Of a stretch of DNA of 64,000 nt, positions 1 to 64,000 are shown piece after piece. Location: contig NZ_CP089975.1 in the NCBI RefSeq assembly GCF_029581575.1, positions 1,984,001-2,048,000 on the forward strand. The letters are read 5' to 3'. Numbering within the stretch: position 1 is the stretch's first letter; the number at the start of each line of letters is the position of its first letter. The translations under genes were made by a program, and so were the position numbers. This DNA comes from Moraxella nasibovis. Its GTDB lineage: Bacteria; Pseudomonadota; Gammaproteobacteria; Pseudomonadales; Moraxellaceae. A model generated the notes under the pieces. The model worked only from the letters and a program-made list of their open reading frames with translations. It was not told where the DNA came from and searched no databases.

Positions 1-953
1 TCTTTGACCAAAATCAATGCCCCACGATTGGCAAGGGCGGTGCGAGCGATGTCGGCTTTTGGCAGATTTGCCAATGCCTTATCCAAGGCGTTTTTGACAG
101 CGTCCAGCTGTTTTGGGCAAGTGGTGACAAAAATCGCCTGGGCGACCGTGTCATGCTCCGCTTGCGATAATAAATCCATCGCCAGCCAGTCGGCATTATC
201 CGCCTCTTCGCCTTCGGCATAGACCAGCACTTCTGATGGCCCTGCAATCATGTCAATGCCCACTTGTCCAAACACGGCTCGCTTGGCACAGGCGACATAT
301 TTGTTGCCCGGACCTGTGATTTTATCCACTTTGGCGATACTTTGCGTGCCATAAGCCAACGCCGCCACCGCCTGAGCCCCACCGATGGTAATGACACGAT
401 CCACGCCTGCCAGATATGCTGCCGCCAGCACCAAAGGATTTAGTTCGCCTTTTGGAGCAGGTACGACCATCGTAATGTCGCCCACGCCTGCCACCTTAGC
501 AGGAATGGCGTTCATCAGCACGCTAGACGGATAACTTGCCAATCCCCCTGGCACATAAATGCCCACACGGTCAAGTGGCGTTACTTTTTGTCCCAAAGTA
601 TTGCCCAGCCCATCAACAAAGCTAAATCCTGTCTCTTTTTGGTGCTGATGAAATTCAAAAATACGCTTGGCGGACAGCTCCAATGCCGTTTTGACTTCAT
701 CGGTCAAATGCTCAAACGCAGATTTTAACTCATCAGCACTCACAAACAGCTCGTCCATGCTGTTTGCAGGGTGCTCGTCAAACTGCTTGGTCAAGGCAAA
801 CACCGCCTCATCGCCCTCTGTGCGAACCTGTGCAATGATACGCTCCACTGTCTCAACCAACTCAGTGTCGGTTACAGTTTCAAAGGCAAGCAGATCGGCT
901 AATTTTTCCTGAAAATCATCATCAGTGCTATTTAAAATGGCTAAATTTGGCAT
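1..953 (-). CDS. hisD: Histidinol dehydrogenase, C-terminus cut by window edge
   Basis: Translating the minus strand from the ATG at 953 gives an open frame of about 317 codons that runs off the left edge without a stop. HisD is usually about 430 residues, so roughly the last quarter is missing. The protein reads as HisD throughout: it contains VGIYVPGG, KITGPGNKYV and DMIAGPSEVLV, the conserved NAD- and substrate-site blocks. The enzyme oxidises L-histidinol to L-histidine in the last two steps of histidine synthesis, in the cytoplasm, using zinc. It lies downstream of hisG and a small cyclotransferase-like gene on the same strand, which suggests a common transcript. The complete frame is missed by simple ORF calling because its stop lies outside the window. 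Confidence 0.95.
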   Translation of the reverse strand, partial: MPNLAILNSTDDDFQEKLADLLAFETVTDTELVETVERIIAQVRTEGDEAVFALTKQFDEHPANSMDELFVSADELKSAFEHLTDEVKTALELSAKRIFEFHQHQKETGFSFVDGLGNTLGQKVTPLDRVGIYVPGGLASYPSSVLMNAIPAKVAGVGDITMVVPAPKGELNPLVLAAAYLAGVDRVITIGGAQAVAALAYGTQSIAKVDKITGPGNKYVACAKRAVFGQVGIDMIAGPSEVLVYAEGEEADNADWLAMDLLSQAEHDTVAQAIFVTTCPKQLDAVKNALDKALANLPKADIARTALANRGALILVK

Positions 954-987
954 ATCACACCTTATCAATTATCATAAAACGAACACA

Positions 988-1335
988 TCAATCATCATCT
1001 ATGGGCAAACTGGCATTTAACACATACACAAAGGCAGTCAGCACATCACCATTATCCAGTGTGGCAACTATCGGCACACGCTGATATTCCGCCCCTTCAA
1101 ACGCATCAAGCCTATCCCAATGCTCACTCAATTCGTCTGACGAAAACACAAATCCTGACACTTCATCGCCCTCATCATCAGGAATGATGGCAGGATAACC
1201 CTGCGTCAAGCCCCAACCTTTTGCGTGCAAAAATCCTCTTGCAGTAGCAGTCTGCCATATGCCAGTAATGGGGGTCATGATGTGATGATTTGAGCGGTTT
1301 GGCGCAAGCGTGCCATAAACAAATAAGTGTTCCAT
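988..1335 (-). CDS. Gamma-glutamylcyclotransferase-like (AIG2/GGACT fold) protein
   Basis: A 115-residue protein with the family's N-terminal loop VYGTL (residues 6-10) and an acidic LDAFEGAEYQR segment, whose Glu80 matches the catalytic glutamate of gamma-glutamylcyclotransferase-fold enzymes. These enzymes release 5-oxoproline from gamma-glutamyl amines or peptides; the substrate here is unknown. The ATG at 1335 was chosen because AAGGAG lies six bases upstream. A longer TTG-started version from 1350 has no comparable ribosome site. That ribosome site overlaps the end of hisG, so the two are probably translated from one message. Its place between hisG and hisD is unusual, and no link to histidine synthesis is evident from the sequence. 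Confidence 0.85.
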   Translation of the reverse strand: MEHLFVYGTLAPNRSNHHIMTPITGIWQTATARGFLHAKGWGLTQGYPAIIPDDEGDEVSGFVFSSDELSEHWDRLDAFEGAEYQRVPIVATLDNGDVLTAFVYVLNASLPIDDD

Positions 1336-1346
1336 TCTCAGCTCCT

Positions 1347-1976
1347 TCAAACCGCCTTTTCCAAAATCTGTAAAATCGGCTCAAGCTGTGCCAGCTTTCG
1401 CTTATAACTGACAGGATTGGCAATCAGGCGTGATGACACTTGGCAAATCTCATCAAGCGGTTCAAGTCCGTTGGCTCGCAAAGTATTGCCCGTATCCACC
1501 ACATCCACAATCAAATCGCCAAGCCCCACAAGCGGTGCAAGCTCCATTGAGCCATACAGCTTAATAATATCCACCTGCTCGCCACGAGACGCAAAATAAT
1601 CTTTGGCGACTTTGGCGTATTTGGTGGCGATACGAAGCCTACGATTGGGCAAGCTCGCCCCTTTGACCCCTGCGGTCATCAGACGGCACTTGGCAATATT
1701 CAAATCAATCAGCTCATACACATCAGCGTCATATTCCATCAAGACATCTTTGCCAGAAATGCCAATATCCGCCGCCCCATGCTCCACATAAGTCGGCACA
1801 TCCGACGCACGCAAGAGCAAAAAGCGTACGGCAGGATTTGTGCTTTGAAAAATCAATTTGCGAGACTTATTCATGTCCTCCAAAGGACGAATGCCTGCCT
1901 TGTCAAATAAAGGCAAAGTCTCATCTAAAATCCGCCCCTTGGATAAGGCAATGGTCAATCCATTAAAATCACTCAT
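1347..1976 (-). CDS. hisG: ATP phosphoribosyltransferase, short form
   Basis: This 209-residue protein catalyses the first and committed step of histidine synthesis, joining ATP and PRPP to phosphoribosyl-ATP. It begins [18 protein letters not shown] and contains [13 protein letters not shown], and the PRPP-loop region [15 protein letters not shown] lies near residues 157-171. The length is that of the short form, which lacks the C-terminal regulatory ACT-like domain and needs HisZ as a partner; no hisZ is in this window. A GTG three bases before the chosen ATG is the other possible start. The gene follows murA after a terminator and a leader with alternative hairpins (2023-2075), so it probably has its own promoter. 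Confidence 0.95.
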
Positions 1977-2022
1977 CACTATTACCGCCTTTTAAATCCA
2001 TCAACCAAGCACTCCATGCCAC

Positions 2023-2075
2023 AAGCCCAAATTTAATCATTTGGCAAGTTGGGCTTAGCAAAGCAAAAACCCAAC
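2023..2075 (-). promoter_or_regulatory. Alternative hairpins in the hisG leader
   Basis: In the space between the murA terminator and hisG, the segment 2048-2056 can pair with either flank. GTTGGG (2048-2053) matches CCCAAC (2070-2075), and TTGGGCTT (2049-2056) matches AAGCCCAA (2023-2030). The two pairings exclude each other. No histidine-rich leader peptide was seen, so classical his attenuation is not supported. Confidence 0.35.
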
Positions 2076-2108
2076 ATTTGAGCATGGCGCATTGATTTGC
2101 TTGGCATA

Positions 2109-2142
2109 CAAAAACAAACGCACCGCCAAAAAACGGTGCGTT
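2109..2142 (-). terminator. Rho-independent terminator of murA
   Basis: Just after the murA stop on the minus strand there is a perfect 9-bp stem, AACGCACCG (2117-2125) with CGGTGCGTT (2134-2142). It has an 8-base loop and is followed by a T-rich tail. It separates ibaG-murA from hisG. Confidence 0.85.
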
Positions 2143-2146
2143 CGCA

Positions 2147-3409
2147 TCAGCCCTTGATGCGTTCAATATTCACGCCCAAAGCACGCAGTTTATTTTCCAC
2201 ATCGTCATAACCACGATCAATGTGGTAAATGCGATCGATGATGCTCTCGCCATCGGCACACGCCGCCGCCATCACCAGCGACATAGACGCACGCAAATCG
2301 GTCGCCATCACAGGGGCTGGCGTGAAAGTATCCACCCCAACGACCACTGCCGTATGCCCATCAACTTTGATGTTCGCACCCAGACGCTGTAATTCTGGCA
2401 CATGCATAAAGCGATTTTCAAAGATGTTTTCAATAATGGTGCTGGTGCCTTCTGCCAGACAGCACACCGCCATCAGCTGTGCCTGCATATCAGTTGGGAA
2501 ACCAGGGTGAACCTGCGTGCGAATATCTACCGCCTTTGGACGACCTTTCATCACCGCACGAATCCAGTCATCGCCTGTGGTGATGACAGCCCCCATCGCC
2601 TCAAATTTCTTTAATACAGGGTGCAAAAATTCTGCCGAAGTATTCTTGGTCAGAACATCGCCCTCGCTCATCAGCGCCCCTGCCAAATACGAGCCTGTCT
2701 CGATGCGGTCAGCGATGACGCTGTACTCACATCCGTGCAAGCTCTCCACACCCTCGATGATCATCGTCGTCGTGCCGATACCGCTGATCTTCGCACCCAT
2801 CGCCACCAGCATATTGGCAAGATCCACCACCTCAGGTTCGGTCGCACAGTTTTCTAGGCGAGTCGTGCCACGAGCCAAAGTCGCCGCCATGATGACATTT
2901 TCGGTGCCGCCCACCGTTACCATGTCAAAGCTAAAATCACAGCCAATCAAACGACCGCCTGCTGGGGCTTTTGCCTTGACATAGCCGTTTTCTACCGTGA
3001 TCGATGCACCCAGCGCCTCAAAGGCTTTTAGGTGCTGATCCACAGGGCGTGAGCCGATAGAACAGCCTCCCGGCAAAGACACTTCCGCCTCGCCAAAACG
3101 AGCCAGTAGCGGACCTAGCACCAAAATAGACGCACGCATGGTACGCACCAATTCATAAGGGGCATAATAATCGGTCACCGTGCGAGCGTCCGCCACGACC
3201 GTATTGCCTTCTTTTTTGATCTTGACGCCAGTGCCTGCGATCAATTTCACCAAAGTCTCAGTGTCTTTTAGGGTGGGGACATTATGCAGTACAGATTCGC
3301 CATTGGGCAGCAGCATTGCTGCCAGCAGTGGTAGGGCAGCGTTTTTTGAGCCAGAAATGCTGACCTCGCCTGCGATGCGGCTTTTGCCCGTGATTTTAAA
3401 TTTATCCAT
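2147..3409 (-). CDS. murA: UDP-N-acetylglucosamine 1-carboxyvinyltransferase
   Basis: A full-length 420-residue MurA, which transfers enolpyruvate from PEP to UDP-GlcNAc in the first committed step of peptidoglycan synthesis in the cytoplasm. Lys22-Asn23 of SGSKNAALP and Cys116 in the loop [11 protein letters not shown] are visible. The cysteine is the residue alkylated by fosfomycin, so this is the drug-sensitive type as far as the catalytic loop shows. It follows ibaG by 13 bases on the same strand, the same order as in Escherichia coli, and ends at a strong terminator. The ribosome site before the ATG is weak (AGAGAAATTCT). Confidence 0.98.
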
Positions 3410-3422
3410 AGAATTTCTCTTA

Positions 3423-3668
3423 TCAATTAGCTTTGCGGGCGTCGTATTCGGCAGGGGTCAGCGCATGGATCGTCAGGGCGTGTACCGCACCGCTTTGGAT
3501 GTGCGGATTGACGATGGCATAGACCGCCTGTTGGCGTGCTACGAGTCGCTTACCCTCAAAGCTGTCATCCACGATCAGCACTTCAAATTTATTGCCCTGA
3601 TTTGCCGCTTGAATCTCGGCATTTGGGAAGTGTGGACGCAGTAGTTCGATCAAATCATCAGCATTCAT
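3423..3668 (-). CDS. ibaG: BolA-family protein IbaG
   Basis: An 81-residue protein of the BolA/IbaG family. It has the segment [19 protein letters not shown] and the [10 protein letters not shown] signature near residues 63-72. Family members bind [2Fe-2S] clusters with monothiol glutaredoxins, and IbaG has been tied to acid response and envelope homeostasis. The ATG at 3668 gives the family's usual N-terminus and has GGAAA upstream. A TTG-started form 16 residues longer is less likely. It lies directly upstream of murA, the arrangement found in many gammaproteobacteria, and is preceded by two tandem TATAAT boxes. Confidence 0.92.
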
Positions 3669-3746
3669 GGTTGTTTCCAAATAGTTCGCACAAGCATCAC
3701 TTGTGCCTTTTGACAAAGTTTATAAAAACAAGTTATTCAGTCGTTT

Positions 3747-3764
3747 ATTATAGCAAATATTATA
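3747..3764 (-). promoter_or_regulatory. Tandem -10 boxes before ibaG-murA
   Basis: Read on the minus strand, GCTATAAT occurs twice, with TATAAT at 3764-3759 and again at 3752-3747, twelve bases apart. Either is a consensus -10 box for ibaG-murA. No strong -35 box was found for either. Confidence 0.55.
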
Positions 3765-3812
3765 GCAAAACTTAGGCGAATACAGCCAACATTTCGCATT
3801 TTTCTTTAAAAA

Positions 3813-4613
3813 TCAAGGCGTGCCTGTGCCTTGATACAGCTCCACATAGCCGCTCGTGCCTGTGCCTGCTGGCGTATAGACAGGCTCAACATTGGTCGGG
3901 GCATTTGTGTTGGCATTGGGAATGTATATCTCTTGCAAAGCATAAGGCTGCGGCTCGGTATCGACCACGCCACCATAAATCACGCCATCGCTAGAAGTGC
4001 TTGCATTTGGGTCGTTGGGCGCACTGGCTGCCGCTTCGTCGCTGACTAAGGTCGTCAAGGTGACCGCCGATGCCATGCCTGCGGTATTTTGAATGGCATC
4101 TAGCACATAGCCTTGCTGTGCTTGAGTCATGTAGCCCATGACATAGGCGGTGCGATCACGCACGACGATCTTGTATTGTGATGACTTGATGTCACGGTTG
4201 GCAATCAGGCGTGCGTTGATTTTTGATTTTAGGTAGCTTTCATGCACGGTATGGCTTTGGCTTTTTGGGGTGGCGGCGACGGTCAGATAGTTGTACACCG
4301 CCGTCACATCTTTCATGGATTTGAGCATCGCCTCAATGTCTGCCTTGACGGTCTCATTAGGCACTTCGCCCGTCACCAGCACCTCGCGGCGAAAGCTGTC
4401 AAGCGCAATGCGTACGGTGTTTTGATCGACGCCATTGATTTGCGACAGATTTCTGCGTGCGGTGAATTCGATGCTCTCATCGCTGATGCGCTCAGGCAGA
4501 CTACGCCCCATCTCATGCGAACCAAAATTTTGGTTGGTATCGCCGCCAAGCGTTGCACACGCCGTCAGTGTCATCATTGCGCCAAGCAAAGACACGAATG
4601 CGATTTTTTTCAT
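3813..4613 (-). CDS. dolP: BON-domain outer-membrane lipoprotein, DolP (YraP)-like
   Basis: A 266-residue protein with a lipoprotein signal peptide: MKK, a hydrophobic stretch and the lipobox LTAC with Cys19. Two BON domains follow, at about residues 45-115 and 120-190. DolP is an outer-membrane lipoprotein that binds anionic phospholipid and supports envelope integrity. The C-terminal 70 residues are rich in Ala, Asn, Thr and Pro, look disordered, and exceed the E. coli protein (about 190 residues). The ATG at 4613 is preferred over an upstream GTG because it gives a proper signal peptide. It lies downstream of yraN, a familiar pairing. Confidence 0.88.
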   Translation of the reverse strand: MKKIAFVSLLGAMMTLTACATLGGDTNQNFGSHEMGRSLPERISDESIEFTARRNLSQINGVDQNTVRIALDSFRREVLVTGEVPNETVKADIEAMLKSMKDVTAVYNYLTVAATPKSQSHTVHESYLKSKINARLIANRDIKSSQYKIVVRDRTAYVMGYMTQAQQGYVLDAIQNTAGMASAVTLTTLVSDEAAASAPNDPNASTSSDGVIYGGVVDTEPQPYALQEIYIPNANTNAPTNVEPVYTPAGTGTSGYVELYQGTGTP

Positions 4614-4689
4614 GATTTCCACCTTTATTTTTCAATTTACTGTTTGGTTATTCATTGCAAATTGCAAAATGAAACACCACCCCAAACGC

Positions 4690-5115
4690 TCATTCACCCA
4701 AAAACGCCGCTTGTATCCATTCGCCGTCATGATGGGCATAAGACTGCTTGGTAAATTCGTCAAAGACGATCACATCAAAGCGACAGTCAAAATCAGCAAA
4801 CTGCTCATGCTGCTGCATAAAGTGCTGCGCCGCTTGGATAATCTTTTTTTGCTTGGTAGGCGTGATGCTCTCCGCCCCCAGCGCATACACCTGCCTGCCA
4901 TGCCTTCTGGCTCGCACTTCGATAAAGACAAGCGTCTTAATCGTCCGACCCGCCCTGTCTGTTCGGTACTCTGTGGCGATGATGTCGATCTCACCCAGCC
5001 TTGCGGCATGATAATTGCGTGCGATGATTTCAAGCCCTTTTGCCCGTACCATCTGACAGGCATGAGTCTCATAGACATCGCCGATGCGCTTTGTGCTTAT
5101 CTTATCGGCAGGCAT
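4690..5115 (-). CDS. yraN: YraN family (UPF0102) nuclease-fold protein
   Basis: A 141-residue member of UPF0102. The hallmark GEIDIIA (residues 41-47) and FIEVRAR (64-70) correspond to the D and E-x-K elements of a PD-(D/E)XK nuclease-like fold; its cellular role is not established. Its ATG overlaps the TGA of the upstream RDD gene by one base (TGATG), so translation is probably coupled. A DolP-like lipoprotein gene follows, the order also seen around E. coli yraN. Confidence 0.92.
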   Translation of the reverse strand: MPADKISTKRIGDVYETHACQMVRAKGLEIIARNYHAARLGEIDIIATEYRTDRAGRTIKTLVFIEVRARRHGRQVYALGAESITPTKQKKIIQAAQHFMQQHEQFADFDCRFDVIVFDEFTKQSYAHHDGEWIQAAFLGE

Positions 5116-5594
5116 CAGCGCTCACGCACGACGACCGTCTTGGCAAGCTTATCATGCCAGCCTTGTTTTTTCTTGTCAAATGCCGCCCAAATATAGCCCA
5201 AAGCAAACACAAGACCTGACAAAAAGTAGCCAAAATAACGCAAAATCGCCTGCCCAAGTGTCAAATGATTGCCCGTTTTGCCGTCCAGCACTTTGAGCCC
5301 AAAAAGCATCTTGCCTGGCGTTGCGCCTTTTTTTAGCCAAAAAACAACCACCAAGACAATCGGCAAAATCAGCGACATCAGCGCATCAAACACCCCCAAA
5401 AATACCCCACCCACAGGCGGCTCATTCACCCCAAAATACGCATCACCATACACCAAATATAATATCGGCAAACTGACAAGCAGCCATAGCACACCATCGA
5501 TGAGCTGGGCAGCAAGACGCACCCAAAAGCCTGCATATTGATAGACTGTGGCATTGTGGGCGGGGTGATTGGGATCATAAGAATGAGTATTCAT
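5115..5594 (-). CDS. RDD-family integral membrane protein
   Basis: A 159-residue membrane protein. It begins with a short polar stretch and AGFWVRLAAQLIDGVLWL, where the Arg and Asp match the RDD family signature. Hydrophobic segments occur near residues 28-48, 68-90 and 128-146, and a charged C-terminus (DKKKQGWHDKLAKTVVV) follows, typical of the family. RDD proteins are thought to take part in transport, some in Na+ or Li+ exchange, but no substrate can be assigned here. It is the first gene of a run with yraN and dolP and shares one base with yraN. Confidence 0.88.
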   Translation of the reverse strand: MNTHSYDPNHPAHNATVYQYAGFWVRLAAQLIDGVLWLLVSLPILYLVYGDAYFGVNEPPVGGVFLGVFDALMSLILPIVLVVVFWLKKGATPGKMLFGLKVLDGKTGNHLTLGQAILRYFGYFLSGLVFALGYIWAAFDKKKQGWHDKLAKTVVVRER

Positions 5595-5731
5595 GATGGC
5601 AATGGTACAAATGATGAAAATTAGCGCCTAGCATAGCAAAGTTTTTGAATTTACGCCATTTTTTTGCGTGAATAAACGAGATTTTTTTGTGATTTTTCTT
5701 TAAAATAAGCAAAAATCACTGAGAATCCGCC

Positions 5732-6214
5732 ATGAAATTACGAATTTTGAGCATTGGACACAAAATGCCTGCGTGGGTGCAGTCAGGCGTGGAAGAGTAT
5801 TTTAAACGCATTCAGCCCATGATGAGTACCGAGATCGTCGAGCTGCCCCCTGCCAAACGCAGCAAAAACCCATCACCCGCCGAAATCGACAAATACAAAC
5901 AGCAAGAAGGACAGACCATCTTGCACGCGCGCCACCCAAAAGAGCGGCTGTGGGTGCTGGAAGTCCGTGGCAAAATGCTCTCCACTGAGGCGCTTGCCGA
6001 CAAGCTTAGTACAGCCATGCAAGATGGCGCCGACATCGCTCTGGTCATCGGTGGCGCTGATGGTGTGTCGGCTGAGGTGCTGGCGGCGGCTGACTTTAAG
6101 TGGTCGCTGTCAGACCTGACGCTGCCGCACCCTTTGGTGCGAGTGATCTTGATTGAGCAGCTGTATCGTGCCATGAGCATCAACAACAACCACCCCTATC
6201 ACCGTGGCGGCTAA
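5732..6214 (+). CDS. rlmH: 23S rRNA (pseudouridine1915-N3)-methyltransferase
   Basis: A 160-residue SPOUT-class methyltransferase that uses S-adenosylmethionine to methylate pseudouridine 1915 in helix 69 of 23S rRNA. The knot and cofactor loop LVIGGADG lies at residues 104-111, and the C-terminal HPYHRGG (154-160) is complete. The length equals the family's. Its TAA stop abuts the stop codon of the convergent exporter gene with no base between them. Confidence 0.97.
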   Translation: MKLRILSIGHKMPAWVQSGVEEYFKRIQPMMSTEIVELPPAKRSKNPSPAEIDKYKQQEGQTILHARHPKERLWVLEVRGKMLSTEALADKLSTAMQDGADIALVIGGADGVSAEVLAAADFKWSLSDLTLPHPLVRVILIEQLYRAMSINNNHPYHRGG

Positions 6215-7447
6215 TCAATCCATCTTAGACAGATCAAGCTTGGCATCCAGCTGATAGACCAAATAAGTGCCAATGGCGGTCAAGATGGTCGCCGTAATGC
6301 CAAGCTTGGTGACAGGATTGACATCAAACAAGCTTAGCAACAACCCCCCAAAAATCCCCACCGAAAATTGCAGCGCCCCTTGCATCGCTGCCGCCATGCC
6401 AGCTCGCTTTTTTTGAAACGCCAGTGCGATCGCCCCTGCATTTGGCTGCGTAAAGCCAAGCCCTGCAATGCAGCAAAAGATGGCAAGAAACACAAGTACA
6501 AAGCTTGCCTGCCCACCAAACATCAGCCCAAGCAAGAGCAAGCACACCGCCGATACCACCTGTATCAATGCGCCAAAACGCAGCAGTTTCACCAGACGAA
6601 ATTTCTGCGTCAAAAACTGATTCACCTGAGTGAGTGCAATAAAGCCAAAAGCATTCGCCCCAAAAGCGATGGCAAACGCCCGCTCCGACAGACCATAATT
6701 TTCCATAAACAACACGCTAGAAATCGACAGATAAATGAAAAACGAGCCTTGTAGCAGCCCTGCCGCCACCGCAGGCACGACAAAGGTCTTGTCTTTTAAT
6801 AAATCCACATAGCCGATGAAAGTCTCGCTCATGGGTCGTGTGTTGCGGTTTTCTGGTGCGAGCGTCTCTTTTAAAAACAGCTTGGTCAAGATGATCACCA
6901 ATACGCCATAAGCCGCCAAAAACCAAAACAAAGTATGCCAATCCGCCACCTGCAAAATCGCCGCCCCAAGCGTCGGCGCTAAGATCGGCGCCACCCCCAT
7001 GACCAGCATCATAAGACTAAACGCCCTTGCCGACTGCACTGGACTTAGCGTATCACGAATCGCCGCCCGAGTGACGACGCCTGTCACGCACGCCCCCAGC
7101 GCCTGCATCGTGCGAGCCACGAACAGCACCCATTCATTGGTGGTCATGGCACAGATCACCGACGCCACGATGAATATCGCCATGCCAATGTACATCGGCT
7201 TGACACGCCCCACACGATCAGAAAACGGACCATAAAACAGCTGCCCAAACACCAAGCCGATAAAATAAGCAGGCACCGAACGAGCCACACTGGTGGTGCT
7301 CACCCCAAATTCCTCCGCCATGCTCGGCAGCGCTGGCAGATACATGTCAATGGCGAGCGGACCGATGGCGATGATCACGCCCATGATGAGCACCCACAGC
7401 GTTGGGAAGGGCTTGTCTTGTGTGGCTTGGATTTGGTTAGGATTCAT
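6215..7447 (-). CDS. Bcr/CflA-family MFS drug exporter
   Basis: A 410-residue major facilitator protein with twelve predicted membrane segments. It opens with PTLWVLIMGVIIAIGPLAIDMYLPALP, the DMYLPA signature of the DHA1 Bcr/CflA group. The loop 2-3 motif is FSDRVGRVKPM. Family members export bicyclomycin, sulfonamides, chloramphenicol or peptides; the substrate here cannot be read from sequence. GAGAG precedes the ATG. It is transcribed alone, convergent with rlmH and downstream of the mraY terminator. Confidence 0.9.
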   Translation of the reverse strand: MNPNQIQATQDKPFPTLWVLIMGVIIAIGPLAIDMYLPALPSMAEEFGVSTTSVARSVPAYFIGLVFGQLFYGPFSDRVGRVKPMYIGMAIFIVASVICAMTTNEWVLFVARTMQALGACVTGVVTRAAIRDTLSPVQSARAFSLMMLVMGVAPILAPTLGAAILQVADWHTLFWFLAAYGVLVIILTKLFLKETLAPENRNTRPMSETFIGYVDLLKDKTFVVPAVAAGLLQGSFFIYLSISSVLFMENYGLSERAFAIAFGANAFGFIALTQVNQFLTQKFRLVKLLRFGALIQVVSAVCLLLLGLMFGGQASFVLVFLAIFCCIAGLGFTQPNAGAIALAFQKKRAGMAAAMQGALQFSVGIFGGLLLSLFDVNPVTKLGITATILTAIGTYLVYQLDAKLDLSKMD

Positions 7448-7544
7448 AAAGCTCTCAGATTTTTTGTGTATTTTTTTAATTGTTTAATTCATGGCAGATA
7501 AGCCTTGATGCATCTATTGTAACACAGCTTTGCACTATGAGCTT

Positions 7545-7580
7545 AAAACACAACAAAACCCAAGGAAAATCTTGGGTTTT
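7545..7580 (-). terminator. Terminator after mraY
   Basis: On the minus strand a 10-bp stem, AAAACCCAAG with CTTGGGTTTT (7555-7564 and 7571-7580), has a 6-base loop and a T-rich tail (GTTGTGTTTT). It lies about 50 bases after the mraY stop. Confidence 0.85.
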
Positions 7581-7593
7581 GGCATTGAAATTT

Positions 7594-7629
7594 TCATCAA
7601 AATTGTCATGAAAATTATCATGAAAATTG
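7594..7629. repeat. Three 12-bp tandem repeats after mraY
   Basis: TCATCAAAATTG, TCATGAAAATTA and TCATGAAAATTG follow one another directly, ending two bases before the mraY stop codon. The units differ by one or two bases. They lie between the stop and the terminator hairpin. Confidence 0.7.
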
Positions 7630-7631
7630 GC

Positions 7632-8729
7632 TTAGCGCAGCTTTAAAGTCATCAGACCCAGCACCACCAAAATGATGCACACGATGTAAAATCTTGCGAC
7701 GACTTTGGTCTCTTTTAGCCCCATTTCCTCAAAATGATGATGCAGTGGCGCCATCAAAAAGATGCGTTTTTTGCGAAGTTTATAGCTGCCGACTTGCAAA
7801 ATGACCGACAGCGCTTCTGCCACAAAAATACCACCCATGATGACAAAGGCAAGCTCTTGGCGAGTCATCACCGCCATCGTGCCAAGCATACCGCCTAGGC
7901 TCAGCGCCCCAACATCGCCCATAAAGACATCGGCAGGGGCTGCGTTATACCACAAAAAGCCAAGCCCTGCGCCAATGATCGATGCGCAGACGATGATGAC
8001 CTCGGCATTGTAGGCGATGTACGGCACATGCATGTAGGCGGCGTAGTTTGCCGAGCCTGAAATGTAGGCAAATACGCCTAAACCTGCCGCCACCAGTACC
8101 ACAGGCAAAATCACTAAGCCGTCCAAGCCGTCCGTCAGATTGACCGCATTGGACGAGCCATTGATGGTAAAATAAGTCAAAATGATAAAGCCGATGCCAA
8201 ACGGAATCGCCGACAGCGGAATCACCCAGTTTTTAAACAGCGGCACCAGCACATCTTGCATGGCGGCGGCGGTGGCTGCGTCTTGCTGCATGGCGATGTA
8301 GTACAGCGAGCCACCAGCGAACAGTGAGCCAACCGACAGCCAAAAATACTTTTTGCGAGCGATTAAGCCTTGCGGGTTTTTGTGCTTGATTTTTAGCCAG
8401 TCATCCGCCCAGCCGACCGCCCCAAAAATCACCATCACCACCAGCAAAATCCACACATAAGGATTGGACAAATCCGCCCAAGCCAAAGTCGCAATGCCGA
8501 TCGCCACCAAAATCAGCACACCACCCATCGTTGGCGTGCCTTGTTTGACAAGGTGAGTTTTTGGGCCGTCATCACGCACCGCTTGCCCGTATTTTAAGGT
8601 ACGCAGATAATTGATGACAGGTTTTCCTGCGCCAATCACAATCAAAAGCGCCGTGATCACCGCAAGCAGCGCCCGCAATGTCAAAGACGAAATGGCGATG
8701 TCGCTGTGCTGAAATAACCAATATAGCAT
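7632..8729 (-). CDS. mraY: Phospho-N-acetylmuramoyl-pentapeptide transferase
   Basis: A 365-residue polytopic inner-membrane enzyme that transfers phospho-MurNAc-pentapeptide to undecaprenyl phosphate, making lipid I. The conserved acidic pair lies in [15 protein letters not shown], the loop NLTDGLDGL is present, and [11 protein letters not shown] lies near the C-terminus. All are hallmark active-site blocks. The length is the family norm (about 360). It is the last gene of this dcw segment, 76 bases after murF, and is followed by a terminator. murD and the later dcw genes are therefore not contiguous here. Confidence 0.98.
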
Positions 8730-8805
8730 GATTTAACCCTTGTGGCAGTTACTGCCTTTTTTAAACATTTCTACAAATCTATAAACCATTAAAATTTATA
8801 AGACC

Positions 8806-10278
8806 CTAAGCATTCATCAGCCCATCGATGAGCGATTCCATTTTCATGCCACGAGAGCCTTTAAATAAAACCGTCGCCGTGTCGTTTTGTAGGCGAGATT
8901 TTAAGGCATCAAGCAAGGTAGCTTTGTTGGCAAAATGCGTCGCCACAGGACGAATCTCATTTGCCCCACGCACCATCTGTGCCATGTGCTGCCCTAAGCC
9001 AAAAATTTCATCAATCTCAAGTGTCGCAAGGCTTTGCCCCAAGCGATGATGCTCATCATCTGCCGCCTCGCCCAGCTCAAAAATATCGCCAAGCACCAAA
9101 ATCTTGGTCGCCATCTCTTGCTCTAGCACCTTAGCCGCCGCCAGCATGGAAGTTGGGTTGGCATTATAAGTATCATCGATGAGCGTATGCTCGCCAAAAC
9201 TTAGGCGAGTCAGTCGTCCTTTGGGTGGGTTTGCCGTCGTCAATCCCTGAACAATCATTTCAAGTGGCACGCCCAAGGCATAAGCACACGCCGCCGCCGC
9301 ACAAGCATTGATGACATTATGCTCGCCAATGAACGGCAGTTCTACAGGCAGGCTTTCAATCTCATCAATCTGCAAATTGGTGTTTAGCGTAAAAGTGCTG
9401 TGCGTCATCGCCACATCCACATCATCAGCGAACAAATCGCCCATCATCAGCACCGAAGTTACGCCCTGCTCAGCAAGCATTGCCACATCATCATCGGACA
9501 AATCCGCCTCAGACAAAGGCACGCTTTTTTCGCCAAAACTCAAAATATTGGGGGTAAATTGGCTCGCCGACTCACCCAAAAATTCAAAAAACTCATCGCC
9601 AAACGGCACCACCGCCACGCCTGATTCACTCAATGACGAATAAATCTCCGCCTTAGCACGAGCAATGTTCGCTCGCCCACCAAACTCGCCCAGATGAGCC
9701 GTGCCGATATTTAGCACACAAGCAACATTTGGACGCACCAAAGCACTGGTATAAGCAATCTCGCCCACATGATTCGCTCCAAGCTCCATCACGGCAAAGC
9801 GATGTTCATCGGTCAGCTCAAGAAGCATCATCGGCACACCCAAATCGTTGTTCAGATTACCACGAGTAATCAGCGTGGGGGCGATTTGCCCAAAAATACT
9901 GCCAAGCATTTCTTTGGTGGTGGTTTTGCCTGCTGAGCCTGTCAGGGCAACGACCGTCAAATCAGGATGGACATCACGGCGGTATTTGCCCAAAAGTCCA
10001 AGAGCCTTTTTGCTGTCGCCTACGATAAGTTGGGGCAAGTCGCTTTCTACTTTTTCATTAACAATCGCCAACACCGCCCCTTTGTCTTTTGCGGTATTCA
10101 CAAATTCGTGTCCGTCAAAATTATCGCCTTTGATTGCCAAAAAAATATCGCCTGCCGAAATCATGCGAGTATCAGTCGTAATCTTGGTACTTTGGGCGGT
10201 AAACTTACCGTGCCAAGTCGGATTTAGCTCAGCTAAGGCTTGGTTTAAATTGTCAAATTGCCAGATATAGGGGTTCAT
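8806..10278 (-). CDS. murF: UDP-MurNAc-tripeptide-D-Ala-D-Ala ligase
   Basis: A 490-residue Mur ligase that adds D-Ala-D-Ala to the UDP-MurNAc-tripeptide using ATP. The Mur P-loop GSAGKTTTK lies at residues 114-122, the glycan-binding DTR at 36-38, and the C-terminal domain contains LILGD-like and FKGSRGMKMES blocks. The ATG at 10278 is preferred because AAAGG lies eight bases upstream; an in-frame ATG at 10296 has no ribosome site. A TATAAT box lies at 10324-10319 on the minus strand. The gene is separated from murE by an inserted membrane protein gene and a remnant toxin-antitoxin locus, so it probably uses its own promoter. Confidence 0.97.
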   Translation of the reverse strand: MNPYIWQFDNLNQALAELNPTWHGKFTAQSTKITTDTRMISAGDIFLAIKGDNFDGHEFVNTAKDKGAVLAIVNEKVESDLPQLIVGDSKKALGLLGKYRRDVHPDLTVVALTGSAGKTTTKEMLGSIFGQIAPTLITRGNLNNDLGVPMMLLELTDEHRFAVMELGANHVGEIAYTSALVRPNVACVLNIGTAHLGEFGGRANIARAKAEIYSSLSESGVAVVPFGDEFFEFLGESASQFTPNILSFGEKSVPLSEADLSDDDVAMLAEQGVTSVLMMGDLFADDVDVAMTHSTFTLNTNLQIDEIESLPVELPFIGEHNVINACAAAACAYALGVPLEMIVQGLTTANPPKGRLTRLSFGEHTLIDDTYNANPTSMLAAAKVLEQEMATKILVLGDIFELGEAADDEHHRLGQSLATLEIDEIFGLGQHMAQMVRGANEIRPVATHFANKATLLDALKSRLQNDTATVLFKGSRGMKMESLIDGLMNA

Positions 10279-10318
10279 TTTTGTGCCTTTCGTCATAATT
10301 TAGTCATAAAATAGGGTT

Positions 10319-10324
10319 ATTATA
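10319..10324 (-). promoter_or_regulatory. Candidate -10 box for murF
   Basis: TATAAT on the minus strand, about 40 bases before the murF ATG, in the context TTTGCTATAAT. The same context occurs before ibaG. No good -35 box was seen. Confidence 0.45.
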
Positions 10325-10365
10325 GCAAAGTCCCACCAACATTTCATCGCCTGCCATACCCAAGC

Positions 10366-10393
10366 TTGACAACGCCCCAAATCGCTTTATAAT
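10366..10393 (+). promoter_or_regulatory. Consensus promoter of the toxin-antitoxin remnant
   Basis: TTGACA (10366-10371), a 16-base spacer and TATAAT (10388-10393) form a full-consensus sigma-70 promoter. Transcription should start near 10400, right at the first codon of the antitoxin-like frame. Confidence 0.75.
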
Positions 10394-10400
10394 AAAATTT

Positions 10401-10649
10401 TTGGGAGAAAAAAAGCTTGTAGAAACCACTTCTTTGCCGATTTATATCCAAGAACAAATCATCGCTCATCAGCAGAGCGAACTTTTAGCCAGTAAAGCCA
10501 AGCCCTTGACCCAAAAAGGTTTGATTGGTGGCGAGCAAGTTTTTGGCATTTGGGCAAACCAAAACATTGACGGTGTCGCCTATCAAAACCAGCTCCGCTC
10601 TGAATGGGAGCGAGATTGGGAAAAAGACAGTGTGGAGATGACCCAATGA
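10401..10649 (+). CDS. Small antitoxin-like protein upstream of PIN toxin, start uncertain
   Basis: An 82-codon frame directly upstream of, and overlapping by four bases (ATGA), a PIN-domain toxin frame. It is presumed to be the antitoxin from this position; its sequence was not matched to a named antitoxin family. The C-terminal part (LRSEWERDWEKDS) is strongly charged, as toxin-binding tails often are. The frame has no ATG. The only early start is a TTG at 10401, which would be leaderless given the promoter. GGGAG at 10403-10407 would position a start near 10416, where the codon is CTT. The start may therefore have been lost by mutation, and the gene may no longer be expressed efficiently. 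Confidence 0.5.
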   Translation: MGEKKLVETTSLPIYIQEQIIAHQQSELLASKAKPLTQKGLIGGEQVFGIWANQNIDGVAYQNQLRSEWERDWEKDSVEMTQ

Positions 10650-11013
10650 TTTTGGTCGATAGCAATGTCATCATTTATTATTTTAATGGCGTCCAAAAAG
10701 CCGAAGCATTTTTGACGGATAATATCGGCAATATGACAATTTCTACTTTGACCGTTTCAGAAGTTTTGTCAAAGCCCAATTCATCAGAGCAAGAAATTGA
10801 AAATATCGACTTATTTTAAAAAATAATTTTCAATGGATTGATATCAGCCGTGAAATTATCTATAAATCTGCCGAAATTCGCCGTCAAAAGAGAACCAAAA
10901 CGCCTGATGCCATTATCGGAGCAACAGCATTACTTCATCATTTAACACTCGCCACCAGAAATGTGGGGGATTTTGAGCATTTGCCGATGACGGCAATTAA
11001 TCCGATTAATTGA
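10646..11013 (+). pseudogene. PIN-domain (VapC-like) toxin, frameshifted
   Basis: The first 57 codons from the ATG at 10646 read MILVDSNVIIYYFNG and contain TVSEVLS, the N-terminal Asp and the Glu of a PIN ribonuclease. They end at a TAA at 10817. The rest of the domain continues in the -1 frame to a TGA at 11011, with TPDAIIGATALLHH and ATRNVGDF supplying the other two acidic residues. Restoring one T in the TTTT run at 10814-10817 would give one intact frame of about 123 residues, the normal VapC size. PIN toxins cleave tRNA or other RNA. As written this copy is broken; a homopolymer sequencing error is the main alternative. Confidence 0.8.
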
Positions 11014-11061
11014 ATTGATTATCCATCAAAGCCCAATCACCAATAAAGATATTTTTAAAAA

Positions 11062-11373
11062 TTACCGATACACAATCATATAATAAAAACAAAATACTCC
11101 AACACCAATAAAAACACCCCCAAATAACCAATGAAATAATCTAGCAATCTTAATGGCTTTTTGGGTTGGCGGTTGCTGTTGATAATATTGTTTTATGCGT
11201 TTTATAATAACAGTTCTAATTTCATTACTAGCAATAACAACAATAAAAATGACAAAACTATGAATTATCTCAAAGGCAACCAATAACAAAAGCAAACAAT
11301 AAACAATCATCATCAGGCAATTAAAAATATTGTCATAATGGTTATCTAAAATTACTTCTTGATTATCACTCAT
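11062..11373 (-). CDS. Small hydrophobic membrane protein of unknown function
   Basis: A 103-residue protein with hydrophobic stretches at about residues 18-36, 38-50 and 82-101, separated by a basic, Gln-rich loop (IKRIKQYYQQQPPTQKAIK). It was not recognised as a member of a known family. The coding sequence is markedly richer in A+T than the flanking mur genes and rich in Ile, Tyr and Asn, which suggests recent acquisition. The ATG at 11373 lies 13 bases after the murE stop on the same strand, with GGAATTAGG before it, so it is probably transcribed as the tail of the murE message. Confidence 0.6.
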   Translation of the reverse strand: MSDNQEVILDNHYDNIFNCLMMIVYCLLLLLVAFEIIHSFVIFIVVIASNEIRTVIIKRIKQYYQQQPPTQKAIKIARLFHWLFGGVFIGVGVFCFYYMIVYR

Positions 11374-11386
11374 CACCTAATTCCTA

Positions 11387-12913
11387 TCACTTCCCCCACT
11401 TGCCAATCATCTCCCCCACCACCACTCTATCATCAAAATCATAACGCACGCCCTGTATCTCTTGATAGGTCTCATGTCCTTTACCTGCGATGACGACAAT
11501 GTCCTGCTCGCCTGCCAATTTTACCGCAAGCTCAATCGCAAGTTTCCTATCAGGTTCAATCTCAATTTTATAATGACTCTCGCAATCCAAACCTTCTTGC
11601 ATGTCCTTTAAAATCGCAAGCGGATTTTCACTTCTGGGATTGTCGGCGGTCAAAATCACTTTATCGGCAAATTTTAGGGCAGATTTGGTCATCAAAGGTC
11701 GCTTACCCCTATCACGGTCGCCCCCACAGCCAAACACGGCAATGAGCGAGCCTGCGCAATGATTTTTTAGGCTTTTTAGCACTTGTTCTAAGGCATCAGG
11801 CGTGTGGGCATAATCCACGATGAACGAGCCAGTTTTGGAGGGTACTCGCTCCATTCGTCCGCTTGCACCTTTTAAGTGATTGATATTATTAGAAATTTTT
11901 TCAAGAGAAATGCCCATTGCAAGGCTTGCCCCAATGCTTGCCAAAAGATTTGCCACATTAAACAAGCCGAGCAGTGGACTTTTTACCGTCATTTGCCCTT
12001 GTGGGGTGGCGATACTCATCTCAACGCCGTCAAGGCTTGGGGCGATGTCGCTTGCAAAAATATCCGCCTGTGCATTGCTGGTGCTGTAAGTCCAAACGGT
12101 CAAACCAGACGCTTTGGCTTGGTTTAGAAAAACTTCACTGTATTCATCATCAAGGTTAATAATGGCATGGGTTAGATTTGGGAATAACGCCTTATCAAAG
12201 AGCTTGGCTTTGGCATTGGCATAGTCCGCCATATCGCTGTGATAGTCCAAATGGTCTCGGGACAAATTAGAATAAATCGCAACTTTGACTGGCACACCCT
12301 GCAAGCGGTGCTGGTGCAAGCCGTGCGAGCTTGCCTCCAATGACACAAGCTCTGCCCCATCTTGTGCCATTTTGTACAAAAATTCTTGCACCAAAAGCAC
12401 ATCGCCTGTGGTATTTGCCGACTGCACAAGCTGACCCAGTCGCCCATTGCCCGCCGTCCCCATGATGGCGGACGACACACCAGACAGCTCGGCAAGCTGA
12501 GCGACCAGCTGGCTGATGGTGGTCTTGCCATTCGTGCCTGTTACCGCCACCACCGTCGGTAAAGCTGCCGCATTTTCCAGCTGAAATCTGGCGGCAATCA
12601 GCTCGCCCAGACATTCACGAATGCTTGGCAAATAGACGATGGGATGATGAAAATCTGCGGTATCAAGCAAAGCAGGATCAATCTGTGACAGCGCAAATGC
12701 CGCCTTATCCGCCACCGCCTTTAAATAGCCATTGGCACGCTCAAAATCGCCCTTTTGCCCAAAGCTTTCAAGCAAAACAAACGCATCGCCTGCCTCAATC
12801 TTGCGACTGTCCAAACAAAACCGCACAAACGGCACATCCGCTACGGACATCAAGGCATCAGGCATGCTTTTGTTCAATTCATCAAATAATGCAGACAGCG
12901 TCACGGCTTTCAT
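11387..12913 (-). CDS. murE: UDP-MurNAc-L-Ala-D-Glu: meso-diaminopimelate ligase
   Basis: A 508-residue Mur ligase that adds the third residue of the peptidoglycan stem peptide. The P-loop GTNGKTT lies at about residues 126-132. The motif DNPR within TADNPRSENP is the signature of meso-diaminopimelate specificity, as in Gram-negative bacteria. Other Mur blocks (NLSRDHLDYH, FIVDYAHTPD, GKGHETYQ) are intact. It lies 27 bases downstream of ftsI. Downstream, instead of murF, is a small AT-rich membrane protein gene. Confidence 0.97.
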   Translation of the reverse strand: MKAVTLSALFDELNKSMPDALMSVADVPFVRFCLDSRKIEAGDAFVLLESFGQKGDFERANGYLKAVADKAAFALSQIDPALLDTADFHHPIVYLPSIRECLGELIAARFQLENAAALPTVVAVTGTNGKTTISQLVAQLAELSGVSSAIMGTAGNGRLGQLVQSANTTGDVLLVQEFLYKMAQDGAELVSLEASSHGLHQHRLQGVPVKVAIYSNLSRDHLDYHSDMADYANAKAKLFDKALFPNLTHAIINLDDEYSEVFLNQAKASGLTVWTYSTSNAQADIFASDIAPSLDGVEMSIATPQGQMTVKSPLLGLFNVANLLASIGASLAMGISLEKISNNINHLKGASGRMERVPSKTGSFIVDYAHTPDALEQVLKSLKNHCAGSLIAVFGCGGDRDRGKRPLMTKSALKFADKVILTADNPRSENPLAILKDMQEGLDCESHYKIEIEPDRKLAIELAVKLAGEQDIVVIAGKGHETYQEIQGVRYDFDDRVVVGEMIGKWGK

Positions 12914-12940
12914 AAGACCACTCCTTTTTTGTATGGTAGA

Positions 12941-14977
12941 CTATGGCGATTGGGGTGCAGGCATGTCCTTAGCATCGACCTGCAATGGCTTGTCAAATGG
13001 CACATTATAAAGGCGCAGCGCCTCTTTCATGACATTGTGAAACACAGGTGCTGCGACCACACCGCCATAGAATTGACGGCGTGGATCTTCCACCAAGATC
13101 GCCACGACAAAGCGTGGGTTTGATGCAGGGGCAATGCCTGCAAAGGTGGTGCGATACTGATCTGTATAATAGCCACCCTCAGGATTGGCTCGGCGGCTCG
13201 TACCTGTCTTGCCCGCCACACGGTAGCCATTGATGGCGGCGGCTCGTGCCGTACCTCCTTGCTCTGTCACCAGCTCCATCATCTTGACGATCGCATCGGC
13301 ATGTCTTGCCTCGATGACTTTGGTCGGCTCGGCGCTCTTTTCGTCCTTGACCAGACGCAAAGGATTCATCTGACCGTGATTGCCAAGCGCAGCATAAGCC
13401 TGAGCCACCTGAGCGAGCGTCACGCTCTGACCATAGCCATAGCTGAGCGTGGCACGGCGTGTGGTGTCTTTTTCGCCGCTGGGGTTTTTGACACTGCCCG
13501 ATGCCTCGGCAGGGAAATTCAGTGCGGTCTTCTGCCCAAAGCCAAAGCGGCGCTGAATGTCGGCGATGTCATTAACCCCAAGATTTAGCGCAATCTTAGC
13601 GGAGGCGACATTACTTGATTTTTGGATGAGTTTGGCAAGGGTGATTGAGCCGTAGTTGCCACTGTCTCGGATGGTATAGCCGCCAACATACATACTGCCT
13701 GGGGCGGTATTGATGAGCGAATTGACCGAATATTTGCCAGATTCTAAGGCGGCCGCCACCGTAAAAGGCTTCATGATGGAACCCGGCTCAAAGGTGTCAA
13801 GCACGGGGCGATTGCGCTCATTGGCACCAGTACGCTCAGCCAGATTGTTTGAATTAAAAGACGGCCATGAGCCAAGCGCAAGTACATCACCTGTCAAGAC
13901 ATCCACCACAATGCCTGAGCTTGAACGAGCCGACTGCAAACGCCCCACTTGTTCAAGCTCTTTATACAGCACATATTGCAAACGAGAATCGATGGTTAGC
14001 TGAATGTCCTGACCCTCAACCTTTGGCTTGATCTCTTTAAGCTCTTTGATGGCAGATTGACGAGCATCTTTGAGTACAAGCACCTGACCTCGCTCGCCTG
14101 CAAGCTGCTGCTCATATTTCGCCTCAATGCCTGCACGACCGACATAGCCGCCATTTTTTTCGTCATTAGATTGCGCCATATAGCCCAAAATCTGCGCATT
14201 TGGCTCCGCTTGCAAATAATATCTTTGGAAAAATTTCTCTTCGCTCACGCCGACAAAGTCAAGCTGCATGAGTGGCTCGACCAGCTCAGGCGATGCCTTG
14301 GACAATAAAATCATGCGTTTTGAACCTGCGCCCTTTGGCAAGGCGGCGGCGACAGCTTTTTCGTCGCTGACATCCAGCGTATTGTCAATCGCCACCGCTT
14401 TTTGTAGCTTGTCTAGCGGGAAATTTGCTGTGCTAGACAGCTTTACCAAATCCATGTCTTTGAGCTCTTGTATCGCCTTATCTCTTTGTCTTTGACTGGA
14501 TGAAGTTTTGATGATTTTATCAAGACGATAATACTCCACGGCATAGTCATAAGGACTAAAAACCACGGTCGATAGCGGTGCATTTGCCGCCAGCGGTGCG
14601 CCCGTAGTGTCGGTAATCATGCCTCGATAAGCAGGGACATTGCGCTTAGAAGTGATGAGCGTCTCACCTTGCTCAATCAAAAAATCAGAATGAAACACCT
14701 GCAAATAAAACGCTCTGGCAAACAGCGTCAAAAAACACACCGCCATGATCGCCCAGACCACACGATAACGACCGACATCATGCATACCGCCAAGCATGGT
14801 CGCTTGATGGCGACGCTTACCAATGCCCAGCTTGTCGGTGAGCCATGCCGACACCTTGCGAGTTGTGCCCGCCTGATGATGCTTGGCAGGATTGGCTTTA
14901 TTTTGGGTGGCTTTTTTGCGCAGTGGCGGCGTGACTTTTGCTGATGCGCCTTGTTTTTGTGTTGGTTTTTTCATCAT
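12941..14977 (-). CDS. ftsI: Septal peptidoglycan transpeptidase PBP3
   Basis: A 678-residue class B penicillin-binding protein that cross-links peptidoglycan at the division septum. A basic cytoplasmic tail of about 70 residues precedes one membrane anchor (about 73-92), longer than the tail of the E. coli protein. The catalytic motifs are GSIMKPF with Ser400 and Lys403, SSN (about 455) and KTGT (about 615). This is a beta-lactam target. The ATG overlaps the ftsL stop by four bases (ATGA), so the two are translationally coupled as in other dcw clusters. Confidence 0.97.
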   Translation of the reverse strand: MMKKPTQKQGASAKVTPPLRKKATQNKANPAKHHQAGTTRKVSAWLTDKLGIGKRRHQATMLGGMHDVGRYRVVWAIMAVCFLTLFARAFYLQVFHSDFLIEQGETLITSKRNVPAYRGMITDTTGAPLAANAPLSTVVFSPYDYAVEYYRLDKIIKTSSSQRQRDKAIQELKDMDLVKLSSTANFPLDKLQKAVAIDNTLDVSDEKAVAAALPKGAGSKRMILLSKASPELVEPLMQLDFVGVSEEKFFQRYYLQAEPNAQILGYMAQSNDEKNGGYVGRAGIEAKYEQQLAGERGQVLVLKDARQSAIKELKEIKPKVEGQDIQLTIDSRLQYVLYKELEQVGRLQSARSSSGIVVDVLTGDVLALGSWPSFNSNNLAERTGANERNRPVLDTFEPGSIMKPFTVAAALESGKYSVNSLINTAPGSMYVGGYTIRDSGNYGSITLAKLIQKSSNVASAKIALNLGVNDIADIQRRFGFGQKTALNFPAEASGSVKNPSGEKDTTRRATLSYGYGQSVTLAQVAQAYAALGNHGQMNPLRLVKDEKSAEPTKVIEARHADAIVKMMELVTEQGGTARAAAINGYRVAGKTGTSRRANPEGGYYTDQYRTTFAGIAPASNPRFVVAILVEDPRRQFYGGVVAAPVFHNVMKEALRLYNVPFDKPLQVDAKDMPAPQSP

Positions 14978-15348
14978 TCGCCCGCCTGCTGACTTTGAGA
15001 TGAAGTGGTGCTGGCACTTGGGGCGATGATGCGTCTGTTATCGCCCGCAGGGAAAAACATACCAAGCTCACTGACCGCACGACGAGCCACTTGCGGGGTG
15101 GCGCTGAAAGTCTGCTGCTCGATGAGCAAACGCTGCTCTTCGACTTGCATGGCGGTCAGCTCGTTTTTTAGCTGTTGTAGCTGTCGATACGCTTCATGAT
15201 GCGTCTGCGTCTGCTTGGCGATGCCCACGCCCGTCCACATGATCGCCACAAACAGCACCGCCAAAATCACACGATACAGCCCCACCATGCTGATGGGCTG
15301 GTCGGTGTCGGTTTTTGACGAAATCAGATGGGCGTGTTTGTCGTTCAT
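14974..15348 (-). CDS. ftsL: Cell division protein FtsL
   Basis: A 124-residue bitopic protein with a short cytoplasmic N-terminus, one membrane segment (about residues 23-44, VGLYRVILAVLFVAIMWTGV) and a periplasmic coiled coil (about 50-90, rich in Gln, Glu and Leu). It has the form of FtsL, which with FtsB and FtsQ activates FtsWI at the septum. Primary sequence is poorly conserved in this family, so the name rests mostly on topology, size and position between rsmH and ftsI. Confidence 0.92.
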   Translation of the reverse strand: MNDKHAHLISSKTDTDQPISMVGLYRVILAVLFVAIMWTGVGIAKQTQTHHEAYRQLQQLKNELTAMQVEEQRLLIEQQTFSATPQVARRAVSELGMFFPAGDNRRIIAPSASTTSSQSQQAGE

Positions 15349-15445
15349 GATATTTTATCTTAGTTTGTGGCAAATTTTGCCAAGGTTTCAAGGTCTATTG
15401 TATTAAAAACGGCATTTAAAAGTTAAAATTTAAAAGTTTAAAATG

Positions 15446-16444
15446 TCATTCAAAAGCCACATCACTACGCTTTGCCCCACGCAAATAAGCACTTCTGGCT
15501 CGTGGATTGTGCTTAATCTCATCATCGCTTGGGGCAACACGGCTTGGCTTACCAAAATATTTGGCTCGTTTTGGGGCGATGAGCAGTTTTTCGTCTCCTT
15601 CCCAACGCCCTTTGCTGTGGTTATTTAAAAACTGCTTAATACGGCGATCTTCAAGCGAATGAAAGCTAATCACCGCAAGATGCCCACCTGCTTTTAATAC
15701 CGCCAAGCTCTGCGTCAAAAAATCATCGACATCAAAAAGTTCATTGTTAATAAAAATCCGCATCGCCTGAAAACTCTGCGTCGCTGGGTGCTTGCCCTTT
15801 TGCCAAGCAGGGTGAGCTTGCTTGATGACTTCGGCAAGTTCTAGGGTGGAATTGTAATTTTCCATCGCCTTAATCGCACGGGCAATCTTACGACTGTGGC
15901 GCTCTTCGCCATATTCAAAAAGCACATCGGCAAGCGTATCTACATCCACCACCGAAAGCCACTCGCCCACCGTTTGCCCACGAGTCGTGTCCATACGCAT
16001 ATCCACCGCCCCATCACGCATAAAACTAAAGCCACGAGAGCCGTCATCCAGCTGGGGGCTAGACACGCCAAGATCGGCAAGCAAGCCATCCACCTGATCA
16101 ATGCCAAGCGTCCTTAGGCTGTCTTGCAAAGTTGCAAAACTGTCGTGAATGATTCGCACTCGGTTGTCCGTCTGGGCAAGGGCTTGGGCGTTCGCAATCG
16201 CTTGTGGGTCTTTGTCAAACACCACCAAAATCGCATCGTCCGCCAGATATTCAAGCAATAGCCTGCTGTGTCCGCCACGCCCAAAAGTGGCATCAACGAA
16301 CACGCCACAGACGCTGTTTTTTGGGACATCTTGCAAATTTTGCACGCCCAAAACCATCGCTACGGTTTCATCAAGTAGGACGGTCGTGTGGCGAAATTGT
16401 GCCAAATCAGCCGTATCCGTGCCAATTTTATCCAAATCACTCAT
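15446..16444 (-). CDS. rsmH: 16S rRNA (cytosine1402-N4)-methyltransferase
   Basis: A 332-residue SAM-dependent methyltransferase (MraW) that methylates N4 of C1402 in 16S rRNA. The substrate-binding start HTTVLLDETV, the SAM loop VDATFGRGGHSRLLLE and the block GLLADLGVSSPQLDD are present, and it ends with RSAYLRGAKR. The ATG at 16444 is chosen because GGGG lies eight bases upstream; GTG 16453 and ATG 16450 are other options. It is the first dcw gene here. No mraZ lies upstream; gltX is divergent. Confidence 0.96.
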   Translation of the reverse strand: MSDLDKIGTDTADLAQFRHTTVLLDETVAMVLGVQNLQDVPKNSVCGVFVDATFGRGGHSRLLLEYLADDAILVVFDKDPQAIANAQALAQTDNRVRIIHDSFATLQDSLRTLGIDQVDGLLADLGVSSPQLDDGSRGFSFMRDGAVDMRMDTTRGQTVGEWLSVVDVDTLADVLFEYGEERHSRKIARAIKAMENYNSTLELAEVIKQAHPAWQKGKHPATQSFQAMRIFINNELFDVDDFLTQSLAVLKAGGHLAVISFHSLEDRRIKQFLNNHSKGRWEGDEKLLIAPKRAKYFGKPSRVAPSDDEIKHNPRARSAYLRGAKRSDVAFE

Positions 16445-16752
16445 CGCCATCACCCCAAAAAATTCAACGAAAAATCAAACCAAAATGCGTGCAAAAATCC
16501 TGCCCAAACAAGAAAATTACAAACCTTGTATTTTAGCAGTAATTTGGGCATTTGTGGCGGCTTTTTTGTGTCTGGATTGTTGCTAAATCCTTAGCTTTTG
16601 CATATTAAGCCGTATATTTTGCAAGCAAAACAACAACCCTACCCAAAACTTGCCAAATTTGATATGATAATGCAATATTTTTGAGCAAAAATTTTTACCC
16701 TTTAACGATTTTTATTGCCAATTTAACCAACAAAAACTCCAGTGAGAAATCT

Positions 16753-18255
16753 ATGACTCGTCCTGTTCGCACTCGCATTGCCCCAAGTCCAACTGGCTTT
16801 CCCCATGTCGGCACGGCTTATATTGCCTTATTTAACCTAGCTTTTGCCAAATCAATGGGTGGCGAATTTATCCTGCGTATTGAAGACACTGACCAAGTTC
16901 GCTCCACCGCCCAATCTGAACAGATGATTTTAAACGCCCTGCGCTGGATTGGCATTGAATGGTCAGAAGGTCCTGATGTGGGTGGTCCGTTCGCCCCTTA
17001 TCGCCAGTCTGAACGCTCGGAAATTTATAAAAAATACGCCCAAGAGCTTTTGGACAAAGGACACGCCTTTCGCTGTTTTTGCACGCCTGAGGAGCTTGAT
17101 GCGATGCGAAAAGAGCAAGAAGCAAACGGTCTGCCCGTCCGCTATGATGGTCGCTATGCCAATCTAAGCCGTGAAGAGAGTGATAAATTGGCGGAAAGTG
17201 GTAAGCCATTTGTCATCAGAATGCGTGTGCCGACCGAAGGCACTTGCACCATTCACGATATGCTGCGTGGCGAGATCAGCATTCCATGGGAAACGGTGGA
17301 TATGCAAGTTTTGCTAAAAACTGATGGCTTGCCGACTTATCATCTTGCCAATGTCGTGGATGATCATTTGATGCAAATCAGCCATGTGATTCGTGGCGAA
17401 GAGTGGATCAACTCCGCCCCAAAACACAAACTTTTGTACGAATATTTTGGCTGGGAAATGCCTGTGCTGTGCCACATGCCACTACTTCGTAACCCTGACA
17501 AATCCAAGCTGTCTAAACGCAAAAACCCAACTTCCATCACTTATTATCGTGATGCAGGCGTTTTGCCAGAAGCCTTGATGAATTATCTGGGTCGTATGGG
17601 CTATAGCCTACCAAACGAACAAGAAAAATTCAGCCTAGATGAGATGATTGCCACCTTTGACATCAAGCGTGTGTCGCTGGGCGGACCTGTGTTTGATGTG
17701 GAAAAACTCTACTGGCTAAACGGCGAATACCTACGCTCAATGGATGTAGAAAATCTAAAAAATGCCATTTTATCTTGGGCGAGCGATGATGACAAACTGA
17801 CCGCCATCGCCAAGGCAATCCAGCCACGCATTAACCTGCTGTCTGATGCGGTGAATTGGGCGGGCTTTTATTTTCAAAATCTGCCAAATGTTACGGCAGA
17901 AGATTTCGCCCACAAAACGCTGGATAATGACAAGCTCTTAGAAATGCTGTATCTGGCGATTTGGCAGCTAGAAACCCTGCCAGAATGGAGCGAAGAGAAC
18001 ATCTACCAGACCCTAAAAGGGCTGTCGGCGCACCTTGAGATTAAGCTTAAGGACTTTATGCAACCGTTTTTTGTGGCGATTGCAGGCTCTACCAGTTCCA
18101 CGCCTGTGATGAACTCAATGTATGTCATCGGTGCGGACATGACTTTGGCTCGCCTTCGCCACGCCACCGAAGTGCTGGGCGGACTTGGCAAGAAAAAACT
18201 CAAAAAATTAGAAGAAGTGAATAAATCTTTGCCAAATTTTTTGAGTGCTGAGTAA
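16753..18255 (+). CDS. gltX: Glutamyl-tRNA synthetase
   Basis: A 500-residue class I aminoacyl-tRNA synthetase that charges tRNA-Glu. The HIGH-type motif is [11 protein letters not shown] (residues 11-21), and the KMSKS-type motif is KLSKRKNP. The domain order and length match bacterial GluRS. The ATG at 16753 gives the conserved N-terminus [15 protein letters not shown]; the 24 extra codons upstream of it in the open frame do not look like protein. It is divergent from rsmH and is followed by a terminator. Its substrate tRNA-Glu is encoded about 0.9 kb downstream. The 308 bases between rsmH and gltX hold no gene, only presumed divergent promoters. Confidence 0.97.
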
Positions 18256-18266
18256 GGCTTTTGTAT

Positions 18267-18298
18267 AAATGGGGAGTTATTTTATTCCCCATTTTTCA
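18267..18298 (+). terminator. Terminator after gltX
   Basis: A 9-bp stem, AAATGGGGA (18267-18275) with TCCCCATTT (18286-18294), then TTCATAA. It lies 11 bases after the gltX stop. Confidence 0.75.
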
Positions 18299-18336
18299 TA
18301 ATAATTTAAAAAATCATTGTTCGAATGGAGTAATTT

Positions 18337-18798
18337 ATGACAAGCAATCGTTTTATCATTGCCAGTTTAATATTTGGTATCCTAACAGGCTGTGCATCCG
18401 CCCCAAAATACGAATTGCCTGCCAATGCCCCTGTCGCCACCGTCAAGGCAAACTTAAAGCCAGTCGGCAGTCGTAATTCATCTACCGATGTTGAATTTAA
18501 GATTGACAACATTTTTTATCCAATGTTTTATACATCATCACTAAAACCCAAAGAATTCTCCCCTGTTACAATCCAAGCCAACAAACCCATAACTATTTTA
18601 TATCAAAATCGTTTTGTGAATGAAGTATGCAGAATTCGCATTAACGCAATTCTAGAGCCTAACAAAACTTATACTGTCATAGATAGTATGAGTTTTGGTA
18701 AAGGGCTGTTTAATACAGGTATCTTTGCCAGCAAATATTGCCATTTTGGTATTATGGACGATCAAACTGGAAAATTGATTGGCGAATATCAAAAATAA
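18337..18798 (+). CDS. Putative lipoprotein of unknown function
   Basis: A 153-residue protein with a clear lipoprotein signal: MTSNR, a hydrophobic core and the lipobox LTGC with Cys19. Residues +2 (Ala) and +3 (Ser) suggest outer-membrane sorting by the usual Lol rule. The mature part is about 130 residues of mixed, probably beta-rich sequence with two further cysteines (about residues 88 and 130) that could form a disulfide. No family was recognised. It is bracketed by terminators on both sides, so it is probably a single-gene unit. Confidence 0.75.
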   Translation: MTSNRFIIASLIFGILTGCASAPKYELPANAPVATVKANLKPVGSRNSSTDVEFKIDNIFYPMFYTSSLKPKEFSPVTIQANKPITILYQNRFVNEVCRIRINAILEPNKTYTVIDSMSFGKGLFNTGIFASKYCHFGIMDDQTGKLIGEYQK

Positions 18799-18813
18799 CG
18801 CAGCTTTAAATGT

Positions 18814-18843
18814 AATGGGGATTTTTATAATCCCCATTTTTTA
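18814..18843 (+). terminator. Terminator after the lipoprotein gene
   Basis: A 10-bp stem, AATGGGGATT (18814-18823) with AATCCCCATT (18829-18838), followed by TTTTT. Confidence 0.85.
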
Positions 18844-18940
18844 TGATATATGATTGGCATTGTACCGTCCTGAAAATTATAAATTTTTATCAATAAAATC
18901 AATTATTTACAAAATTTTTAAAAATTTTGTAAATATGCGC

Positions 18941-18969
18941 TTGACATCCTGTCATTCTCCCTATATAAT
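18941..18969 (+). promoter_or_regulatory. Consensus promoter of the tRNA pair
   Basis: TTGACA (18941-18946), a 17-base spacer and TATAAT (18964-18969). The predicted start near 18976 is 12 bases before tRNA-Ala, as expected for a strong stable-RNA promoter. Confidence 0.9.
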
Positions 18970-18987
18970 ACGCCCACCTTAACACAA

Positions 18988-19063
18988 GGGGCTATAGCTC
19001 AGTTGGTAGAGCACTTGCATGGCATGCAAGGGGTCAGCGGTTCGACTCCGCTTAGCTCCACCA
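18988..19063 (+). tRNA. tRNA-Ala(GGC)
   Basis: A 76-nt cloverleaf with acceptor GGGGCTA/TAGCTCC, D-arm GCTC/GAGC, anticodon loop ATGGCAT (anticodon GGC) and T-arm AGCGG-TTCGACT-CCGCT. Discriminator A and an encoded CCA follow. The G3:U70 pair, the main alanine identity element, is present. Confidence 0.97.
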
Positions 19064-19141
19064 AATTTTGTTAAGGCTGAATGTAAGCACCTAGGCATTT
19101 ATCTTACATTCATGAGTTTTAAGTTTAAAACTTTTACTTGC

Positions 19142-19217
19142 GCTCCATTCGTCTAGAGGCCTAGGACACCGCCCTTTCACGGCGGTAACAGGGGTTCGAA
19201 TCCCCTATGGAGTGCCA
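19142..19217 (+). tRNA. tRNA-Glu(TTC)
   Basis: A 76-nt cloverleaf with acceptor GCTCCAT/ATGGAGT, anticodon loop CTTTCAC (anticodon TTC) and T-arm CAGGGG-TTCGAAT-CCCCT. Discriminator G and an encoded CCA follow. Position 1:72 is G-U rather than the usual G-C. It is cotranscribed with tRNA-Ala, 78 bases upstream. Confidence 0.95.
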
Positions 19218-19224
19218 ATATTCC

Positions 19225-19254
19225 AAAAAGCCAGTCATAACGACTGGCTTTTTT
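19225..19254 (+). terminator. Terminator of the tRNA operon
   Basis: A 12-bp stem, AAAAAGCCAGTC with GACTGGCTTTTT, a 5-base loop and a T6 run. The remaining 99 bases to the pcaD stop hold no gene. Confidence 0.92.
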
Positions 19255-19353
19255 ATTGAATTAATTGGCTGATATCAAGTAAGCCTGATATCAGTCAATT
19301 CCTAAATCGCTTTGTCAAGTAGCCACTACTACCAATTAACAAAGCCAGACAAA

Positions 19354-20130
19354 TTACTTTAACCAAGTCAAAATCAACTCGCAGAACCGATTGCTTTGCT
19401 CCACATTAGCAATGTGCGAGGCGTTAATGGTGGCAAGGCTGGCATTTGGGGCATTTGCCACGATAAATTCGCCATCGGTAACGGTGGTCACAGGGTCATT
19501 TTCGCCTGCGATGACCAGCATGGAAACTTGGGCGTTTTTTAGCTCATCACGCAAATCCGCCACCGCCAAGGCTTCACAGCAGTTGGCATAGCCGTCTTTA
19601 TCACCCTTAGCCAAGTCATCGCTTAATTTTTTGACCGCATCAGGATGTTTAGCGATAAATTCATCAGTAAACCAACGGCTCGGAGCAGTATTGGCAATCG
19701 CTTGCAAACCATTTTCTCGCACGCTATTTGCCCTATCTTGCCAAGCTTCTTTATTGCCGATTTTGGCAGCGGTGTTAGAGACGATGATTTTGTTAAATTT
19801 GTGCGGAGCGTGAATAGCAAGCCAAATGCCTGTTAAGCCACCCATAGAAATCCCACAAAAATTCGCCTTTTCAACCCCCAAAAAATCCAGCAGAGCCACC
19901 ACATCGCCACCTAACTCATCAATGGTGTAGGCGTGATTTGGGGTGGAGCTTTGACCATGTCCACGGGTGTCATAGCAGATGATAAAAAAATCATCTTTTA
20001 AAGCGTCAATCTGGGCTTGCCACATCGTATAATTTGTTCCCAAAGAATTGGAGAAAATCAGTGCAGGCTTGGACTTTTCGCCAAAAGTTTGGTAATTTAA
20101 GCTGACATCTTTATTTTGAAAAATTGGCAT
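19354..20130 (-). CDS. pcaD: 3-oxoadipate enol-lactonase
   Basis: A 258-residue alpha/beta hydrolase that opens beta-ketoadipate enol-lactone to beta-ketoadipate, the step shared by the catechol and protocatechuate branches. The nucleophile elbow is GISMGG with Ser95, the acid is in GENDPV, and the base is in NASHIANVEQ. The ATG at 20130 has AAGGGGG before it and begins just after the pcaF stop at 20141, so it is the last gene of the catabolic run. Whether it should be called pcaD or catD depends on ancestry, which cannot be settled here. Confidence 0.93.
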   Translation of the reverse strand: MPIFQNKDVSLNYQTFGEKSKPALIFSNSLGTNYTMWQAQIDALKDDFFIICYDTRGHGQSSTPNHAYTIDELGGDVVALLDFLGVEKANFCGISMGGLTGIWLAIHAPHKFNKIIVSNTAAKIGNKEAWQDRANSVRENGLQAIANTAPSRWFTDEFIAKHPDAVKKLSDDLAKGDKDGYANCCEALAVADLRDELKNAQVSMLVIAGENDPVTTVTDGEFIVANAPNASLATINASHIANVEQSNRFCELILTWLK

Positions 20131-20140
20131 AATACCCCCT

Positions 20141-21343
20141 TTAAACTCTCTCAATAATCAAGGCAATGCCTTGCCCCACCCCAATACACATACTACATAG
20201 GGCGTATTTTCCGTCTGTTTTTTCAAGCTGATTGAGAGCGGTTGTTACCAATCTTGCCCCAGACGCACCGAGCGGATGTCCAATGGCAATCGCACCGCCA
20301 TTAGGGTTAACACGCGCGTCATCATCGGCAAGTCCCAAATCACGGGTACAAGCAAGTGCCTGAGCCGAAAACGCTTCATTAAGCTCAATGACATCCATTT
20401 GTTCTAGGGTCAAGCCTGTTTGGGCAAGGAGTTTTTTAATCGCAGGAGCAGGGGCAAAGCCCATAATGCGTGGCTCAATGCCCACCGTGGTGCTGGCGAT
20501 GATTTTGGCTCGTGGTGTAAGCCCAAACTTTGCCACCGCCTCATCAGAGGCAATCAGCACCGCACTTGCTCCGTCATTGATGCCTGAGGCATTGCCAGCC
20601 GTTACCGTACCGTCTGCTTTGACGACTGGTTTTAGCCTTGCCAACACTTCAAGGCTGGTTTCTCGTGGATGTTCGTCTTTATTTACAATAATCGGTTCGC
20701 CTTTTTTTGGCACAATCGTAACAGGGACGATTTCTTTGTCAAAAAAGCCATTGTCTTGGGCGATTTTGGTTAAAGTTTGGCTACGCAAGGCGAATTTGTC
20801 TTGGTCGGTGCGAGAGATGTTAAATTGCTCGGCGACATTTTCCGCCGTCTGCGGCATGGTGTCCACGCCGTGCAGTTCTTTTAATTTGGGGTTGATAAAC
20901 CGCCAGCCCATCGTAGTATCCTCGATTTTTTGGGTGCGGTCATAGGCATTTTCAGCTTTACCCATCACAAAAGGAGCTCGACTCATGCTCTCGACACCAC
21001 CTGCGATGATGAGGTTTGCCTCGCCTGATTTAATCGCACGGCTTGCCATCGCCACTGCATCCAATGACGAACCACACAAGCGGTTAATGGTGGTGGCTGG
21101 CACTTGTACAGGTAAGCCCGCCAAAAGTGCCGACATCCGTCCGACATTGCGGTTGTCCTCGCCTGCTTGGTTGGCACAGCCAAAAATCACATCGTCAATT
21201 TGAGCAAAATCCACCGCTGTGTTGCGTTCCATTAACGCCTTTAATACCACCGCTCCCAAATCGTCCGCTCGCACGCTTGCCAAAGCTCCGCCATAACGCC
21301 CAAAAGGGGTGCGAATAGCGTCAATGATGTATGCGTTTTTCAT
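20141..21343 (-). CDS. pcaF: 3-oxoadipyl-CoA thiolase
   Basis: A 400-residue thiolase that cleaves beta-ketoadipyl-CoA to succinyl-CoA and acetyl-CoA, the final step of the pathway. The acylated Cys90 lies in NRLCGSSLDAV, the histidine in GHPLGASGAR, and the second cysteine in CSMCIGVGQG near the C-terminus. Pathway position, between the CoA-transferase and the enol-lactonase genes, separates it from a general acetoacetyl-CoA thiolase. AAGGA lies before the ATG. A repeat-containing gap of 148 bases separates it from pcaJ. Confidence 0.94.
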   Translation of the reverse strand: MKNAYIIDAIRTPFGRYGGALASVRADDLGAVVLKALMERNTAVDFAQIDDVIFGCANQAGEDNRNVGRMSALLAGLPVQVPATTINRLCGSSLDAVAMASRAIKSGEANLIIAGGVESMSRAPFVMGKAENAYDRTQKIEDTTMGWRFINPKLKELHGVDTMPQTAENVAEQFNISRTDQDKFALRSQTLTKIAQDNGFFDKEIVPVTIVPKKGEPIIVNKDEHPRETSLEVLARLKPVVKADGTVTAGNASGINDGASAVLIASDEAVAKFGLTPRAKIIASTTVGIEPRIMGFAPAPAIKKLLAQTGLTLEQMDVIELNEAFSAQALACTRDLGLADDDARVNPNGGAIAIGHPLGASGARLVTTALNQLEKTDGKYALCSMCIGVGQGIALIIERV

Positions 21344-21390
21344 AAGTTATTCCTTAATATAATCAATTCATTTCAAAATTGCCTAAAAAC

Positions 21391-21471
21391 TGTTCGCCCT
21401 GAGTTTATCGAAGGGTAACGGTTTTTCCTTCATGGCTCGACAAGCTCACTTTGAGCGAAAAACTTAGTTTT
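21391..21471. repeat. Dispersed intergenic repeat, copy A
   Basis: It fills most of the pcaJ-pcaF gap. It is an imperfect inverted repeat (TTCGCCCTGAG...TCGA against TCGACAAGCTCA...GAGCGAA). It shares CAAGCTCACTTTGAG and ACGGTTTTTC in the same order with a second copy at 61571-61650. It resembles REP-like elements; no transposase is near. Confidence 0.6.
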
Positions 21472-21491
21472 AAGCTGAATTTACGACTTGT

Positions 21492-22142
21492 TTAAACTGT
21501 GGCATCAATCAAGCTTGCCCCTGTCAGACTTTGCAATTCGTCAAAACTCAATCCGTCAATTTTTTCAATCACTTTTAAACCTTCTGGCGTAACATCAATC
21601 ACGCACAAATCGGTATAAATTCTGTCCACGCAGTTTTTGCCTGTAACTGGATAAGTTAAGTTTTTGACGATTTTGGGTTCGCCTTTTTTGGTGGTGTGTT
21701 CGGTGGCAACAAAAACTTTTTTTGCCCCCACCGCCAAATCCATCGCCCCGCCCACCGCAGGAATGGCGTCAGGTTCGCCTGTGTGCCAGTTGGCAAGGTC
21801 GCCATCTGCATCCACCTGAAACGCCCCAAGTACACAAATATCAAGGTGTCCGCCACGCATCATCGTAAAGCTGTCGCCGTGATGAAAAAACGAACCGCCC
21901 GTAAGCATTGTCACAAATTCTTTGCCTGCATTGATAAGCTCTGGGTCTTCTTGCCCTTTGGGTGGAGCTTTACCAAAGGCTAAGAGTCCATTTTCAGAAT
22001 GCAAAAAAATCTCTTTGTCTTTGGGTAAGTAGTTGGCGATTTTGGTCGGCAAACCAATCCCCAAATTGACATAAGCCCCTTCATCAATGTCTTTGGCGAT
22101 ACGCTCGGCGATTTGGTCTCGGCTTAGTTTTTGATAAGTCAT
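21492..22142 (-). CDS. pcaJ: 3-oxoadipate CoA-transferase, beta subunit
   Basis: A 216-residue subunit of the succinyl-CoA:3-oxoadipate CoA-transferase, which activates beta-ketoadipate. The catalytic glutamate is Glu50 in HSENGLLAFG. GGAMDLAVGAKKVFVATEHT and VIDVTPEGL follow as in the family. The start at 22142 has AAGGGGATAGCA upstream. The partner subunit gene pcaI ends 32 bases before. Naming as pcaJ rather than catJ is by convention only. Confidence 0.93.
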   Translation of the reverse strand: MTYQKLSRDQIAERIAKDIDEGAYVNLGIGLPTKIANYLPKDKEIFLHSENGLLAFGKAPPKGQEDPELINAGKEFVTMLTGGSFFHHGDSFTMMRGGHLDICVLGAFQVDADGDLANWHTGEPDAIPAVGGAMDLAVGAKKVFVATEHTTKKGEPKIVKNLTYPVTGKNCVDRIYTDLCVIDVTPEGLKVIEKIDGLSFDELQSLTGASLIDATV

Positions 22143-22174
22143 TGCTATCCCCTTATTTACTCTTTTTATCTTGC

Positions 22175-22864
22175 TCATTCATCTTTCATGGCGTGCGTGA
22201 CGGATTTAAGCTCCACCACATGTTGCACAAAAATGCCCGGTGTGACGATGTGTTCAGGGTCAAGCTCGCCCAGCGCCACCACTTCGCCCACCTGAGCGAT
22301 GGTAACATCGGCCGCCATTGCCATAATCGGACCAAAGTTACGAGCGGATTTGTTGTACACCAGATTGCCCCAGCGGTCACCTTTGTGGGCTTTGATAAGG
22401 GCAAAATCGGCTTTGATTGGGTATTCAAGCACATAATCTTTGCCGTCAATGTGGCGAGTTTCTTTACCTTCGGCAAGTAGCGTACCAAAACCTGTCGGCG
22501 TGTAAATCGCCCCAAGTCCCATGCCCGATGCCTGAATACGACACGCCAAGTTGCCCTGTGGCACGACTTCAAGCTCGATTTTGCCCGCACGATACAGCTC
22601 GTCAAAGACATAAGAGTCGGCCTGGCGTGGGAATGAGCAGATGATTTTTTTCACCGCCCCTGTTTTGAGCAGGCGTGCCAAGCCATAATCGCCATTGCCT
22701 GCGTTGTTGCTGACAATGGTTAAATTTTTGACATTGCAATCGATGAGGGCGTCAATGAGTTCAGCAGGCTGACCTGCTGGCCCAAAACCGCCAATTAAAA
22801 TCGTTGCACCATCTTTAATTTGGCTCATCACTTGGGTAAGTGATTGGCTGGATTTATCAATCAT
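22175..22864 (-). CDS. pcaI: 3-oxoadipate CoA-transferase, alpha subunit
   Basis: A 229-residue alpha subunit. The CoA-binding glycine loop is LIGGFGPAGQPAELIDAL, and the family segment LTIVSNNAGNGDYGL follows. It forms the active transferase with the product of pcaJ. GGAG precedes the ATG, and the gene begins nine bases after benE ends, so benE and pcaIJ are on one message. Confidence 0.94.
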   Translation of the reverse strand: MIDKSSQSLTQVMSQIKDGATILIGGFGPAGQPAELIDALIDCNVKNLTIVSNNAGNGDYGLARLLKTGAVKKIICSFPRQADSYVFDELYRAGKIELEVVPQGNLACRIQASGMGLGAIYTPTGFGTLLAEGKETRHIDGKDYVLEYPIKADFALIKAHKGDRWGNLVYNKSARNFGPIMAMAADVTIAQVGEVVALGELDPEHIVTPGIFVQHVVELKSVTHAMKDE

Positions 22865-22873
22865 TGTTTACTC

Positions 22874-24079
22874 CTATTTTGTTTTTTTCATGAGTTTTTG
22901 GTGTTTTGGCTTATAAAAATAAAAACCAATCATGCCAAATACAATGCCCCAAAACACCGAACTTAGTCCAAACAAGCTCATGCCTGAGGCTGTTACCAAA
23001 AAGGTGATTAACGCAGGCTCTTTTTGTTCGCTGTGTTGCATGGCAATGCCAAGATTGGTCAATAATGCCCCAAGCAATGCCAAACCTGCCAGCATGGCGA
23101 TTAAACTTTTGGGAAGCATGGCAAACAAGCCCACCAAAGAACCTGCAAACACCGCCCCCACCAGATAAAACACGCCATTAAACACACCGCCGATATAGCG
23201 TTTGTCAGGGTTTTCGTGGCAATCTTTACCCATGCACAAAGCCGATGTTACCGCCGCCAGCACAATGCTAATCCCCCCAAACACCGCCACAGCGAGCGAC
23301 AATAGGCTTGCACTATTGATGATGGGCTGGCTGGATACTTGATAATTATTGAGCTTAATAAGCGCCATTCCGGGTAAAAATTGCCCTGTTAAATTTAAAA
23401 TCACCAACGGCAATGCCAAATTAAACACTGCCTGCCACGAGAATTCTGGGGCGATAAATAGGGGCTTGGCAATACTAATCGCAAACGGTCCTTTGGTTTG
23501 GATTAAGCCTGAAAAAAATGCCACCAAAAGCCCTGTCAATAGCACCCACACAATGGCATAACGAGGGGCAAAGCGTTTGGCGATGAGATATACCACCAGC
23601 ATACTACACGCCAGCACAGGCTCTGCCCCAAAGGCGTTAAATGCCCCCAGTCCAAAACCAAACAAAATCCCTGCCATCATACCACCTGCAATGCCCTGCG
23701 GAATGCAATGCAATACCTTATCAAAATAACCACTCATGCCAATCATGAGCGTTATCAGCCCTGCGATGAGATACGCCCCCACCGCCTCGCCCAGACTCAA
23801 ACTGGGAAATAGACTGACCAAAAGTGCCGTTCCGGGGATTGACCAAGCAAGTAAAATCGGCACTTTGTAGCGTAAGGACAGCACGATACTGCCAATCGCC
23901 GAACCAATAGACACCGCCCAAATCCACGAGGTCATCATCTCGGTGCCAATGCCTGCACTTTCGGCAACCTGAAAAAAAATCACCAAAGGTCCTGCGTAAG
24001 AAATCGTTACCGCAAGCAAACCCGCCACCATTGCCGACAAAGAAAAATCTTGCTTAAAATCCCTAAATACGCTCATCAT
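22874..24079 (-). CDS. benE: Benzoate:H+ symporter BenE
   Basis: A 401-residue inner-membrane transporter of the BenE family with about twelve hydrophobic segments. Typical blocks are TISYAGPLVIFFQ near the start and CIPQGIAGGMMAGILFGFG in the middle. BenE brings benzoate into the cell with protons. AAGGAG lies five bases before ATG 24079, and a second ATG follows immediately. It lies between benD and pcaI in the catabolic run. The AAHS transporter at 33494 may be a second benzoate or muconate importer. Confidence 0.92.
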   Translation of the reverse strand: MMSVFRDFKQDFSLSAMVAGLLAVTISYAGPLVIFFQVAESAGIGTEMMTSWIWAVSIGSAIGSIVLSLRYKVPILLAWSIPGTALLVSLFPSLSLGEAVGAYLIAGLITLMIGMSGYFDKVLHCIPQGIAGGMMAGILFGFGLGAFNAFGAEPVLACSMLVVYLIAKRFAPRYAIVWVLLTGLLVAFFSGLIQTKGPFAISIAKPLFIAPEFSWQAVFNLALPLVILNLTGQFLPGMALIKLNNYQVSSQPIINSASLLSLAVAVFGGISIVLAAVTSALCMGKDCHENPDKRYIGGVFNGVFYLVGAVFAGSLVGLFAMLPKSLIAMLAGLALLGALLTNLGIAMQHSEQKEPALITFLVTASGMSLFGLSSVFWGIVFGMIGFYFYKPKHQKLMKKTK

Positions 24080-24140
24080 CTGCTCTCCTTGTCAGCACCT
24101 TTGGCAAAGTTATTTTTTGCCAAAAGTTATCCCTGCAAAA

Positions 24141-24941
24141 TTATCCTTGGTCGCCACCGCCCACAGGCACCACCGTGCCTGTCATGTAGGACGACTCATC
24201 AGACGCCAAAAACAAAATCGCATTAACCTGCTCGTCGATCGTGCCATAACGCCCCAAAAAGGTGCGGTCAATGGTTTGTTCAACCACCTCTTGCATCCAA
24301 ATTTTTTCGTTCTCGCTTTGGGGATTGGTGTTTCTTGGGATTTTGCGTGGTGGAGCGTCTGTACCGCCTGTTGCTACCGCATTGACACGAATGCCGTCTT
24401 TGGCGTGTTCAAATGCCAAACTTGCGGTCAAAGCATTGACCCCGCCTTTGGCAGCTGAATACGGCACACGGTGAATGCCGCGAGTGGCGATGGATGAGAC
24501 ATTGACGATCACACCCCTTTGTTGGGCAATCATCTGGGGCAACACCGCATGACAGCACCACAAGGTAGGAAACAGCGAGCGGTTGATTTCTTTGATGATT
24601 TCTTGTTCGGCAAATTCCTCAAAGGGCTTCATCCAAATCGCCCCACCGACATTGTTAATCAGCACATCAATGCGACCAAATTTTTCAAGGGTTTGCTTGG
24701 CGACTTCTTGGGCTCCTGCATGCTGTTCCAAATCGGCTTTGACGATGAGATGATTGCCCTTTTTGCCAGTTTTTTGTAATTTGGCAATCTCATCGGCGGT
24801 TTCTTGCACAAAATCCGAAAAATCCACCAGCACCACATTTGCCCCCTCTTTGGCGACTTGCAAAGCCACGCCACGCCCAATACCCTGAGCGGCGCCTGTC
24901 ACAATCACCACCTTATCGTTAAAACGCTTGGTTCTCGACAT
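24141..24941 (-). CDS. benD: Benzoate diol dehydrogenase
   Basis: A 266-residue short-chain dehydrogenase that converts the benzoate cis-diol to catechol and CO2 with NAD+. The cofactor motif GAAQGIGRG lies at about residues 16-24, NNVGG in the middle, and the catalytic YSAAKGG near 160. The segment APPRKIPRN is typical of BenD. It is detached from benABC by the amidohydrolase and MFS genes, unlike the compact benABCD of Acinetobacter. Confidence 0.94.
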   Translation of the reverse strand: MSRTKRFNDKVVIVTGAAQGIGRGVALQVAKEGANVVLVDFSDFVQETADEIAKLQKTGKKGNHLIVKADLEQHAGAQEVAKQTLEKFGRIDVLINNVGGAIWMKPFEEFAEQEIIKEINRSLFPTLWCCHAVLPQMIAQQRGVIVNVSSIATRGIHRVPYSAAKGGVNALTASLAFEHAKDGIRVNAVATGGTDAPPRKIPRNTNPQSENEKIWMQEVVEQTIDRTFLGRYGTIDEQVNAILFLASDESSYMTGTVVPVGGGDQG

Positions 24942-25020
24942 GATTACTCCTGTTATACTTCATGTTGTCGTGCTTTGATTTAAAATAGAAGGGTCTTTTA
25001 AATCCCTACCAGTAGCGGCG

Positions 25021-26415
25021 TTAAGCCGATTGCGCAGTCTTTTTAGGAATCATTACAAGTACTGCCAATGTTGCTAGTACACCAAAAGCCACCATCGTCA
25101 AGAGGGCATATTGACCTGCTAAATGCACGCCAGCATCCTTAAAGGCGCTAAAAATAGTCGCTCCTGTGGCGATGCCAAAGGACGCACCCAAAGCACTTGC
25201 CATTTTAAACACACCTGCCGCCACGCCTGCTTTATCAAGAGGTACATTGACCATCGCACAGTCCGCTGCAGGGGTAGAATAACAACCCAAACCAAAGCCA
25301 AACACCGCAAAAGACACAATGACCCACCACATATACACTTCGTGCGACACAAAGGTCATGGACAGCCCCAATGCTCCAACCGCCGTGATTGCCGTGCCGA
25401 GCCACATTGGGGTTTTGTAGCCGAATTTTTGTAGCAGTTTTTCGCTCACACGAATCATAATCATGACCATGACGACATAGCCCAAAGATTTGACCCCTGC
25501 TTGAAATGCAGTCAAGCCATGTCCTTTTTGCAAATAGGTATTGATAATAATAATCGTGCCTGCCATGCAATTTAATAAGAAGTTGGACAAACACGCCCCG
25601 CTATAACCACGACTGTTGAACAGCGAAAAATCCAAAAATGCCTGATGTTTTTTCTTGATTTCGGTGCGAAAAAACACAATGCCCATAATGACCGCCCCAG
25701 CGAGCATGGTTAGCGTAAAACCATTCGTAAACCCAAGTCTAAACCCTTTGGTGATGAGCAAATTTAAACACAAAAGCCCAATCACACAGCTAAACAGCCC
25801 CACATAGTCATAACGAGTGGTAGAAGCCTCGTGCGATTTGCTCTCTGGCGTGCCCTTGATGAGAAGCATGCCGACCACCGAAATGGCGATTGACAGCAAG
25901 AAAATGCTTTTCCAGCCCATGCTCGTGGCGATTGCCCCACCGACAAAAGACGAAAGCCCTGAACCACCGAACGAGCCAATCGACCAAAAGCTAAACGCCC
26001 TTTGTCGTTTGGCTCCGTGATAATAATTTTTGATGATGGACAAAGTCGCTGGCATGATACAGGCGGACGACAGACCTTGCAGCACTCGCCCAAGCCCAAA
26101 GGTGAAAGGATTGGTGCTAAAATACAGCACCAAACAGGCGATGATGTTTAGAGTAAAGCCCACATAAGTCAAACGCACTCGCCCAAATTTATCCGCCAAT
26201 CCGCCCATTAAAATGATAAAACAGCCAGAAAACAGCGAGCCTAAGCTAATCACCGCATTGAGTGAGGTATCTGACATGCCCAAATCTTTTTGAATGGACG
26301 GCACGACATTAAACATCGACTGATAAAACAGCCAAAAGGTCAAAACCCCTAGCACCATGCCGATGAGCAGTTTGTCGTTGCCACGAAACTCATTTTGTGT
26401 TTGTATTGTTGTCAT
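25021..26415 (-). CDS. MFS transporter, DHA2-like 14-segment type
   Basis: A 464-residue transporter with about fourteen hydrophobic segments and the loop motif GGLADKFGRVRLTYVG. General features match the DHA2 (EmrB/SmvA) group, often drug exporters, but its place between the amidohydrolase and benD suggests a role in uptake or release of an aromatic compound such as hippurate. That is inference from position. AAAGG precedes the ATG, and only 19 bases separate it from the amidohydrolase gene. Confidence 0.85.
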   Translation of the reverse strand: MTTIQTQNEFRGNDKLLIGMVLGVLTFWLFYQSMFNVVPSIQKDLGMSDTSLNAVISLGSLFSGCFIILMGGLADKFGRVRLTYVGFTLNIIACLVLYFSTNPFTFGLGRVLQGLSSACIMPATLSIIKNYYHGAKRQRAFSFWSIGSFGGSGLSSFVGGAIATSMGWKSIFLLSIAISVVGMLLIKGTPESKSHEASTTRYDYVGLFSCVIGLLCLNLLITKGFRLGFTNGFTLTMLAGAVIMGIVFFRTEIKKKHQAFLDFSLFNSRGYSGACLSNFLLNCMAGTIIIINTYLQKGHGLTAFQAGVKSLGYVVMVMIMIRVSEKLLQKFGYKTPMWLGTAITAVGALGLSMTFVSHEVYMWWVIVSFAVFGFGLGCYSTPAADCAMVNVPLDKAGVAAGVFKMASALGASFGIATGATIFSAFKDAGVHLAGQYALLTMVAFGVLATLAVLVMIPKKTAQSA

Positions 26416-26434
26416 AAAAAATCCTTTTTTTAAA

Positions 26435-27631
26435 TCACTTCAAATAGTTTTCCACAAGACCACAAAAGTACGCTCCAGCCGTAGCGATAATCTCATCATT
26501 AAAATCGTATTCTGGGTGATGTACCATGCACGCCAAATCACCGCCCCCATTGCCGACAAAACAGTAATTGCCGTTGGGGTTAGCTTCTAGCATAAAGGCA
26601 AAATCCTCACTTCCCATGAGCGGAGCAATGCCTGTATGAACTTTGTCCTCGCCCACCAAATTTTGGGCGACTTTGATGGCAAATTCGGTCGCATCACTGC
26701 CATTGACGGTGGGCGGACAGCCGTTGATGTGCTCAACTTCGGCACTCGCCCCAAAACTTTTGGCTTGAAATTCCACCACTTCTGTAATGCGAGATAGCAC
26801 CTTTTTGCGGACTTCGGCATTTAGGGTGCGAACGCTTAATTTTAACAGGGCAGAATCATTGACGACATTGGGGACATTGCCAGAGGTGAGTTGCCCTACC
26901 GTAATCACCGCTTGCTCAAGCGGACTGACATTGCGAGAGACAATACTTTGGAGGGCAATGGCGATATGACACGCCACCAAAGTCGCATCAATGCCGTATT
27001 CAGGCATCGCTCCATGACTGCCCACGCCTTTGACATGCACATGCAAAGTGTCGGAGGACGCCATGACCGCCCCAGTTTTAAAATAAAACTCGCCTGTCGC
27101 TAGGCGTGGCATGTTGTGCATGGCAAAAATCACATCGCAAGGAAATTTGTCAAACAAGCCATCTTCGAGCATGACACGACCGCCATAAAGCAGCTCTTCG
27201 GCAGGCTGAAAAATCAAATGCACTGTGCCGTTAAAGTTACGAGTTTTGGCAAGTTGTTTGGCACAAGCAAGCAAAATGGTGCTATGCCCGTCATGCCCAC
27301 AGCCATGAAATTTGCCTGCGACTTGGCTGGCATAAGGTTTACCCGTCTTTTCCACAATGGGCAAAGCATCCATATCGGCACGCAGTCCGATGGCTTTATC
27401 GCTGTTGCCGTTTTTTAAGGTGGCGACAATGCCTGTTTTGGCAAGCCCACGATGAACGGTATAGCCCCATTCAGTCAGGTACTTGCCGATGAGATTACTG
27501 GTTTCAACCTCTTCAAAACCCAGCTCAGGATTTTGGTGAATGGTTTGGCGAATGCTCGCAAAAAACGCTTGCTCACTCGTCAAATCGCTCAAATGCTGCG
27601 GGTTTATGGCAATGGTATTGGACAGGGACAT
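26435..27631 (-). CDS. M20-family amidohydrolase, candidate hippurate hydrolase
   Basis: A 398-residue metallopeptidase-fold amidohydrolase of the M20D group (hippurate hydrolase, IAA-amino acid hydrolase). Metal-site blocks are LRADMDALP, HGCGHDGHS, FQPAEE and GSEDFAFML, all intact. The start at 27631 has a perfect AAGGAG. Hippurate hydrolase splits benzoylglycine to benzoate and glycine. Lying between benC and benD, this enzyme would feed benzoate to the neighbouring genes. The substrate is inferred from context; the M20D family also includes enzymes acting on other N-acyl amino acids. Confidence 0.85.
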   Translation of the reverse strand: MSLSNTIAINPQHLSDLTSEQAFFASIRQTIHQNPELGFEEVETSNLIGKYLTEWGYTVHRGLAKTGIVATLKNGNSDKAIGLRADMDALPIVEKTGKPYASQVAGKFHGCGHDGHSTILLACAKQLAKTRNFNGTVHLIFQPAEELLYGGRVMLEDGLFDKFPCDVIFAMHNMPRLATGEFYFKTGAVMASSDTLHVHVKGVGSHGAMPEYGIDATLVACHIAIALQSIVSRNVSPLEQAVITVGQLTSGNVPNVVNDSALLKLSVRTLNAEVRKKVLSRITEVVEFQAKSFGASAEVEHINGCPPTVNGSDATEFAIKVAQNLVGEDKVHTGIAPLMGSEDFAFMLEANPNGNYCFVGNGGGDLACMVHHPEYDFNDEIIATAGAYFCGLVENYLK

Positions 27632-27664
27632 ATTTGCTCCTTTTGATAGATGATGACAAATTTC

Positions 27665-27710
27665 AGTCATTAGGTACTGACCACTAGGGGTCAAAAAGAT
27701 TTTAATGACT
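27665..27710. promoter_or_regulatory. Nested dyad upstream of the amidohydrolase gene
   Basis: Outer arms AGTCATTA (27665-27672) and TAATGACT (27703-27710) enclose inner arms TGACC (27678-27682) and GGTCA (27689-27693). The centres nearly coincide. The element lies 34-79 bases before the ATG, between benC and the amidohydrolase gene. It could be an operator or an RNA hairpin. Confidence 0.5.
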
Positions 27711-27747
27711 TTTATGAAATTTGCAAGCAATCCATTTTGCCGCCATC

Positions 27748-28845
<1,098 letters not shown>

Positions 28846-28863
28846 TCACCAATCCCATTTTTA

Positions 28864-29364
28864 TCAAATATGATAAACATCAATGACTTGGTGAATGTAG
28901 TCATTTTTTAGAACGACATATTTGCTCAAAATTTTAAAGCTGTCGGCTGAAACATCGATTTCGTAGCGAGACATGCCAAAATGTTGGTAAATGGTTTTGT
29001 AACGAAAACTGAATGTATGCCAGTTAAAACGCACGGTGGCTTTGTTACCCTCAACCTTTTCAACTTCAATATTGTTGATGTTGTGGCTGGTGCGAGTGTC
29101 TGGAATGGTCGCTGACGAGCGCTCAGTTTTGATACGAAACACACGGTCTTCAAGTCCTTGACGATCTGGATAATAAATCAAGGAAATTTCCGTCATCGGG
29201 TCAGTAACCAGCGTGTCATCGTCATCCCATGCTGGCATCCAAAATGACGCCTCTGGTGCGTAGCATTCTAGCCAATCGTCCCATTGTTCATCGTCCAAAA
29301 AGCGGGCTTCTTGGTACAAAAATTGGCTGATTTTGTGTTGCAATTCGGCAGATACTAAGCTCAT
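28864..29364 (-). CDS. benB: Benzoate 1,2-dioxygenase, small subunit
   Basis: A 166-residue beta subunit of the ring-hydroxylating oxygenase. It shows the family's start FLYQEARFLDDEQWDDWLE and DPMTEISLIYYPDRQGLEDRV. It is structural and pairs with BenA in an alpha3beta3 complex. The ATG overlaps the benA stop by one base (TGATG), with AAGGAG upstream, so the subunits are translationally coupled. Confidence 0.96.
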   Translation of the reverse strand: MSLVSAELQHKISQFLYQEARFLDDEQWDDWLECYAPEASFWMPAWDDDDTLVTDPMTEISLIYYPDRQGLEDRVFRIKTERSSATIPDTRTSHNINNIEVEKVEGNKATVRFNWHTFSFRYKTIYQHFGMSRYEIDVSADSFKILSKYVVLKNDYIHQVIDVYHI

Positions 29365-30743
29365 CAGACTTCTCCTTTTTCCAACTTTTGTTCGGTTTCG
29401 ATGGCTTCTTTCATCACTTCCACCCAATGCTCGTGCTGGGCAAGATACAAGCCTTCATCTTCGGTTTTGACACCGCTTAATTTTGGTTTTAAGCCGATTT
29501 CTTGGGCAAATTCGTCCGCCCCATGCACCCAGTGGCTTGCCCCACGGCACATATCATTCCATTCAATATCGATACCTGCGTAACCGACTTGGCAAGAGCG
29601 AAACTCTTCTAGGTCGTCTGGCGTTGCCATACCTGATGCGTTAAAGAAATCTTCGTATTGGCGGATGCGGCGTTGGCGGTTTTCGGCACTTTCGCCTTTT
29701 GGTGCGATACAATAAATCGTAACTTCGGTTTTATTGACCGCCAATGGGCGTAAAATACGGATTTGCGAGCCGAATTGGTCCATTAAATACACATTGGGAT
29801 ACAAGCACAAATTACGAGAACGCTCAATCATCCATTTTGCCATCGCCTCGCCGTAGAGCTCTTTATAAGTGTCGTATTGCGCGTAGTTTGGACGGTCTTC
29901 TGGGTTTGCCCATTGTGTCCAAAGAAGCATATGCCCATGCTCAAAGCCATATGAGCCACCGCCTTGTTTGCCCCAACCGCCTGCACTCATGGCACGGATA
30001 TTGTCCGCCCCTGCTTGTTTTTCTTTTCTTTGTTGGGTGGTTGCCGCATAGTTCCAATGCACCGCAGAAACATGGTAGCCGTCCGCACCATTTTCAGCGG
30101 TCAGTTTCCAGTTGCCTTCATAAGTATAAGTTGATGAACCACGCAATACTTCTAAGCCATCTTGAGCTTGACCGACAATCATGTCAATGATTTTGGTCGC
30201 TTCGCCAAGATATTCTTCAAGTGGCAGGACATCAGGATTTAAACTGCCAAACAAAAAGCCTTTGTAGCTTTCAAAACGAGCGACTTTTTTCAAATCGTGC
30301 GAACCGTCTTTATTAAAACTTTCAGGATAACCTGCGTCTTTAGGGTCTTTGACTTTTAAAAGTTTGCCAGAGTTGTTAAAGGTCCAACCGTGAAATGGGC
30401 AAGTATAAGATGACTTATTGCCCTTTTTATAACGGCAAAGCTGAGCCCCACGATGTGAACAGGCATTAATCATCGCATTTAATTCGCCATCTTTGTTGCG
30501 AGCAATGATGATTGGTTGGCGACCAATATAAGTCGTATAATAATCGTTGATTTCTGGAATTTGGCTTTCATGTGCCAAATACACCCAGTTGCCCTCAAAG
30601 ATGTATTTCATTTCCAAATCAAATAAAGTTTGGTCGGTAAATACAGAGCGATGAACTTTATATTCGCCAGTTTCTGGATTTTCTACTAAAAGCTCGTCAA
30701 TGCGGTCTAAATGACTGGTATTGACAACAGGAATCTTTGGCAT
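29364..30743 (-). CDS. benA: Benzoate 1,2-dioxygenase, large subunit
   Basis: A 459-residue catalytic subunit that adds O2 to benzoate, giving the 1,2-cis-diol. Rieske ligands are Cys95, His97, Cys115 and His118 in CSHRGAQLC and CPFHGW. The mononuclear iron site is in [13 protein letters not shown] with a later Asp. The size matches BenA and XylX. Its promoter region (30744-30812) holds a partial CatM/BenM site. Benzoate rather than toluate is the expected substrate because the genes sit with a catechol ortho-cleavage pathway. Confidence 0.95.
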
Positions 30744-30776
30744 AAATTAACTCCTTGTATCTGCCTATCTGGGTAA

Positions 30777-30791
30777 ATACATTGAATGAAT
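30777..30791. promoter_or_regulatory. Partial CatM/BenM site before benA
   Basis: ATAC-N7-GAAT matches seven of eight fixed bases of the known ATAC-N7-GTAT consensus. It lies 34-48 bases before the benA ATG, overlapping where the promoter should be. Confidence 0.5.
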
Positions 30792-30812
30792 GTTGTTGTA
30801 ATTTGGATTAGA

Positions 30813-30843
30813 TTGGCTTGCAAAATCTTCGTTTGCAAGCCAA
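30813..30843 (-). terminator. Hairpin between catA and benA
   Basis: A perfect 12-bp inverted repeat, TTGGCTTGCAAA with TTTGCAAGCCAA, and a 7-base loop, 16 bases after the catA stop. No T run follows, so it may reduce read-through or stabilise the cat message rather than stop transcription fully. Confidence 0.65.
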
Positions 30844-30859
30844 TGTACAGACTTAACAA

Positions 30860-31783
30860 TCAGCCCTGAGCTCGTCTTCTGTCCACTTCGGTAGTTGGGG
30901 CGGTTTGGGTGTCTTTGGTTAGTTTAAAATCAAAGGCGATGTGCTTAAATGGCTTATCTAGGTTGTATTCCGCCAAATCCTCTGCACTTGATTTGTCGGT
31001 CGCCACCGCCACCAAGCCTTCACGAGTACCAAAGGCAAAGTCGTCCCATAGGTATTTGTCGCCTTCGATGTTAAACTGAGTGGTGAGCTTACGGAAGCCG
31101 TCAGCCGTGATGAAGTAGTGAACATGCGATGGACGCTGACCATGACGACCTAGCTTGTCAAGCAGGGCTTGCGTCGGTCCATTTGGTGGGCAACCATAGC
31201 CAACTGGCATGGTAGTTTGGGCACGATAGCGGCCGTTTTCATCGGTATAAATGGTACGACGAAGGTTGAAATCAGATTGTGATTTATCAAAGAATGAATA
31301 GTTGCCCTGACCATTGGCGTGCCACATTTCTACTTTGGCGTTTGGTACGATGTTGCCATCCACATCGGTTACCACACCCTCAATGATGAGCGTGTCAATC
31401 TTGTCAGATTCAGAGCCATCGTCCATGCGGGCAAAGCCCACGCTCTCAGGAGCTCCCGCCACATACAGTGGACCTTCGATGGTACGAGGTGTACCGCCTT
31501 GCTCTACGCCAGCTTGACGGTCTTTTTCATCTTCAAGTAAGTCCATGAAGTGTTCAAGACCCAAACCCGGAACCAGCAAACCCACTTCATTGGCCTGACC
31601 CAAATCAGAGAGGTACTCCATGCCTTTCCAAAGCTCGGTTTGCGTGATGTTCAAATCCACAATGGCTTCAAACAAATCACCCAAAAGACGAACCACAATC
31701 TCTTGCACACGAGCGTCCACTTCACCTGTAGCGGTGTCCACATTCATTTTTTTAACCAAAGCATCAATTTCTTGACGGTTCAT
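30860..31783 (-). CDS. catA: Catechol 1,2-dioxygenase
   Basis: A 307-residue intradiol dioxygenase that cleaves catechol to cis,cis-muconate. The Fe(III) ligands are Tyr162 (NYSFFD), Tyr196 (PVGYGCPP), His220 and His222 (RPSHVHYF). The N-terminal helical dimer domain is complete. A good AAGGAG precedes the ATG at 31783. It follows catC on the same strand; in Acinetobacter baylyi catA lies apart from catB and catC, so this grouping differs. Confidence 0.97.
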   Translation of the reverse strand: MNRQEIDALVKKMNVDTATGEVDARVQEIVVRLLGDLFEAIVDLNITQTELWKGMEYLSDLGQANEVGLLVPGLGLEHFMDLLEDEKDRQAGVEQGGTPRTIEGPLYVAGAPESVGFARMDDGSESDKIDTLIIEGVVTDVDGNIVPNAKVEMWHANGQGNYSFFDKSQSDFNLRRTIYTDENGRYRAQTTMPVGYGCPPNGPTQALLDKLGRHGQRPSHVHYFITADGFRKLTTQFNIEGDKYLWDDFAFGTREGLVAVATDKSSAEDLAEYNLDKPFKHIAFDFKLTKDTQTAPTTEVDRRRAQG

Positions 31784-31890
31784 ACTTCTTCTCCTTGTCA
31801 TGGTGTAGCTGGCATCTTCAAATGGCTGGCTACAGTTGGGTTAATTGCTATGAGAGTGCATAGCCACTTTTGTAAATTAAAAATTAAAAA

Positions 31891-32181
31891 TCAGCTGTCA
31901 TCATCACGAATCGATGAAGGATGGCGATTTAAGGGCATGACCTCAATGGTCATAAACGGATACAGAGGCAATCCTTGCAAGATGTTATGCAATTCCTCGT
32001 TGCTTTCCACATCAAAGATGGAGATGTTGGAATACTGCCCGCTAATTCGCCATAGATGTCGCCATTTGCCTTGTTTTTGTAGCTCTTGGGAGTAGGCTTT
32101 TTCGGTCGCCTTGATTTCATCAGCTTTTTGTTTGTCAAAATCCAATGGAATATTGACATCCATTTTCACATGATAAAGCAT
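31891..32181 (-). CDS. catC: Muconolactone delta-isomerase
   Basis: A 96-residue small decameric enzyme that isomerises muconolactone to beta-ketoadipate enol-lactone. Family blocks MLYHVKMDVNIPLD, WRISGQYSNISIFDV and LPLYPFM are present. ATG 32181 is chosen because AAGGAG lies six bases upstream; the ATG two codons earlier is too close to that ribosome site. It starts 25 bases after catB ends. Confidence 0.96.
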   Translation of the reverse strand: MLYHVKMDVNIPLDFDKQKADEIKATEKAYSQELQKQGKWRHLWRISGQYSNISIFDVESNEELHNILQGLPLYPFMTIEVMPLNRHPSSIRDDDS

Positions 32182-32206
32182 GGTCATCTCCTTATTTGAG
32201 CTTAAA

Positions 32207-33319
32207 TTAAGCTCGTCTTAAATTGTCAATCTTGTTTTCATTCAAATCAATGCCAAGTCCTGCACCTGTTGGCACTTTTAGGGTGAAATTTTCATACACC
32301 AAAGGTTTACTCAAAATCTCTTCAGTCAGTAGAAGTGGGGCAAACAGCTCCGTGCCATACGCCAAATTGTCAAAAGTACTAAAAGCATGAGCCGAAGCAA
32401 TCGTCCCCACCGCACCCTCAAGCATGGTACCGCCATAGAGGTCAATACCTGCAACTTTGGCGATGGTAGCAATTTGACAGGCCTCCATGAGACCGCCTGC
32501 TTGCTCGATTTTGACGGCAAAAACATTGGCACAGTGATTTTTGGCAAGTTTGTAGGCATTGGTCGGACACATCACCGCTTCGTCCGCCATAATTGCCACA
32601 TCAAAACGCTCGGTCAATCTTGCCAGAAGTTCCACATCGTGAATGGCACAAGGCTGTTCAATCAAATCGATACCGCCGTCCTGCAAGGCTTGTATGCCTT
32701 TGATACACTGCATTTCAGACCACGCACGATTGACATCAACACGGATGCTAACCTCTTTGCCCAATGCTTTTTTAATCGCCACCACATGTTCGACATCTTC
32801 TTCAACTGAACGAGAGCCGATTTTAAGTTTAAAAAAATTGTGGCGCTTTACCTCAATCATTTTTTTGGCTTCGGCGATGTCTTTTTCGGTGTCACCAGAG
32901 GCAAGCACCCAAAGCACAGGCAATTCATCACGAAGTCGCCCACCAAGAAGCTCACTGACGGGTAAGTTTAATTTCTTGCCCAAAATGTCGAACAGCGCCG
33001 TTTGCACCGCGCATTTGGCAAAGCGGTTGCCCATGATGTGCTTGTCAATCATCTGCATGGTCTGGGCGATGTTTGGTTCGCCTTTTAGACCAGTCAAAAG
33101 TGGGGCAAAATAGGTGTCAAGGTTGGTTTTGATGCTTTCAGGAGATTCCTCACCGTAGGAGAGTCCGCCGATGGTGGTCGCCTCACCCCAGCCAACGATA
33201 CCATCATGGGTGGTGATTTTTACCAAAACGAGGGTTTGTTTTTGCATGGTCGCCACAGACATTTTGTGTGGTCTGATGGTCGGTATGTCTAGAATGATGC
33301 TTTCTAATGACTGATACAT
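32207..33319 (-). CDS. catB: Muconate cycloisomerase
   Basis: A 370-residue enolase-superfamily enzyme that turns cis,cis-muconate into muconolactone. The catalytic KLK is Lys164-Leu-Lys166, and metal ligands lie in RVDVNRAW, DLIEQP and MADEAVM. It is the first gene of the long catabolic run. The 174-base upstream gap carries an exact CatM/BenM operator centred 108 bases before the ATG, so it is probably induced by muconate. Confidence 0.97.
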   Translation of the reverse strand: MYQSLESIILDIPTIRPHKMSVATMQKQTLVLVKITTHDGIVGWGEATTIGGLSYGEESPESIKTNLDTYFAPLLTGLKGEPNIAQTMQMIDKHIMGNRFAKCAVQTALFDILGKKLNLPVSELLGGRLRDELPVLWVLASGDTEKDIAEAKKMIEVKRHNFFKLKIGSRSVEEDVEHVVAIKKALGKEVSIRVDVNRAWSEMQCIKGIQALQDGGIDLIEQPCAIHDVELLARLTERFDVAIMADEAVMCPTNAYKLAKNHCANVFAVKIEQAGGLMEACQIATIAKVAGIDLYGGTMLEGAVGTIASAHAFSTFDNLAYGTELFAPLLLTEEILSKPLVYENFTLKVPTGAGLGIDLNENKIDNLRRA

Positions 33320-33367
33320 ATTTCTCTGCCCTAAGGTAATTTCCCTGCTGTCAGTTTTGCTTTATCT

Positions 33368-33434
33368 ATACTCTAAAAGAATGTAACTAAAAAAACCAAT
33401 ATTATTTTTGCATTGTTTCATACTTTTTTGGTAT
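33368..33434. promoter_or_regulatory. CatM/BenM operator pair before catB
   Basis: An exact ATAC-TTTTTTG-GTAT lies at 33420-33434, and a partial ATAC-N7-GAAT at 33368-33382, 52 bases closer to catB. In Acinetobacter baylyi, CatM and BenM bind ATAC-N7-GTAT plus weaker sites nearby at catB and benA. The layout here matches that architecture. Confidence 0.75.
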
Positions 33435-33441
33435 AGTTCAA

Positions 33442-33473
33442 TCAAAAAAAACGGTTGCCAAACTGACAACCGC
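33442..33473 (-). terminator. Terminator after the AAHS transporter gene
   Basis: On the minus strand a stem GCGGTTG/CAACCG (arms at 33452-33457 and 33467-33472) is followed by T8. It lies 20 bases after the transporter stop and next to the catB operator, isolating catB from read-through. Confidence 0.8.
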
Positions 33474-33493
33474 TTTTAAATTCTCATTCCTTC

Positions 33494-34804
33494 TTAGCCA
33501 TTGGCGTTTTTCATGTTCACCATAAAAATCGCCACCGCAGCAATAACCCCCGGAATGGCAATCGCCATAAAATTCATCTGATGGCTTAGCTGCAATCCTA
33601 ACAAAGTACCTGTTAAAACTGGACCTACGATCGCCCCAATACGACCCACGCCAGAGGCAAATCCCATGCCTGTCGAACGCACTGTCGAAGGGTAATATTG
33701 TGATACAAAAGTATAAAGCAAAATCTGCGATCCAATCGTTGCGGCACCCGCAATGGCAATCAAAGTGTACAGCACAGGGGCAGGACTGTTAAAACCAAGC
33801 AATACAAGTGACACTGCACCGATGGTGAACATACTCACAAGCACAGGCTTGATGTGGAATTTATCTGCCAAAATACCACCCCCAATCGCTCCAATCATAC
33901 CCCCAATGTTTAGCGCAAACAAAAACAACATACTCGCTCCCAGCGAATAACCCGCCCCAATCATGAGCTTAGGCAGCCAGCTTGCCAAGGCATACACCAT
34001 GAGCAGGCACATAAAGAATGCCACCCAGAACATGATGGTACTGGTCGTTCTGCCTTGCTGAAATAGAGCTTTAAGCGGCGCTGAATCTTCCACCTGAACG
34101 GCGATGGGTTCGATCTCAAAGTCTTTGTTTGCATAGCTTGGGTCGATTTTAGTGATGATTTTCTTAGCCTCATCATCACGACCTTTGCGTTTTAAATAAA
34201 ACAAAGACTCAGGAAGCATCGCCCAAATCACTGGCATCAAGAGTATGGGAATGCCTGCAAGCATGAACACGATTTGCCAGCCATATACAGGGACGAGCGC
34301 CTTGCCTAAGAGCGCAGACGCCATGCCGCCGATGGCATAGCCACTGAACATGATGGCAACGAGCGTACTTTTCATGCGTTTTGGGGCAAATTCTGTGGTA
34401 AGCGCAACCACATTTGGCATGACTCCGCCAATACCAAGCCCTGCAATAAAACGCAACACAGCAAACTGCAAAGGATTGTCAGCAAACGCTCCTAAAAAGG
34501 TAAACCCTGCAAACAAAAACACGCACAGCATGATGGTTTTTTTACGCCCCAGCTTGTCAGACAGTGAGCCAAACCCAATCGCCCCAAACATCATGCCAAA
34601 CAAAGCAGAGCTGGCAAGCCAACCTGCCTGCTGAGCAGTCAAATCCCATTGCTCCATCAAAAGTGGTAGTGCTACACCATAAATGGCAAGATCGTAGCCA
34701 TCAAAAATAATAATAAGCAAACACCATAAAAGCACCACCCAGTGAAAAGGGGTGAACTTAGCATTATCAATAAACTGGTCTAGATTGACCTTTTCGGCAC
34801 TCAT
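33494..34804 (-). CDS. AAHS-family aromatic acid:H+ symporter, BenK/MucK-like
   Basis: A 436-residue MFS protein with twelve hydrophobic segments. The AAHS signature DGYDLAIYGVALP lies in the first segment, and GSLSDKLGRKKTIM in loop 2-3. The family imports benzoate (BenK), muconate (MucK) or 4-hydroxybenzoate (PcaK); benzoate or muconate fits the context. AAGGAG precedes the ATG at 34804. It is divergent from the LysR regulator and upstream of catB, and its promoter region holds a partial CatM/BenM site. Confidence 0.9.
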   Translation of the reverse strand: MSAEKVNLDQFIDNAKFTPFHWVVLLWCLLIIIFDGYDLAIYGVALPLLMEQWDLTAQQAGWLASSALFGMMFGAIGFGSLSDKLGRKKTIMLCVFLFAGFTFLGAFADNPLQFAVLRFIAGLGIGGVMPNVVALTTEFAPKRMKSTLVAIMFSGYAIGGMASALLGKALVPVYGWQIVFMLAGIPILLMPVIWAMLPESLFYLKRKGRDDEAKKIITKIDPSYANKDFEIEPIAVQVEDSAPLKALFQQGRTTSTIMFWVAFFMCLLMVYALASWLPKLMIGAGYSLGASMLFLFALNIGGMIGAIGGGILADKFHIKPVLVSMFTIGAVSLVLLGFNSPAPVLYTLIAIAGAATIGSQILLYTFVSQYYPSTVRSTGMGFASGVGRIGAIVGPVLTGTLLGLQLSHQMNFMAIAIPGVIAAVAIFMVNMKNANG

Positions 34805-34896
34805 AACAGCTCCTTGTTCAAAGTATAAATAGGTTTGTTGCCAACCCAATGTAATCACTTTTATTTGTAATTGCAAAACCAAATAAATATCAATCC

Positions 34897-34911
34897 ATAT
34901 CAAATAGGTAT
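34897..34911. promoter_or_regulatory. Partial CatM/BenM site before the transporter
   Basis: ATAT-CAAATAG-GTAT differs from the consensus at one fixed base. It lies about 100 bases before the transporter ATG, the same distance as the exact site before catB. Confidence 0.5.
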
Positions 34912-35021
34912 AAAGCCAAGACGCATCATAACAATGAAAATACAAAGAGTCTCTCAAACCCTATAAAATCAAGATTTTCAACACGATTCAATTTATTACA
35001 AGACGGTTATCCTATGAATTC

Positions 35022-35036
35022 ATACTTTTAAAATAT
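35022..35036. promoter_or_regulatory. Partial CatM/BenM site before the regulator
   Basis: ATAC-TTTTAAA-ATAT differs from the consensus at one fixed base. It lies 52-66 bases before the LysR start, a position suited to autoregulation. Confidence 0.45.
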
Positions 35037-35087
35037 AGAAATTTTTGTTAAGATTTGACAAATCCCAAACTTTAAAGGTTGCTAGAT

Positions 35088-36014
35088 ATGGACATCCGTC
35101 ATCTAAAATATTTTGTTGCTGTGGTGGAAGAGCAAAGTTTCACCAAAGCCTCTGAGCGATTGTTCATTGCTCAGCCGCCTTTGAGCCGTCAGATTCAAAA
35201 CCTAGAAGATGAGCTTGGCTTACAATTGCTCCAAAGGGGCAGTCGCCCTGTCAAGACCACCGATGCAGGGCAGTTTTTCTATCAGCATGCCAAAAAAGTT
35301 CTAAGTAACATCGAGCAAATGGTATCAATGACGAAACGAGTAGGAAAAACCGATCAGACACTTAAAATCGGTTTTGTTGGTTCATTGCTTTTGGGGCTGC
35401 TGCCTCAGATTATTTATGAATTTAGAAAGCTTTTGCCAAATGTATCTATTGATTTGGTAGAAATGGGCACATTGGAGCAAATGGAGGCATTAAAAAAAGG
35501 TGAGATTGATGTGAGCTTTGGGCGATTAAAATTTTCAGACCCCAGCATCAGACGCATTTTACTTAGAAATGAACCTTTGGTGTTGGCAATCAATAAATAT
35601 CATCCACTAGCGCAGCACAATGATGGCGTGCATTTGGCAGACATTGTTGATGAAGTGATACTCTGCTATCCCAATACTGGCAATCAAAATTTTGCAAACT
35701 ACATCAACAACTTATTTGCAGAACATGGATTGACACCGAGCAATATCAAATACCTTTCCAATATTCAGCTTGCACTTGGTATTGTCGCCTCCGGTGAGGG
35801 CGTATGCATCGTTCCTTATAACAGTCGTTCAATACACATGGCAAATTTACAATATTTACCCATTTTGGACATTGGTGCGGTCAGTCCGATATTTTTATCT
35901 TTTCAAGAAGGCAATGATAATGAATACATTCATTTGCTACTAAGAACCATTGAGCTGATCTATCAAAAAATCGAAATAGACACCAAAATCACTCTTACTC
36001 AAACATTTAATTAA
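35088..36014 (+). CDS. LysR-type regulator, CatM/BenM-like
   Basis: A 308-residue LysR regulator with an N-terminal winged helix: DIRHLKYFVAVVEEQSFTKA, and QPPLSRQIQNLEDELG as recognition helix. The effector domain includes LKIGFVGSLLLGLLPQI. The helix-turn-helix and the GFVGSLL segment are very close to Acinetobacter CatM and BenM, which respond to muconate and (BenM) benzoate. The real start is the ATG at 35088 with AAAGG upstream. CatM and BenM cannot be told apart from this. It is the only regulator in the catabolic region, so it may govern both branches. Confidence 0.9.
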   Translation: MDIRHLKYFVAVVEEQSFTKASERLFIAQPPLSRQIQNLEDELGLQLLQRGSRPVKTTDAGQFFYQHAKKVLSNIEQMVSMTKRVGKTDQTLKIGFVGSLLLGLLPQIIYEFRKLLPNVSIDLVEMGTLEQMEALKKGEIDVSFGRLKFSDPSIRRILLRNEPLVLAINKYHPLAQHNDGVHLADIVDEVILCYPNTGNQNFANYINNLFAEHGLTPSNIKYLSNIQLALGIVASGEGVCIVPYNSRSIHMANLQYLPILDIGAVSPIFLSFQEGNDNEYIHLLLRTIELIYQKIEIDTKITLTQTFN

Positions 36015-36040
36015 ATCTCTACCCGCTTCTTGACCGAACC

Positions 36041-36074
36041 GCCCCACAAAAGACATTTAAATCTCATGTGGGGC
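36041..36074. terminator. Hairpin between convergent regulator and RND genes
   Basis: GCCCCACA (36041-36048) pairs with TGTGGGGC (36067-36074) around an 18-base loop that includes ATTTAAAT. No T run is present, so its use as a terminator is uncertain. Confidence 0.45.
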
Positions 36075-36084
36075 GAAGCATGGC

Positions 36085-39000
36085 TTACACACTTTGTGGT
36101 TTTGATGCGCTCGTTTTGCGGCGAGCAAATCGCTTACCTAGGTCGTCCATCAGCGTATAGACCACAGGAATGACAATCAGACTTAAAAAAGTCGAAGTAA
36201 TAAGCCCGCCAAGCACCGCCACCGCCATCGGACGGCGGAATGTCGGATCGGCACCACCCCAGCCAAACACGAGCGGCAACATGCCCGCCCCCATGGCGAT
36301 GGTGGTCATGATGATGGGGCGAGCCCGCTTCTTGCAGGCGTCCAAGATCGCATCCAGCTGAGACTTACCCTGCTCTTCGGCGATGATGGCATAATCCACC
36401 AGTAGAATTGAGTTTTTCGTGGCGATACCCATCAGCATGATAAAGCCGATGAGCGATGAGATGGACAAGCTTGAATCGGTCAATACCAGCCCAATGAACG
36501 CCCCACCGATGGACAGTGGCAACGCCATGAGAATCGTGAACGGCTGCAACACCTTATGAAACAATAGCACCAGCACCCCAAAGATACAAAACACCCCCAC
36601 GCTCATGGCGATGGCAAATCCTGTAAATAGCTCCGCCATACTGTCCGCCTGACCCTCATCAATGACGCTCACGCCATCTGGCAGGTTTTGCAGGGCGGGC
36701 AATGCCTTCACCGCATCGATGACCACGCCAAGCTCTTGGTCAGACTGTACTGTAATCTTAATACTGCGCTGGCGGTCTAGCCTGCGGATCTCCGCCTCGC
36801 CTGTGGCGTATTGTAGGCTTGCCACCTCAGACAATTTCACCGCGCCAAGCTCGGTACTGCTAGGCACATACAGCGCATTTAAGGCATTAAAGTCGCTGCG
36901 TTTTTCGTCAGGCAGTCGCACGACGATGGGAATTTGTCTGGTGTCCAAATTAAGCTTGGGCAACGCCTGCTCATAATCGCCCGTGGTCGCAACCCGCAGG
37001 GTGTCTGCAATGCTTACTGTCGTTACGCCTTTATCCGCCATCTGCACAGTGCTTGGCAAGGCAACAAGCTCAGGTTTGCCAAGTGGCTTGTTGCTTGTGA
37101 CTGCCGAGACGACAGACAAAGTGCGAATCTGACCCATCACCTCATTGACCGTACGATCAAGCAGCACTGGATCATCAGACATCAAAGAAAACCCATAGCC
37201 TGAGTCGCCCGTCGCTGACAGCCCCACCACAAAGCGGGCAGACGGCACCTCAGTGATGGCATCAGCGATGGCGTGCTCAATGTCGGTCTTACTAGGGCGA
37301 GTGCCACGAGGGTCAAGCAAGACATTGAGCGTTGCGGCATTCTCACTGCCTGCCGCAGCATTACGACTGTCGCCCCCTTGGGCGGCGCTGCCTGCTGAGA
37401 TGAACACCGATGCCACGCCATCGACTCGTCCGATGACATCTGCCGCCATCTGTCCAATGCGCACCGTATCATCCAAGGTGGCATCAGGGGTGAGTTCTAG
37501 AGTGACTTGCGTTTGATTGCTGTCATCGGGTGGTATGAATGCGCCAGACAACAGCTTTGCCATCGACAGCGAGCCAATGAACAGTACAATCGTCGCCACC
37601 AAAGTGATGGCTCGATGATTGAGCGTCCATTTCACCACCTTCAAATACACACGCATCGTGCGTCCTGTCGTCTCGCTTTGATGCGCCTTAGGTTTTAGTA
37701 AATATGCCGCCATCATCGGCGTCACCAGACGAGCCACAAGCAGCGACATGAATACCGAAATCGCCGCTGTCCAGCCAAATTGCGAGAAAAACTGCCCCAC
37801 CACGCCATCCATGAATGCTGTTGGCAGAAAAACCGCTATCAATGTAAAGGTCGTCGCCACCACCGCAAGCCCAATTTCATCTGCCGCCTCCATCGCCGCC
37901 TCATACGGGGTCTTGCCCATGTGCAAGTGTCGCATGATGTTCTCCACTTCCACGATGGCATCATCAACAAGCACCCCAATGACCAGCGATAAGGCAAGCA
38001 AAGAAATAATATTTAAGCTAAACCCAAACAGCCACATCATCAAAAAGGTAGGAATGATGGACAATGGCAGAGCGGCTGCCGCCACCAAAGTCGCACGCCA
38101 ATCCTTTAAAAACAAAAACACCACAAGCACCGCCAAAAGACAGCCCTCGATGAGCATCTGCATACTGGCTTTATAATCCTCAGCGACAGGCTCGGCATTG
38201 TCATAGATTTTATTGATACGAATGTGCGGATACTGATGGGAAAGCTTGGCAATCTTAGCATCCACTTCTTTCACCATCTGCACCTCACTGGCACCACGAG
38301 AGCGAGTGATGGACATCGCCACCACCGTTTGACCGTCCAAGACCGCTTGACTTTTTGGGTCGGCATGAGCATCACTGATGTCGGCAAGCTGACCCAGCGC
38401 CACGCCCCCTGCTGGGGTAACGACTTGCAGACTGGCAAGCTCACTCACACTCTTGGCAGAGCCCAGCACTCGAATGATCTGCGTACCACCGCCGATGCTC
38501 GCCTCACCGCCTGATGCATCCGTCTGCAAAGCAAACAGCTGATTTGCCAACTGGGTAATTGGCAGCTGCCAGCCACTTAGCCTGTCAGCATCAGCGGCGA
38601 TGATGATTTGCCTTTCAATGCCGCCCACTCGAGCAAGCTGACCCACCCCCTCAATGCTGGCAAGTTGCTTATTCAAGGTGTCATCCACAAACCAAGACAG
38701 CTCCGCCTCGCTCATCGTATCTGATGCCACCGAATAGCTGACCACAGGAAAGCCTGCGGTCGAGACTTTGGTGATGACAGGTGATTCGGCGGCGGCAGGC
38801 AAATCGCCTGCGATCTCATCGAGCGCCGAACGCACATCATCCACCGCCTCAGACAAATCTTTTTCTAAGGCAAATTCGGTATGAATGGTGGCAACACCCG
38901 TCTGCAAAGTCGAGCGAATGTGCTTAACACCTTCTATGCTGGTGATTTTATTTTCGATTTTTTTGGCGACATCGGTTTCTAGCTGCGCAGGCGATGCGCC

Positions 39001-39156
39001 CGTATAAGGCACCGTGACGATGACAGCAGGCACATCAATGTCAGGAAACTGCTGAATTTTCATGGCACGAAAGCCCAGCACGCCCGCCACCGTCATCAGA
39101 CTAAAAATCAAGATGGCAACGAGCGGATTTTTGATGGAATAAGCTGAAAAATTCAT
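36085..39156 (-). CDS. RND efflux transporter, inner-membrane pump
   Basis: A 1023-residue AcrB-type pump with twelve membrane segments and two large periplasmic loops. It opens with FSAYSIKNPLVAILIFSLM and contains DDAIVEVENIMRH, the proton-relay region of segment 4, and the repeat-2 helix LLVDYAIIAEEQ. ATG 39156 is chosen with AGGGG five bases upstream; it overlaps the adaptor stop by one base. It exports drugs or lipophilic compounds; the substrate is unknown. No outer-membrane channel gene lies nearby, so an unlinked TolC or OprM-type partner is expected. Confidence 0.93.
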   Translation of the reverse strand: MNFSAYSIKNPLVAILIFSLMTVAGVLGFRAMKIQQFPDIDVPAVIVTVPYTGASPAQLETDVAKKIENKITSIEGVKHIRSTLQTGVATIHTEFALEKDLSEAVDDVRSALDEIAGDLPAAAESPVITKVSTAGFPVVSYSVASDTMSEAELSWFVDDTLNKQLASIEGVGQLARVGGIERQIIIAADADRLSGWQLPITQLANQLFALQTDASGGEASIGGGTQIIRVLGSAKSVSELASLQVVTPAGGVALGQLADISDAHADPKSQAVLDGQTVVAMSITRSRGASEVQMVKEVDAKIAKLSHQYPHIRINKIYDNAEPVAEDYKASMQMLIEGCLLAVLVVFLFLKDWRATLVAAAALPLSIIPTFLMMWLFGFSLNIISLLALSLVIGVLVDDAIVEVENIMRHLHMGKTPYEAAMEAADEIGLAVVATTFTLIAVFLPTAFMDGVVGQFFSQFGWTAAISVFMSLLVARLVTPMMAAYLLKPKAHQSETTGRTMRVYLKVVKWTLNHRAITLVATIVLFIGSLSMAKLLSGAFIPPDDSNQTQVTLELTPDATLDDTVRIGQMAADVIGRVDGVASVFISAGSAAQGGDSRNAAAGSENAATLNVLLDPRGTRPSKTDIEHAIADAITEVPSARFVVGLSATGDSGYGFSLMSDDPVLLDRTVNEVMGQIRTLSVVSAVTSNKPLGKPELVALPSTVQMADKGVTTVSIADTLRVATTGDYEQALPKLNLDTRQIPIVVRLPDEKRSDFNALNALYVPSSTELGAVKLSEVASLQYATGEAEIRRLDRQRSIKITVQSDQELGVVIDAVKALPALQNLPDGVSVIDEGQADSMAELFTGFAIAMSVGVFCIFGVLVLLFHKVLQPFTILMALPLSIGGAFIGLVLTDSSLSISSLIGFIMLMGIATKNSILLVDYAIIAEEQGKSQLDAILDACKKRARPIIMTTIAMGAGMLPLVFGWGGADPTFRRPMAVAVLGGLITSTFLSLIVIPVVYTLMDDLGKRFARRKTSASKPQSV

Positions 39157-40412
39157 CACTGCCCCTGTGTGTTGGTCTGCTGTTCGTGATGATCATGAAT
39201 CATCGCCACTCTCACCACATCGCCATCCGCCAAGAACTCTGCACTTCTTGCCACGATGAGCGCATCGGTCGGCACGCCTGCTACCGCCACATACGCCCCT
39301 TGATGCGACAGCACCGACACCTTATTACGAGCGACTTGGTACAGCCCATCCTCTTTTGCGTGCAATATCCATACGTAATCATGCCCATCAGTGCTCGTCA
39401 TGGCAGCTCGTGGCACCGACAGTGCCTGTGACTGGCTCAGCACAAATCTGCCCGTCTGATACATGCCAGCGCTCAAAGGCGCGCCCACTGGCAGCGCAAC
39501 ATGCACCGTCATCTCACGCCCTTGATTGGCGGTCGGTGATAGGCGAGTCACCCGACCCACCACCACACCATCGCCCACATCGATGAGCGCCTCTTGTCCC
39601 ACACGGATCTTTGTGGCGTTTTGGGGTGAGATGGTCGCTTGCCATTCTAATGCGCCATCTTTGATAATGGTAAACAAAGGATTGCCACTGGCAAGCACGC
39701 CCACTTGCGCCATGCGCTCGCTGATAATACCTGAGACTGGCGCGGTGATGTTGGTGTTGTTTAGGCTGGTTTTCGTGTTGTTTAATTTGGCACGAGCGGC
39801 GATGACGGTGGCGTCTGCCTGTCTTAGCGCCGTCCGATAAGCATCGACTTCCTGACGGCTGATGGCATCCAGCGCAAGCAGCGGCTCAGTACGAGCAAGG
39901 TCGGCACGCGCCTTTTCAGCACTGGCGAGCGCTTGCTCTAAATCTGCCGCCGCCTGAATCTCGCTGTCTTTTAAAGATGACGCATCCAGCACCGCCAGCA
40001 CCTGCCCTGCTTGTACCACATCGCCCACCTCTACGAGCACCTGCTCGATGGTCGCCCCTGTGATGCGCCCGCTCACCTGCGCTGTCTTTTGTGCGGCGAT
40101 GCTGCCATTGGCAGAGATTTCCTGTGCCACCTGCCTTAGCACAGGTCGCACCGCCTCGACCGTCATGGCGACAGACAAAGCGGCATGATCAGAAGTCGCC
40201 GCCCCATCAGTCGCTACATTTGTATCGCCCTGCGTGTCGCTGCGTCCGCCGATACCAAGCCCAATCAGCACGCCAGCCAATAGTGCAGCCAGCAGCACCG
40301 CCCCCAAAATCGCCATACCCATCGCCGACAGCCGTCCTGATGGTGCGCTGCTGACGGTCACTTTTTGGTGATGGTTATGGGCGTCTTGATTGGTAGGGTT
40401 GTCTTGATTCAT
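39156..40412 (-). CDS. RND efflux periplasmic adaptor
   Basis: A 418-residue membrane-fusion protein. A His- and Asn-rich N-terminus is followed by one membrane anchor (about 29-54, not a lipobox). A lipoyl half-motif VLVEVGDVVQAGQVLAVLD follows, then a short helical hairpin (EIQAAADLEQALASAEKARADLA), the second lipoyl half with ITAPVSGIISERM, and beta-barrel domains. It joins the inner-membrane pump to an outer-membrane channel. It is translated first, with the pump gene overlapping by one base. No regulator gene is adjacent. Confidence 0.92.
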   Translation of the reverse strand: MNQDNPTNQDAHNHHQKVTVSSAPSGRLSAMGMAILGAVLLAALLAGVLIGLGIGGRSDTQGDTNVATDGAATSDHAALSVAMTVEAVRPVLRQVAQEISANGSIAAQKTAQVSGRITGATIEQVLVEVGDVVQAGQVLAVLDASSLKDSEIQAAADLEQALASAEKARADLARTEPLLALDAISRQEVDAYRTALRQADATVIAARAKLNNTKTSLNNTNITAPVSGIISERMAQVGVLASGNPLFTIIKDGALEWQATISPQNATKIRVGQEALIDVGDGVVVGRVTRLSPTANQGREMTVHVALPVGAPLSAGMYQTGRFVLSQSQALSVPRAAMTSTDGHDYVWILHAKEDGLYQVARNKVSVLSHQGAYVAVAGVPTDALIVARSAEFLADGDVVRVAMIHDHHEQQTNTQGQ

Positions 40413-40474
40413 GTTATTATCCCAGTTATTGTATGAGTATCATTGTACGGTTTTAAGGGCGGTTTTGACGACAT

Positions 40475-41008
40475 TCATCCATCTTTAAAACGATAAGCAT
40501 ACATCGCATGGTTAAATATCTTGCCGTTCACGCATTCGTTATTGGCAATGATACCACAAAACTCAAAGCCCAAGCGTTCAGCGACCCGTCGAGATGGCAA
40601 ATTCTGCTCGGCAGCCCGAATCTCCACCACCTGCACCCCATAATAATGCTTAGCGATATCCATCAGCCCACGCACCGCACGAGTGATGATGCCACGACCC
40701 TGATGCTCTTGGCTTAGCCAGTATCCGATGTCTGCTTTTTTTAGAGCTGGGTAGATGTTGTTGAGACTTGCCGCTCCGACGATTGCCCCTTGATGGATGA
40801 TGACCGTATCCACGCCTTTGCCGTCAGCGTATTTACCCAAAGCAAATTTGACAAAGTCCTTGTAGCTGCGTTCATCACAGTCCGCCACCCAAGGCAGGTA
40901 CTGACCCAGATAGTCCTTTTGGCGACCGACCAGCTGTACCATTTGTTTGGCATGATGCTCATGCACCAATGCCAAAGTGATGTCGTCATCAATAGGATAA
41001 CAAAACAT
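40475..41008 (-). CDS. GNAT N-acetyltransferase, RimL-like
   Basis: A 177-residue GNAT-fold protein. The acetyl-CoA loop region is IGYWLSQEHQGRGIITRAVRGLMD (starting near residue 93), and the following RAAEQNLPSRRVAERLGFEFCG is typical of RimJ/RimL-type acetyltransferases that modify protein N-termini or other amines. Substrate unknown. It stands alone between the RND pair and recG, both transcribed in the same direction. Confidence 0.88.
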   Translation of the reverse strand: MFCYPIDDDITLALVHEHHAKQMVQLVGRQKDYLGQYLPWVADCDERSYKDFVKFALGKYADGKGVDTVIIHQGAIVGAASLNNIYPALKKADIGYWLSQEHQGRGIITRAVRGLMDIAKHYYGVQVVEIRAAEQNLPSRRVAERLGFEFCGIIANNECVNGKIFNHAMYAYRFKDG

Positions 41009-41069
41009 GATTGCTTCTTTTTATCATTATCTCATTCACTTGGTGGCGTATGGCTTGTGTTCAAGTCTG

Positions 41070-43175
41070 TTAGGCATTCACATACTCTTTGACATCAGGC
41101 AGCCAAGTATTGACAATCTGCTGTGCCAATTGCTGCTGGCTGGCATCATTGATGAGCTGATGGGCGATGTTCTGGGCAGTGGCAAGCAACACTTCATCTC
41201 GCACAATGTCCGCCAGATAATAGCCCATGTCGCCTGTCTGCCTTTTACCCAAAAGCTCGCCTGCCCCACGCAGCTCCAAGTCTTTTTGGGCGATGACAAA
41301 GCCGTCCGTGCTGTCTCTTAGGACATTAAGCCGTTCAATGCCTGTTGGCGATAACGGCGTTTGGTATAACAGCACACAAAACGACTTGGCAGAACCACGC
41401 CCCACTCGCCCACGCAGCTGATGTAGCTGAGACAACCCCAATCGTTCGGCATTTTCAATCACCATCAAAGACGCATTTGGCACATCCACGCCCACTTCAA
41501 TGACCGTCGTCGCCACCAAAAGATCAATATTACCCAGCTTAAACTCATTCATGACAGCTTGCTTGTCGGCAGGCTTCATCTTGCCATGCACCAGCCCAAT
41601 GTTAATATCAAGCCGTTCGCACAAATCTTCGTACAACAGCTCTGCCGACTGAGCATCCAGCACGCTTGATTCTTCAACCAAAGGACACACCCAATAGGCT
41701 TGTTTGCCTTCTTTGCAATTTGCAAAAATCCGCTCAATCACTTCATCACGGCGATCTCGGCTGATGGTAACGGTGGTGATCGGCGTGCGATTGGGTGGCA
41801 GCTCATCAATCACCGACACATCCATGTCGCCGTACATACTCATCGCCAGCGTCCTAGGAATGGGGGTTGCCGTCATGGCAAGCTGATGGGGCGTGCTGTT
41901 TGCCACGCCTTTATTGGCAAGGCGAAGTCTTTGTTCCACGCCAAAACGGTGCTGTTCATCAATGATGACCAAGCCCAATTTGGCAAACACCACCCCATCT
42001 TGGAACAAAGCGTGCGTACCGACAACCACCTGCACTTCATTCGCCACAATGTCATCAAGCATGGCGGCACGCTCTTTGGCGGTCTGCTTGCCTGCCAAAA
42101 AACCCACGCCCACGCCCAAAGGGGCAAACCATTTTTGAAAATTGATAAAATGTTGCTCCGCCAAAATCTCTGTCGGTGCCATCACCGCCACTTGCCAGCC
42201 ACTGTCCAAAGCATGACACGCCGTCAATGCCGCCACCAAAGTTTTGCCTGCACCGACATCGCCTTGGATCAGCCTTAGCATGGGCTTACTGGTCGCCATG
42301 TCTGCCACCGCATCGCCAATCACGCGTTTTTGAGCCTGAGTCAAATCAAAGGGCAAATTTGCCAACAGCTTTTGCGCCAAAGGGCTACTGTCTTGGCATC
42401 TGGGCGCTTTGTATTGATAAACATTGTTACGCCGATACAAAAACGCCAACTGATGCGCCACCAGCTCTTCAATAATCAAACGCCGACACGCAGGGTGCGT
42501 GCGTTCTTTTAGTCCTTCTAACAGTGCCGTCTGAGCAAAAATATCCGCATCTTTATCAGGCAGATGAATCTGTTTTAATGCCGTCAAAATGTCCGATTGA
42601 ATGTCGTGAATGCCAACATTTTGTAATTGCAAAGGGGTCAGACAATGTAGCGTTTCATGTGAAACGGCATTGATGGCAAGGCGGACAAGCTGGCGTATTT
42701 TATTTTGGTGCAAGCCTTTGACCGCAGGATAAATCGGCAACAGCCCACTTTCAAATGCTTTGGTGCCTGTGATGTGGTATTCTGGATGAGCCATCTGCAC
42801 GCCATAGCGACTCACCTTAATCTCGCCAAATGCGGTGATGTTCGCCCCCAGCACCATCGTGTTTTTTAGTGCCGCATAAGTCTTAAAAAACCGCAAAACA
42901 AGCACGCCCGTATCATCCTCAATCGCCACGCTCATGCCTGTACGATTGGTCTCAACATGAGTCACCACGCCACTGACCAGCACGCTCATGCCATGTTCCA
43001 CATCACGAATTGGCACCAGACGGCTGCGGTCTTCATAATCACGAGGCAGGTGCATGAGCATATCAAAAATACGATGAATGCCCAGCTCTTTTAATCGCCC
43101 AGCCAGTGCATCGCCCACCCCTGACAATGCCGTCATGGGCAAGTTAATCACAAGAGAAGTTGCTGGTTTTGGCAT
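41070..43175 (-). CDS. recG: ATP-dependent DNA helicase RecG
   Basis: A 701-residue helicase that regresses stalled replication forks and acts on Holliday and R-loop structures. The N-terminal wedge (OB) domain includes LPRDYEDRS. Helicase motifs are GDVGAGKT (Walker A), DEQH (motif II), MTATPIPRT (III) and QLRGRVGRG (VI). The length equals the family's. It ends about 60 bases before the GNAT gene on the same strand. Confidence 0.97.
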   Translation of the reverse strand: MPKPATSLVINLPMTALSGVGDALAGRLKELGIHRIFDMLMHLPRDYEDRSRLVPIRDVEHGMSVLVSGVVTHVETNRTGMSVAIEDDTGVLVLRFFKTYAALKNTMVLGANITAFGEIKVSRYGVQMAHPEYHITGTKAFESGLLPIYPAVKGLHQNKIRQLVRLAINAVSHETLHCLTPLQLQNVGIHDIQSDILTALKQIHLPDKDADIFAQTALLEGLKERTHPACRRLIIEELVAHQLAFLYRRNNVYQYKAPRCQDSSPLAQKLLANLPFDLTQAQKRVIGDAVADMATSKPMLRLIQGDVGAGKTLVAALTACHALDSGWQVAVMAPTEILAEQHFINFQKWFAPLGVGVGFLAGKQTAKERAAMLDDIVANEVQVVVGTHALFQDGVVFAKLGLVIIDEQHRFGVEQRLRLANKGVANSTPHQLAMTATPIPRTLAMSMYGDMDVSVIDELPPNRTPITTVTISRDRRDEVIERIFANCKEGKQAYWVCPLVEESSVLDAQSAELLYEDLCERLDINIGLVHGKMKPADKQAVMNEFKLGNIDLLVATTVIEVGVDVPNASLMVIENAERLGLSQLHQLRGRVGRGSAKSFCVLLYQTPLSPTGIERLNVLRDSTDGFVIAQKDLELRGAGELLGKRQTGDMGYYLADIVRDEVLLATAQNIAHQLINDASQQQLAQQIVNTWLPDVKEYVNA

Positions 43176-43273
43176 GGCACACCTTGATTTACAAATCTTT
43201 ATAATACAAATGGCTAAATTGTTTTACAATAAGCCTGATTTTACAACCATTTTCATCAATTGAAAAGAACAAC

Positions 43274-44410
43274 ATGAAAAAGTACACCGCATTTCCACTC
43301 GCCATCACAACAGTCGCCCTGACTGCCACACTCGCCACAGGTTGCACCACAGCCAAACAAACCGTTCAGACCACACCCACCACCCAAGCGATGCCGACGC
43401 TTGCTCTTGTGCTTGGTGGTGGCGGTACTCGTGGCTATGCTCACATCGGCGCCATCAAAGCCTTAGAAGAACACGGCATTCGTCCAAATCTGGTGGTCGG
43501 CACAAGTGCAGGGGCGATGGTTGGGGCGATTTATGCTTCAGGCAAGCGCATTCAAGACATCGAACACGCCGCCTTGACGCTCAACGACACCGACCTACTC
43601 ACGCTCGCCCCAAGCAAACAAGGGCTCATCGATGGTACAGCCATAAGACGCTTTGTCAATGACCAAGTCAAACACCAAACCATTGAAAAATTTCCCACAC
43701 GCTTTGCTGCCGTCGCCACTGACGCCCACGCAAAGACCGCCGTCACCATCCGTCAAGGCGATGCAGGACTTGCGGTGCAAGCCTCATCAAGTCTGCCAAA
43801 TTTATTCATCGCGCCACGCATTCCTGAGCATGGTGGCAAAAAATACACCGACGGCGGACAAGTCGCCCTGCTGCCATCAGCCATCGCAAAATCTTTGGGG
43901 GCAGACATGGTCATCGCCGTTGATGTGATGGCAACACCTACACCGCCCGCCCAAGACAAACGCACTGCCCAGCCCACCAAAAACACCGCAGGCATTGCTC
44001 GTACCGACACAGGCATCAAGGCGGTCTGGGGCGATGAAGTCATTGAATTTCCCATTAACAAAGACGCCATCGCCAAAAGCACGCAAGGCTTGCCCATCAG
44101 CATTGATGTGGATAAACTGCTTGGCATGATTCCCAATAATGCCCAAATCCCCTTGCCTGCCAACTTCCCAAAAACTCTACCAAAAACCAAAGGCGAGATG
44201 ATACGCACCATCAACGATGTGTTTTTACAAAACACGAGTCGTGCCACGACCGCTGACATTCAAGCCTCCGATGTCCTCATCGCTCCTGACTTGTCTGCCT
44301 ATGCCATCTTTGACCCCACCGACAAAGAAAAAATCATTCAAGCAGGCTACGACGCCACGCTACAACAGATGGATCAAATCAAAGCCCTACTTGCCAAGCA
44401 CGGCAAATAG
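43274..44410 (+). CDS. Patatin-like phospholipase, predicted lipoprotein
   Basis: A 378-residue protein with a lipoprotein signal ending in LATGC (Cys24), a Thr-rich linker and a patatin domain. Oxyanion loop GGGGTRG lies at 48-54, nucleophile Ser78 in GTSAG, and the catalytic Asp in YTDGGQ near residue 197. Patatins are acyl hydrolases of phospholipids. Many RssA-type patatins are cytoplasmic; the lipobox here places this one at the envelope. A conserved C-terminal region of about 120 residues has no assigned role. It is divergent from recG and followed by a strong terminator. Confidence 0.9.
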   Translation: MKKYTAFPLAITTVALTATLATGCTTAKQTVQTTPTTQAMPTLALVLGGGGTRGYAHIGAIKALEEHGIRPNLVVGTSAGAMVGAIYASGKRIQDIEHAALTLNDTDLLTLAPSKQGLIDGTAIRRFVNDQVKHQTIEKFPTRFAAVATDAHAKTAVTIRQGDAGLAVQASSSLPNLFIAPRIPEHGGKKYTDGGQVALLPSAIAKSLGADMVIAVDVMATPTPPAQDKRTAQPTKNTAGIARTDTGIKAVWGDEVIEFPINKDAIAKSTQGLPISIDVDKLLGMIPNNAQIPLPANFPKTLPKTKGEMIRTINDVFLQNTSRATTADIQASDVLIAPDLSAYAIFDPTDKEKIIQAGYDATLQQMDQIKALLAKHGK

Positions 44411-44461
44411 CAAAGATTGGTACGGCTTTTTTGTTTTTAAAAAGCCGCCCACGCCCCAACA

Positions 44462-44494
44462 AAAAAACGCAAACCTAAACGATTTGCGTTTTTT
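44462..44494 (+). terminator. Terminator after the patatin gene
   Basis: A 12-bp stem, AAAAAACGCAAA with TTTGCGTTTTTT, and a 9-base loop, about 50 bases after the stop. Confidence 0.9.
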
Positions 44495-44532
44495 ATGGTC
44501 AATGAGCCACAAAATCATGTGGTTGATAAATT

Positions 44533-44612
44533 GGGCTAAGATAATGCAGGGTGGGTTTTACCCACCGCTTTTGGGTTTGCATTCTTACAATGGTGGGCTA
44601 AGCTTGTCCTAC
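44533..44612. repeat. Short inverted-repeat element
   Basis: GGTGGGT-TTT-ACCCACC at 44550-44566 forms a perfect 7-bp hairpin. It is flanked by two copies of GGGCTAAG (44533-44540 and about 44595-44602). It looks like a degenerate intergenic repeat. The rest of the 44411-44679 gap holds no gene. Confidence 0.45.
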
Positions 44613-44679
44613 ACCTCGATGGCGAACAAAGCCCCCTACGCTTTGCAAAACCCCAACAAATCCAAGCAATTACACCCAA

Positions 44680-45249
44680 CTATTTAACAAGCGTACTAAT
44701 GGCTTTAAAAGCAGGGTCTTTACTAGAACGCAGCAATTCAAACAAAATCGCCTCCACAGTCGTTACCACCGCACCCGCCCGACGCATACGCCGTAGGGCA
44801 ATTTTGCGGTCATAAGAGTCTCTTGAACTGGTGGCATCGCTGATGATGACAGGTTGCATGCCATTATCCAACAAATCAAGGGCGGTCTGCTGTACGCACA
44901 CATGGGTCTCAATGCCAAAAATCAGCACATGATGGCGATTTTGCATGGCAAGATGTCGCCAAGTCGTCTCATCGTCCGCCGAGCTAAATGCCGATTTTTC
45001 AAAGACACTTGCCTCACCTAGCACCGCCGACAGCTCGCCCACCGTATGCCCCAAGCCCTTTGGGTACTGCTCATTGACCGTCAAAGGCACACCAAGCAGA
45101 TTTAGCCCCTCAATCAATATTTTGGCTTTTTTGGTGATTTTATCCATCTCAAAAATGTGCGGTGCAAATTTTTCTTGCACATCAATCATGAGTGCCTGCG
45201 TGTCTTCACGGCTGATACGATAGGTGCGTGTTACAGTTGTGGTGCTCAT
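44680..45249 (-). CDS. Isochorismatase-like cysteine hydrolase
   Basis: A 189-residue protein of the isochorismatase-like fold. The triad Asp23 (MIDVQEKF), Lys85 (FEKSAFS) and Cys118 (ETHVCVQQTA) is visible, together with the cis-peptide segment preceding the cysteine. Relatives hydrolyse nicotinamide, other amides or isochorismate; the substrate is not evident. It stands alone. The 232-base gap to argA holds no recognised gene, only presumed divergent promoters. Confidence 0.88.
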   Translation of the reverse strand: MSTTTVTRTYRISREDTQALMIDVQEKFAPHIFEMDKITKKAKILIEGLNLLGVPLTVNEQYPKGLGHTVGELSAVLGEASVFEKSAFSSADDETTWRHLAMQNRHHVLIFGIETHVCVQQTALDLLDNGMQPVIISDATSSRDSYDRKIALRRMRRAGAVVTTVEAILFELLRSSKDPAFKAISTLVK

Positions 45250-45481
45250 ACAAATTCCTTATTTTTCCAAAAAGCCTTTTTAATACAGCTTTAATGTACT
45301 AAAATTTTTTGGGTCGGTCAAGGCGTTTTATCACTCCACGCTTGTTTTTGTTGGATAAGATTATCATCGCCAAGCCATCACAAAAAATCCCCACCCAAAA
45401 CCACAAAAAACACTTGCATTCATAAAAAAGCCGATTATCATAGTCTTTTTAATCTTTGAAAATCATAAAGCCAAAGCCATC

Positions 45482-46795
45482 ATGCACAGCCCAAATCCCA
45501 GCCAAAACCCAATCCAATGGTTTCGCCACTCCGCCCCCTATATCAACACACACCGTGGCAAGACTTTTGTCATCATGTTCGGTGGCGAAGCGGTGGCGCA
45601 CGCCGATTTTGATCGTCTGATTCACGATTTTGCCCTTTTGCACAGTCTGGGCATTCGGCTGGTGCTGGTGCATGGAGCTCGTCCGCAGATTGATGATGCG
45701 CTTAGCAAAATCAATCTGCCCACAGACAAATCCAGCCACCTGCGTATCACACCGCCTGCTGCCATGCCACACATTTTGGCGGCGGTGGGGGCAATTCGCT
45801 TGCACCTTGAATCACGACTGTCGATGGGGCTTGCCAATTCGCCCATGTTCGGGTCACGCATTGATGTGGTGTCGGGCAATTTTATCATCGCCAGACCCTA
45901 TGGCGTGCGTGATGGCATTGACCATCAGATGACAGGCGAAGTGCGTAGCATTGACGATACTGCCATTCGTCATAATCTGTCGCATAATCACATCGTCATT
46001 TTAAGTCCGATTGGCTTTTCTATGTCAGGCGATGTGTTCAACCTGTCTGCCGAAGAAGTGGCGCAGCACACCGCACGCACCTTACAAGCGGATAAGCTGA
46101 TTTTTCTTGGCGAAGATGCCCTATATCAACACGGCAAACTCATCAGAGAGCTGACCACCGCCCAAGCCCAAACACTGCTTGATGGCGATGATGACTTAGA
46201 TGAGCAAATGAGACGATTTTTGGCGTGTGCGGTGCGTGTGGGCGATGTGGTGGAGCGGACGCAGATTTTACCCTTTGCCAAAGACGGTGCGTTATTAGAA
46301 GAGTTATTTACCCGAGATGGCTTGGGGACGATGATTACTCGCACGCCGTATGATAAGATTCGCCCTGCGGTGATGGGCGATGTGCTGGGGCTTTTGACCT
46401 TATTAAAACCCCTAGAAGACGCAGGCATTCTCATCAAACGCCCACAAGAGCGGCTAGAATCCGACATTGAGCATTACACCATCATCGAGCGTGATGGCAT
46501 GGTGGTCGGCTGTGCGGCACTGTATTCGCTTGATGATGAAAGTGCAGAGATTGCCAGCATTGCCATTCACCCTGACTATCGTGGTGGCAGTCGTGGCGAT
46601 GATTTATTAAAATTCATTGAAAACCAAGCCAAAAATTCAGGTCTCACCAAGCTGTTCGCCCTAACCACACACACAAGCCACTGGTTCATTGAACATGGTT
46701 TTTTTGAAACCAATGTCCTAGCCCTACCCCAAGCACGCCAAGCACGCTACCACAACGGCAGAAATTCCAAAATCTTTATCAAACACATTGTATGA
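45482..46795 (+). CDS. argA: N-acetylglutamate synthase
   Basis: A 437-residue two-domain enzyme for the first step of arginine synthesis, acetylating glutamate with acetyl-CoA. An amino-acid-kinase-like domain (about residues 20-285, with VIMFGGEAV and LVHGARPQID) that usually carries arginine feedback is followed by a GNAT domain (about 295-437, with IASIAIHPDYRGGSRGDDLL). The length is typical of classical ArgA. It stands alone and shares a terminator with the convergent FKBP gene. Confidence 0.95.
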   Translation: MHSPNPSQNPIQWFRHSAPYINTHRGKTFVIMFGGEAVAHADFDRLIHDFALLHSLGIRLVLVHGARPQIDDALSKINLPTDKSSHLRITPPAAMPHILAAVGAIRLHLESRLSMGLANSPMFGSRIDVVSGNFIIARPYGVRDGIDHQMTGEVRSIDDTAIRHNLSHNHIVILSPIGFSMSGDVFNLSAEEVAQHTARTLQADKLIFLGEDALYQHGKLIRELTTAQAQTLLDGDDDLDEQMRRFLACAVRVGDVVERTQILPFAKDGALLEELFTRDGLGTMITRTPYDKIRPAVMGDVLGLLTLLKPLEDAGILIKRPQERLESDIEHYTIIERDGMVVGCAALYSLDDESAEIASIAIHPDYRGGSRGDDLLKFIENQAKNSGLTKLFALTTHTSHWFIEHGFFETNVLALPQARQARYHNGRNSKIFIKHIV

Positions 46796-46802
46796 TAAGC
46801 CA

Positions 46803-46836
46803 AAAAAATAAACCCTTGAAAAATCAAGGGTTTATG
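46803..46836. terminator. Shared terminator between argA and the FKBP gene
   Basis: AAACCCTTGA (46810-46819) pairs with TCAAGGGTTT (46824-46833). On the minus strand it is followed by TATTTTTTTG, so it is strongest for the FKBP gene; on the plus strand the tail is weaker. Confidence 0.8.
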
Positions 46837-46871
46837 TTATTTACCGACATTAAAAGCATCAAGCTTTTGGA

Positions 46872-47681
46872 TCATTGATTGGTCTGTGCCTGACCTTGGG
46901 CAGCTACCATGTCTTGCTGCGCTTTGGCAATGGCGGCTTTGGCGGCGGCCTCATCGAGCAGCTCAACAGTAAAAATCAGCGTGCTGTTTGGCTCGATGGC
47001 AGGATTGCCCGCCTCGCCATAGGCAAGCTCACTTGGTACATACAGCTCGTATTTAGCACCCTCTTTCATTAGCTGCAAACCTTCCGTCCAGCCTTTGATG
47101 ACTTCGTTCAGTTTAAACTGCGCTGGCACGCCACGCTCATAAGATGAGTCAAATACTTTGCCGTTGATGAGCTTGCCTTCATAATGCACCGTCACCACAT
47201 CGGTGGCTTTTGGCTGCTTGCCGGTGCCTTCGGTGATGACTTTGTATTGTAGACCTGATGCGGTGGTCTGTACGCCTTCTTTGGTCTTATTTTGGGCTAA
47301 AAATTGCTCGCCATCGGCTTTATTTTTGGCAGCTTTTTCGCCAGCCTCTTTGATTTTGCGCTCTTCAAAAGCCTTGCCCACCGCCTCGATTTGCGCATCG
47401 GTTAAGGCGCTTTCTTTGCCGTCAAAGGCGTCTTTGATGGCTTTGTTTAAAATGTCCATGTCCAGCTGTTCGCCAGTTTGGTCGCTCATCGCTTTTAGAT
47501 TGGCACCTTGCCCATAGCCGATGATGTAGCTGATTTTTTGAGTTTCAGAGCTTTGCTCATTGACGACGGTTGATTTTTGGGGTGTCTTAGCGTCGGTCGC
47601 TGCCTCAGCCTTGTCTTTGTTGCAGCCAGCCAAAGCCAATGTTGCCATTAAGCTTGCGGCAAGTAGGGTGTATTTTTTCAT
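46872..47681 (-). CDS. FKBP-type peptidyl-prolyl isomerase lipoprotein, Mip/FkpA-like
   Basis: A 269-residue protein with lipobox LAGC (Cys20), a helical dimerisation region (about 45-130, rich in Lys and Glu) and a C-terminal FKBP domain (about 145-245) with VTVHYEGKLINGKVFDSSYERG, VIKGWTEGLQLMKEGAKYELYVPSELAYG. These enzymes speed proline isomerisation and act as periplasmic or surface chaperones. A Gln- and Ala-rich tail follows the domain. The 324 bases up to the divergent channel gene hold no gene. Confidence 0.93.
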   Translation of the reverse strand: MKKYTLLAASLMATLALAGCNKDKAEAATDAKTPQKSTVVNEQSSETQKISYIIGYGQGANLKAMSDQTGEQLDMDILNKAIKDAFDGKESALTDAQIEAVGKAFEERKIKEAGEKAAKNKADGEQFLAQNKTKEGVQTTASGLQYKVITEGTGKQPKATDVVTVHYEGKLINGKVFDSSYERGVPAQFKLNEVIKGWTEGLQLMKEGAKYELYVPSELAYGEAGNPAIEPNSTLIFTVELLDEAAAKAAIAKAQQDMVAAQGQAQTNQ

Positions 47682-47867
47682 GAATTTCTCAATTTAAAGG
47701 ATAAAATGACGGCGCAAAGACGAGCTTAGGTCTGCACCAAGAAGCACATCATACCAAAAAATGCGCCCAAGCGCCATGCTTTCGGTGCTTATTTGGATTT
47801 TGACTGTATAGGAATTGTTAATATTGTTATGAAAAATTATCCACGAGCAAAATTCCAGCGATTTTAA

Positions 47868-47876
47868 TGCTATAAT
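47868..47876 (+). promoter_or_regulatory. Extended -10 promoter before the channel gene
   Basis: TGC-TATAAT at 47868-47876 is an extended -10 box about 130 bases before the ATG at 48006. No clear -35 box was seen. Confidence 0.5.
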
Positions 47877-48005
47877 CTAGCAATAAATCGCCTGTTGTGA
47901 TGTGTCAGACACATTTTTTAATGAGCCGCACCACCCTAAATGGCGTTCTTTCAATTTAAATTCTTAAATTTTCATCTTCTTAAACACCCACTGTGGAGCA
48001 TATTC

Positions 48006-49538
48006 ATGGAACATTATATGAATTTTGCCATCTTTAACCAATACTTACAAAGTCCGATTGGTTCTATCGTTGGCGCCATTGTCATTTTCATTTTGGGCTG
48101 GATCGTCGCTCTTATCTTGGCATCTTTGACCAAAAAAGGTGCATCCAAACTGGGTCTGAATGAGCGCATGAGCCAATCTACTGGTCGCAATTATGACCTG
48201 AATAATCTGATTGGTAAAATCGTCTTTTGGTTCGTGCTTGCCGTCGGTGTGTCTGCCGCACTCAACCAACTCAACCTAAACTCAATCTCTGCCCCATTTG
48301 CCAACATGGTCAATCAAGTCTTATTATTCTTGCCAAATCTTCTAGCAGCCATCGCCGTTGGTGTGATCGGCTGGGTACTTGCCACCGTCGCTCGCAATGT
48401 GCTTAGCACCGCCCTTGCCAAGACCACACTAGACGAGAAACTTTCTCAAGAAGCTGGTGTCAAGCCGATGAGCGGTACGATCGCCGACATCGTGTATTGG
48501 TTCATCCTATTGATGGTGATGACCATGGTGCTGGGTCGTCTGGGTCTAAACGGTCTATTTACCCCACTGACCAACATGATTGACAAAACCTTCAACTTCG
48601 TGCCAAACGCACTGATGGCGGGCTTGGTATTCTTCATTGGCTACATCGTTGCCAAAGTGGTGCGTGGCATCGTCACCAATCTGGTTGCAGGCTTAAACAT
48701 TCAAGTACTCGCCAGCAAAGCAGGCATCAGCGAGAAAAACAGCCTACCTTCTATCGCAGGCTCGCTGTCTTTCATGCTCATCATCGTGCCATTCACCATC
48801 GCAGCACTGGACGCCTTGAAAGTTGAGACCATCTCTCGCCCTGCCACCAACATGCTGAACAAAATCCTAGAATCTTTGCCGAATGTCTTCACCGCAGCAG
48901 CGATCTTGGTAATCACTTATTATGTGGTGCGCATGCTGTCAAACATCGTCAAAGGCATCTTGGCAAATACGCAAATCGATGCACTGCCTACCAAGCTTGG
49001 ACTACAAAGCGTGCTGGGCGATAAGAAACTTTCAGACCTTGCTGGCTGTGCCATCTTGTTCTTTGCCATGCTGTTCGCCAGCATCGCAGCGGCGGATCTG
49101 CTAGGTTTCCATCAGATCAGCGGCATGATCACCATGTTCATCGCCTTTGGCAGCCAAATCATCTTGGGTGCTGTTATCCTGACCATCGGTTTTTGGTTGG
49201 CGAACATCATCGCAGGTGTGGTGGAGCGCTCTGAGCAAGGCAGCCGTTTCCTAGCTAACATCGTGCGTGTGCTGATCATGGGTCTGGTACTGGCAATGGG
49301 TCTAAAAGCAATGGGTATCGCTGACAGCATCGTAAATCTTGCCTTTGGCTTGACGCTTGGTGCGGTCGCTGTGGCATTCGCCCTAGCCTTCGGTCTGGGT
49401 GGTCGTGAAGCAGCAGCTCGCCTACTAAAACGCCTTCAAGACAAGGCAGAAAGTGAGGCGGACAATAAAGTTATCTTGCCAACCGACACCAAAAAAGCCG
49501 TAGAAGACAGCATCGAGGATAACACCCCTCGTTTCTGA
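48006..49538 (+). CDS. TM-helix-repeat membrane protein, CmpX/mechanosensitive-channel-like
   Basis: A 510-residue inner-membrane protein made of repeated hydrophobic units, each with a helix, a short Leu/Asn amphipathic stretch and LPN or VPN (for example FLPNLLAAIAVGVIGWVLA and FVPNALMAGLVFFIGYIVA). This is the conserved TM-helix repeat seen in CmpX and some MscS-related proteins. It ends with AFGLGGREAAARLLKRL, a segment typical of the group. It may help osmotic or membrane-tension response; function is inferred from family only. The ATG at 48006 has GGAG seven bases upstream. Confidence 0.82.
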   Translation: MEHYMNFAIFNQYLQSPIGSIVGAIVIFILGWIVALILASLTKKGASKLGLNERMSQSTGRNYDLNNLIGKIVFWFVLAVGVSAALNQLNLNSISAPFANMVNQVLLFLPNLLAAIAVGVIGWVLATVARNVLSTALAKTTLDEKLSQEAGVKPMSGTIADIVYWFILLMVMTMVLGRLGLNGLFTPLTNMIDKTFNFVPNALMAGLVFFIGYIVAKVVRGIVTNLVAGLNIQVLASKAGISEKNSLPSIAGSLSFMLIIVPFTIAALDALKVETISRPATNMLNKILESLPNVFTAAAILVITYYVVRMLSNIVKGILANTQIDALPTKLGLQSVLGDKKLSDLAGCAILFFAMLFASIAAADLLGFHQISGMITMFIAFGSQIILGAVILTIGFWLANIIAGVVERSEQGSRFLANIVRVLIMGLVLAMGLKAMGIADSIVNLAFGLTLGAVAVAFALAFGLGGREAAARLLKRLQDKAESEADNKVILPTDTKKAVEDSIEDNTPRF

Positions 49539-49559
49539 TTCAAAACTGGTTTCATAAAG

Positions 49560-49587
49560 CAGCGCCTTACTTTGGGCGCTGTTTTTT
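49560..49587 (+). terminator. Terminator after the channel gene
   Basis: CAGCGCC (49560-49566) pairs with GGCGCTG (49575-49581), followed by T6. Confidence 0.9.
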
Positions 49588-49702
49588 GGGGTTATAATCA
49601 CCGAATGGCAAAATTACCACAAAATGATGCGATGTCATAAGCTTAAGCTTGCAAGCCCAACAAATTTAATAAGCCACATTTAACGCATTTAAACACACCC
49701 AT

Positions 49703-49734
49703 AAAAAAACGACAAGCCAATGATTGACTTGTCG
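49703..49734 (-). terminator. Terminator after ettA
   Basis: On the minus strand CGACAAG (49734-49728) pairs with CTTGTCG (49716-49710) and is followed by T7. It lies 20 bases after the ettA stop. Confidence 0.88.
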
Positions 49735-49754
49735 CTTTGGTCATCAAAGATGGG

Positions 49755-51416
49755 TTACCCCCCAATCTTCTTATATTTCATTCTCTTAGGTGTTGCATCT
49801 GCACCCAGTTTTTCTTTACGCCATTTTTCATATTCAGAATAGTTGCCGTCAAAAAATTCGGGCTGTTCATTCTCAAAGGACAAAATATGCGTACAAATAC
49901 GGTCTAAGAACCAGCGGTCGTGCGACACCACCATCACCGTACCTGGGAATACCTGCACCGCATCTTCCAAGGCACGCAAGGTTTCCACATCAAGGTCGTT
50001 GGACGGTTCGTCAAGTAGGATAACATTCGCCCCTTGTTTTAGGGTCTTGGCAAGTTGCAGACGATTTCGTTCACCGCCCGATAGGTTGCCAACCAGTTTT
50101 TGTTGGTCTTGACCTTTAAAGTTAAAACGACCGATATAAGCACGGCTTGGCGTGGTGTATTCGCCCACGGTAATCATATCCAAGCCGTCTGACACTTCTT
50201 CCCACACGGTTTTTTTGTCGTCCAACTCATCACGCACTTGTCCCACATAGGCGACTTTCACGCTCTCACCAATCTCCACGGTGCCTGTGTCGGGCTTGTC
50301 TTTACCTGTAATCATATTAAAAAGCGTGGTCTTACCCGCTCCGTTTGGCCCGACAATCCCAACAATCGCCATTGGTGGCATGGTAAATGACAAGTTTTCA
50401 TACAGCACACGACCTTCAAACGACTTAGAAATGCCTTTAACTTCAATGACTTTATTGCCTAGGCGTGGTCCTGGTGGAATGTAGATTTCCGCCGTTTCGT
50501 TTCTTTGTTGGAACTCACGAGAGTTCATCTCTTCAAAGCGTTCTAAACGAGATTTGGATTTGGCTTGCTGACCTTTTTGGTTTTTACGCACCCATTCCAA
50601 TTCTTGTTTTAACGCCTTAGCAAAGGCTTCTTCTTGCTTTTGTTCTTGTTCTAGGCGTTTGTTTTTCTGTTCCAGCCACTCGGTGTAGTTGCCTTGATAG
50701 GGGTAGCCATAGCCACGGTCAAGCTCCAAAATCCACTCGGCAACATTGTCAAGGAAATAACGGTCGTGCGTAATCGCCACAATCGTACCAGAATAATCCT
50801 TCAAAAAGCGTTCCAGCCACGCCACAGACTCAGCGTCCAAATGGTTGGTCGGCTCGTCAAGCAGCAGCATATCAGGCTTAGATAGAAGCAGTCGGCATAG
50901 GGCGACACGGCGTTTTTCACCGCCTGACAGCTTGGAGACATCAGCGTCCCAAGGTGGTAGGCGTAATGCGTCCGCCGCCTTTTCAAGCTGAGTGTTTAGG
51001 TTGTGGGCGTCCCACGCAGCGATGATGTCTTCCATCTTGCCTTGCTCGGCAGCCAGTTTGTCAAAGTCAGCATCAGGCTCGGCATATTCGGCATAAATTT
51101 GATTAAGGCGTTCTAAAGCGTCCAACGCCTCACGCACGCCGTCTTCGACATTGCCCCGCACATCTTTGGCGGGGTCAAGTTGGGGCTCTTGTGGCAGATA
51201 GCCAACTTTAATGCCTGCTTGGGGACGAGCCTCGCCACTGTATTCGGTATCCACGCCTGCCATAATGCGCAGCAAGGTGGATTTACCTGCACCGTTGAGA
51301 CCCAAAACGCCAATTTTGGCACCCGGAAAGAAAGAGAGCGAAATGTCCTTTAAAATCTCCCGTTTTGGCGGAATGATTTTGGACACTTTGTTCATCGTAT
51401 AGATATATTGAGCCAT
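49755..51416 (-). CDS. ettA: Energy-dependent translational throttle protein EttA
   Basis: A 553-residue ABC-F ATPase that binds the ribosomal E site and gates early elongation according to ATP level. It has two ABC domains with Walker A GLNGAGKST (39-47) and GPNGAGKTT, two signatures (KLSGGEKRR and NLSGGERNR) and both DEPTN/DEPSN boxes. The charged linker between the domains (about 240-300) is the P-site tRNA interaction motif. AAAGGATAGCT precedes the ATG. This is a housekeeping ABC-F, not a resistance type. Confidence 0.96.
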   Translation of the reverse strand: MAQYIYTMNKVSKIIPPKREILKDISLSFFPGAKIGVLGLNGAGKSTLLRIMAGVDTEYSGEARPQAGIKVGYLPQEPQLDPAKDVRGNVEDGVREALDALERLNQIYAEYAEPDADFDKLAAEQGKMEDIIAAWDAHNLNTQLEKAADALRLPPWDADVSKLSGGEKRRVALCRLLLSKPDMLLLDEPTNHLDAESVAWLERFLKDYSGTIVAITHDRYFLDNVAEWILELDRGYGYPYQGNYTEWLEQKNKRLEQEQKQEEAFAKALKQELEWVRKNQKGQQAKSKSRLERFEEMNSREFQQRNETAEIYIPPGPRLGNKVIEVKGISKSFEGRVLYENLSFTMPPMAIVGIVGPNGAGKTTLFNMITGKDKPDTGTVEIGESVKVAYVGQVRDELDDKKTVWEEVSDGLDMITVGEYTTPSRAYIGRFNFKGQDQQKLVGNLSGGERNRLQLAKTLKQGANVILLDEPSNDLDVETLRALEDAVQVFPGTVMVVSHDRWFLDRICTHILSFENEQPEFFDGNYSEYEKWRKEKLGADATPKRMKYKKIGG

Positions 51417-51551
51417 AGCTATCCTTTAATGAAAATCTTGAGTTGTCAAAATTAAGAATTATTGAAAAAATAAAATCTAACCTGTTATTATCGCACGCTT
51501 TGATGGTTTGGGCAAATGATTTTATCGTGCGATTTTTTTTTGACGAAATTA

Positions 51552-51579
51552 TTGACTTTTCGTTAAGTTATAGTATATT
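51552..51579 (+). promoter_or_regulatory. Promoter of the small lipoprotein gene
   Basis: TTGACT (51552-51557), a 16-base spacer and TATATT (51574-51579), about 75 bases before the CTG start. The rest of the 51417-51652 gap holds no gene. Confidence 0.6.
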
Positions 51580-51652
51580 TACACTGTTGATAAGTTATTG
51601 TTAAAACTTATCAATATGTATATCAATCGTAAATCACTTTCAAGGATCTTTT

Positions 51653-51970
51653 CTGAAAATCAAATTTGCTGCTATTATTGCAACTGTCGCCATGCTGTCT
51701 GCCTGCGCAACGCCACACATCGTCGAGACCACCAAACTGAACGACAACCAGCTAACCTGCGAACAGATCAAATCAGAGATCGCTGAGGCTAAAAAGTTTG
51801 AGCAAGAGGCTCGTGCGGAACGCAAAGTTACTGGTAAGAATGTCGCTGCGGCACTATTCTTTATTCCTGCATTATTCGCCACCTATGCCAACACCGAAGA
51901 GGCAATCGATGCCGCCAAAGAACGCCAAGAAAAGCTGACCAATCTTTATAACAAAAAACAATGTGGCTAA
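51653..51970 (+). CDS. Small lipoprotein with an apparent CTG start codon
   Basis: A 105-residue protein whose best start is CTG at 51653. AAGGA lies six bases upstream (51642-51646), and the frame then reads LKIKFAAIIATVAMLSAC, a perfect lipoprotein signal with the lipobox cysteine at residue 18. The first in-frame ATG (51692) would cut off most of this signal. The mature part has a charged helical region (EQIKSEIAEAKKFEQEARAERK), a hydrophobic stretch AAALFFIPALFATYA and another Lys-rich helix ending in Cys. No family was recognised. Either CTG is used as start or an ATG was altered here. Confidence 0.75.
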   Translation: MKIKFAAIIATVAMLSACATPHIVETTKLNDNQLTCEQIKSEIAEAKKFEQEARAERKVTGKNVAAALFFIPALFATYANTEEAIDAAKERQEKLTNLYNKKQCG

Positions 51971-51974
51971 TCTT

Positions 51975-52005
51975 AAAAAACCGTGCAAGATTGAACGGTT
52001 TTTTT
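51975..52005 (+). terminator. Terminator after the small lipoprotein gene
   Basis: AAAAAACCGT (51975-51984) pairs with ACGGTTTTTT (from 51995), ending in T7. Confidence 0.88.
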
Positions 52006-52050
52006 GTATTAAAGGGTGGATTGATGAGAAAATACAGGCATCATTCAGCC

Positions 52051-53601
52051 TTACAACAACCACTCAATCGGCAGCTGGCTTGCGATCCACACCTGCACAC
52101 GGCGAAACAGTGAGCTTTCTGGCTCATGCGTGCGCTCGATTGTCTCGCCATCTTCGATGGTCGTCCAGATCATCTTGCCTTTGTCGTTCAGGCTCACTGC
52201 ATAAGCGTGCTTTGGCAGATTCACCGACAGCTGATCCATCAGGTCTTTGGCAAGCTTTGGGCTGTCGATGAGTAGCCCCATCTCGGTGTTGAGATTGGCA
52301 GAACGAGGATCCATATTAAAAGAGCCGACATACAAATACTGCCCATCCACCGCAAAAGTCTTGGCGTGCAGACTGGCGCCCTGCCCATCGTAGGCACTTC
52401 TGACGGCAGCAGGCTTGACGGTGGCATCGTCTTTAAGCTCATACAGCTTGACGCCGCTTTTTAGCAGGTCTTTGCGGTATTTGGCATAGCCTGAATGGAC
52501 CACCGCCACATCGTTGGCAGCCAGTGTATTGGTCAGCACTTGCACCGTTTTACCATTTTTGGCAAGCTTACTTAGCATCTCTTCACCCTGTCTGGTCGGC
52601 ACAAAATAAGGCGAGACGATCACAAGCTCATTTTGGGTGTTTTCCATCAAAGGCGAAATGTATTTGTCAAGGATATTTTCTTCTTCTTGTTTTTTGAGCA
52701 CCTTATCAGGGTGGTCGCTGATGAATTGCGTTTTTGCCCACACCCAAGGCATCTGCCCGTCCGTCAGATAGTTGGAAAAGTTTGCCTGCATGAGCAGACC
52801 AAGATACTCTCGCGCCTCATCAGCCACGCCCGAAAGGTCAGCGGGCTCGACATCGCCGATGATGGCTTGGGCAGGATAGGCGGATTGATTGTTCCAATAT
52901 CTGTCAAAATCTTCCGCCGTCTCGTGCGCCGCTTGCCCCACCACCGCCACATCTAGGTCAGCGAACATCATGCCACTCGTCGCATCAAAATACTCATCGC
53001 CAATGTTGCGCCCACCGACGATACTCACGATGCTGTCAGCGGTCATGGATTTGTTGTGCATGCGGCGATTGAGACGAAAAAAGTCCGTCAAATACCCCAA
53101 AGGGCGAAAACGGCGCTGCATGTATGGATTAAAAAGGCGTACTTCGATGTTGTCATGGTCATCAAGCCTGCGAATCACGCCGTCCATGCCCGCCATCGTA
53201 TGATCATCAAGCAGTAGTCGCACACGCACGCCACGGTCGGCGGCAGCGATGAGTCTTTGGCTAAGCAGTCTGCCCGAGATGTCGTCGTGGTAGATGTAGT
53301 ACTGCAAATCAAGGCTCTGCTCTGCCATCTCGACCAAAGCCAGACGAGCCAAAAACGCATCACGGCTGTTTGCCAGTGTATAAATGCCACTTTCGCCCGA
53401 GTGCTCGATGATCTCTGGCAGCAGGCGCTTGGCAATATTGCCATCTGGGCTTGGCATCAGGTGCGTGGAGACGGTCCTTTGGACATTCTCTGGCAACGGA
53501 CGATGGCTTAATGCCGCCAGCAGCGCCACCGCAAGGACAAGCAGCAAAAGCCCAATCACCACGCCCCGCACCCAGCGTGGCAAACTACGCCAAATCATCA
53601 T
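52051..53601 (-). CDS. Phospholipase D-family protein, ClsC-like cardiolipin synthase
   Basis: A 516-residue protein with one N-terminal membrane segment (about 11-31) and two HKD motifs: HNKSMTAD and HAKTFAVD. Each is followed by the family's GGRNIGDEY and GSFNMDPRS. The layout is that of ClsC and related YmdC-type enzymes, which make cardiolipin from phosphatidylglycerol and, for ClsC, phosphatidylethanolamine; ClsC needs YmdB, which is absent here. ATG 53601 is chosen; TTG 53607 is an alternative. It stands alone. Confidence 0.88.
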   Translation of the reverse strand: MMIWRSLPRWVRGVVIGLLLLVLAVALLAALSHRPLPENVQRTVSTHLMPSPDGNIAKRLLPEIIEHSGESGIYTLANSRDAFLARLALVEMAEQSLDLQYYIYHDDISGRLLSQRLIAAADRGVRVRLLLDDHTMAGMDGVIRRLDDHDNIEVRLFNPYMQRRFRPLGYLTDFFRLNRRMHNKSMTADSIVSIVGGRNIGDEYFDATSGMMFADLDVAVVGQAAHETAEDFDRYWNNQSAYPAQAIIGDVEPADLSGVADEAREYLGLLMQANFSNYLTDGQMPWVWAKTQFISDHPDKVLKKQEEENILDKYISPLMENTQNELVIVSPYFVPTRQGEEMLSKLAKNGKTVQVLTNTLAANDVAVVHSGYAKYRKDLLKSGVKLYELKDDATVKPAAVRSAYDGQGASLHAKTFAVDGQYLYVGSFNMDPRSANLNTEMGLLIDSPKLAKDLMDQLSVNLPKHAYAVSLNDKGKMIWTTIEDGETIERTHEPESSLFRRVQVWIASQLPIEWLL

Positions 53602-53838
53602 AGCCAAAACCCATTATTATTAAAGTTGGCGTATTATACCGCAAAAACTGACTGAAAGTGTCGGTGGTTGCTTGGTTTAGCCAAACTGACAAATCAAAAA
53701 ATCCGTACAACACAAAGCATCACTTTCGCCAGACTTGATTTTAACTGAGTAGAGATGGCGCTTTTGCATTTGTTCATAAATAATAAGACGGCAGAATTTG
53801 GAGAGTTTAGAGAGTTTTATTGGCAATATTTTAAAATC

Positions 53839-53937
53839 TTAGAGCAGATTGCCATTAACCTTGTAGGCTGTGCCAAGTATTTTTTTGGTAAGCGGACTGA
53901 CAAGGCAGATCATCGGATTGTCAAATAAATCTGCCAT
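53839..53937 (-). pseudogene. Short frame starting like 4-hydroxyphenylpyruvate dioxygenase, possible remnant
   Basis: On the minus strand AAGGAAGT precedes an ATG whose frame reads MADLFDNPM and then runs 23 more codons to a stop. The first nine residues match, from memory, the N-terminus of bacterial 4-hydroxyphenylpyruvate dioxygenase; the rest does not. It may be the leftover 5' end of a deleted hppD gene. Chance similarity cannot be excluded with so few residues. The remainder of the 53602-54095 gap holds nothing recognised. Confidence 0.35.
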
Positions 53938-54095
53938 AATACTTCCTTGGTTGATGATATATAAAGTGCTTGAATACATTGCAATGACTGCGTTTGGTGG
54001 CATTTTCTTAGCTATTGCAAGTCATTTGCCGTTATCATAAAATAGTCGTCCATATTGCACAAATGGTTTTTTATTTTTATTTATCGGACTTATCC

Positions 54096-55004
54096 ATGAA
54101 TGTCACCCTACGCCAGCTGAACGCCTTCATCGCCGTATCTCGCCACAAAAGCTTTACCAAGGCGGCTGATGAGCTGTATCTGACCCAGTCGTCTTTGAGC
54201 GGACTGATTAAAGAGATGGAAAATCAGCTGGGCATCACGCTGTTTGACCGCACCACCCGTCAGCTACACCTGTCAGAAGCGGGCGAGCGGCTCGTGCCTT
54301 ATGCCCTGAATGTCTTGGATGACATGCGCATGTTCACAGGCGAGATCCACGACATCAAAGACTACCATCAAGGCAAAGTGCGCATCGCCGCCAGCCAGCA
54401 GCTTGCCGCCACCATCATGCCCAGTCTCATCAAGGCGTTCAAACAAGCCCATCCAGACATTCAGGTGAGTCTCATCGACTGCGGCATCGGCGAGGTCATG
54501 GAGCGAGTGCAGCTCATCGACGCTGACATCGGCATCGGTCCTGAGCATCCTTTTAGCAGCGACATCTTGGCAGAGACGCTGTTTTCATCGAAGTTTTATT
54601 TGATTGTTAAGCCCGATCACGCTTTGGCTGGGCGGTCGGAAGTCACATGGCAGGACATTCCAGTAGGCGAACTCATCACGCTACAAGCCGCCTTTGCCGA
54701 GCAGATCCGAGCGGCACTGCCGATGGAGCTGACGGAGCGGCTGTTTCGAGCTGATTATGAAGTCAATTTTTTGTCCACTGCGCTTGGCATGACGCAAATG
54801 GGGCTTGGCATGACGCTGGCACTCAGCTACGCCAAAAACTGGATAGATCAGCATGATTTGACCATGATTCCCATCAAAGAGCCTAAGATTGATAGAAAAT
54901 TTTTGCTGTATCAGCACAAACACCGCTCCCCCAGCGCGGCGGTGTTGGCGTTTGCCAATTTTTTAAAAACTTATGCAAAGCACTGGCAAATTGACACGCC
55001 GTGA
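54096..55004 (+). CDS. LysR-type transcriptional regulator
   Basis: A 302-residue LysR regulator with an N-terminal helix-turn-helix (LRQLNAFIAVSRHKSFTKAADELYLTQSSLSGLI) and a substrate-binding-like effector domain from about residue 92. The ATG at 54096 gives the standard N-terminus. LysR genes often control a divergent neighbour; here that would be the ClsC-like gene, but the hppD-like remnant lies between them, so its former target may have been lost. Ligand unknown. Confidence 0.88.
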   Translation: MNVTLRQLNAFIAVSRHKSFTKAADELYLTQSSLSGLIKEMENQLGITLFDRTTRQLHLSEAGERLVPYALNVLDDMRMFTGEIHDIKDYHQGKVRIAASQQLAATIMPSLIKAFKQAHPDIQVSLIDCGIGEVMERVQLIDADIGIGPEHPFSSDILAETLFSSKFYLIVKPDHALAGRSEVTWQDIPVGELITLQAAFAEQIRAALPMELTERLFRADYEVNFLSTALGMTQMGLGMTLALSYAKNWIDQHDLTMIPIKEPKIDRKFLLYQHKHRSPSAAVLAFANFLKTYAKHWQIDTP

Positions 55005-55176
55005 GCATTGAAACACTCTCCAAAAGCGCCATCGCCAAGCCCCAAGATGACAAATAGACGGCAGGCTTGGCGAAATTTGCATCATCACTCACAAAATCAT
55101 TTACAAGCATCAAAAAATTCTTTATGCTAAGATAATCCGTATGGTTTTTAAGGATTTTTGAAAAATTGGAGCCTTC

Positions 55177-55449
55177 ATGACACACATCACTCACAACACC
55201 GACCTACGCCGCTTTGAAACCACCATCGATGGCATCACCGCTTATCTAAGCTATCTGGATCACGGCGACACACTCATCTACAATCACACCATCGTCCCAA
55301 GTGCGCTTGGCGGTCAGGGCATCGGCAAGGCACTCACCAAGCACGCACTGGATTATGCACAAGCCGAAGGTAAGAAAGTGGCGCCGACTTGCAGCTTTGT
55401 CGCCGCTTATATCCACAAAAACCCAGAATACAAAAACCTACTGGCGTGA
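55177..55449 (+). CDS. Small GNAT-fold acetyltransferase (YjdJ-like)
   Basis: A 90-residue single-domain GNAT of the minimal type. It has VVPSALGGQGIGKALTKHALD-like CoA loop (residues 40-60), VAPTCSFVAAYIHKNPEY and little else; this last block is typical of the short YjdJ/yeast-Gcn5-related family. Substrate unknown. GGAG lies before the ATG. It is followed by tandem repeats and a DUF294 gene. Confidence 0.85.
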   Translation: MTHITHNTDLRRFETTIDGITAYLSYLDHGDTLIYNHTIVPSALGGQGIGKALTKHALDYAQAEGKKVAPTCSFVAAYIHKNPEYKNLLA

Positions 55450-55500
55450 AATGGCTGGCGCATTTGTTGGTAGATTTGTTGGCATAAGAAGTGCTTTTTT

Positions 55501-55580
55501 GGCAAGATTTTTGGCAAAAAGTTTTTAGCACAAAGTTTTTAGCACAAAGTTTTTAGCATAAAGCTTTTGTCATAAAGGCA
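55501..55580. repeat. 14-bp tandem repeats before the CBS/DUF294 gene
   Basis: Units of about 14 bases follow one another: GGCAAAAAGTTTTTA, GCACAAAGTTTTTA twice identically, then GCATAAAGCTTTTG and a decayed unit. The array ends about 35 bases before the ATG at 55613, so copy number could affect the leader or promoter spacing. Confidence 0.75.
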
Positions 55581-55612
55581 GTTTTGGTAATTTTAAGCAA
55601 TACAAGGAAAGT

Positions 55613-57418
55613 ATGATGAATCACGCCTTAAACCATCTATTCACACCGCCCTTTGATGTCTTGACAACCAGCGAACGCAAGAAACTTGCCGCCGTCAGCC
55701 AAATCGTCTATCTGCCAGAACACACCGCCGTCAATGGCGATTGGCAGGGCGATTTGTTCATCGTCATCAAAGGCAAGCTCACCCAGCACCAGCATGGCGA
55801 GCTGGTGGCAGGCTTGAATGTGGGTGATTGGTTTTCTTTGGCGGACAAAGATGGGGTCGCATTTGATGTCATCACCCAAGAACAAAGCCTGCTGTATCGG
55901 CTTGATGGCGACACCGTCCATGCCATCAGTCAGCACAACGAGCGACTGCGGACATTGCTGTTTGCCGATTTGACCACTCGCAAATCACAGCAAGACGCCC
56001 AAAGTGCCATGAGCCAAAGCCAACAGCTACTCTACCGCCCTGTTGCCAGCATTGGCGAACACATCCGCACGCCCAATTTTATTGACGAAAACGCCAGTCT
56101 TTATGAAGCGACTTGCCGTATGATGGCGGTGGATGCCAAGCACATTTTGGTCAGCTCGCCCAATGGCGTGGGCATATTTACCCAGACCGATGTCTGCCGT
56201 GCCATCACAAAAAAAGCAGACTTTGCCACCACTTGCGTCAAAGATTATAGCCGATTTAATCTCTACACCATTCATGAAAGCCACGATTTGAGCGAAGCGT
56301 TGATTACCATGATCAGCAAAAGCGTCCATCGCTTGCCGATCGTCAATGATGCAGGCGAGATCACAGGCGTGATTGGACAAACCGAACTGCTCAACTACCT
56401 AACCAACCATTCACAGCTCATCACACAGCGGATTGACCAAGCCCAAAACCTAGACGAAGTTTTGGTGGGTGTGGAGATGATTGGTACATTCATTCGCCAA
56501 CAAAACCAAAGTGGCATGAAAGTCCATGTCATCAGTCGCATTGTCCAAAGTCTCAACATTCATGTCTTTACTAAGGTATGGCAACTCATCGCACCGCCTG
56601 CCGTCATTGACAACACCTGCCTGATTGTCATGGGTTCTGAAGGTCGTGGCGAGCAAATCATGCGTACCGACCAAGACAACGCCCTAATCATTCGTGATGG
56701 CTTTGACGACCCAAATCTGCCCACCTACGCCCAAGCCTTTAATGATGCTTTGTTTAAACTTGGCTATCCTTATTGCGATGGCAACATCATGATCGCAAGC
56801 CCTACTTGGCGAAAGTCGCTCACCGATTTTAAAGCCCAAGTCAGCACATGGATGGGAGCGACTGGTGGCGAGATGATGATTCACTTTGCCACACTCATGG
56901 ACGCTCACCCTGTGTGTGGCGATGTGGCGTTATTTTATGAATTAAAATCACACTGGCAACACGCCGTCCGCCACGCTCACGCCAATTTTATCAACCGCTT
57001 TGCCGCACCAACCCTACAAATGGCGAGCGAATCTGGTTTTTGGCAAAAATTCACCGGCGGAAAAGACAGCGACATCGACCTAAAAAAAGCTGGCATTTTT
57101 CCCATCGTGCATGGCGTGCGAGCATTGGCACTTGAATACGGCATTGATGAGACCAGCACTCGCCTGCGTCTGCGCCAATTAGCCAGCCAAAAAGTCATTG
57201 ACGAAAAAACCGCCCAAAACATCACCGAAGCTTTGGAATTTTTCTTATCAAAACGCCTTGCCGTCTCGCTCATCACCGATGACAAATCCGCCCGCAAGGT
57301 CAATCCAAACACCCTATCGTCATTGGAGCGAGACCTGCTCAAAGAAAGTCTGGCGGTGGTCAAATACTTCAAAGGATTCATCACTCGCCATTATCGTCTT
57401 GATGTGTTTGTGGGGTGA
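55613..57418 (+). CDS. Cyclic-nucleotide-binding/CBS/DUF294 nucleotidyltransferase-like protein
   Basis: A 601-residue protein in the order: cyclic-nucleotide-binding-like domain (about 10-130), CBS pair (about 150-275), DUF294 nucleotidyltransferase-like domain with GSEGRGEQIMRTDQDNALI (about 343-361) and the DUF294 C-terminal domain (about 440-590). The GSEGRGEQ...D-Q-D block resembles GlnD-type nucleotidyltransferases, so it may modify a protein in response to ligands. The role is not established. AAGGAAAGT lies before the ATG. The exonuclease gene begins three bases after its stop, so the two form an operon. Confidence 0.88.
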   Translation: MMNHALNHLFTPPFDVLTTSERKKLAAVSQIVYLPEHTAVNGDWQGDLFIVIKGKLTQHQHGELVAGLNVGDWFSLADKDGVAFDVITQEQSLLYRLDGDTVHAISQHNERLRTLLFADLTTRKSQQDAQSAMSQSQQLLYRPVASIGEHIRTPNFIDENASLYEATCRMMAVDAKHILVSSPNGVGIFTQTDVCRAITKKADFATTCVKDYSRFNLYTIHESHDLSEALITMISKSVHRLPIVNDAGEITGVIGQTELLNYLTNHSQLITQRIDQAQNLDEVLVGVEMIGTFIRQQNQSGMKVHVISRIVQSLNIHVFTKVWQLIAPPAVIDNTCLIVMGSEGRGEQIMRTDQDNALIIRDGFDDPNLPTYAQAFNDALFKLGYPYCDGNIMIASPTWRKSLTDFKAQVSTWMGATGGEMMIHFATLMDAHPVCGDVALFYELKSHWQHAVRHAHANFINRFAAPTLQMASESGFWQKFTGGKDSDIDLKKAGIFPIVHGVRALALEYGIDETSTRLRLRQLASQKVIDEKTAQNITEALEFFLSKRLAVSLITDDKSARKVNPNTLSSLERDLLKESLAVVKYFKGFITRHYRLDVFVG

Positions 57419-57421
57419 GCG

Positions 57422-58069
57422 ATGTTTGATTTTTTAAAAAAATTCATCACAAACAATCAAAAATCCCAATTAAAATCGCCCGAATACGCCTATCTGTTCG
57501 GCACACCAAGCGATGATGAATGGGTGTGCCTAGACCTTGAATTGACAGGACTTAATCCAAAAACCGACCATATTTTAAGTGTCGGTGCGGTCAGAATCAC
57601 AAAAACAGGCGAAAGTTTTGGCATTGACACCGCTCACGCCCTATCCATCATCTGCCGACCGCCAACCATGCCCGACACCAAAAGCATTGTCATTCATGGG
57701 CTACGACCGATGGATGTGGAAAATGGCAAAAGCTACGATGAGATGCTTGACGAGCTTTTGCCCTTTATTGGCACTCGTCCTGTCGTGGGTTTTTGTACCA
57801 GCATGGACATGGCATTCATCAACGCCCTTGCCAAGCCAAAATTGGGCGTAAAATTGCCACACACACTCATTGATGTGGCAAATCTTGATCAAAAATTACG
57901 CCAAAAAACCAACAAAAACAACGACATTCCCATTGACAAACGCCATCTGGGCGAGCTCTTGACCGCTTATCAAATTCCCATTTTGCCTGCACATGACGCA
58001 CTCAATGACGCTTTGATGACGGCGATGCTGTTCTGCCATTTAAAAGGCAAATTGGGCGGTAAAAGTTGA
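57422..58069 (+). CDS. DnaQ-like 3'-5' exonuclease
   Basis: A 215-residue DEDDh exonuclease. ExoI is DLELTG (Asp38, Glu40), ExoII lies in GFCTSMDMAF, and ExoIII is HDALNDALMTAML with the His and Asp pair. It resembles the epsilon-like stand-alone exonucleases that sit beside DUF294 genes in many proteobacteria. Its first bases follow the DUF294 stop almost directly, so the proteins are probably made together; why they are paired is unknown. Confidence 0.9.
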   Translation: MFDFLKKFITNNQKSQLKSPEYAYLFGTPSDDEWVCLDLELTGLNPKTDHILSVGAVRITKTGESFGIDTAHALSIICRPPTMPDTKSIVIHGLRPMDVENGKSYDEMLDELLPFIGTRPVVGFCTSMDMAFINALAKPKLGVKLPHTLIDVANLDQKLRQKTNKNNDIPIDKRHLGELLTAYQIPILPAHDALNDALMTAMLFCHLKGKLGGKS

Positions 58070-58164
58070 TACAAACACACGATAAAATTGCTAGCTTTTA
58101 TTTGCAAATGTGCTAAACTAGCGAAAAATTTATCTGCTGATTTTTATTGATATTAAGGATTTTT

Positions 58165-58449
58165 ATGAGCAGTCTTAAGCCCGATCAAGTCGCCCTACAA
58201 TTAGAAAGCCTGCCTGCGTGGCAGCTGGACGGTCATAGTCTGGTGCGCACCTACGAATTTGCCGACTTCGCTTCTGTGGTGGCGTTCATCGTCAAGGTGT
58301 CGTTTCACGCCCAAGAGCTTGAACACTATCCAGAGTGGGAAAATTGCTACACCACTTTGCGTGTACGCATCGGCAACATCGAGCGAGGTGCCGTGCGCAA
58401 CCGAGATGTCCAGCTTGCCAAGCGCCTAGAAGCATCTTTTCATGGTTGA
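58165..58449 (+). CDS. Divergent pterin-4a-carbinolamine dehydratase-like protein
   Basis: A 94-residue protein of the PhhB/DCoH fold: WQLDGHSLVRTYEFADFASVVAFIVKV matches the family well. The usual catalytic His-His-Pro is His-Tyr-Pro here (LEHYPEW), and the later conserved His of the THDxGGL block is replaced (NIERGAVRNRD). The dehydratase may therefore be weak or inactive, or serve another role such as the Moco-linked or transcription-cofactor functions known for the fold. AAGGA lies before the ATG. It stands alone and is closed by a terminator. Confidence 0.82.
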   Translation: MSSLKPDQVALQLESLPAWQLDGHSLVRTYEFADFASVVAFIVKVSFHAQELEHYPEWENCYTTLRVRIGNIERGAVRNRDVQLAKRLEASFHG

Positions 58450-58456
58450 TGCCATC

Positions 58457-58482
58457 AAGCCAAGTGTTTGCTTGGCTTTTTT
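58457..58482 (+). terminator. Terminator after the dehydratase-like gene
   Basis: AAGCCAAG (58457-58464) pairs with CTTGGCTT (58471-58478), ending in T6. Confidence 0.9.
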
Positions 58483-58519
58483 ATCGTCTTTTAAATAGCC
58501 CACTCATCAAGGAAGTATC

Positions 58520-59200
58520 ATGCAATCATTCAGCCAGACCCTTTGGCAAGAAAACCTAGCCCTGTACGAGGCAACACTAAACCTACCCTTTAATCAAGAG
58601 CTTGCGGCAGGCACGCTGTCCAAAGCGGCGTTTAGCCATTATGTCATTCAAGATGCTCATTATCTGCTGGCTTATGGTCGAGCATTGGCAGTATGCGCCG
58701 CCAAAGCCTACGAGGCGGACGAGGTGATTTTGTTTAGTGAGGCGGCAAAGGTGGCGATTGTCGTGGAGCGGTCGTTGCATGATGGCTTTATGCAAGAATT
58801 TGGCATCAGCCGTGAGGATTTTTTGAATACGCCTTTGACTTTGGCGTGTCATCATTACACTTCTTATCTGCTTGCCTCTGCCTATGCTGACAGCTACCCT
58901 GTGGTGCTGGCAAGTCTGTTGCCGTGTTTTTGGATTTATGCCAAAGTAGGACAAGACATTTATGACAAATCCGCCCCAAACAACCCCTACCAAGCATGGA
59001 TTGACACCTACGCTGGCGAAGAATTTCACACAGCGGTGCAAAAAGTGATTGCGGTGGTGGATAAAGTCGCCGCCCACGCTGACGAAACCACGCTTGATAA
59101 AATGCGCAAGGCTTATACTTATGCCGCCAAGTTAGAATGGCTGTTTTGGGAGAGCGCCTATCATCAGACGCATTGGCGAGATTTGGACGCACTTGGCTGA
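58520..59200 (+). CDS. tenA: Aminopyrimidine aminohydrolase / thiaminase II (TenA)
   Basis: A 226-residue all-helical TenA enzyme that hydrolyses aminopyrimidine breakdown products of thiamin back to the hydroxymethylpyrimidine precursor. Asp45 (QDAHYL), Cys136 (LLPCFWIYAKVG) and a Glu in LEWLFWESAY are the catalytic residues. AAGGA lies before the ATG. No other thiamin gene or TPP riboswitch was seen nearby, so it probably acts in salvage. A hairpin and terminator follow just before parC. Confidence 0.93.
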   Translation: MQSFSQTLWQENLALYEATLNLPFNQELAAGTLSKAAFSHYVIQDAHYLLAYGRALAVCAAKAYEADEVILFSEAAKVAIVVERSLHDGFMQEFGISREDFLNTPLTLACHHYTSYLLASAYADSYPVVLASLLPCFWIYAKVGQDIYDKSAPNNPYQAWIDTYAGEEFHTAVQKVIAVVDKVAAHADETTLDKMRKAYTYAAKLEWLFWESAYHQTHWRDLDALG

Positions 59201-59237
59201 TTTGGCTGAGCAAAAAACCCAAAAATTTGCTAAAATG

Positions 59238-59269
59238 GCGGTTAATTTTTTTTGATTAACCGCTTTTTT
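59238..59269 (+). terminator. Terminator hairpin abutting the parC start
   Basis: GCGGTTAA (59238-59245) pairs with TTAACCGC (59256-59263) and is followed by T6, eight bases before the parC ATG. It would end tenA transcription. A possible -10 box TAAAAT (59231-59236) lies just upstream; a start near 59243 would leave most of the hairpin out of parC mRNA. Confidence 0.75.
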
Positions 59270-59271
59270 AT

Positions 59272-61509
59272 ATGACAACCAATCAGCCTACCTTTGACAC
59301 TCGTGCCATCAGCGAATTTACCGAATCTGCCTACCTAAATTACGCCATGTATGTCATCATGGATCGTGCCTTGCCGCACATCGCCGATGGTCTAAAACCT
59401 GTACAGCGCCGCATTGTCTATGCGATGAGCGAGCTGGGACTAAAACACACCGCCAAGCCCAAAAAGTCTGCTCGCACGGTGGGCGATGTGCTGGGCAAAT
59501 ACCACCCACACGGCGACAGTGCGTGCTATGAAGCGATGGTACTCATGGCTCAGCCGTTCTCTTATCGCTATCCGCTCATCACAGGTCAAGGCAACTGGGG
59601 CAGTCCTGACGACCCAAAATCCTTCGCCGCCATGCGATATACCGAAGCCAAAATGTCCAATTATGCCAACACACTCTTGTCCGAGCTAGAACAAGGCACG
59701 GTGGATTGGGTGGATAATTTTGATGGCTCATTAAAAGAGCCTGCCACTTTGCCTGCTCGCCTGCCTAACATTCTTTTAAACGGCACCACAGGCATCGCTG
59801 TCGGCATGGCGACCGACATTCCACCGCACAATCTGACCGAAGTCGTCAAAACCTGCATTAAACTGCTAAAAAACCCTGCCCTATCCGTGCGTGAGCTGTG
59901 CAAAACGCTCATCGCTCCAGATTTGCCGACTCGTGCCGAAATCATCACACCAAGTGATGAGCTGATCACCATGTATGAAACAGGCAAGGGCAGCTACAAA
60001 ATGCGCGCCACCTATCACATTGACCCCAAAGAAAAAAACACCGTCATCATTGACGCTCTGCCCTATCAAGTCTCAGGCAATAAAGTCATCGAGCAAATCG
60101 CCAAACTGATGACGGACAAAAAACTGCCGTGGCTTAACGACATCAATGACGAATCCGACCATGAAAACGCCTGTCGTATTGTCCTTGAATTTAAAAAAGG
60201 CAAAATTGACATTGAAAAAATCATGAACCATCTGTTTGCCATGACCGACCTTGAAACGAGCTTTCGAGTGAACATGAATGTGATTGGCATGAATGGCAAG
60301 CCACAGGTCAAAAACCTAAAAGACATCTTGTCTGAATGGCTAGAATGTCGCCGTGGCGTGGTCATTCGCCGTCTTGAACATCGTCTTGCCAAGATTGACA
60401 AACGCTTACACATTTTGGCAGGTCTTTTGGTGGCGTATCTAAACATTGATGAAGTGATCGCCATCATTCGCAATGAAGACGACCCAAAACTTGAGCTGAT
60501 GAGCCGCTTTGGGCTGACTGACATTCAGGCGGACGCCATTTTAGACATCAAACTTCGCCAACTTGCCAAGCTAGAAGAGATTGAGCTAAATGCCGAAAAA
60601 GCCGCTCTTGAAGCTGAGCGAGCCACCATCGCCGAACAGCTTGCCAATCCAGACAGCCTAACCGCCCTGCTCATTGACGAGCTGAGTGCCGACATGAAAG
60701 CGCACGGCGATGAGCGAATGTCGCCTGTGGTCGTCCGAGACGAAGCCGCCGCCATCAAGCCAAGCGATTTGATTCCAAGCGAAGCGGTAACGGTCGTGCT
60801 GTCGCAGGCAGGCTGGATTCGTATGGCAAAAGGTCATGACATTGATGCTACCACACTCAGCTACCGCTCAGGCGATGGCTATCAAGCGTCCGCACAGGGC
60901 AAATCCAATGAAAAGCTGATTTTGCTTGACTCCACAGGTCGCAGTTACGCCCTAGACACCGTTCATCTGCCGTCTGCTCGTGGGCAAGGCGAGCCGATCA
61001 CCAGTATGCTCAATCCACCAGCGGGGGCGAAAATTGAGCAGATTTTATTTGGTAATAAAGAACATCAGGTCTTGCTTGCCAGTGCGTCAGGCTATGGTTT
61101 TGTGGGGCAATTTGCCAACTTTGAAACCAACCAAAAATCAGGCAAGGCCATCATCAACCTAAACGAATCTGCCCTACTGCCTGCCCACACCGTCCGCCCT
61201 GACGACACGCTGGTGGCGGCATTGACCAATGCTGGCTATTTGTTGGTTTTTGAATTGTCCGACCTACCAAGTCTGGCAAAAGGTAAAGGCAATAAAATCA
61301 TCAATCTAAAAGACAAAGATGGCGAAAGCCTGCTTGCTCTTGTCAGCCTAAAAGCCACCGACAGCCTTGCCATCACCGCAGGCAAACGCACGCTCACCAT
61401 CAAGCCTGCCGACCTAGCAAACTACATGGGCAAGCGAGCCGCTCGTGGCACAAGGCTGCCGAAGGGTTATTGGGGGGTGACAAGCTTAAAAACCGTTTTG
61501 GATGATTAG
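59272..61509 (+). CDS. parC: DNA topoisomerase IV subunit A
   Basis: A 745-residue type IIA topoisomerase subunit that unlinks daughter chromosomes with ParE. The catalytic Tyr123 lies in AAMRYTEAK. The quinolone-resistance region reads [15 protein letters not shown], with Ser83 and Glu87 (E. coli 80 and 84) unaltered, so no ParC resistance change is present. It contains the C-terminal beta-pinwheel. No ribosome site precedes the ATG, which lies right after a terminator hairpin. Confidence 0.97.
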
Positions 61510-61570
61510 GCAATACTTGTTACTGTGGACAAAATTTATTACCCAATTCATATTAAAATGGCATAAAAAA

Positions 61571-61650
61571 TGTTCACCACAAGCTTGACTTCGGCTGACG
61601 GTTTTTCGTCAGAGTCCCAAGCTCACTTTGAGAAAAAAAAACTTAATTTT
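61571..61650. repeat. Dispersed intergenic repeat, copy B
   Basis: It shares CAAGCTCACTTTGAG (61618-61632), ACGGTTTTTC and AAAACTTA with copy A at 21391-21471, in the same order. It sits between the convergent parC and infB genes. The rest of the 262-base gap up to the terminator holds no gene. Confidence 0.6.
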
Positions 61651-61723
61651 GGTGTGTTTTAAGGGTTAATTAATATATGGTGAATATACCCCCAATCAGC
61701 CACCTACTGAATTTTTGACATAA

Positions 61724-61760
61724 AAAACACCCCAAAAGTGTCTAACTTTTGGGGTGTTTT
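61724..61760. terminator. Terminator between parC and infB
   Basis: A 15-bp stem, AAAACACCCCAAAAG (61724-61738) with CTTTTGGGGTGTTTT (61746-61760), and a 7-base loop. It lies 12 bases after the infB stop on the minus strand, with a T6 tail there, and may also stop parC transcription. Confidence 0.92.
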
Positions 61761-61771
61761 GTTGCTTTGTC

Positions 61772-64000
61772 TTACAGCTGGCGCTTGACTTCGTGGATCT
61801 CAAAGACCTCGATCTTATCGCCCACCGCCACTTCGTAGCCCTTGACCGCAAGACCACACTCCATCCCAGCTTTGACTTCATTGACATCGTCTTTATAGCG
61901 ACGCAATGATTGTAGCTGACCTGTGAAGATGACCTTATCATCACGCAGAACACGGATTGGCTTGTTGCGATGGATCGTACCTTCTTGAACCATACAGCCT
62001 GCCGCCGCACCAAACTTACTTGAACGGAACACTTCACGCACCTCAGCGATGCCCAAAATCTGCTCACGGTGTTCAGGTGCCAGCATGCCGCTCATCGCCG
62101 CCTTGACATCATCAATGAGTCCGTAGATGACGCTATAATAACGGATGTCGATACCAGCTTCGTCCGCTTTGCGCTTACCTGCCGTGTCGGCACGCACATT
62201 AAAGCCAAGCAAGACCGCTTCACTCGACTCTGCCAAGATCACATCAGACTCGGTAATCGCACCGACGCCTGAGCTGATGACACGCACCTTGACCTCATCG
62301 GTCGATAGTTCATCAAGCGCACCCAACAGCGCCTCCAAAGAGCCACGCACATCGGTCTTTAAGATGATGTTTAAAGTGGCAACCTCAGCACTGCCCATGC
62401 TGTCAAACAGGGTGTCCAGACGCATCTTGTTTTGGCGTTCTAGCACACGATCACGCTCACGAGCGGCACGGAAATCCGCCACTTCACGGGCTTTTTTCTC
62501 GTCAGAGACCACCAAAAATTCTGAGCCTGCCATCGGTGCATCAGGCAAACCTAAGATCTCAACTGGAATTGAAGGTCCTGCCGTTTTAATGCGCTGACCA
62601 TTTTCATCGGTCATCGCACGCACTTTACCATAAAACTCGCCCGCCAAGACCAGATCGCCTTGGTTTAGCGTGCCTTTTTTGACCAGTAGGCTTGCCACCG
62701 CACCACGACCTTTGTCGATGCGAGATTCGATGACCACACCTTGTGCTGCACCATCCACAGGGGCTTCAAGCTCCATGATCTCAGCTTGAATGCTGATGGT
62801 TTCAAGTAATTCATCAATACCCATGCCCGACTTGGCAGAGACTTTGACCATCGGCACATCACCACCCCACTCTTCTGGAATGACTTCTTTGACAGACAGC
62901 TCATTGATCACACGCTCAGGATCGGCGGTGTCTTTATCCATCTTGTTGATGGCGACGATCAGTGGCGTACCTGCTGCACGAGCATGGTCAATCGCCTCTT
63001 CGGTCTGCGGCATCATGCCGTCATCGGCAGCCACGACCAGCACGACGATGTCAGTCGCCTGCGCACCACGAGAACGCATTGCCGTAAAGGCGGCGTGACC
63101 TGGGGTGTCTAGGAAAGTGATCACACCACGCTCTGTGGTGACATGGTATGCACCGATGTGCTGGGTGATGCCACCAGCCTCGCCAGATGCCACCTTCGTG
63201 GTGCGAATTTTGTCCAGCAATGAAGTCTTACCATGATCGACATGACCCATGATGGTAACGACAGGCGGACGGGCTTGGATATTACCCGACTTTTCATCAA
63301 CAGATTCTTGCAAATCGTCTTCAAGCTTGGTGTCAGAGACAAGCACCAGATTATGACCAAATTCCTCAACCACAAGCGATGCGGTGTCTTGGTCAATAGA
63401 ATCTGACTCACGCACCATCTCGCCCATTTTCATCAAGGATTTGATGACTTCACGGACTTTCACCGCCATCTTTTGAGCAAGGTCAGAGACCACGATGGAC
63501 TCGCCCACTTCTACATTATAGATGATCTTTTCAACAGGCATTTCAAATTTGTGCTTGTTCGCTTGCGATGATTTTAGACCACGCTGTTTTGGTCTGATTT
63601 CAAGCTCTTCTTTGCCCTTTTTCTTGCCGCCTTTGCCACGACTGGCGTTGGTGTTGGTGCCACGCTTAATCTCACGGCGTTCTTTTTCAAACGACTCTTC
63701 TAGGGCTGCGCCCACCAAGCCCTTTGCCAAAGGCTCATCTTTGCGCACGATGGTGCTGACGGTGTCGTCTTTTTCGCTATAACGGCTCGCCATCTGTTTC
63801 ATCTGTTCTAGCGTGCGATTTTGGGCATCGATGGCAGCTTTGCGGCGATTTTCCGCTTCCAGCTGACGCAGTTTTTCTTCTTCTGCCTCACGAGCCAGAC
63901 GAGCCTCTTTCGCCTCGGCGGTCTCTACCTTGGCAGGCTTTGCCGCTGCTTTTTTGGCTTTGTCCGCTTTGGTCTTGTCGGCATCGTCATCTTTTTTGGC
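61772..64000 (-). CDS. infB: Translation initiation factor IF-2, N-terminus cut by window edge
   Basis: The frame runs from the stop at 61772 off the right edge and gives about 743 residues. IF-2 is a GTPase that brings initiator fMet-tRNA to the 30S subunit. The G1 loop [10 protein letters not shown], the G3 DTPGHAAF and the G4 NKMD are present, and the C-terminal domains are complete. Beyond position 63802 the frame continues into an Ala/Lys/Glu-rich coiled N-terminal region typical of IF-2, so an ATG at 63802 is not the true start. Confidence 0.96.

Follow-up and report, generated by a model that had tools for sequence, protein, structure and literature searches.

Gene content and order of the cluster

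We have analysed a window of 64,000 nucleotides from Moraxella nasibovis (contig NZ_CP089975.1, positions 1,984,001 to 2,048,000). Open reading frames and profile scans place in it fourteen genes, all on the minus strand, in the order catB, catC, catA, benA, benB, benC, M20D, MFS, benD, benE, pcaI, pcaJ, pcaF and pcaD. These and the neighbouring features are listed below, with positions counted from the first letter of the window and scores in bits.

35079..36014, plus strand, divergent: benM/catM-type LysR regulator (likely ATG start at 35088; LysR Pfam domains; BenM 408.9, CatM 370.8)
33494..34804, minus strand: benK-like aromatic acid/H+ symport MFS transporter (TIGR00895 413.5, cut-off 418.55)
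33420..33434, no strand: ATAC-N7-GTAT site, 101 bp upstream of the catB start
32207..33319, minus strand: catB, muconate cycloisomerase (TIGR02534 577.3, cut-off 335, subfamily)
31891..32187, minus strand: catC, muconolactone delta-isomerase (TIGR03221 155.9, cut-off 130.6)
30860..31783, minus strand: catA, catechol 1,2-dioxygenase (TIGR02439 450.9, cut-off 392)
29364..30743, minus strand: benA, benzoate 1,2-dioxygenase large subunit (TIGR03229 880.7, cut-off 781)
28864..29364, minus strand: benB, benzoate 1,2-dioxygenase small subunit (TIGR03232 279.6, cut-off 225.6)
27748..28761, minus strand: benC, electron transfer component (NF040810 530.8, cut-off 430)
26435..27631, minus strand: inserted M20D amidohydrolase/aminoacylase, 398 aa (TIGR01891 345.5, cut-off 153.8, subfamily)
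25021..26415, minus strand: MFS transporter paired with M20D, EmrB-like by score (Pfam MFS_1 161; below all NCBIfam cut-offs)
24141..24941, minus strand: benD, diol dehydrogenase (NF040811 446.8, cut-off 380)
22874..24079, minus strand: benE, benzoate/H+ symporter (TIGR00843 478.9, cut-off 203, subfamily)
22175..22864, minus strand: pcaI, CoA-transferase subunit A (TIGR02429 397.8, cut-off 128.5, subfamily)
21492..22178, minus strand: pcaJ, CoA-transferase subunit B (TIGR02428 294.4, cut-off 243.6, subfamily)
20141..21343, minus strand: pcaF, 3-oxoadipyl-CoA thiolase (TIGR02430 726.4, cut-off 597)
19354..20130, minus strand: pcaD, 3-oxoadipate enol-lactonase, start moved from 20154 (TIGR02427 290.1, cut-off 255.9)

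All of the fourteen except the MFS transporter exceed their NCBIfam cut-off, and genes above the cut-off cover every step (benABC, benD, catA, catB, catC, pcaD, pcaIJ and pcaF); judged by these matches, the fourteen are one complete benzoate/catechol beta-ketoadipate cluster. A preliminary description had already read fourteen same-strand genes as a complete pathway from benzoate to central metabolism, and the scans bear out the pathway, the gene list and the order. The length of the run had to be corrected, as the BenK-like MFS gene brings it to 15 same-strand genes, accompanied by the divergent regulator. Several TTG starts were better moved to internal ATGs (e.g., M20D), and the start of the benK-like gene was shifted from 34957 to an ATG behind AAGGAG.

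The regulator has BenM as its best match, below the exception cut-off of 600, and its CatM score is likewise below the corresponding exception cut-off. Exact matches to ATAC-N7-GTAT, which we take to be the BenM/CatM operator consensus, occur twice in the window against 0.33 expected, a number reached by 4 of 100 shuffles, and each of the 10 loci examined, from 9 genomes, has an exact match ca. 75-130 bp ahead of catB.

The order catBCA-benABCDE-pcaIJFD is also found in Acinetobacter-like, g22 and other Moraxella loci (by inference g22, a second Moraxellaceae genus, is Psychrobacter and the family f15 mentioned below is Pseudomonas-like; g28 matched Acinetobacter DNA). Six of 10 Acinetobacter-like loci showed the identical full order, three were cut by the end of the stretch and one had ben genes with no cat or pca in view. 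One Moraxella genome (G014, locus L167) has the identical cluster without the M20D-MFS pair. The comparison with related genomes, which the preliminary description had proposed, thus found a shared order where that description had seen one distinct from Acinetobacter; the contrast holds at most against strain ADP1, with the cat/ben layout that we presume for it. We have therefore dropped gene order, common across Moraxellaceae, as a point of interest. In a class-level draw of 274 genomes, BenC was detected at E<=1e-90 in two, one of them the genome of the window, too few to inform a wider survey.

The pair inserted between benC and benD

What is peculiar to this cluster is the inserted pair of M20D and MFS genes, not the gene order. 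Their coordinates agree with the earlier observation that an amidohydrolase and a transporter sit exactly between benC and benD, with gaps of 116 bp after benC, 19 bp between the two and 79 bp before benD, and M20D is preceded by its own ribosome-binding site (AAAGGAG). The same insertion site is used in five Moraxella genomes (that of the window, L081, L082, L171 and L172), and a further one (G017/L083) has the pair with no BenC at E<=1e-100. Between the M20D genes of the window and L082, dN is 0.12, with dS saturated. GC content left no clear compositional trace of recent transfer (0.485 for M20D and 0.467 for MFS, within a cluster range of 0.40-0.51, measured for M20D and benK on stretches starting slightly upstream of the final starts). 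No AraC-type regulator lies beside M20D, benC occupying that place, and none of the Moraxella loci L081-L083 appears in the regulator cluster discussed below. Other unrelated genes enter ben clusters as well, namely a citrate/sulfate-type transporter, a KdgT-like permease, a glutamate dehydrogenase and an MBL-fold protein.

The hydrolase has the M20 catalytic and dimerisation domains (PF01546, PF07687, TIGR01891) and reached no NCBIfam equivalog in the scan. It was compared with Corynebacterium striatum AgaA (6SLF), Bacillus subtilis YxeP (1YSJ) and Arabidopsis ILL2 (1XMB), solved structures that already indicate its fold, to which it is 35-37% identical and with which it shares the metal ligands and the Asn/Arg positions that bind the alpha-carboxylate; the di-metal positions Cys105, His107, Glu141 and His168 of AgaA are conserved, and the fifth ligand, His370, falls beyond the AgaA alignment. 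AgaA, an N-alpha-acyl-glutamine aminoacylase, binds the glutamine side chain through Asn191, Asp301, Glu140 and Asp340. That set does not recur here, where Thr replaces Asn191 and Asn replaces Asp301, although Glu140 and Asp340 are kept. Row L089 was dropped from the alignment, its ORF lying outside the ortholog cluster, and the L122 ORF is missing too; in the tree, with rows for 3 of the 5 ben-embedded Moraxella enzymes, the three PDB rows sit on long branches and their placing is unsure.

The transporter scores best with LfrA (136 against a cut-off of 825), and its closest named families are the EmrB/LfrA-type drug efflux pumps. This similarity would favour an efflux pump, the pair then detoxifying or expelling aromatic conjugates instead of importing them. 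However, DHA2/EmrB drug:H+ antiporters are marked by a GP in motif C, within transmembrane helix 5, and this GP, present in Escherichia coli EmrB, is absent from all 36 readable sequences of the MFS cluster; besides, an efflux pump would make little sense next to a cytoplasmic hydrolase among catabolic genes. We consider export very unlikely, and the MFS protein is probably a conjugate importer.

M20D hydrolases with and without ben genes

Homologues of the pair, adjacent and on the same strand as they are here, form an AryK-like/M20D/MFS module in Enterobacteriaceae, Orbaceae, Neisseriaceae, Saezia and others, and also on enterobacterial plasmids. The hydrolases of these modules are 50-68% identical to ours (the M20D query in genome searches began 20 residues upstream of the preferred start), and in 31 of the 44 non-Moraxella loci (L084-L127) the MFS homologue follows M20D in the same order. 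An AryK-like AraC regulator was found in 23 of 47 module loci, divergent and <=600 bp upstream in 20 of the 23; as for the remaining three, the called ORFs overlap slightly in L106 and L118 and the M20D ORF of L122 was not clustered. Plasmid-borne hydrolases are 55-57% identical, the sound cases being E. coli and Citrobacter freundii records, and the Klebsiella pneumoniae "plasmid" records examined had chromosome-like genes (sap, psp) or were chromosome-sized (H2). None of the 44 non-Moraxella loci had a ben cluster beside the module, within stretches of up to 10 kb on each side. Together with the Moraxella pair lacking BenC (G017/L083), this indicates that the original job of the module was not benzoate supply.

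M20D enzymes of other kinds have nevertheless entered ben clusters. A different subfamily (31% identical) lies on the same strand between pcaD and benK in 10 of the 23 ben-bearing g22 genomes. Its ortholog is present in 13 of 105 g22 genomes, these ten and three without BenC, an association with a hypergeometric probability of 7.6e-6 when ancestry is ignored and in a 299-genome sample that may lack some of the 105. It stands in unrelated surroundings in G103 and G258 (both without BenC) and in one of the two G188 copies. In one Pseudomonas-like genome (G626, family f15) an M20D gene lies inside a same-strand ben-cat-pca cluster, flanked by genes for an OprD porin and a PcaR-type regulator; as the only case among 101 ben-bearing genomes it could be due to chance. 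Both the g22 enzymes, with a signal-peptide-like N-terminus judged by eye, and that of G626 are probably periplasmic. They fall together on a starred branch, and it is by position and host, not by origin, that we count their recruitment as separate. No M20D homologue (window query, E<=1e-40) was found within 50 kb of BenC in 94 ben-bearing Acinetobacter-like genomes, positions being compared by eye.

This repeated linkage across lineages is better evidence for a hydrolase that frees benzoate from N-benzoyl amino acids than the position of a single insert would be. It also bears on the possibility that the pair is a mobile module for scavenging peptides or N-acyl amino acids, accidentally placed and with a substrate unrelated to benzoate. 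The solitary modules, often with their own regulator, the pair without BenC in G017 and the entry of unrelated genes into ben clusters would all fit such a passenger, and some M20D enzymes are reportedly carboxydipeptidases specific for Met-X, according to a title cited in PMC11511702. We find it unlikely, however, given that five genomes keep the pair at one site, with a low dN, and that another M20D subfamily has settled in ben clusters elsewhere.

Possible substrates and comparison with known systems

The explanation we prefer, and hold to be reasonably probable, is that the captured module imports and cleaves N-benzoyl amino acids, hippurate being one plausible substrate among several. In one Moraxella clade a mobile module of hydrolase and transporter would have landed between benC and benD, arriving without the AraC-type regulator often carried elsewhere and becoming part of the ben/cat operon. 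Its MFS protein would then take up an N-benzoyl amino acid, or several kinds of N-aroyl amino acid, the amide would be hydrolysed in the cytoplasm by the di-metal M20D enzyme, and the freed benzoate would go to BenABCD and the amino acid to general metabolism. In favour of this scheme we counted the family assignments, the metal ligands, the site shared by five, the G014 cluster without the pair, the close spacing, the ribosome-binding site, the low dN, the missing GP motif, the pair travelling as a unit, the M20D-ben linkage in g22 and G626, and the presence of the glycine cleavage gene gcvP. Counted against it were the modules without ben genes elsewhere, the pair without BenC in G017, the lack of M20D near BenC in Acinetobacter-like genomes, the single G626 case, the differing pockets and the g22 orthologs without BenC. 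Of the earlier interpretation, the pathway and the inserted pair have stood and the distinctive order has not; the idea of a hydrolase feeding benzoate is supported by the M20D-ben linkage in other lineages.

The narrower view, in which the M20D enzyme acts as a hippurate hydrolase and the cluster has hippurate (benzoylglycine) as its chief substrate in nature, seems to us rather doubtful. The family does include such an enzyme, as the preliminary description had said, HipO of Campylobacter jejuni being listed in the table of PMC11511702 beside enzymes that act on dipeptides or on other N-acyl amino acids. Hippurate is also the main form in which humans excrete absorbed benzoate, nearly all of it leaving the body as hippuric acid according to PMC7946887, and gcvP could be counted here too. 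On the other hand, M20D reaches no equivalog, and the Thr/Asn pair at AgaA positions 191 and 301 is common to 20 of 23 other module members, most of which come from bacteria showing no ben genes nearby. At one of these two side-chain positions nine of the ten ben-linked g22 enzymes have Lys and the tenth has Gln, which hints at other amino acids. With pocket positions that differ between recruited enzymes and no ben cluster beside the module in the 44 loci outside Moraxella, glycine is at most a fair guess for the amino acid. The open-licence PMC full text yielded no paper tying M20D, hippurate hydrolase or a conjugate hydrolase to ben genes and none on hippurate use by these genera, and the available part of PMC12802175 gives no hippurate phenotype for Moraxella.

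Somewhat short of an even prospect, in our view, is the wider idea that in Moraxellaceae and their relatives the ben-cat-pca supercluster is a docking platform at which M20D hydrolases were captured at least three times (in Moraxella a cytoplasmic enzyme with its own importer, and enzymes that are probably periplasmic both in g22 and in the Pseudomonas-like G626). It would offer animal-associated bacteria a hydrolase-first route to growth on host N-benzoyl amino acids, with an amino-acid preference that differs by lineage. If the preferred scheme is true, an importer, a hydrolase and a full aromatic pathway under one regulator make a directly testable gene set, a mobile aminoacylase cassette has been caught being wired into an aromatic operon, and the M20 aminoacylases that enterobacteria encode on chromosomes and plasmids may have aromatic conjugates of the host among their substrates.

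Among known systems, C. jejuni HipO, AgaA, YxeP and ILL2 belong to the M20D family with our enzyme, which is set apart by an operon context of benzoate catabolism. The AryK-like/M20D/MFS module elsewhere often has an AraC-type regulator and no ben genes in view; here it lies inside ben without such a regulator. In g22 an M20D gene is also part of ben-cat-pca on the same strand, but it belongs to another subfamily, occupies another position and lacks a neighbouring MFS gene of this type. As for the catechol branch of the Acinetobacter ben-cat-pca system, its enzymes, BenM/CatM-type regulator, BenK- and BenE-type transporters and operator-like site are all present here too. What differs is the M20D and MFS pair that one Moraxella clade carries between benC and benD.

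The benzoate cluster and its inserted pair

Open reading frames and profile scans confirmed the gene cluster of the preliminary description, i.e., benzoate pathway genes with an M20D amidohydrolase and an MFS transporter among them, in a Moraxella genome of 2.23 Mb in one contig. Its features in the window are:

34804 down to 19354, minus strand: benK, catB, catC, catA, benA, benB, benC, M20D, MFS, benD, benE, pcaI, pcaJ, pcaF and pcaD
26435-27631, minus strand: M20D amidohydrolase
25021-26415, minus strand: MFS transporter
35079-36014, divergent from the benK-pcaD run: BenM/CatM-type LysR gene (benM)

Directly past benM, and convergent with it, there are RND efflux permease and periplasmic adaptor genes (36085-40412).

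The gene order had been described as different from that of Acinetobacter; it turned out to be ordinary. Six of ten fetched Acinetobacter-like loci (L201-L210, assigned to the genus by DNA matches of L209 to Acinetobacter) have the full catBCA-benABCDE-pcaIJFD; three others are cut by the end of the stretch and one has ben, with cat and pca not in view. The same layout is common to the 23 BenC-bearing genomes of g22, a second Moraxellaceae genus (Psychrobacter by inference), which are all those of a 299-genome Moraxellaceae search, leaving out a near-identical second copy in G166. There are local variants: benE is relocated in L192, nothing past benC is visible in L195, and L200 stops at benE. 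The Moraxella genome G014 (L167) also has this cluster, with benC directly before benD and without the pair. This shared layout, together with the pair-free cluster of G014, indicates that the M20D-MFS pair was inserted into a standard ben-cat-pca cluster.

Among the 299 Moraxellaceae genomes searched (window included), five others contain an ortholog of the window M20D (77-97% identity), and in four of them (L081/G004, which is M. cuniculi DSM 21768, L082/G007, L171/G005 and L172/G013) M20D-MFS is found between benC and benD. In the fifth, G017 (L083/L175), the pair is present and there is no BenC at E ≤ 1e-100, in a genome that is 93% complete. The tree groups the Moraxella enzymes in a single supported clade; G017 branches just outside it, and Neisseria weixii comes next.

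Other genes interrupt or adjoin such clusters. In the two closest relatives an MBL-fold protein absent from the window, with a lipoprotein-like signal (by eye), lies between catA and benA (G005, L171:12910-13953; G013, L172:6489-7532), the L171 copy giving RNase Z/GntH-like profile scores below cut-off. A citrate/sulfate-type transporter gene is found in the clusters of G013 (L172:15481-16881) and G014 (L167:7290-8600), and a KdgT-like permease between benC and benD in G230 (L177:8948-10033) and, by eye, G248 (L183:9033-10118). Glutamate dehydrogenase adjoins M20D in G230 (L177:17239-18585). M. cuniculi has an additional M20D close to benM, 38-40% identical, which comes after two genes that by eye resemble dehydrogenases and is followed by DUF3100-like ORFs, apparently split (whole region L164:5920-10829). 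Away from ben, M20D is followed by DUF3100 or a look-alike in the other Moraxella loci L165, L166, L173 and L174, of which the L166 protein alone was scanned.

A site ATAC-N7-GTAT, which we take to be the BenM/CatM consensus, is located 101 bp upstream of catB. The window contains two exact matches against 0.33 expected, a number reached in 4 of 100 shuffles, and an exact match lies ca. 75-130 bp before catB in all ten loci examined (9 genomes). Allowing up to one mismatch, the pair itself has no match, which would fit its transcription together with the ben genes.

M20D in other lineages

In a wider search (84,980 genomes), the best 80 of 278 relatives were kept. Among the 44 non-Moraxella loci from these 80 (L084-L127), an MFS homologue directly follows M20D in 31 and a ben-cat-pca cluster appears in none, isolated paralogue matches (28-34%) being confined to L096, L100 and L101. 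The same queries found neither MFS homologue nor ben cluster in the more distant loci L128-L160. A regulator of ca. 790 aa, forming one cluster, is present in 23 of the 47 loci L081-L127 from the same best 80, and in at least 20 of them it is the immediate upstream neighbour of M20D, in divergent orientation. The only copy scanned shows an AraC-type domain and an AryK-like profile match of 393 bits, below the cut-off of 850. The regulator-M20-MFS set is also found on plasmid records of E. coli (L162, a conjugative plasmid from a cow) and C. freundii (L163), and on a K. pneumoniae record (L161) filed as plasmid whose genes look chromosomal; in all three it consists of a helix-turn-helix regulator, M20 aminoacylase and MFS. 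In N. weixii (L127:11281-12613) the MFS gene that accompanies an intact M20D is broken into two open frames.

When the positions of M20D and BenC in the Moraxellaceae search results were compared, ten genomes of g22 proved to have a second M20D at ca. 6 kb from BenC; it is between pcaD and benK on the same strand in all ten fetched loci (L176-L185). Eleven of the remaining g22 ben genomes have pcaD in view without an M20D at this place; for the other two (L195, L200) this end is outside the view. This enzyme is 31% identical to that of the window, with a signal-peptide-like N-terminus (by eye). Its ortholog is present in 13 of 105 g22 genomes, ten of them the ben-linked ones, while the other three are without BenC and carry the gene elsewhere (hypergeometric 7.6e-6, a value that ignores shared ancestry and assumes a BenC total of 23/105). 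Elsewhere in g22, a 49-51%-identical M20D comes after a kynureninase-like gene (by eye; L168:3115-7338, L169:5931-10088), with one gene between them, by eye a transporter in L168; a link to N-acyl kynurenine or tryptophan is possible.

None of 94 ben-bearing Acinetobacter-like genomes has an M20D (E ≤ 1e-40) within 50 kb of BenC (positions compared by eye). In a family that is Pseudomonas-like by inference, BenC is found in 101 and M20D in 80 of 198 genomes at the thresholds used. One of them, G626, has the same-strand run benABCD-benK-catBCA-benE-oprD-M20D-pcaR-(CoA-transferase-like, by eye)-pcaF-pcaD, and G720 has an M20D at a distance of 19 kb, on the opposite strand. As M20D occurs about once per genome, one case such as G626 among 101 could be due to chance.

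Transporter, enzyme and substrate

The family score of the pair's MFS resembles efflux pumps; efflux-pump motif C is absent from all 36 readable MFS sequences, an argument for uptake. A hydrolase in the cytoplasm would depend on an importer such as this one; a periplasmic M20D, the kind proposed in g22 and in G626, could pass benzoate to BenK/BenE. The low dN of M20D (0.12, with dS saturated) and its strong ribosome-binding site argue that the gene is in use.

Hippurate had been suggested as a possible natural substrate of the cluster. The comparative evidence supports the part in which hydrolysis of an N-benzoyl conjugate would feed the benzoate pathway, but the choice of hippurate as this conjugate is still a guess. 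A full-text search of open-licence PMC literature found no precedent for an M20D or hippurate hydrolase with ben genes. If the released amino acid were glycine it could be used, as gcvP is present in the genome.

The window enzyme was compared with AgaA, the C. striatum M20D aminoacylase of solved structure. In the alignment it keeps the AgaA metal-ligand positions (Cys105, His107, Glu141, His168) and alpha-carboxylate binders (Asn251, Arg264), and should thus hydrolyse N-acyl amino acids whose carboxylate is free. The Gln-binding Asn191/Asp301 are replaced by Thr/Asn, a pair common to 20 of the 23 other aligned rows of M20D-MFS modules (exceptions L119, L120 and L121). Position 301 is Lys in nine and Gln in one of the ten ben-linked g22 enzymes (L176-L185), Glu in three g22 copies outside ben clusters (L214, L216, L217) and Lys in a fourth, L215, at a contig end of G188 with ben not in view. 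These differing residues at the side-chain positions of AgaA favour a general role on benzoyl-amino acids, with glycine not singled out.
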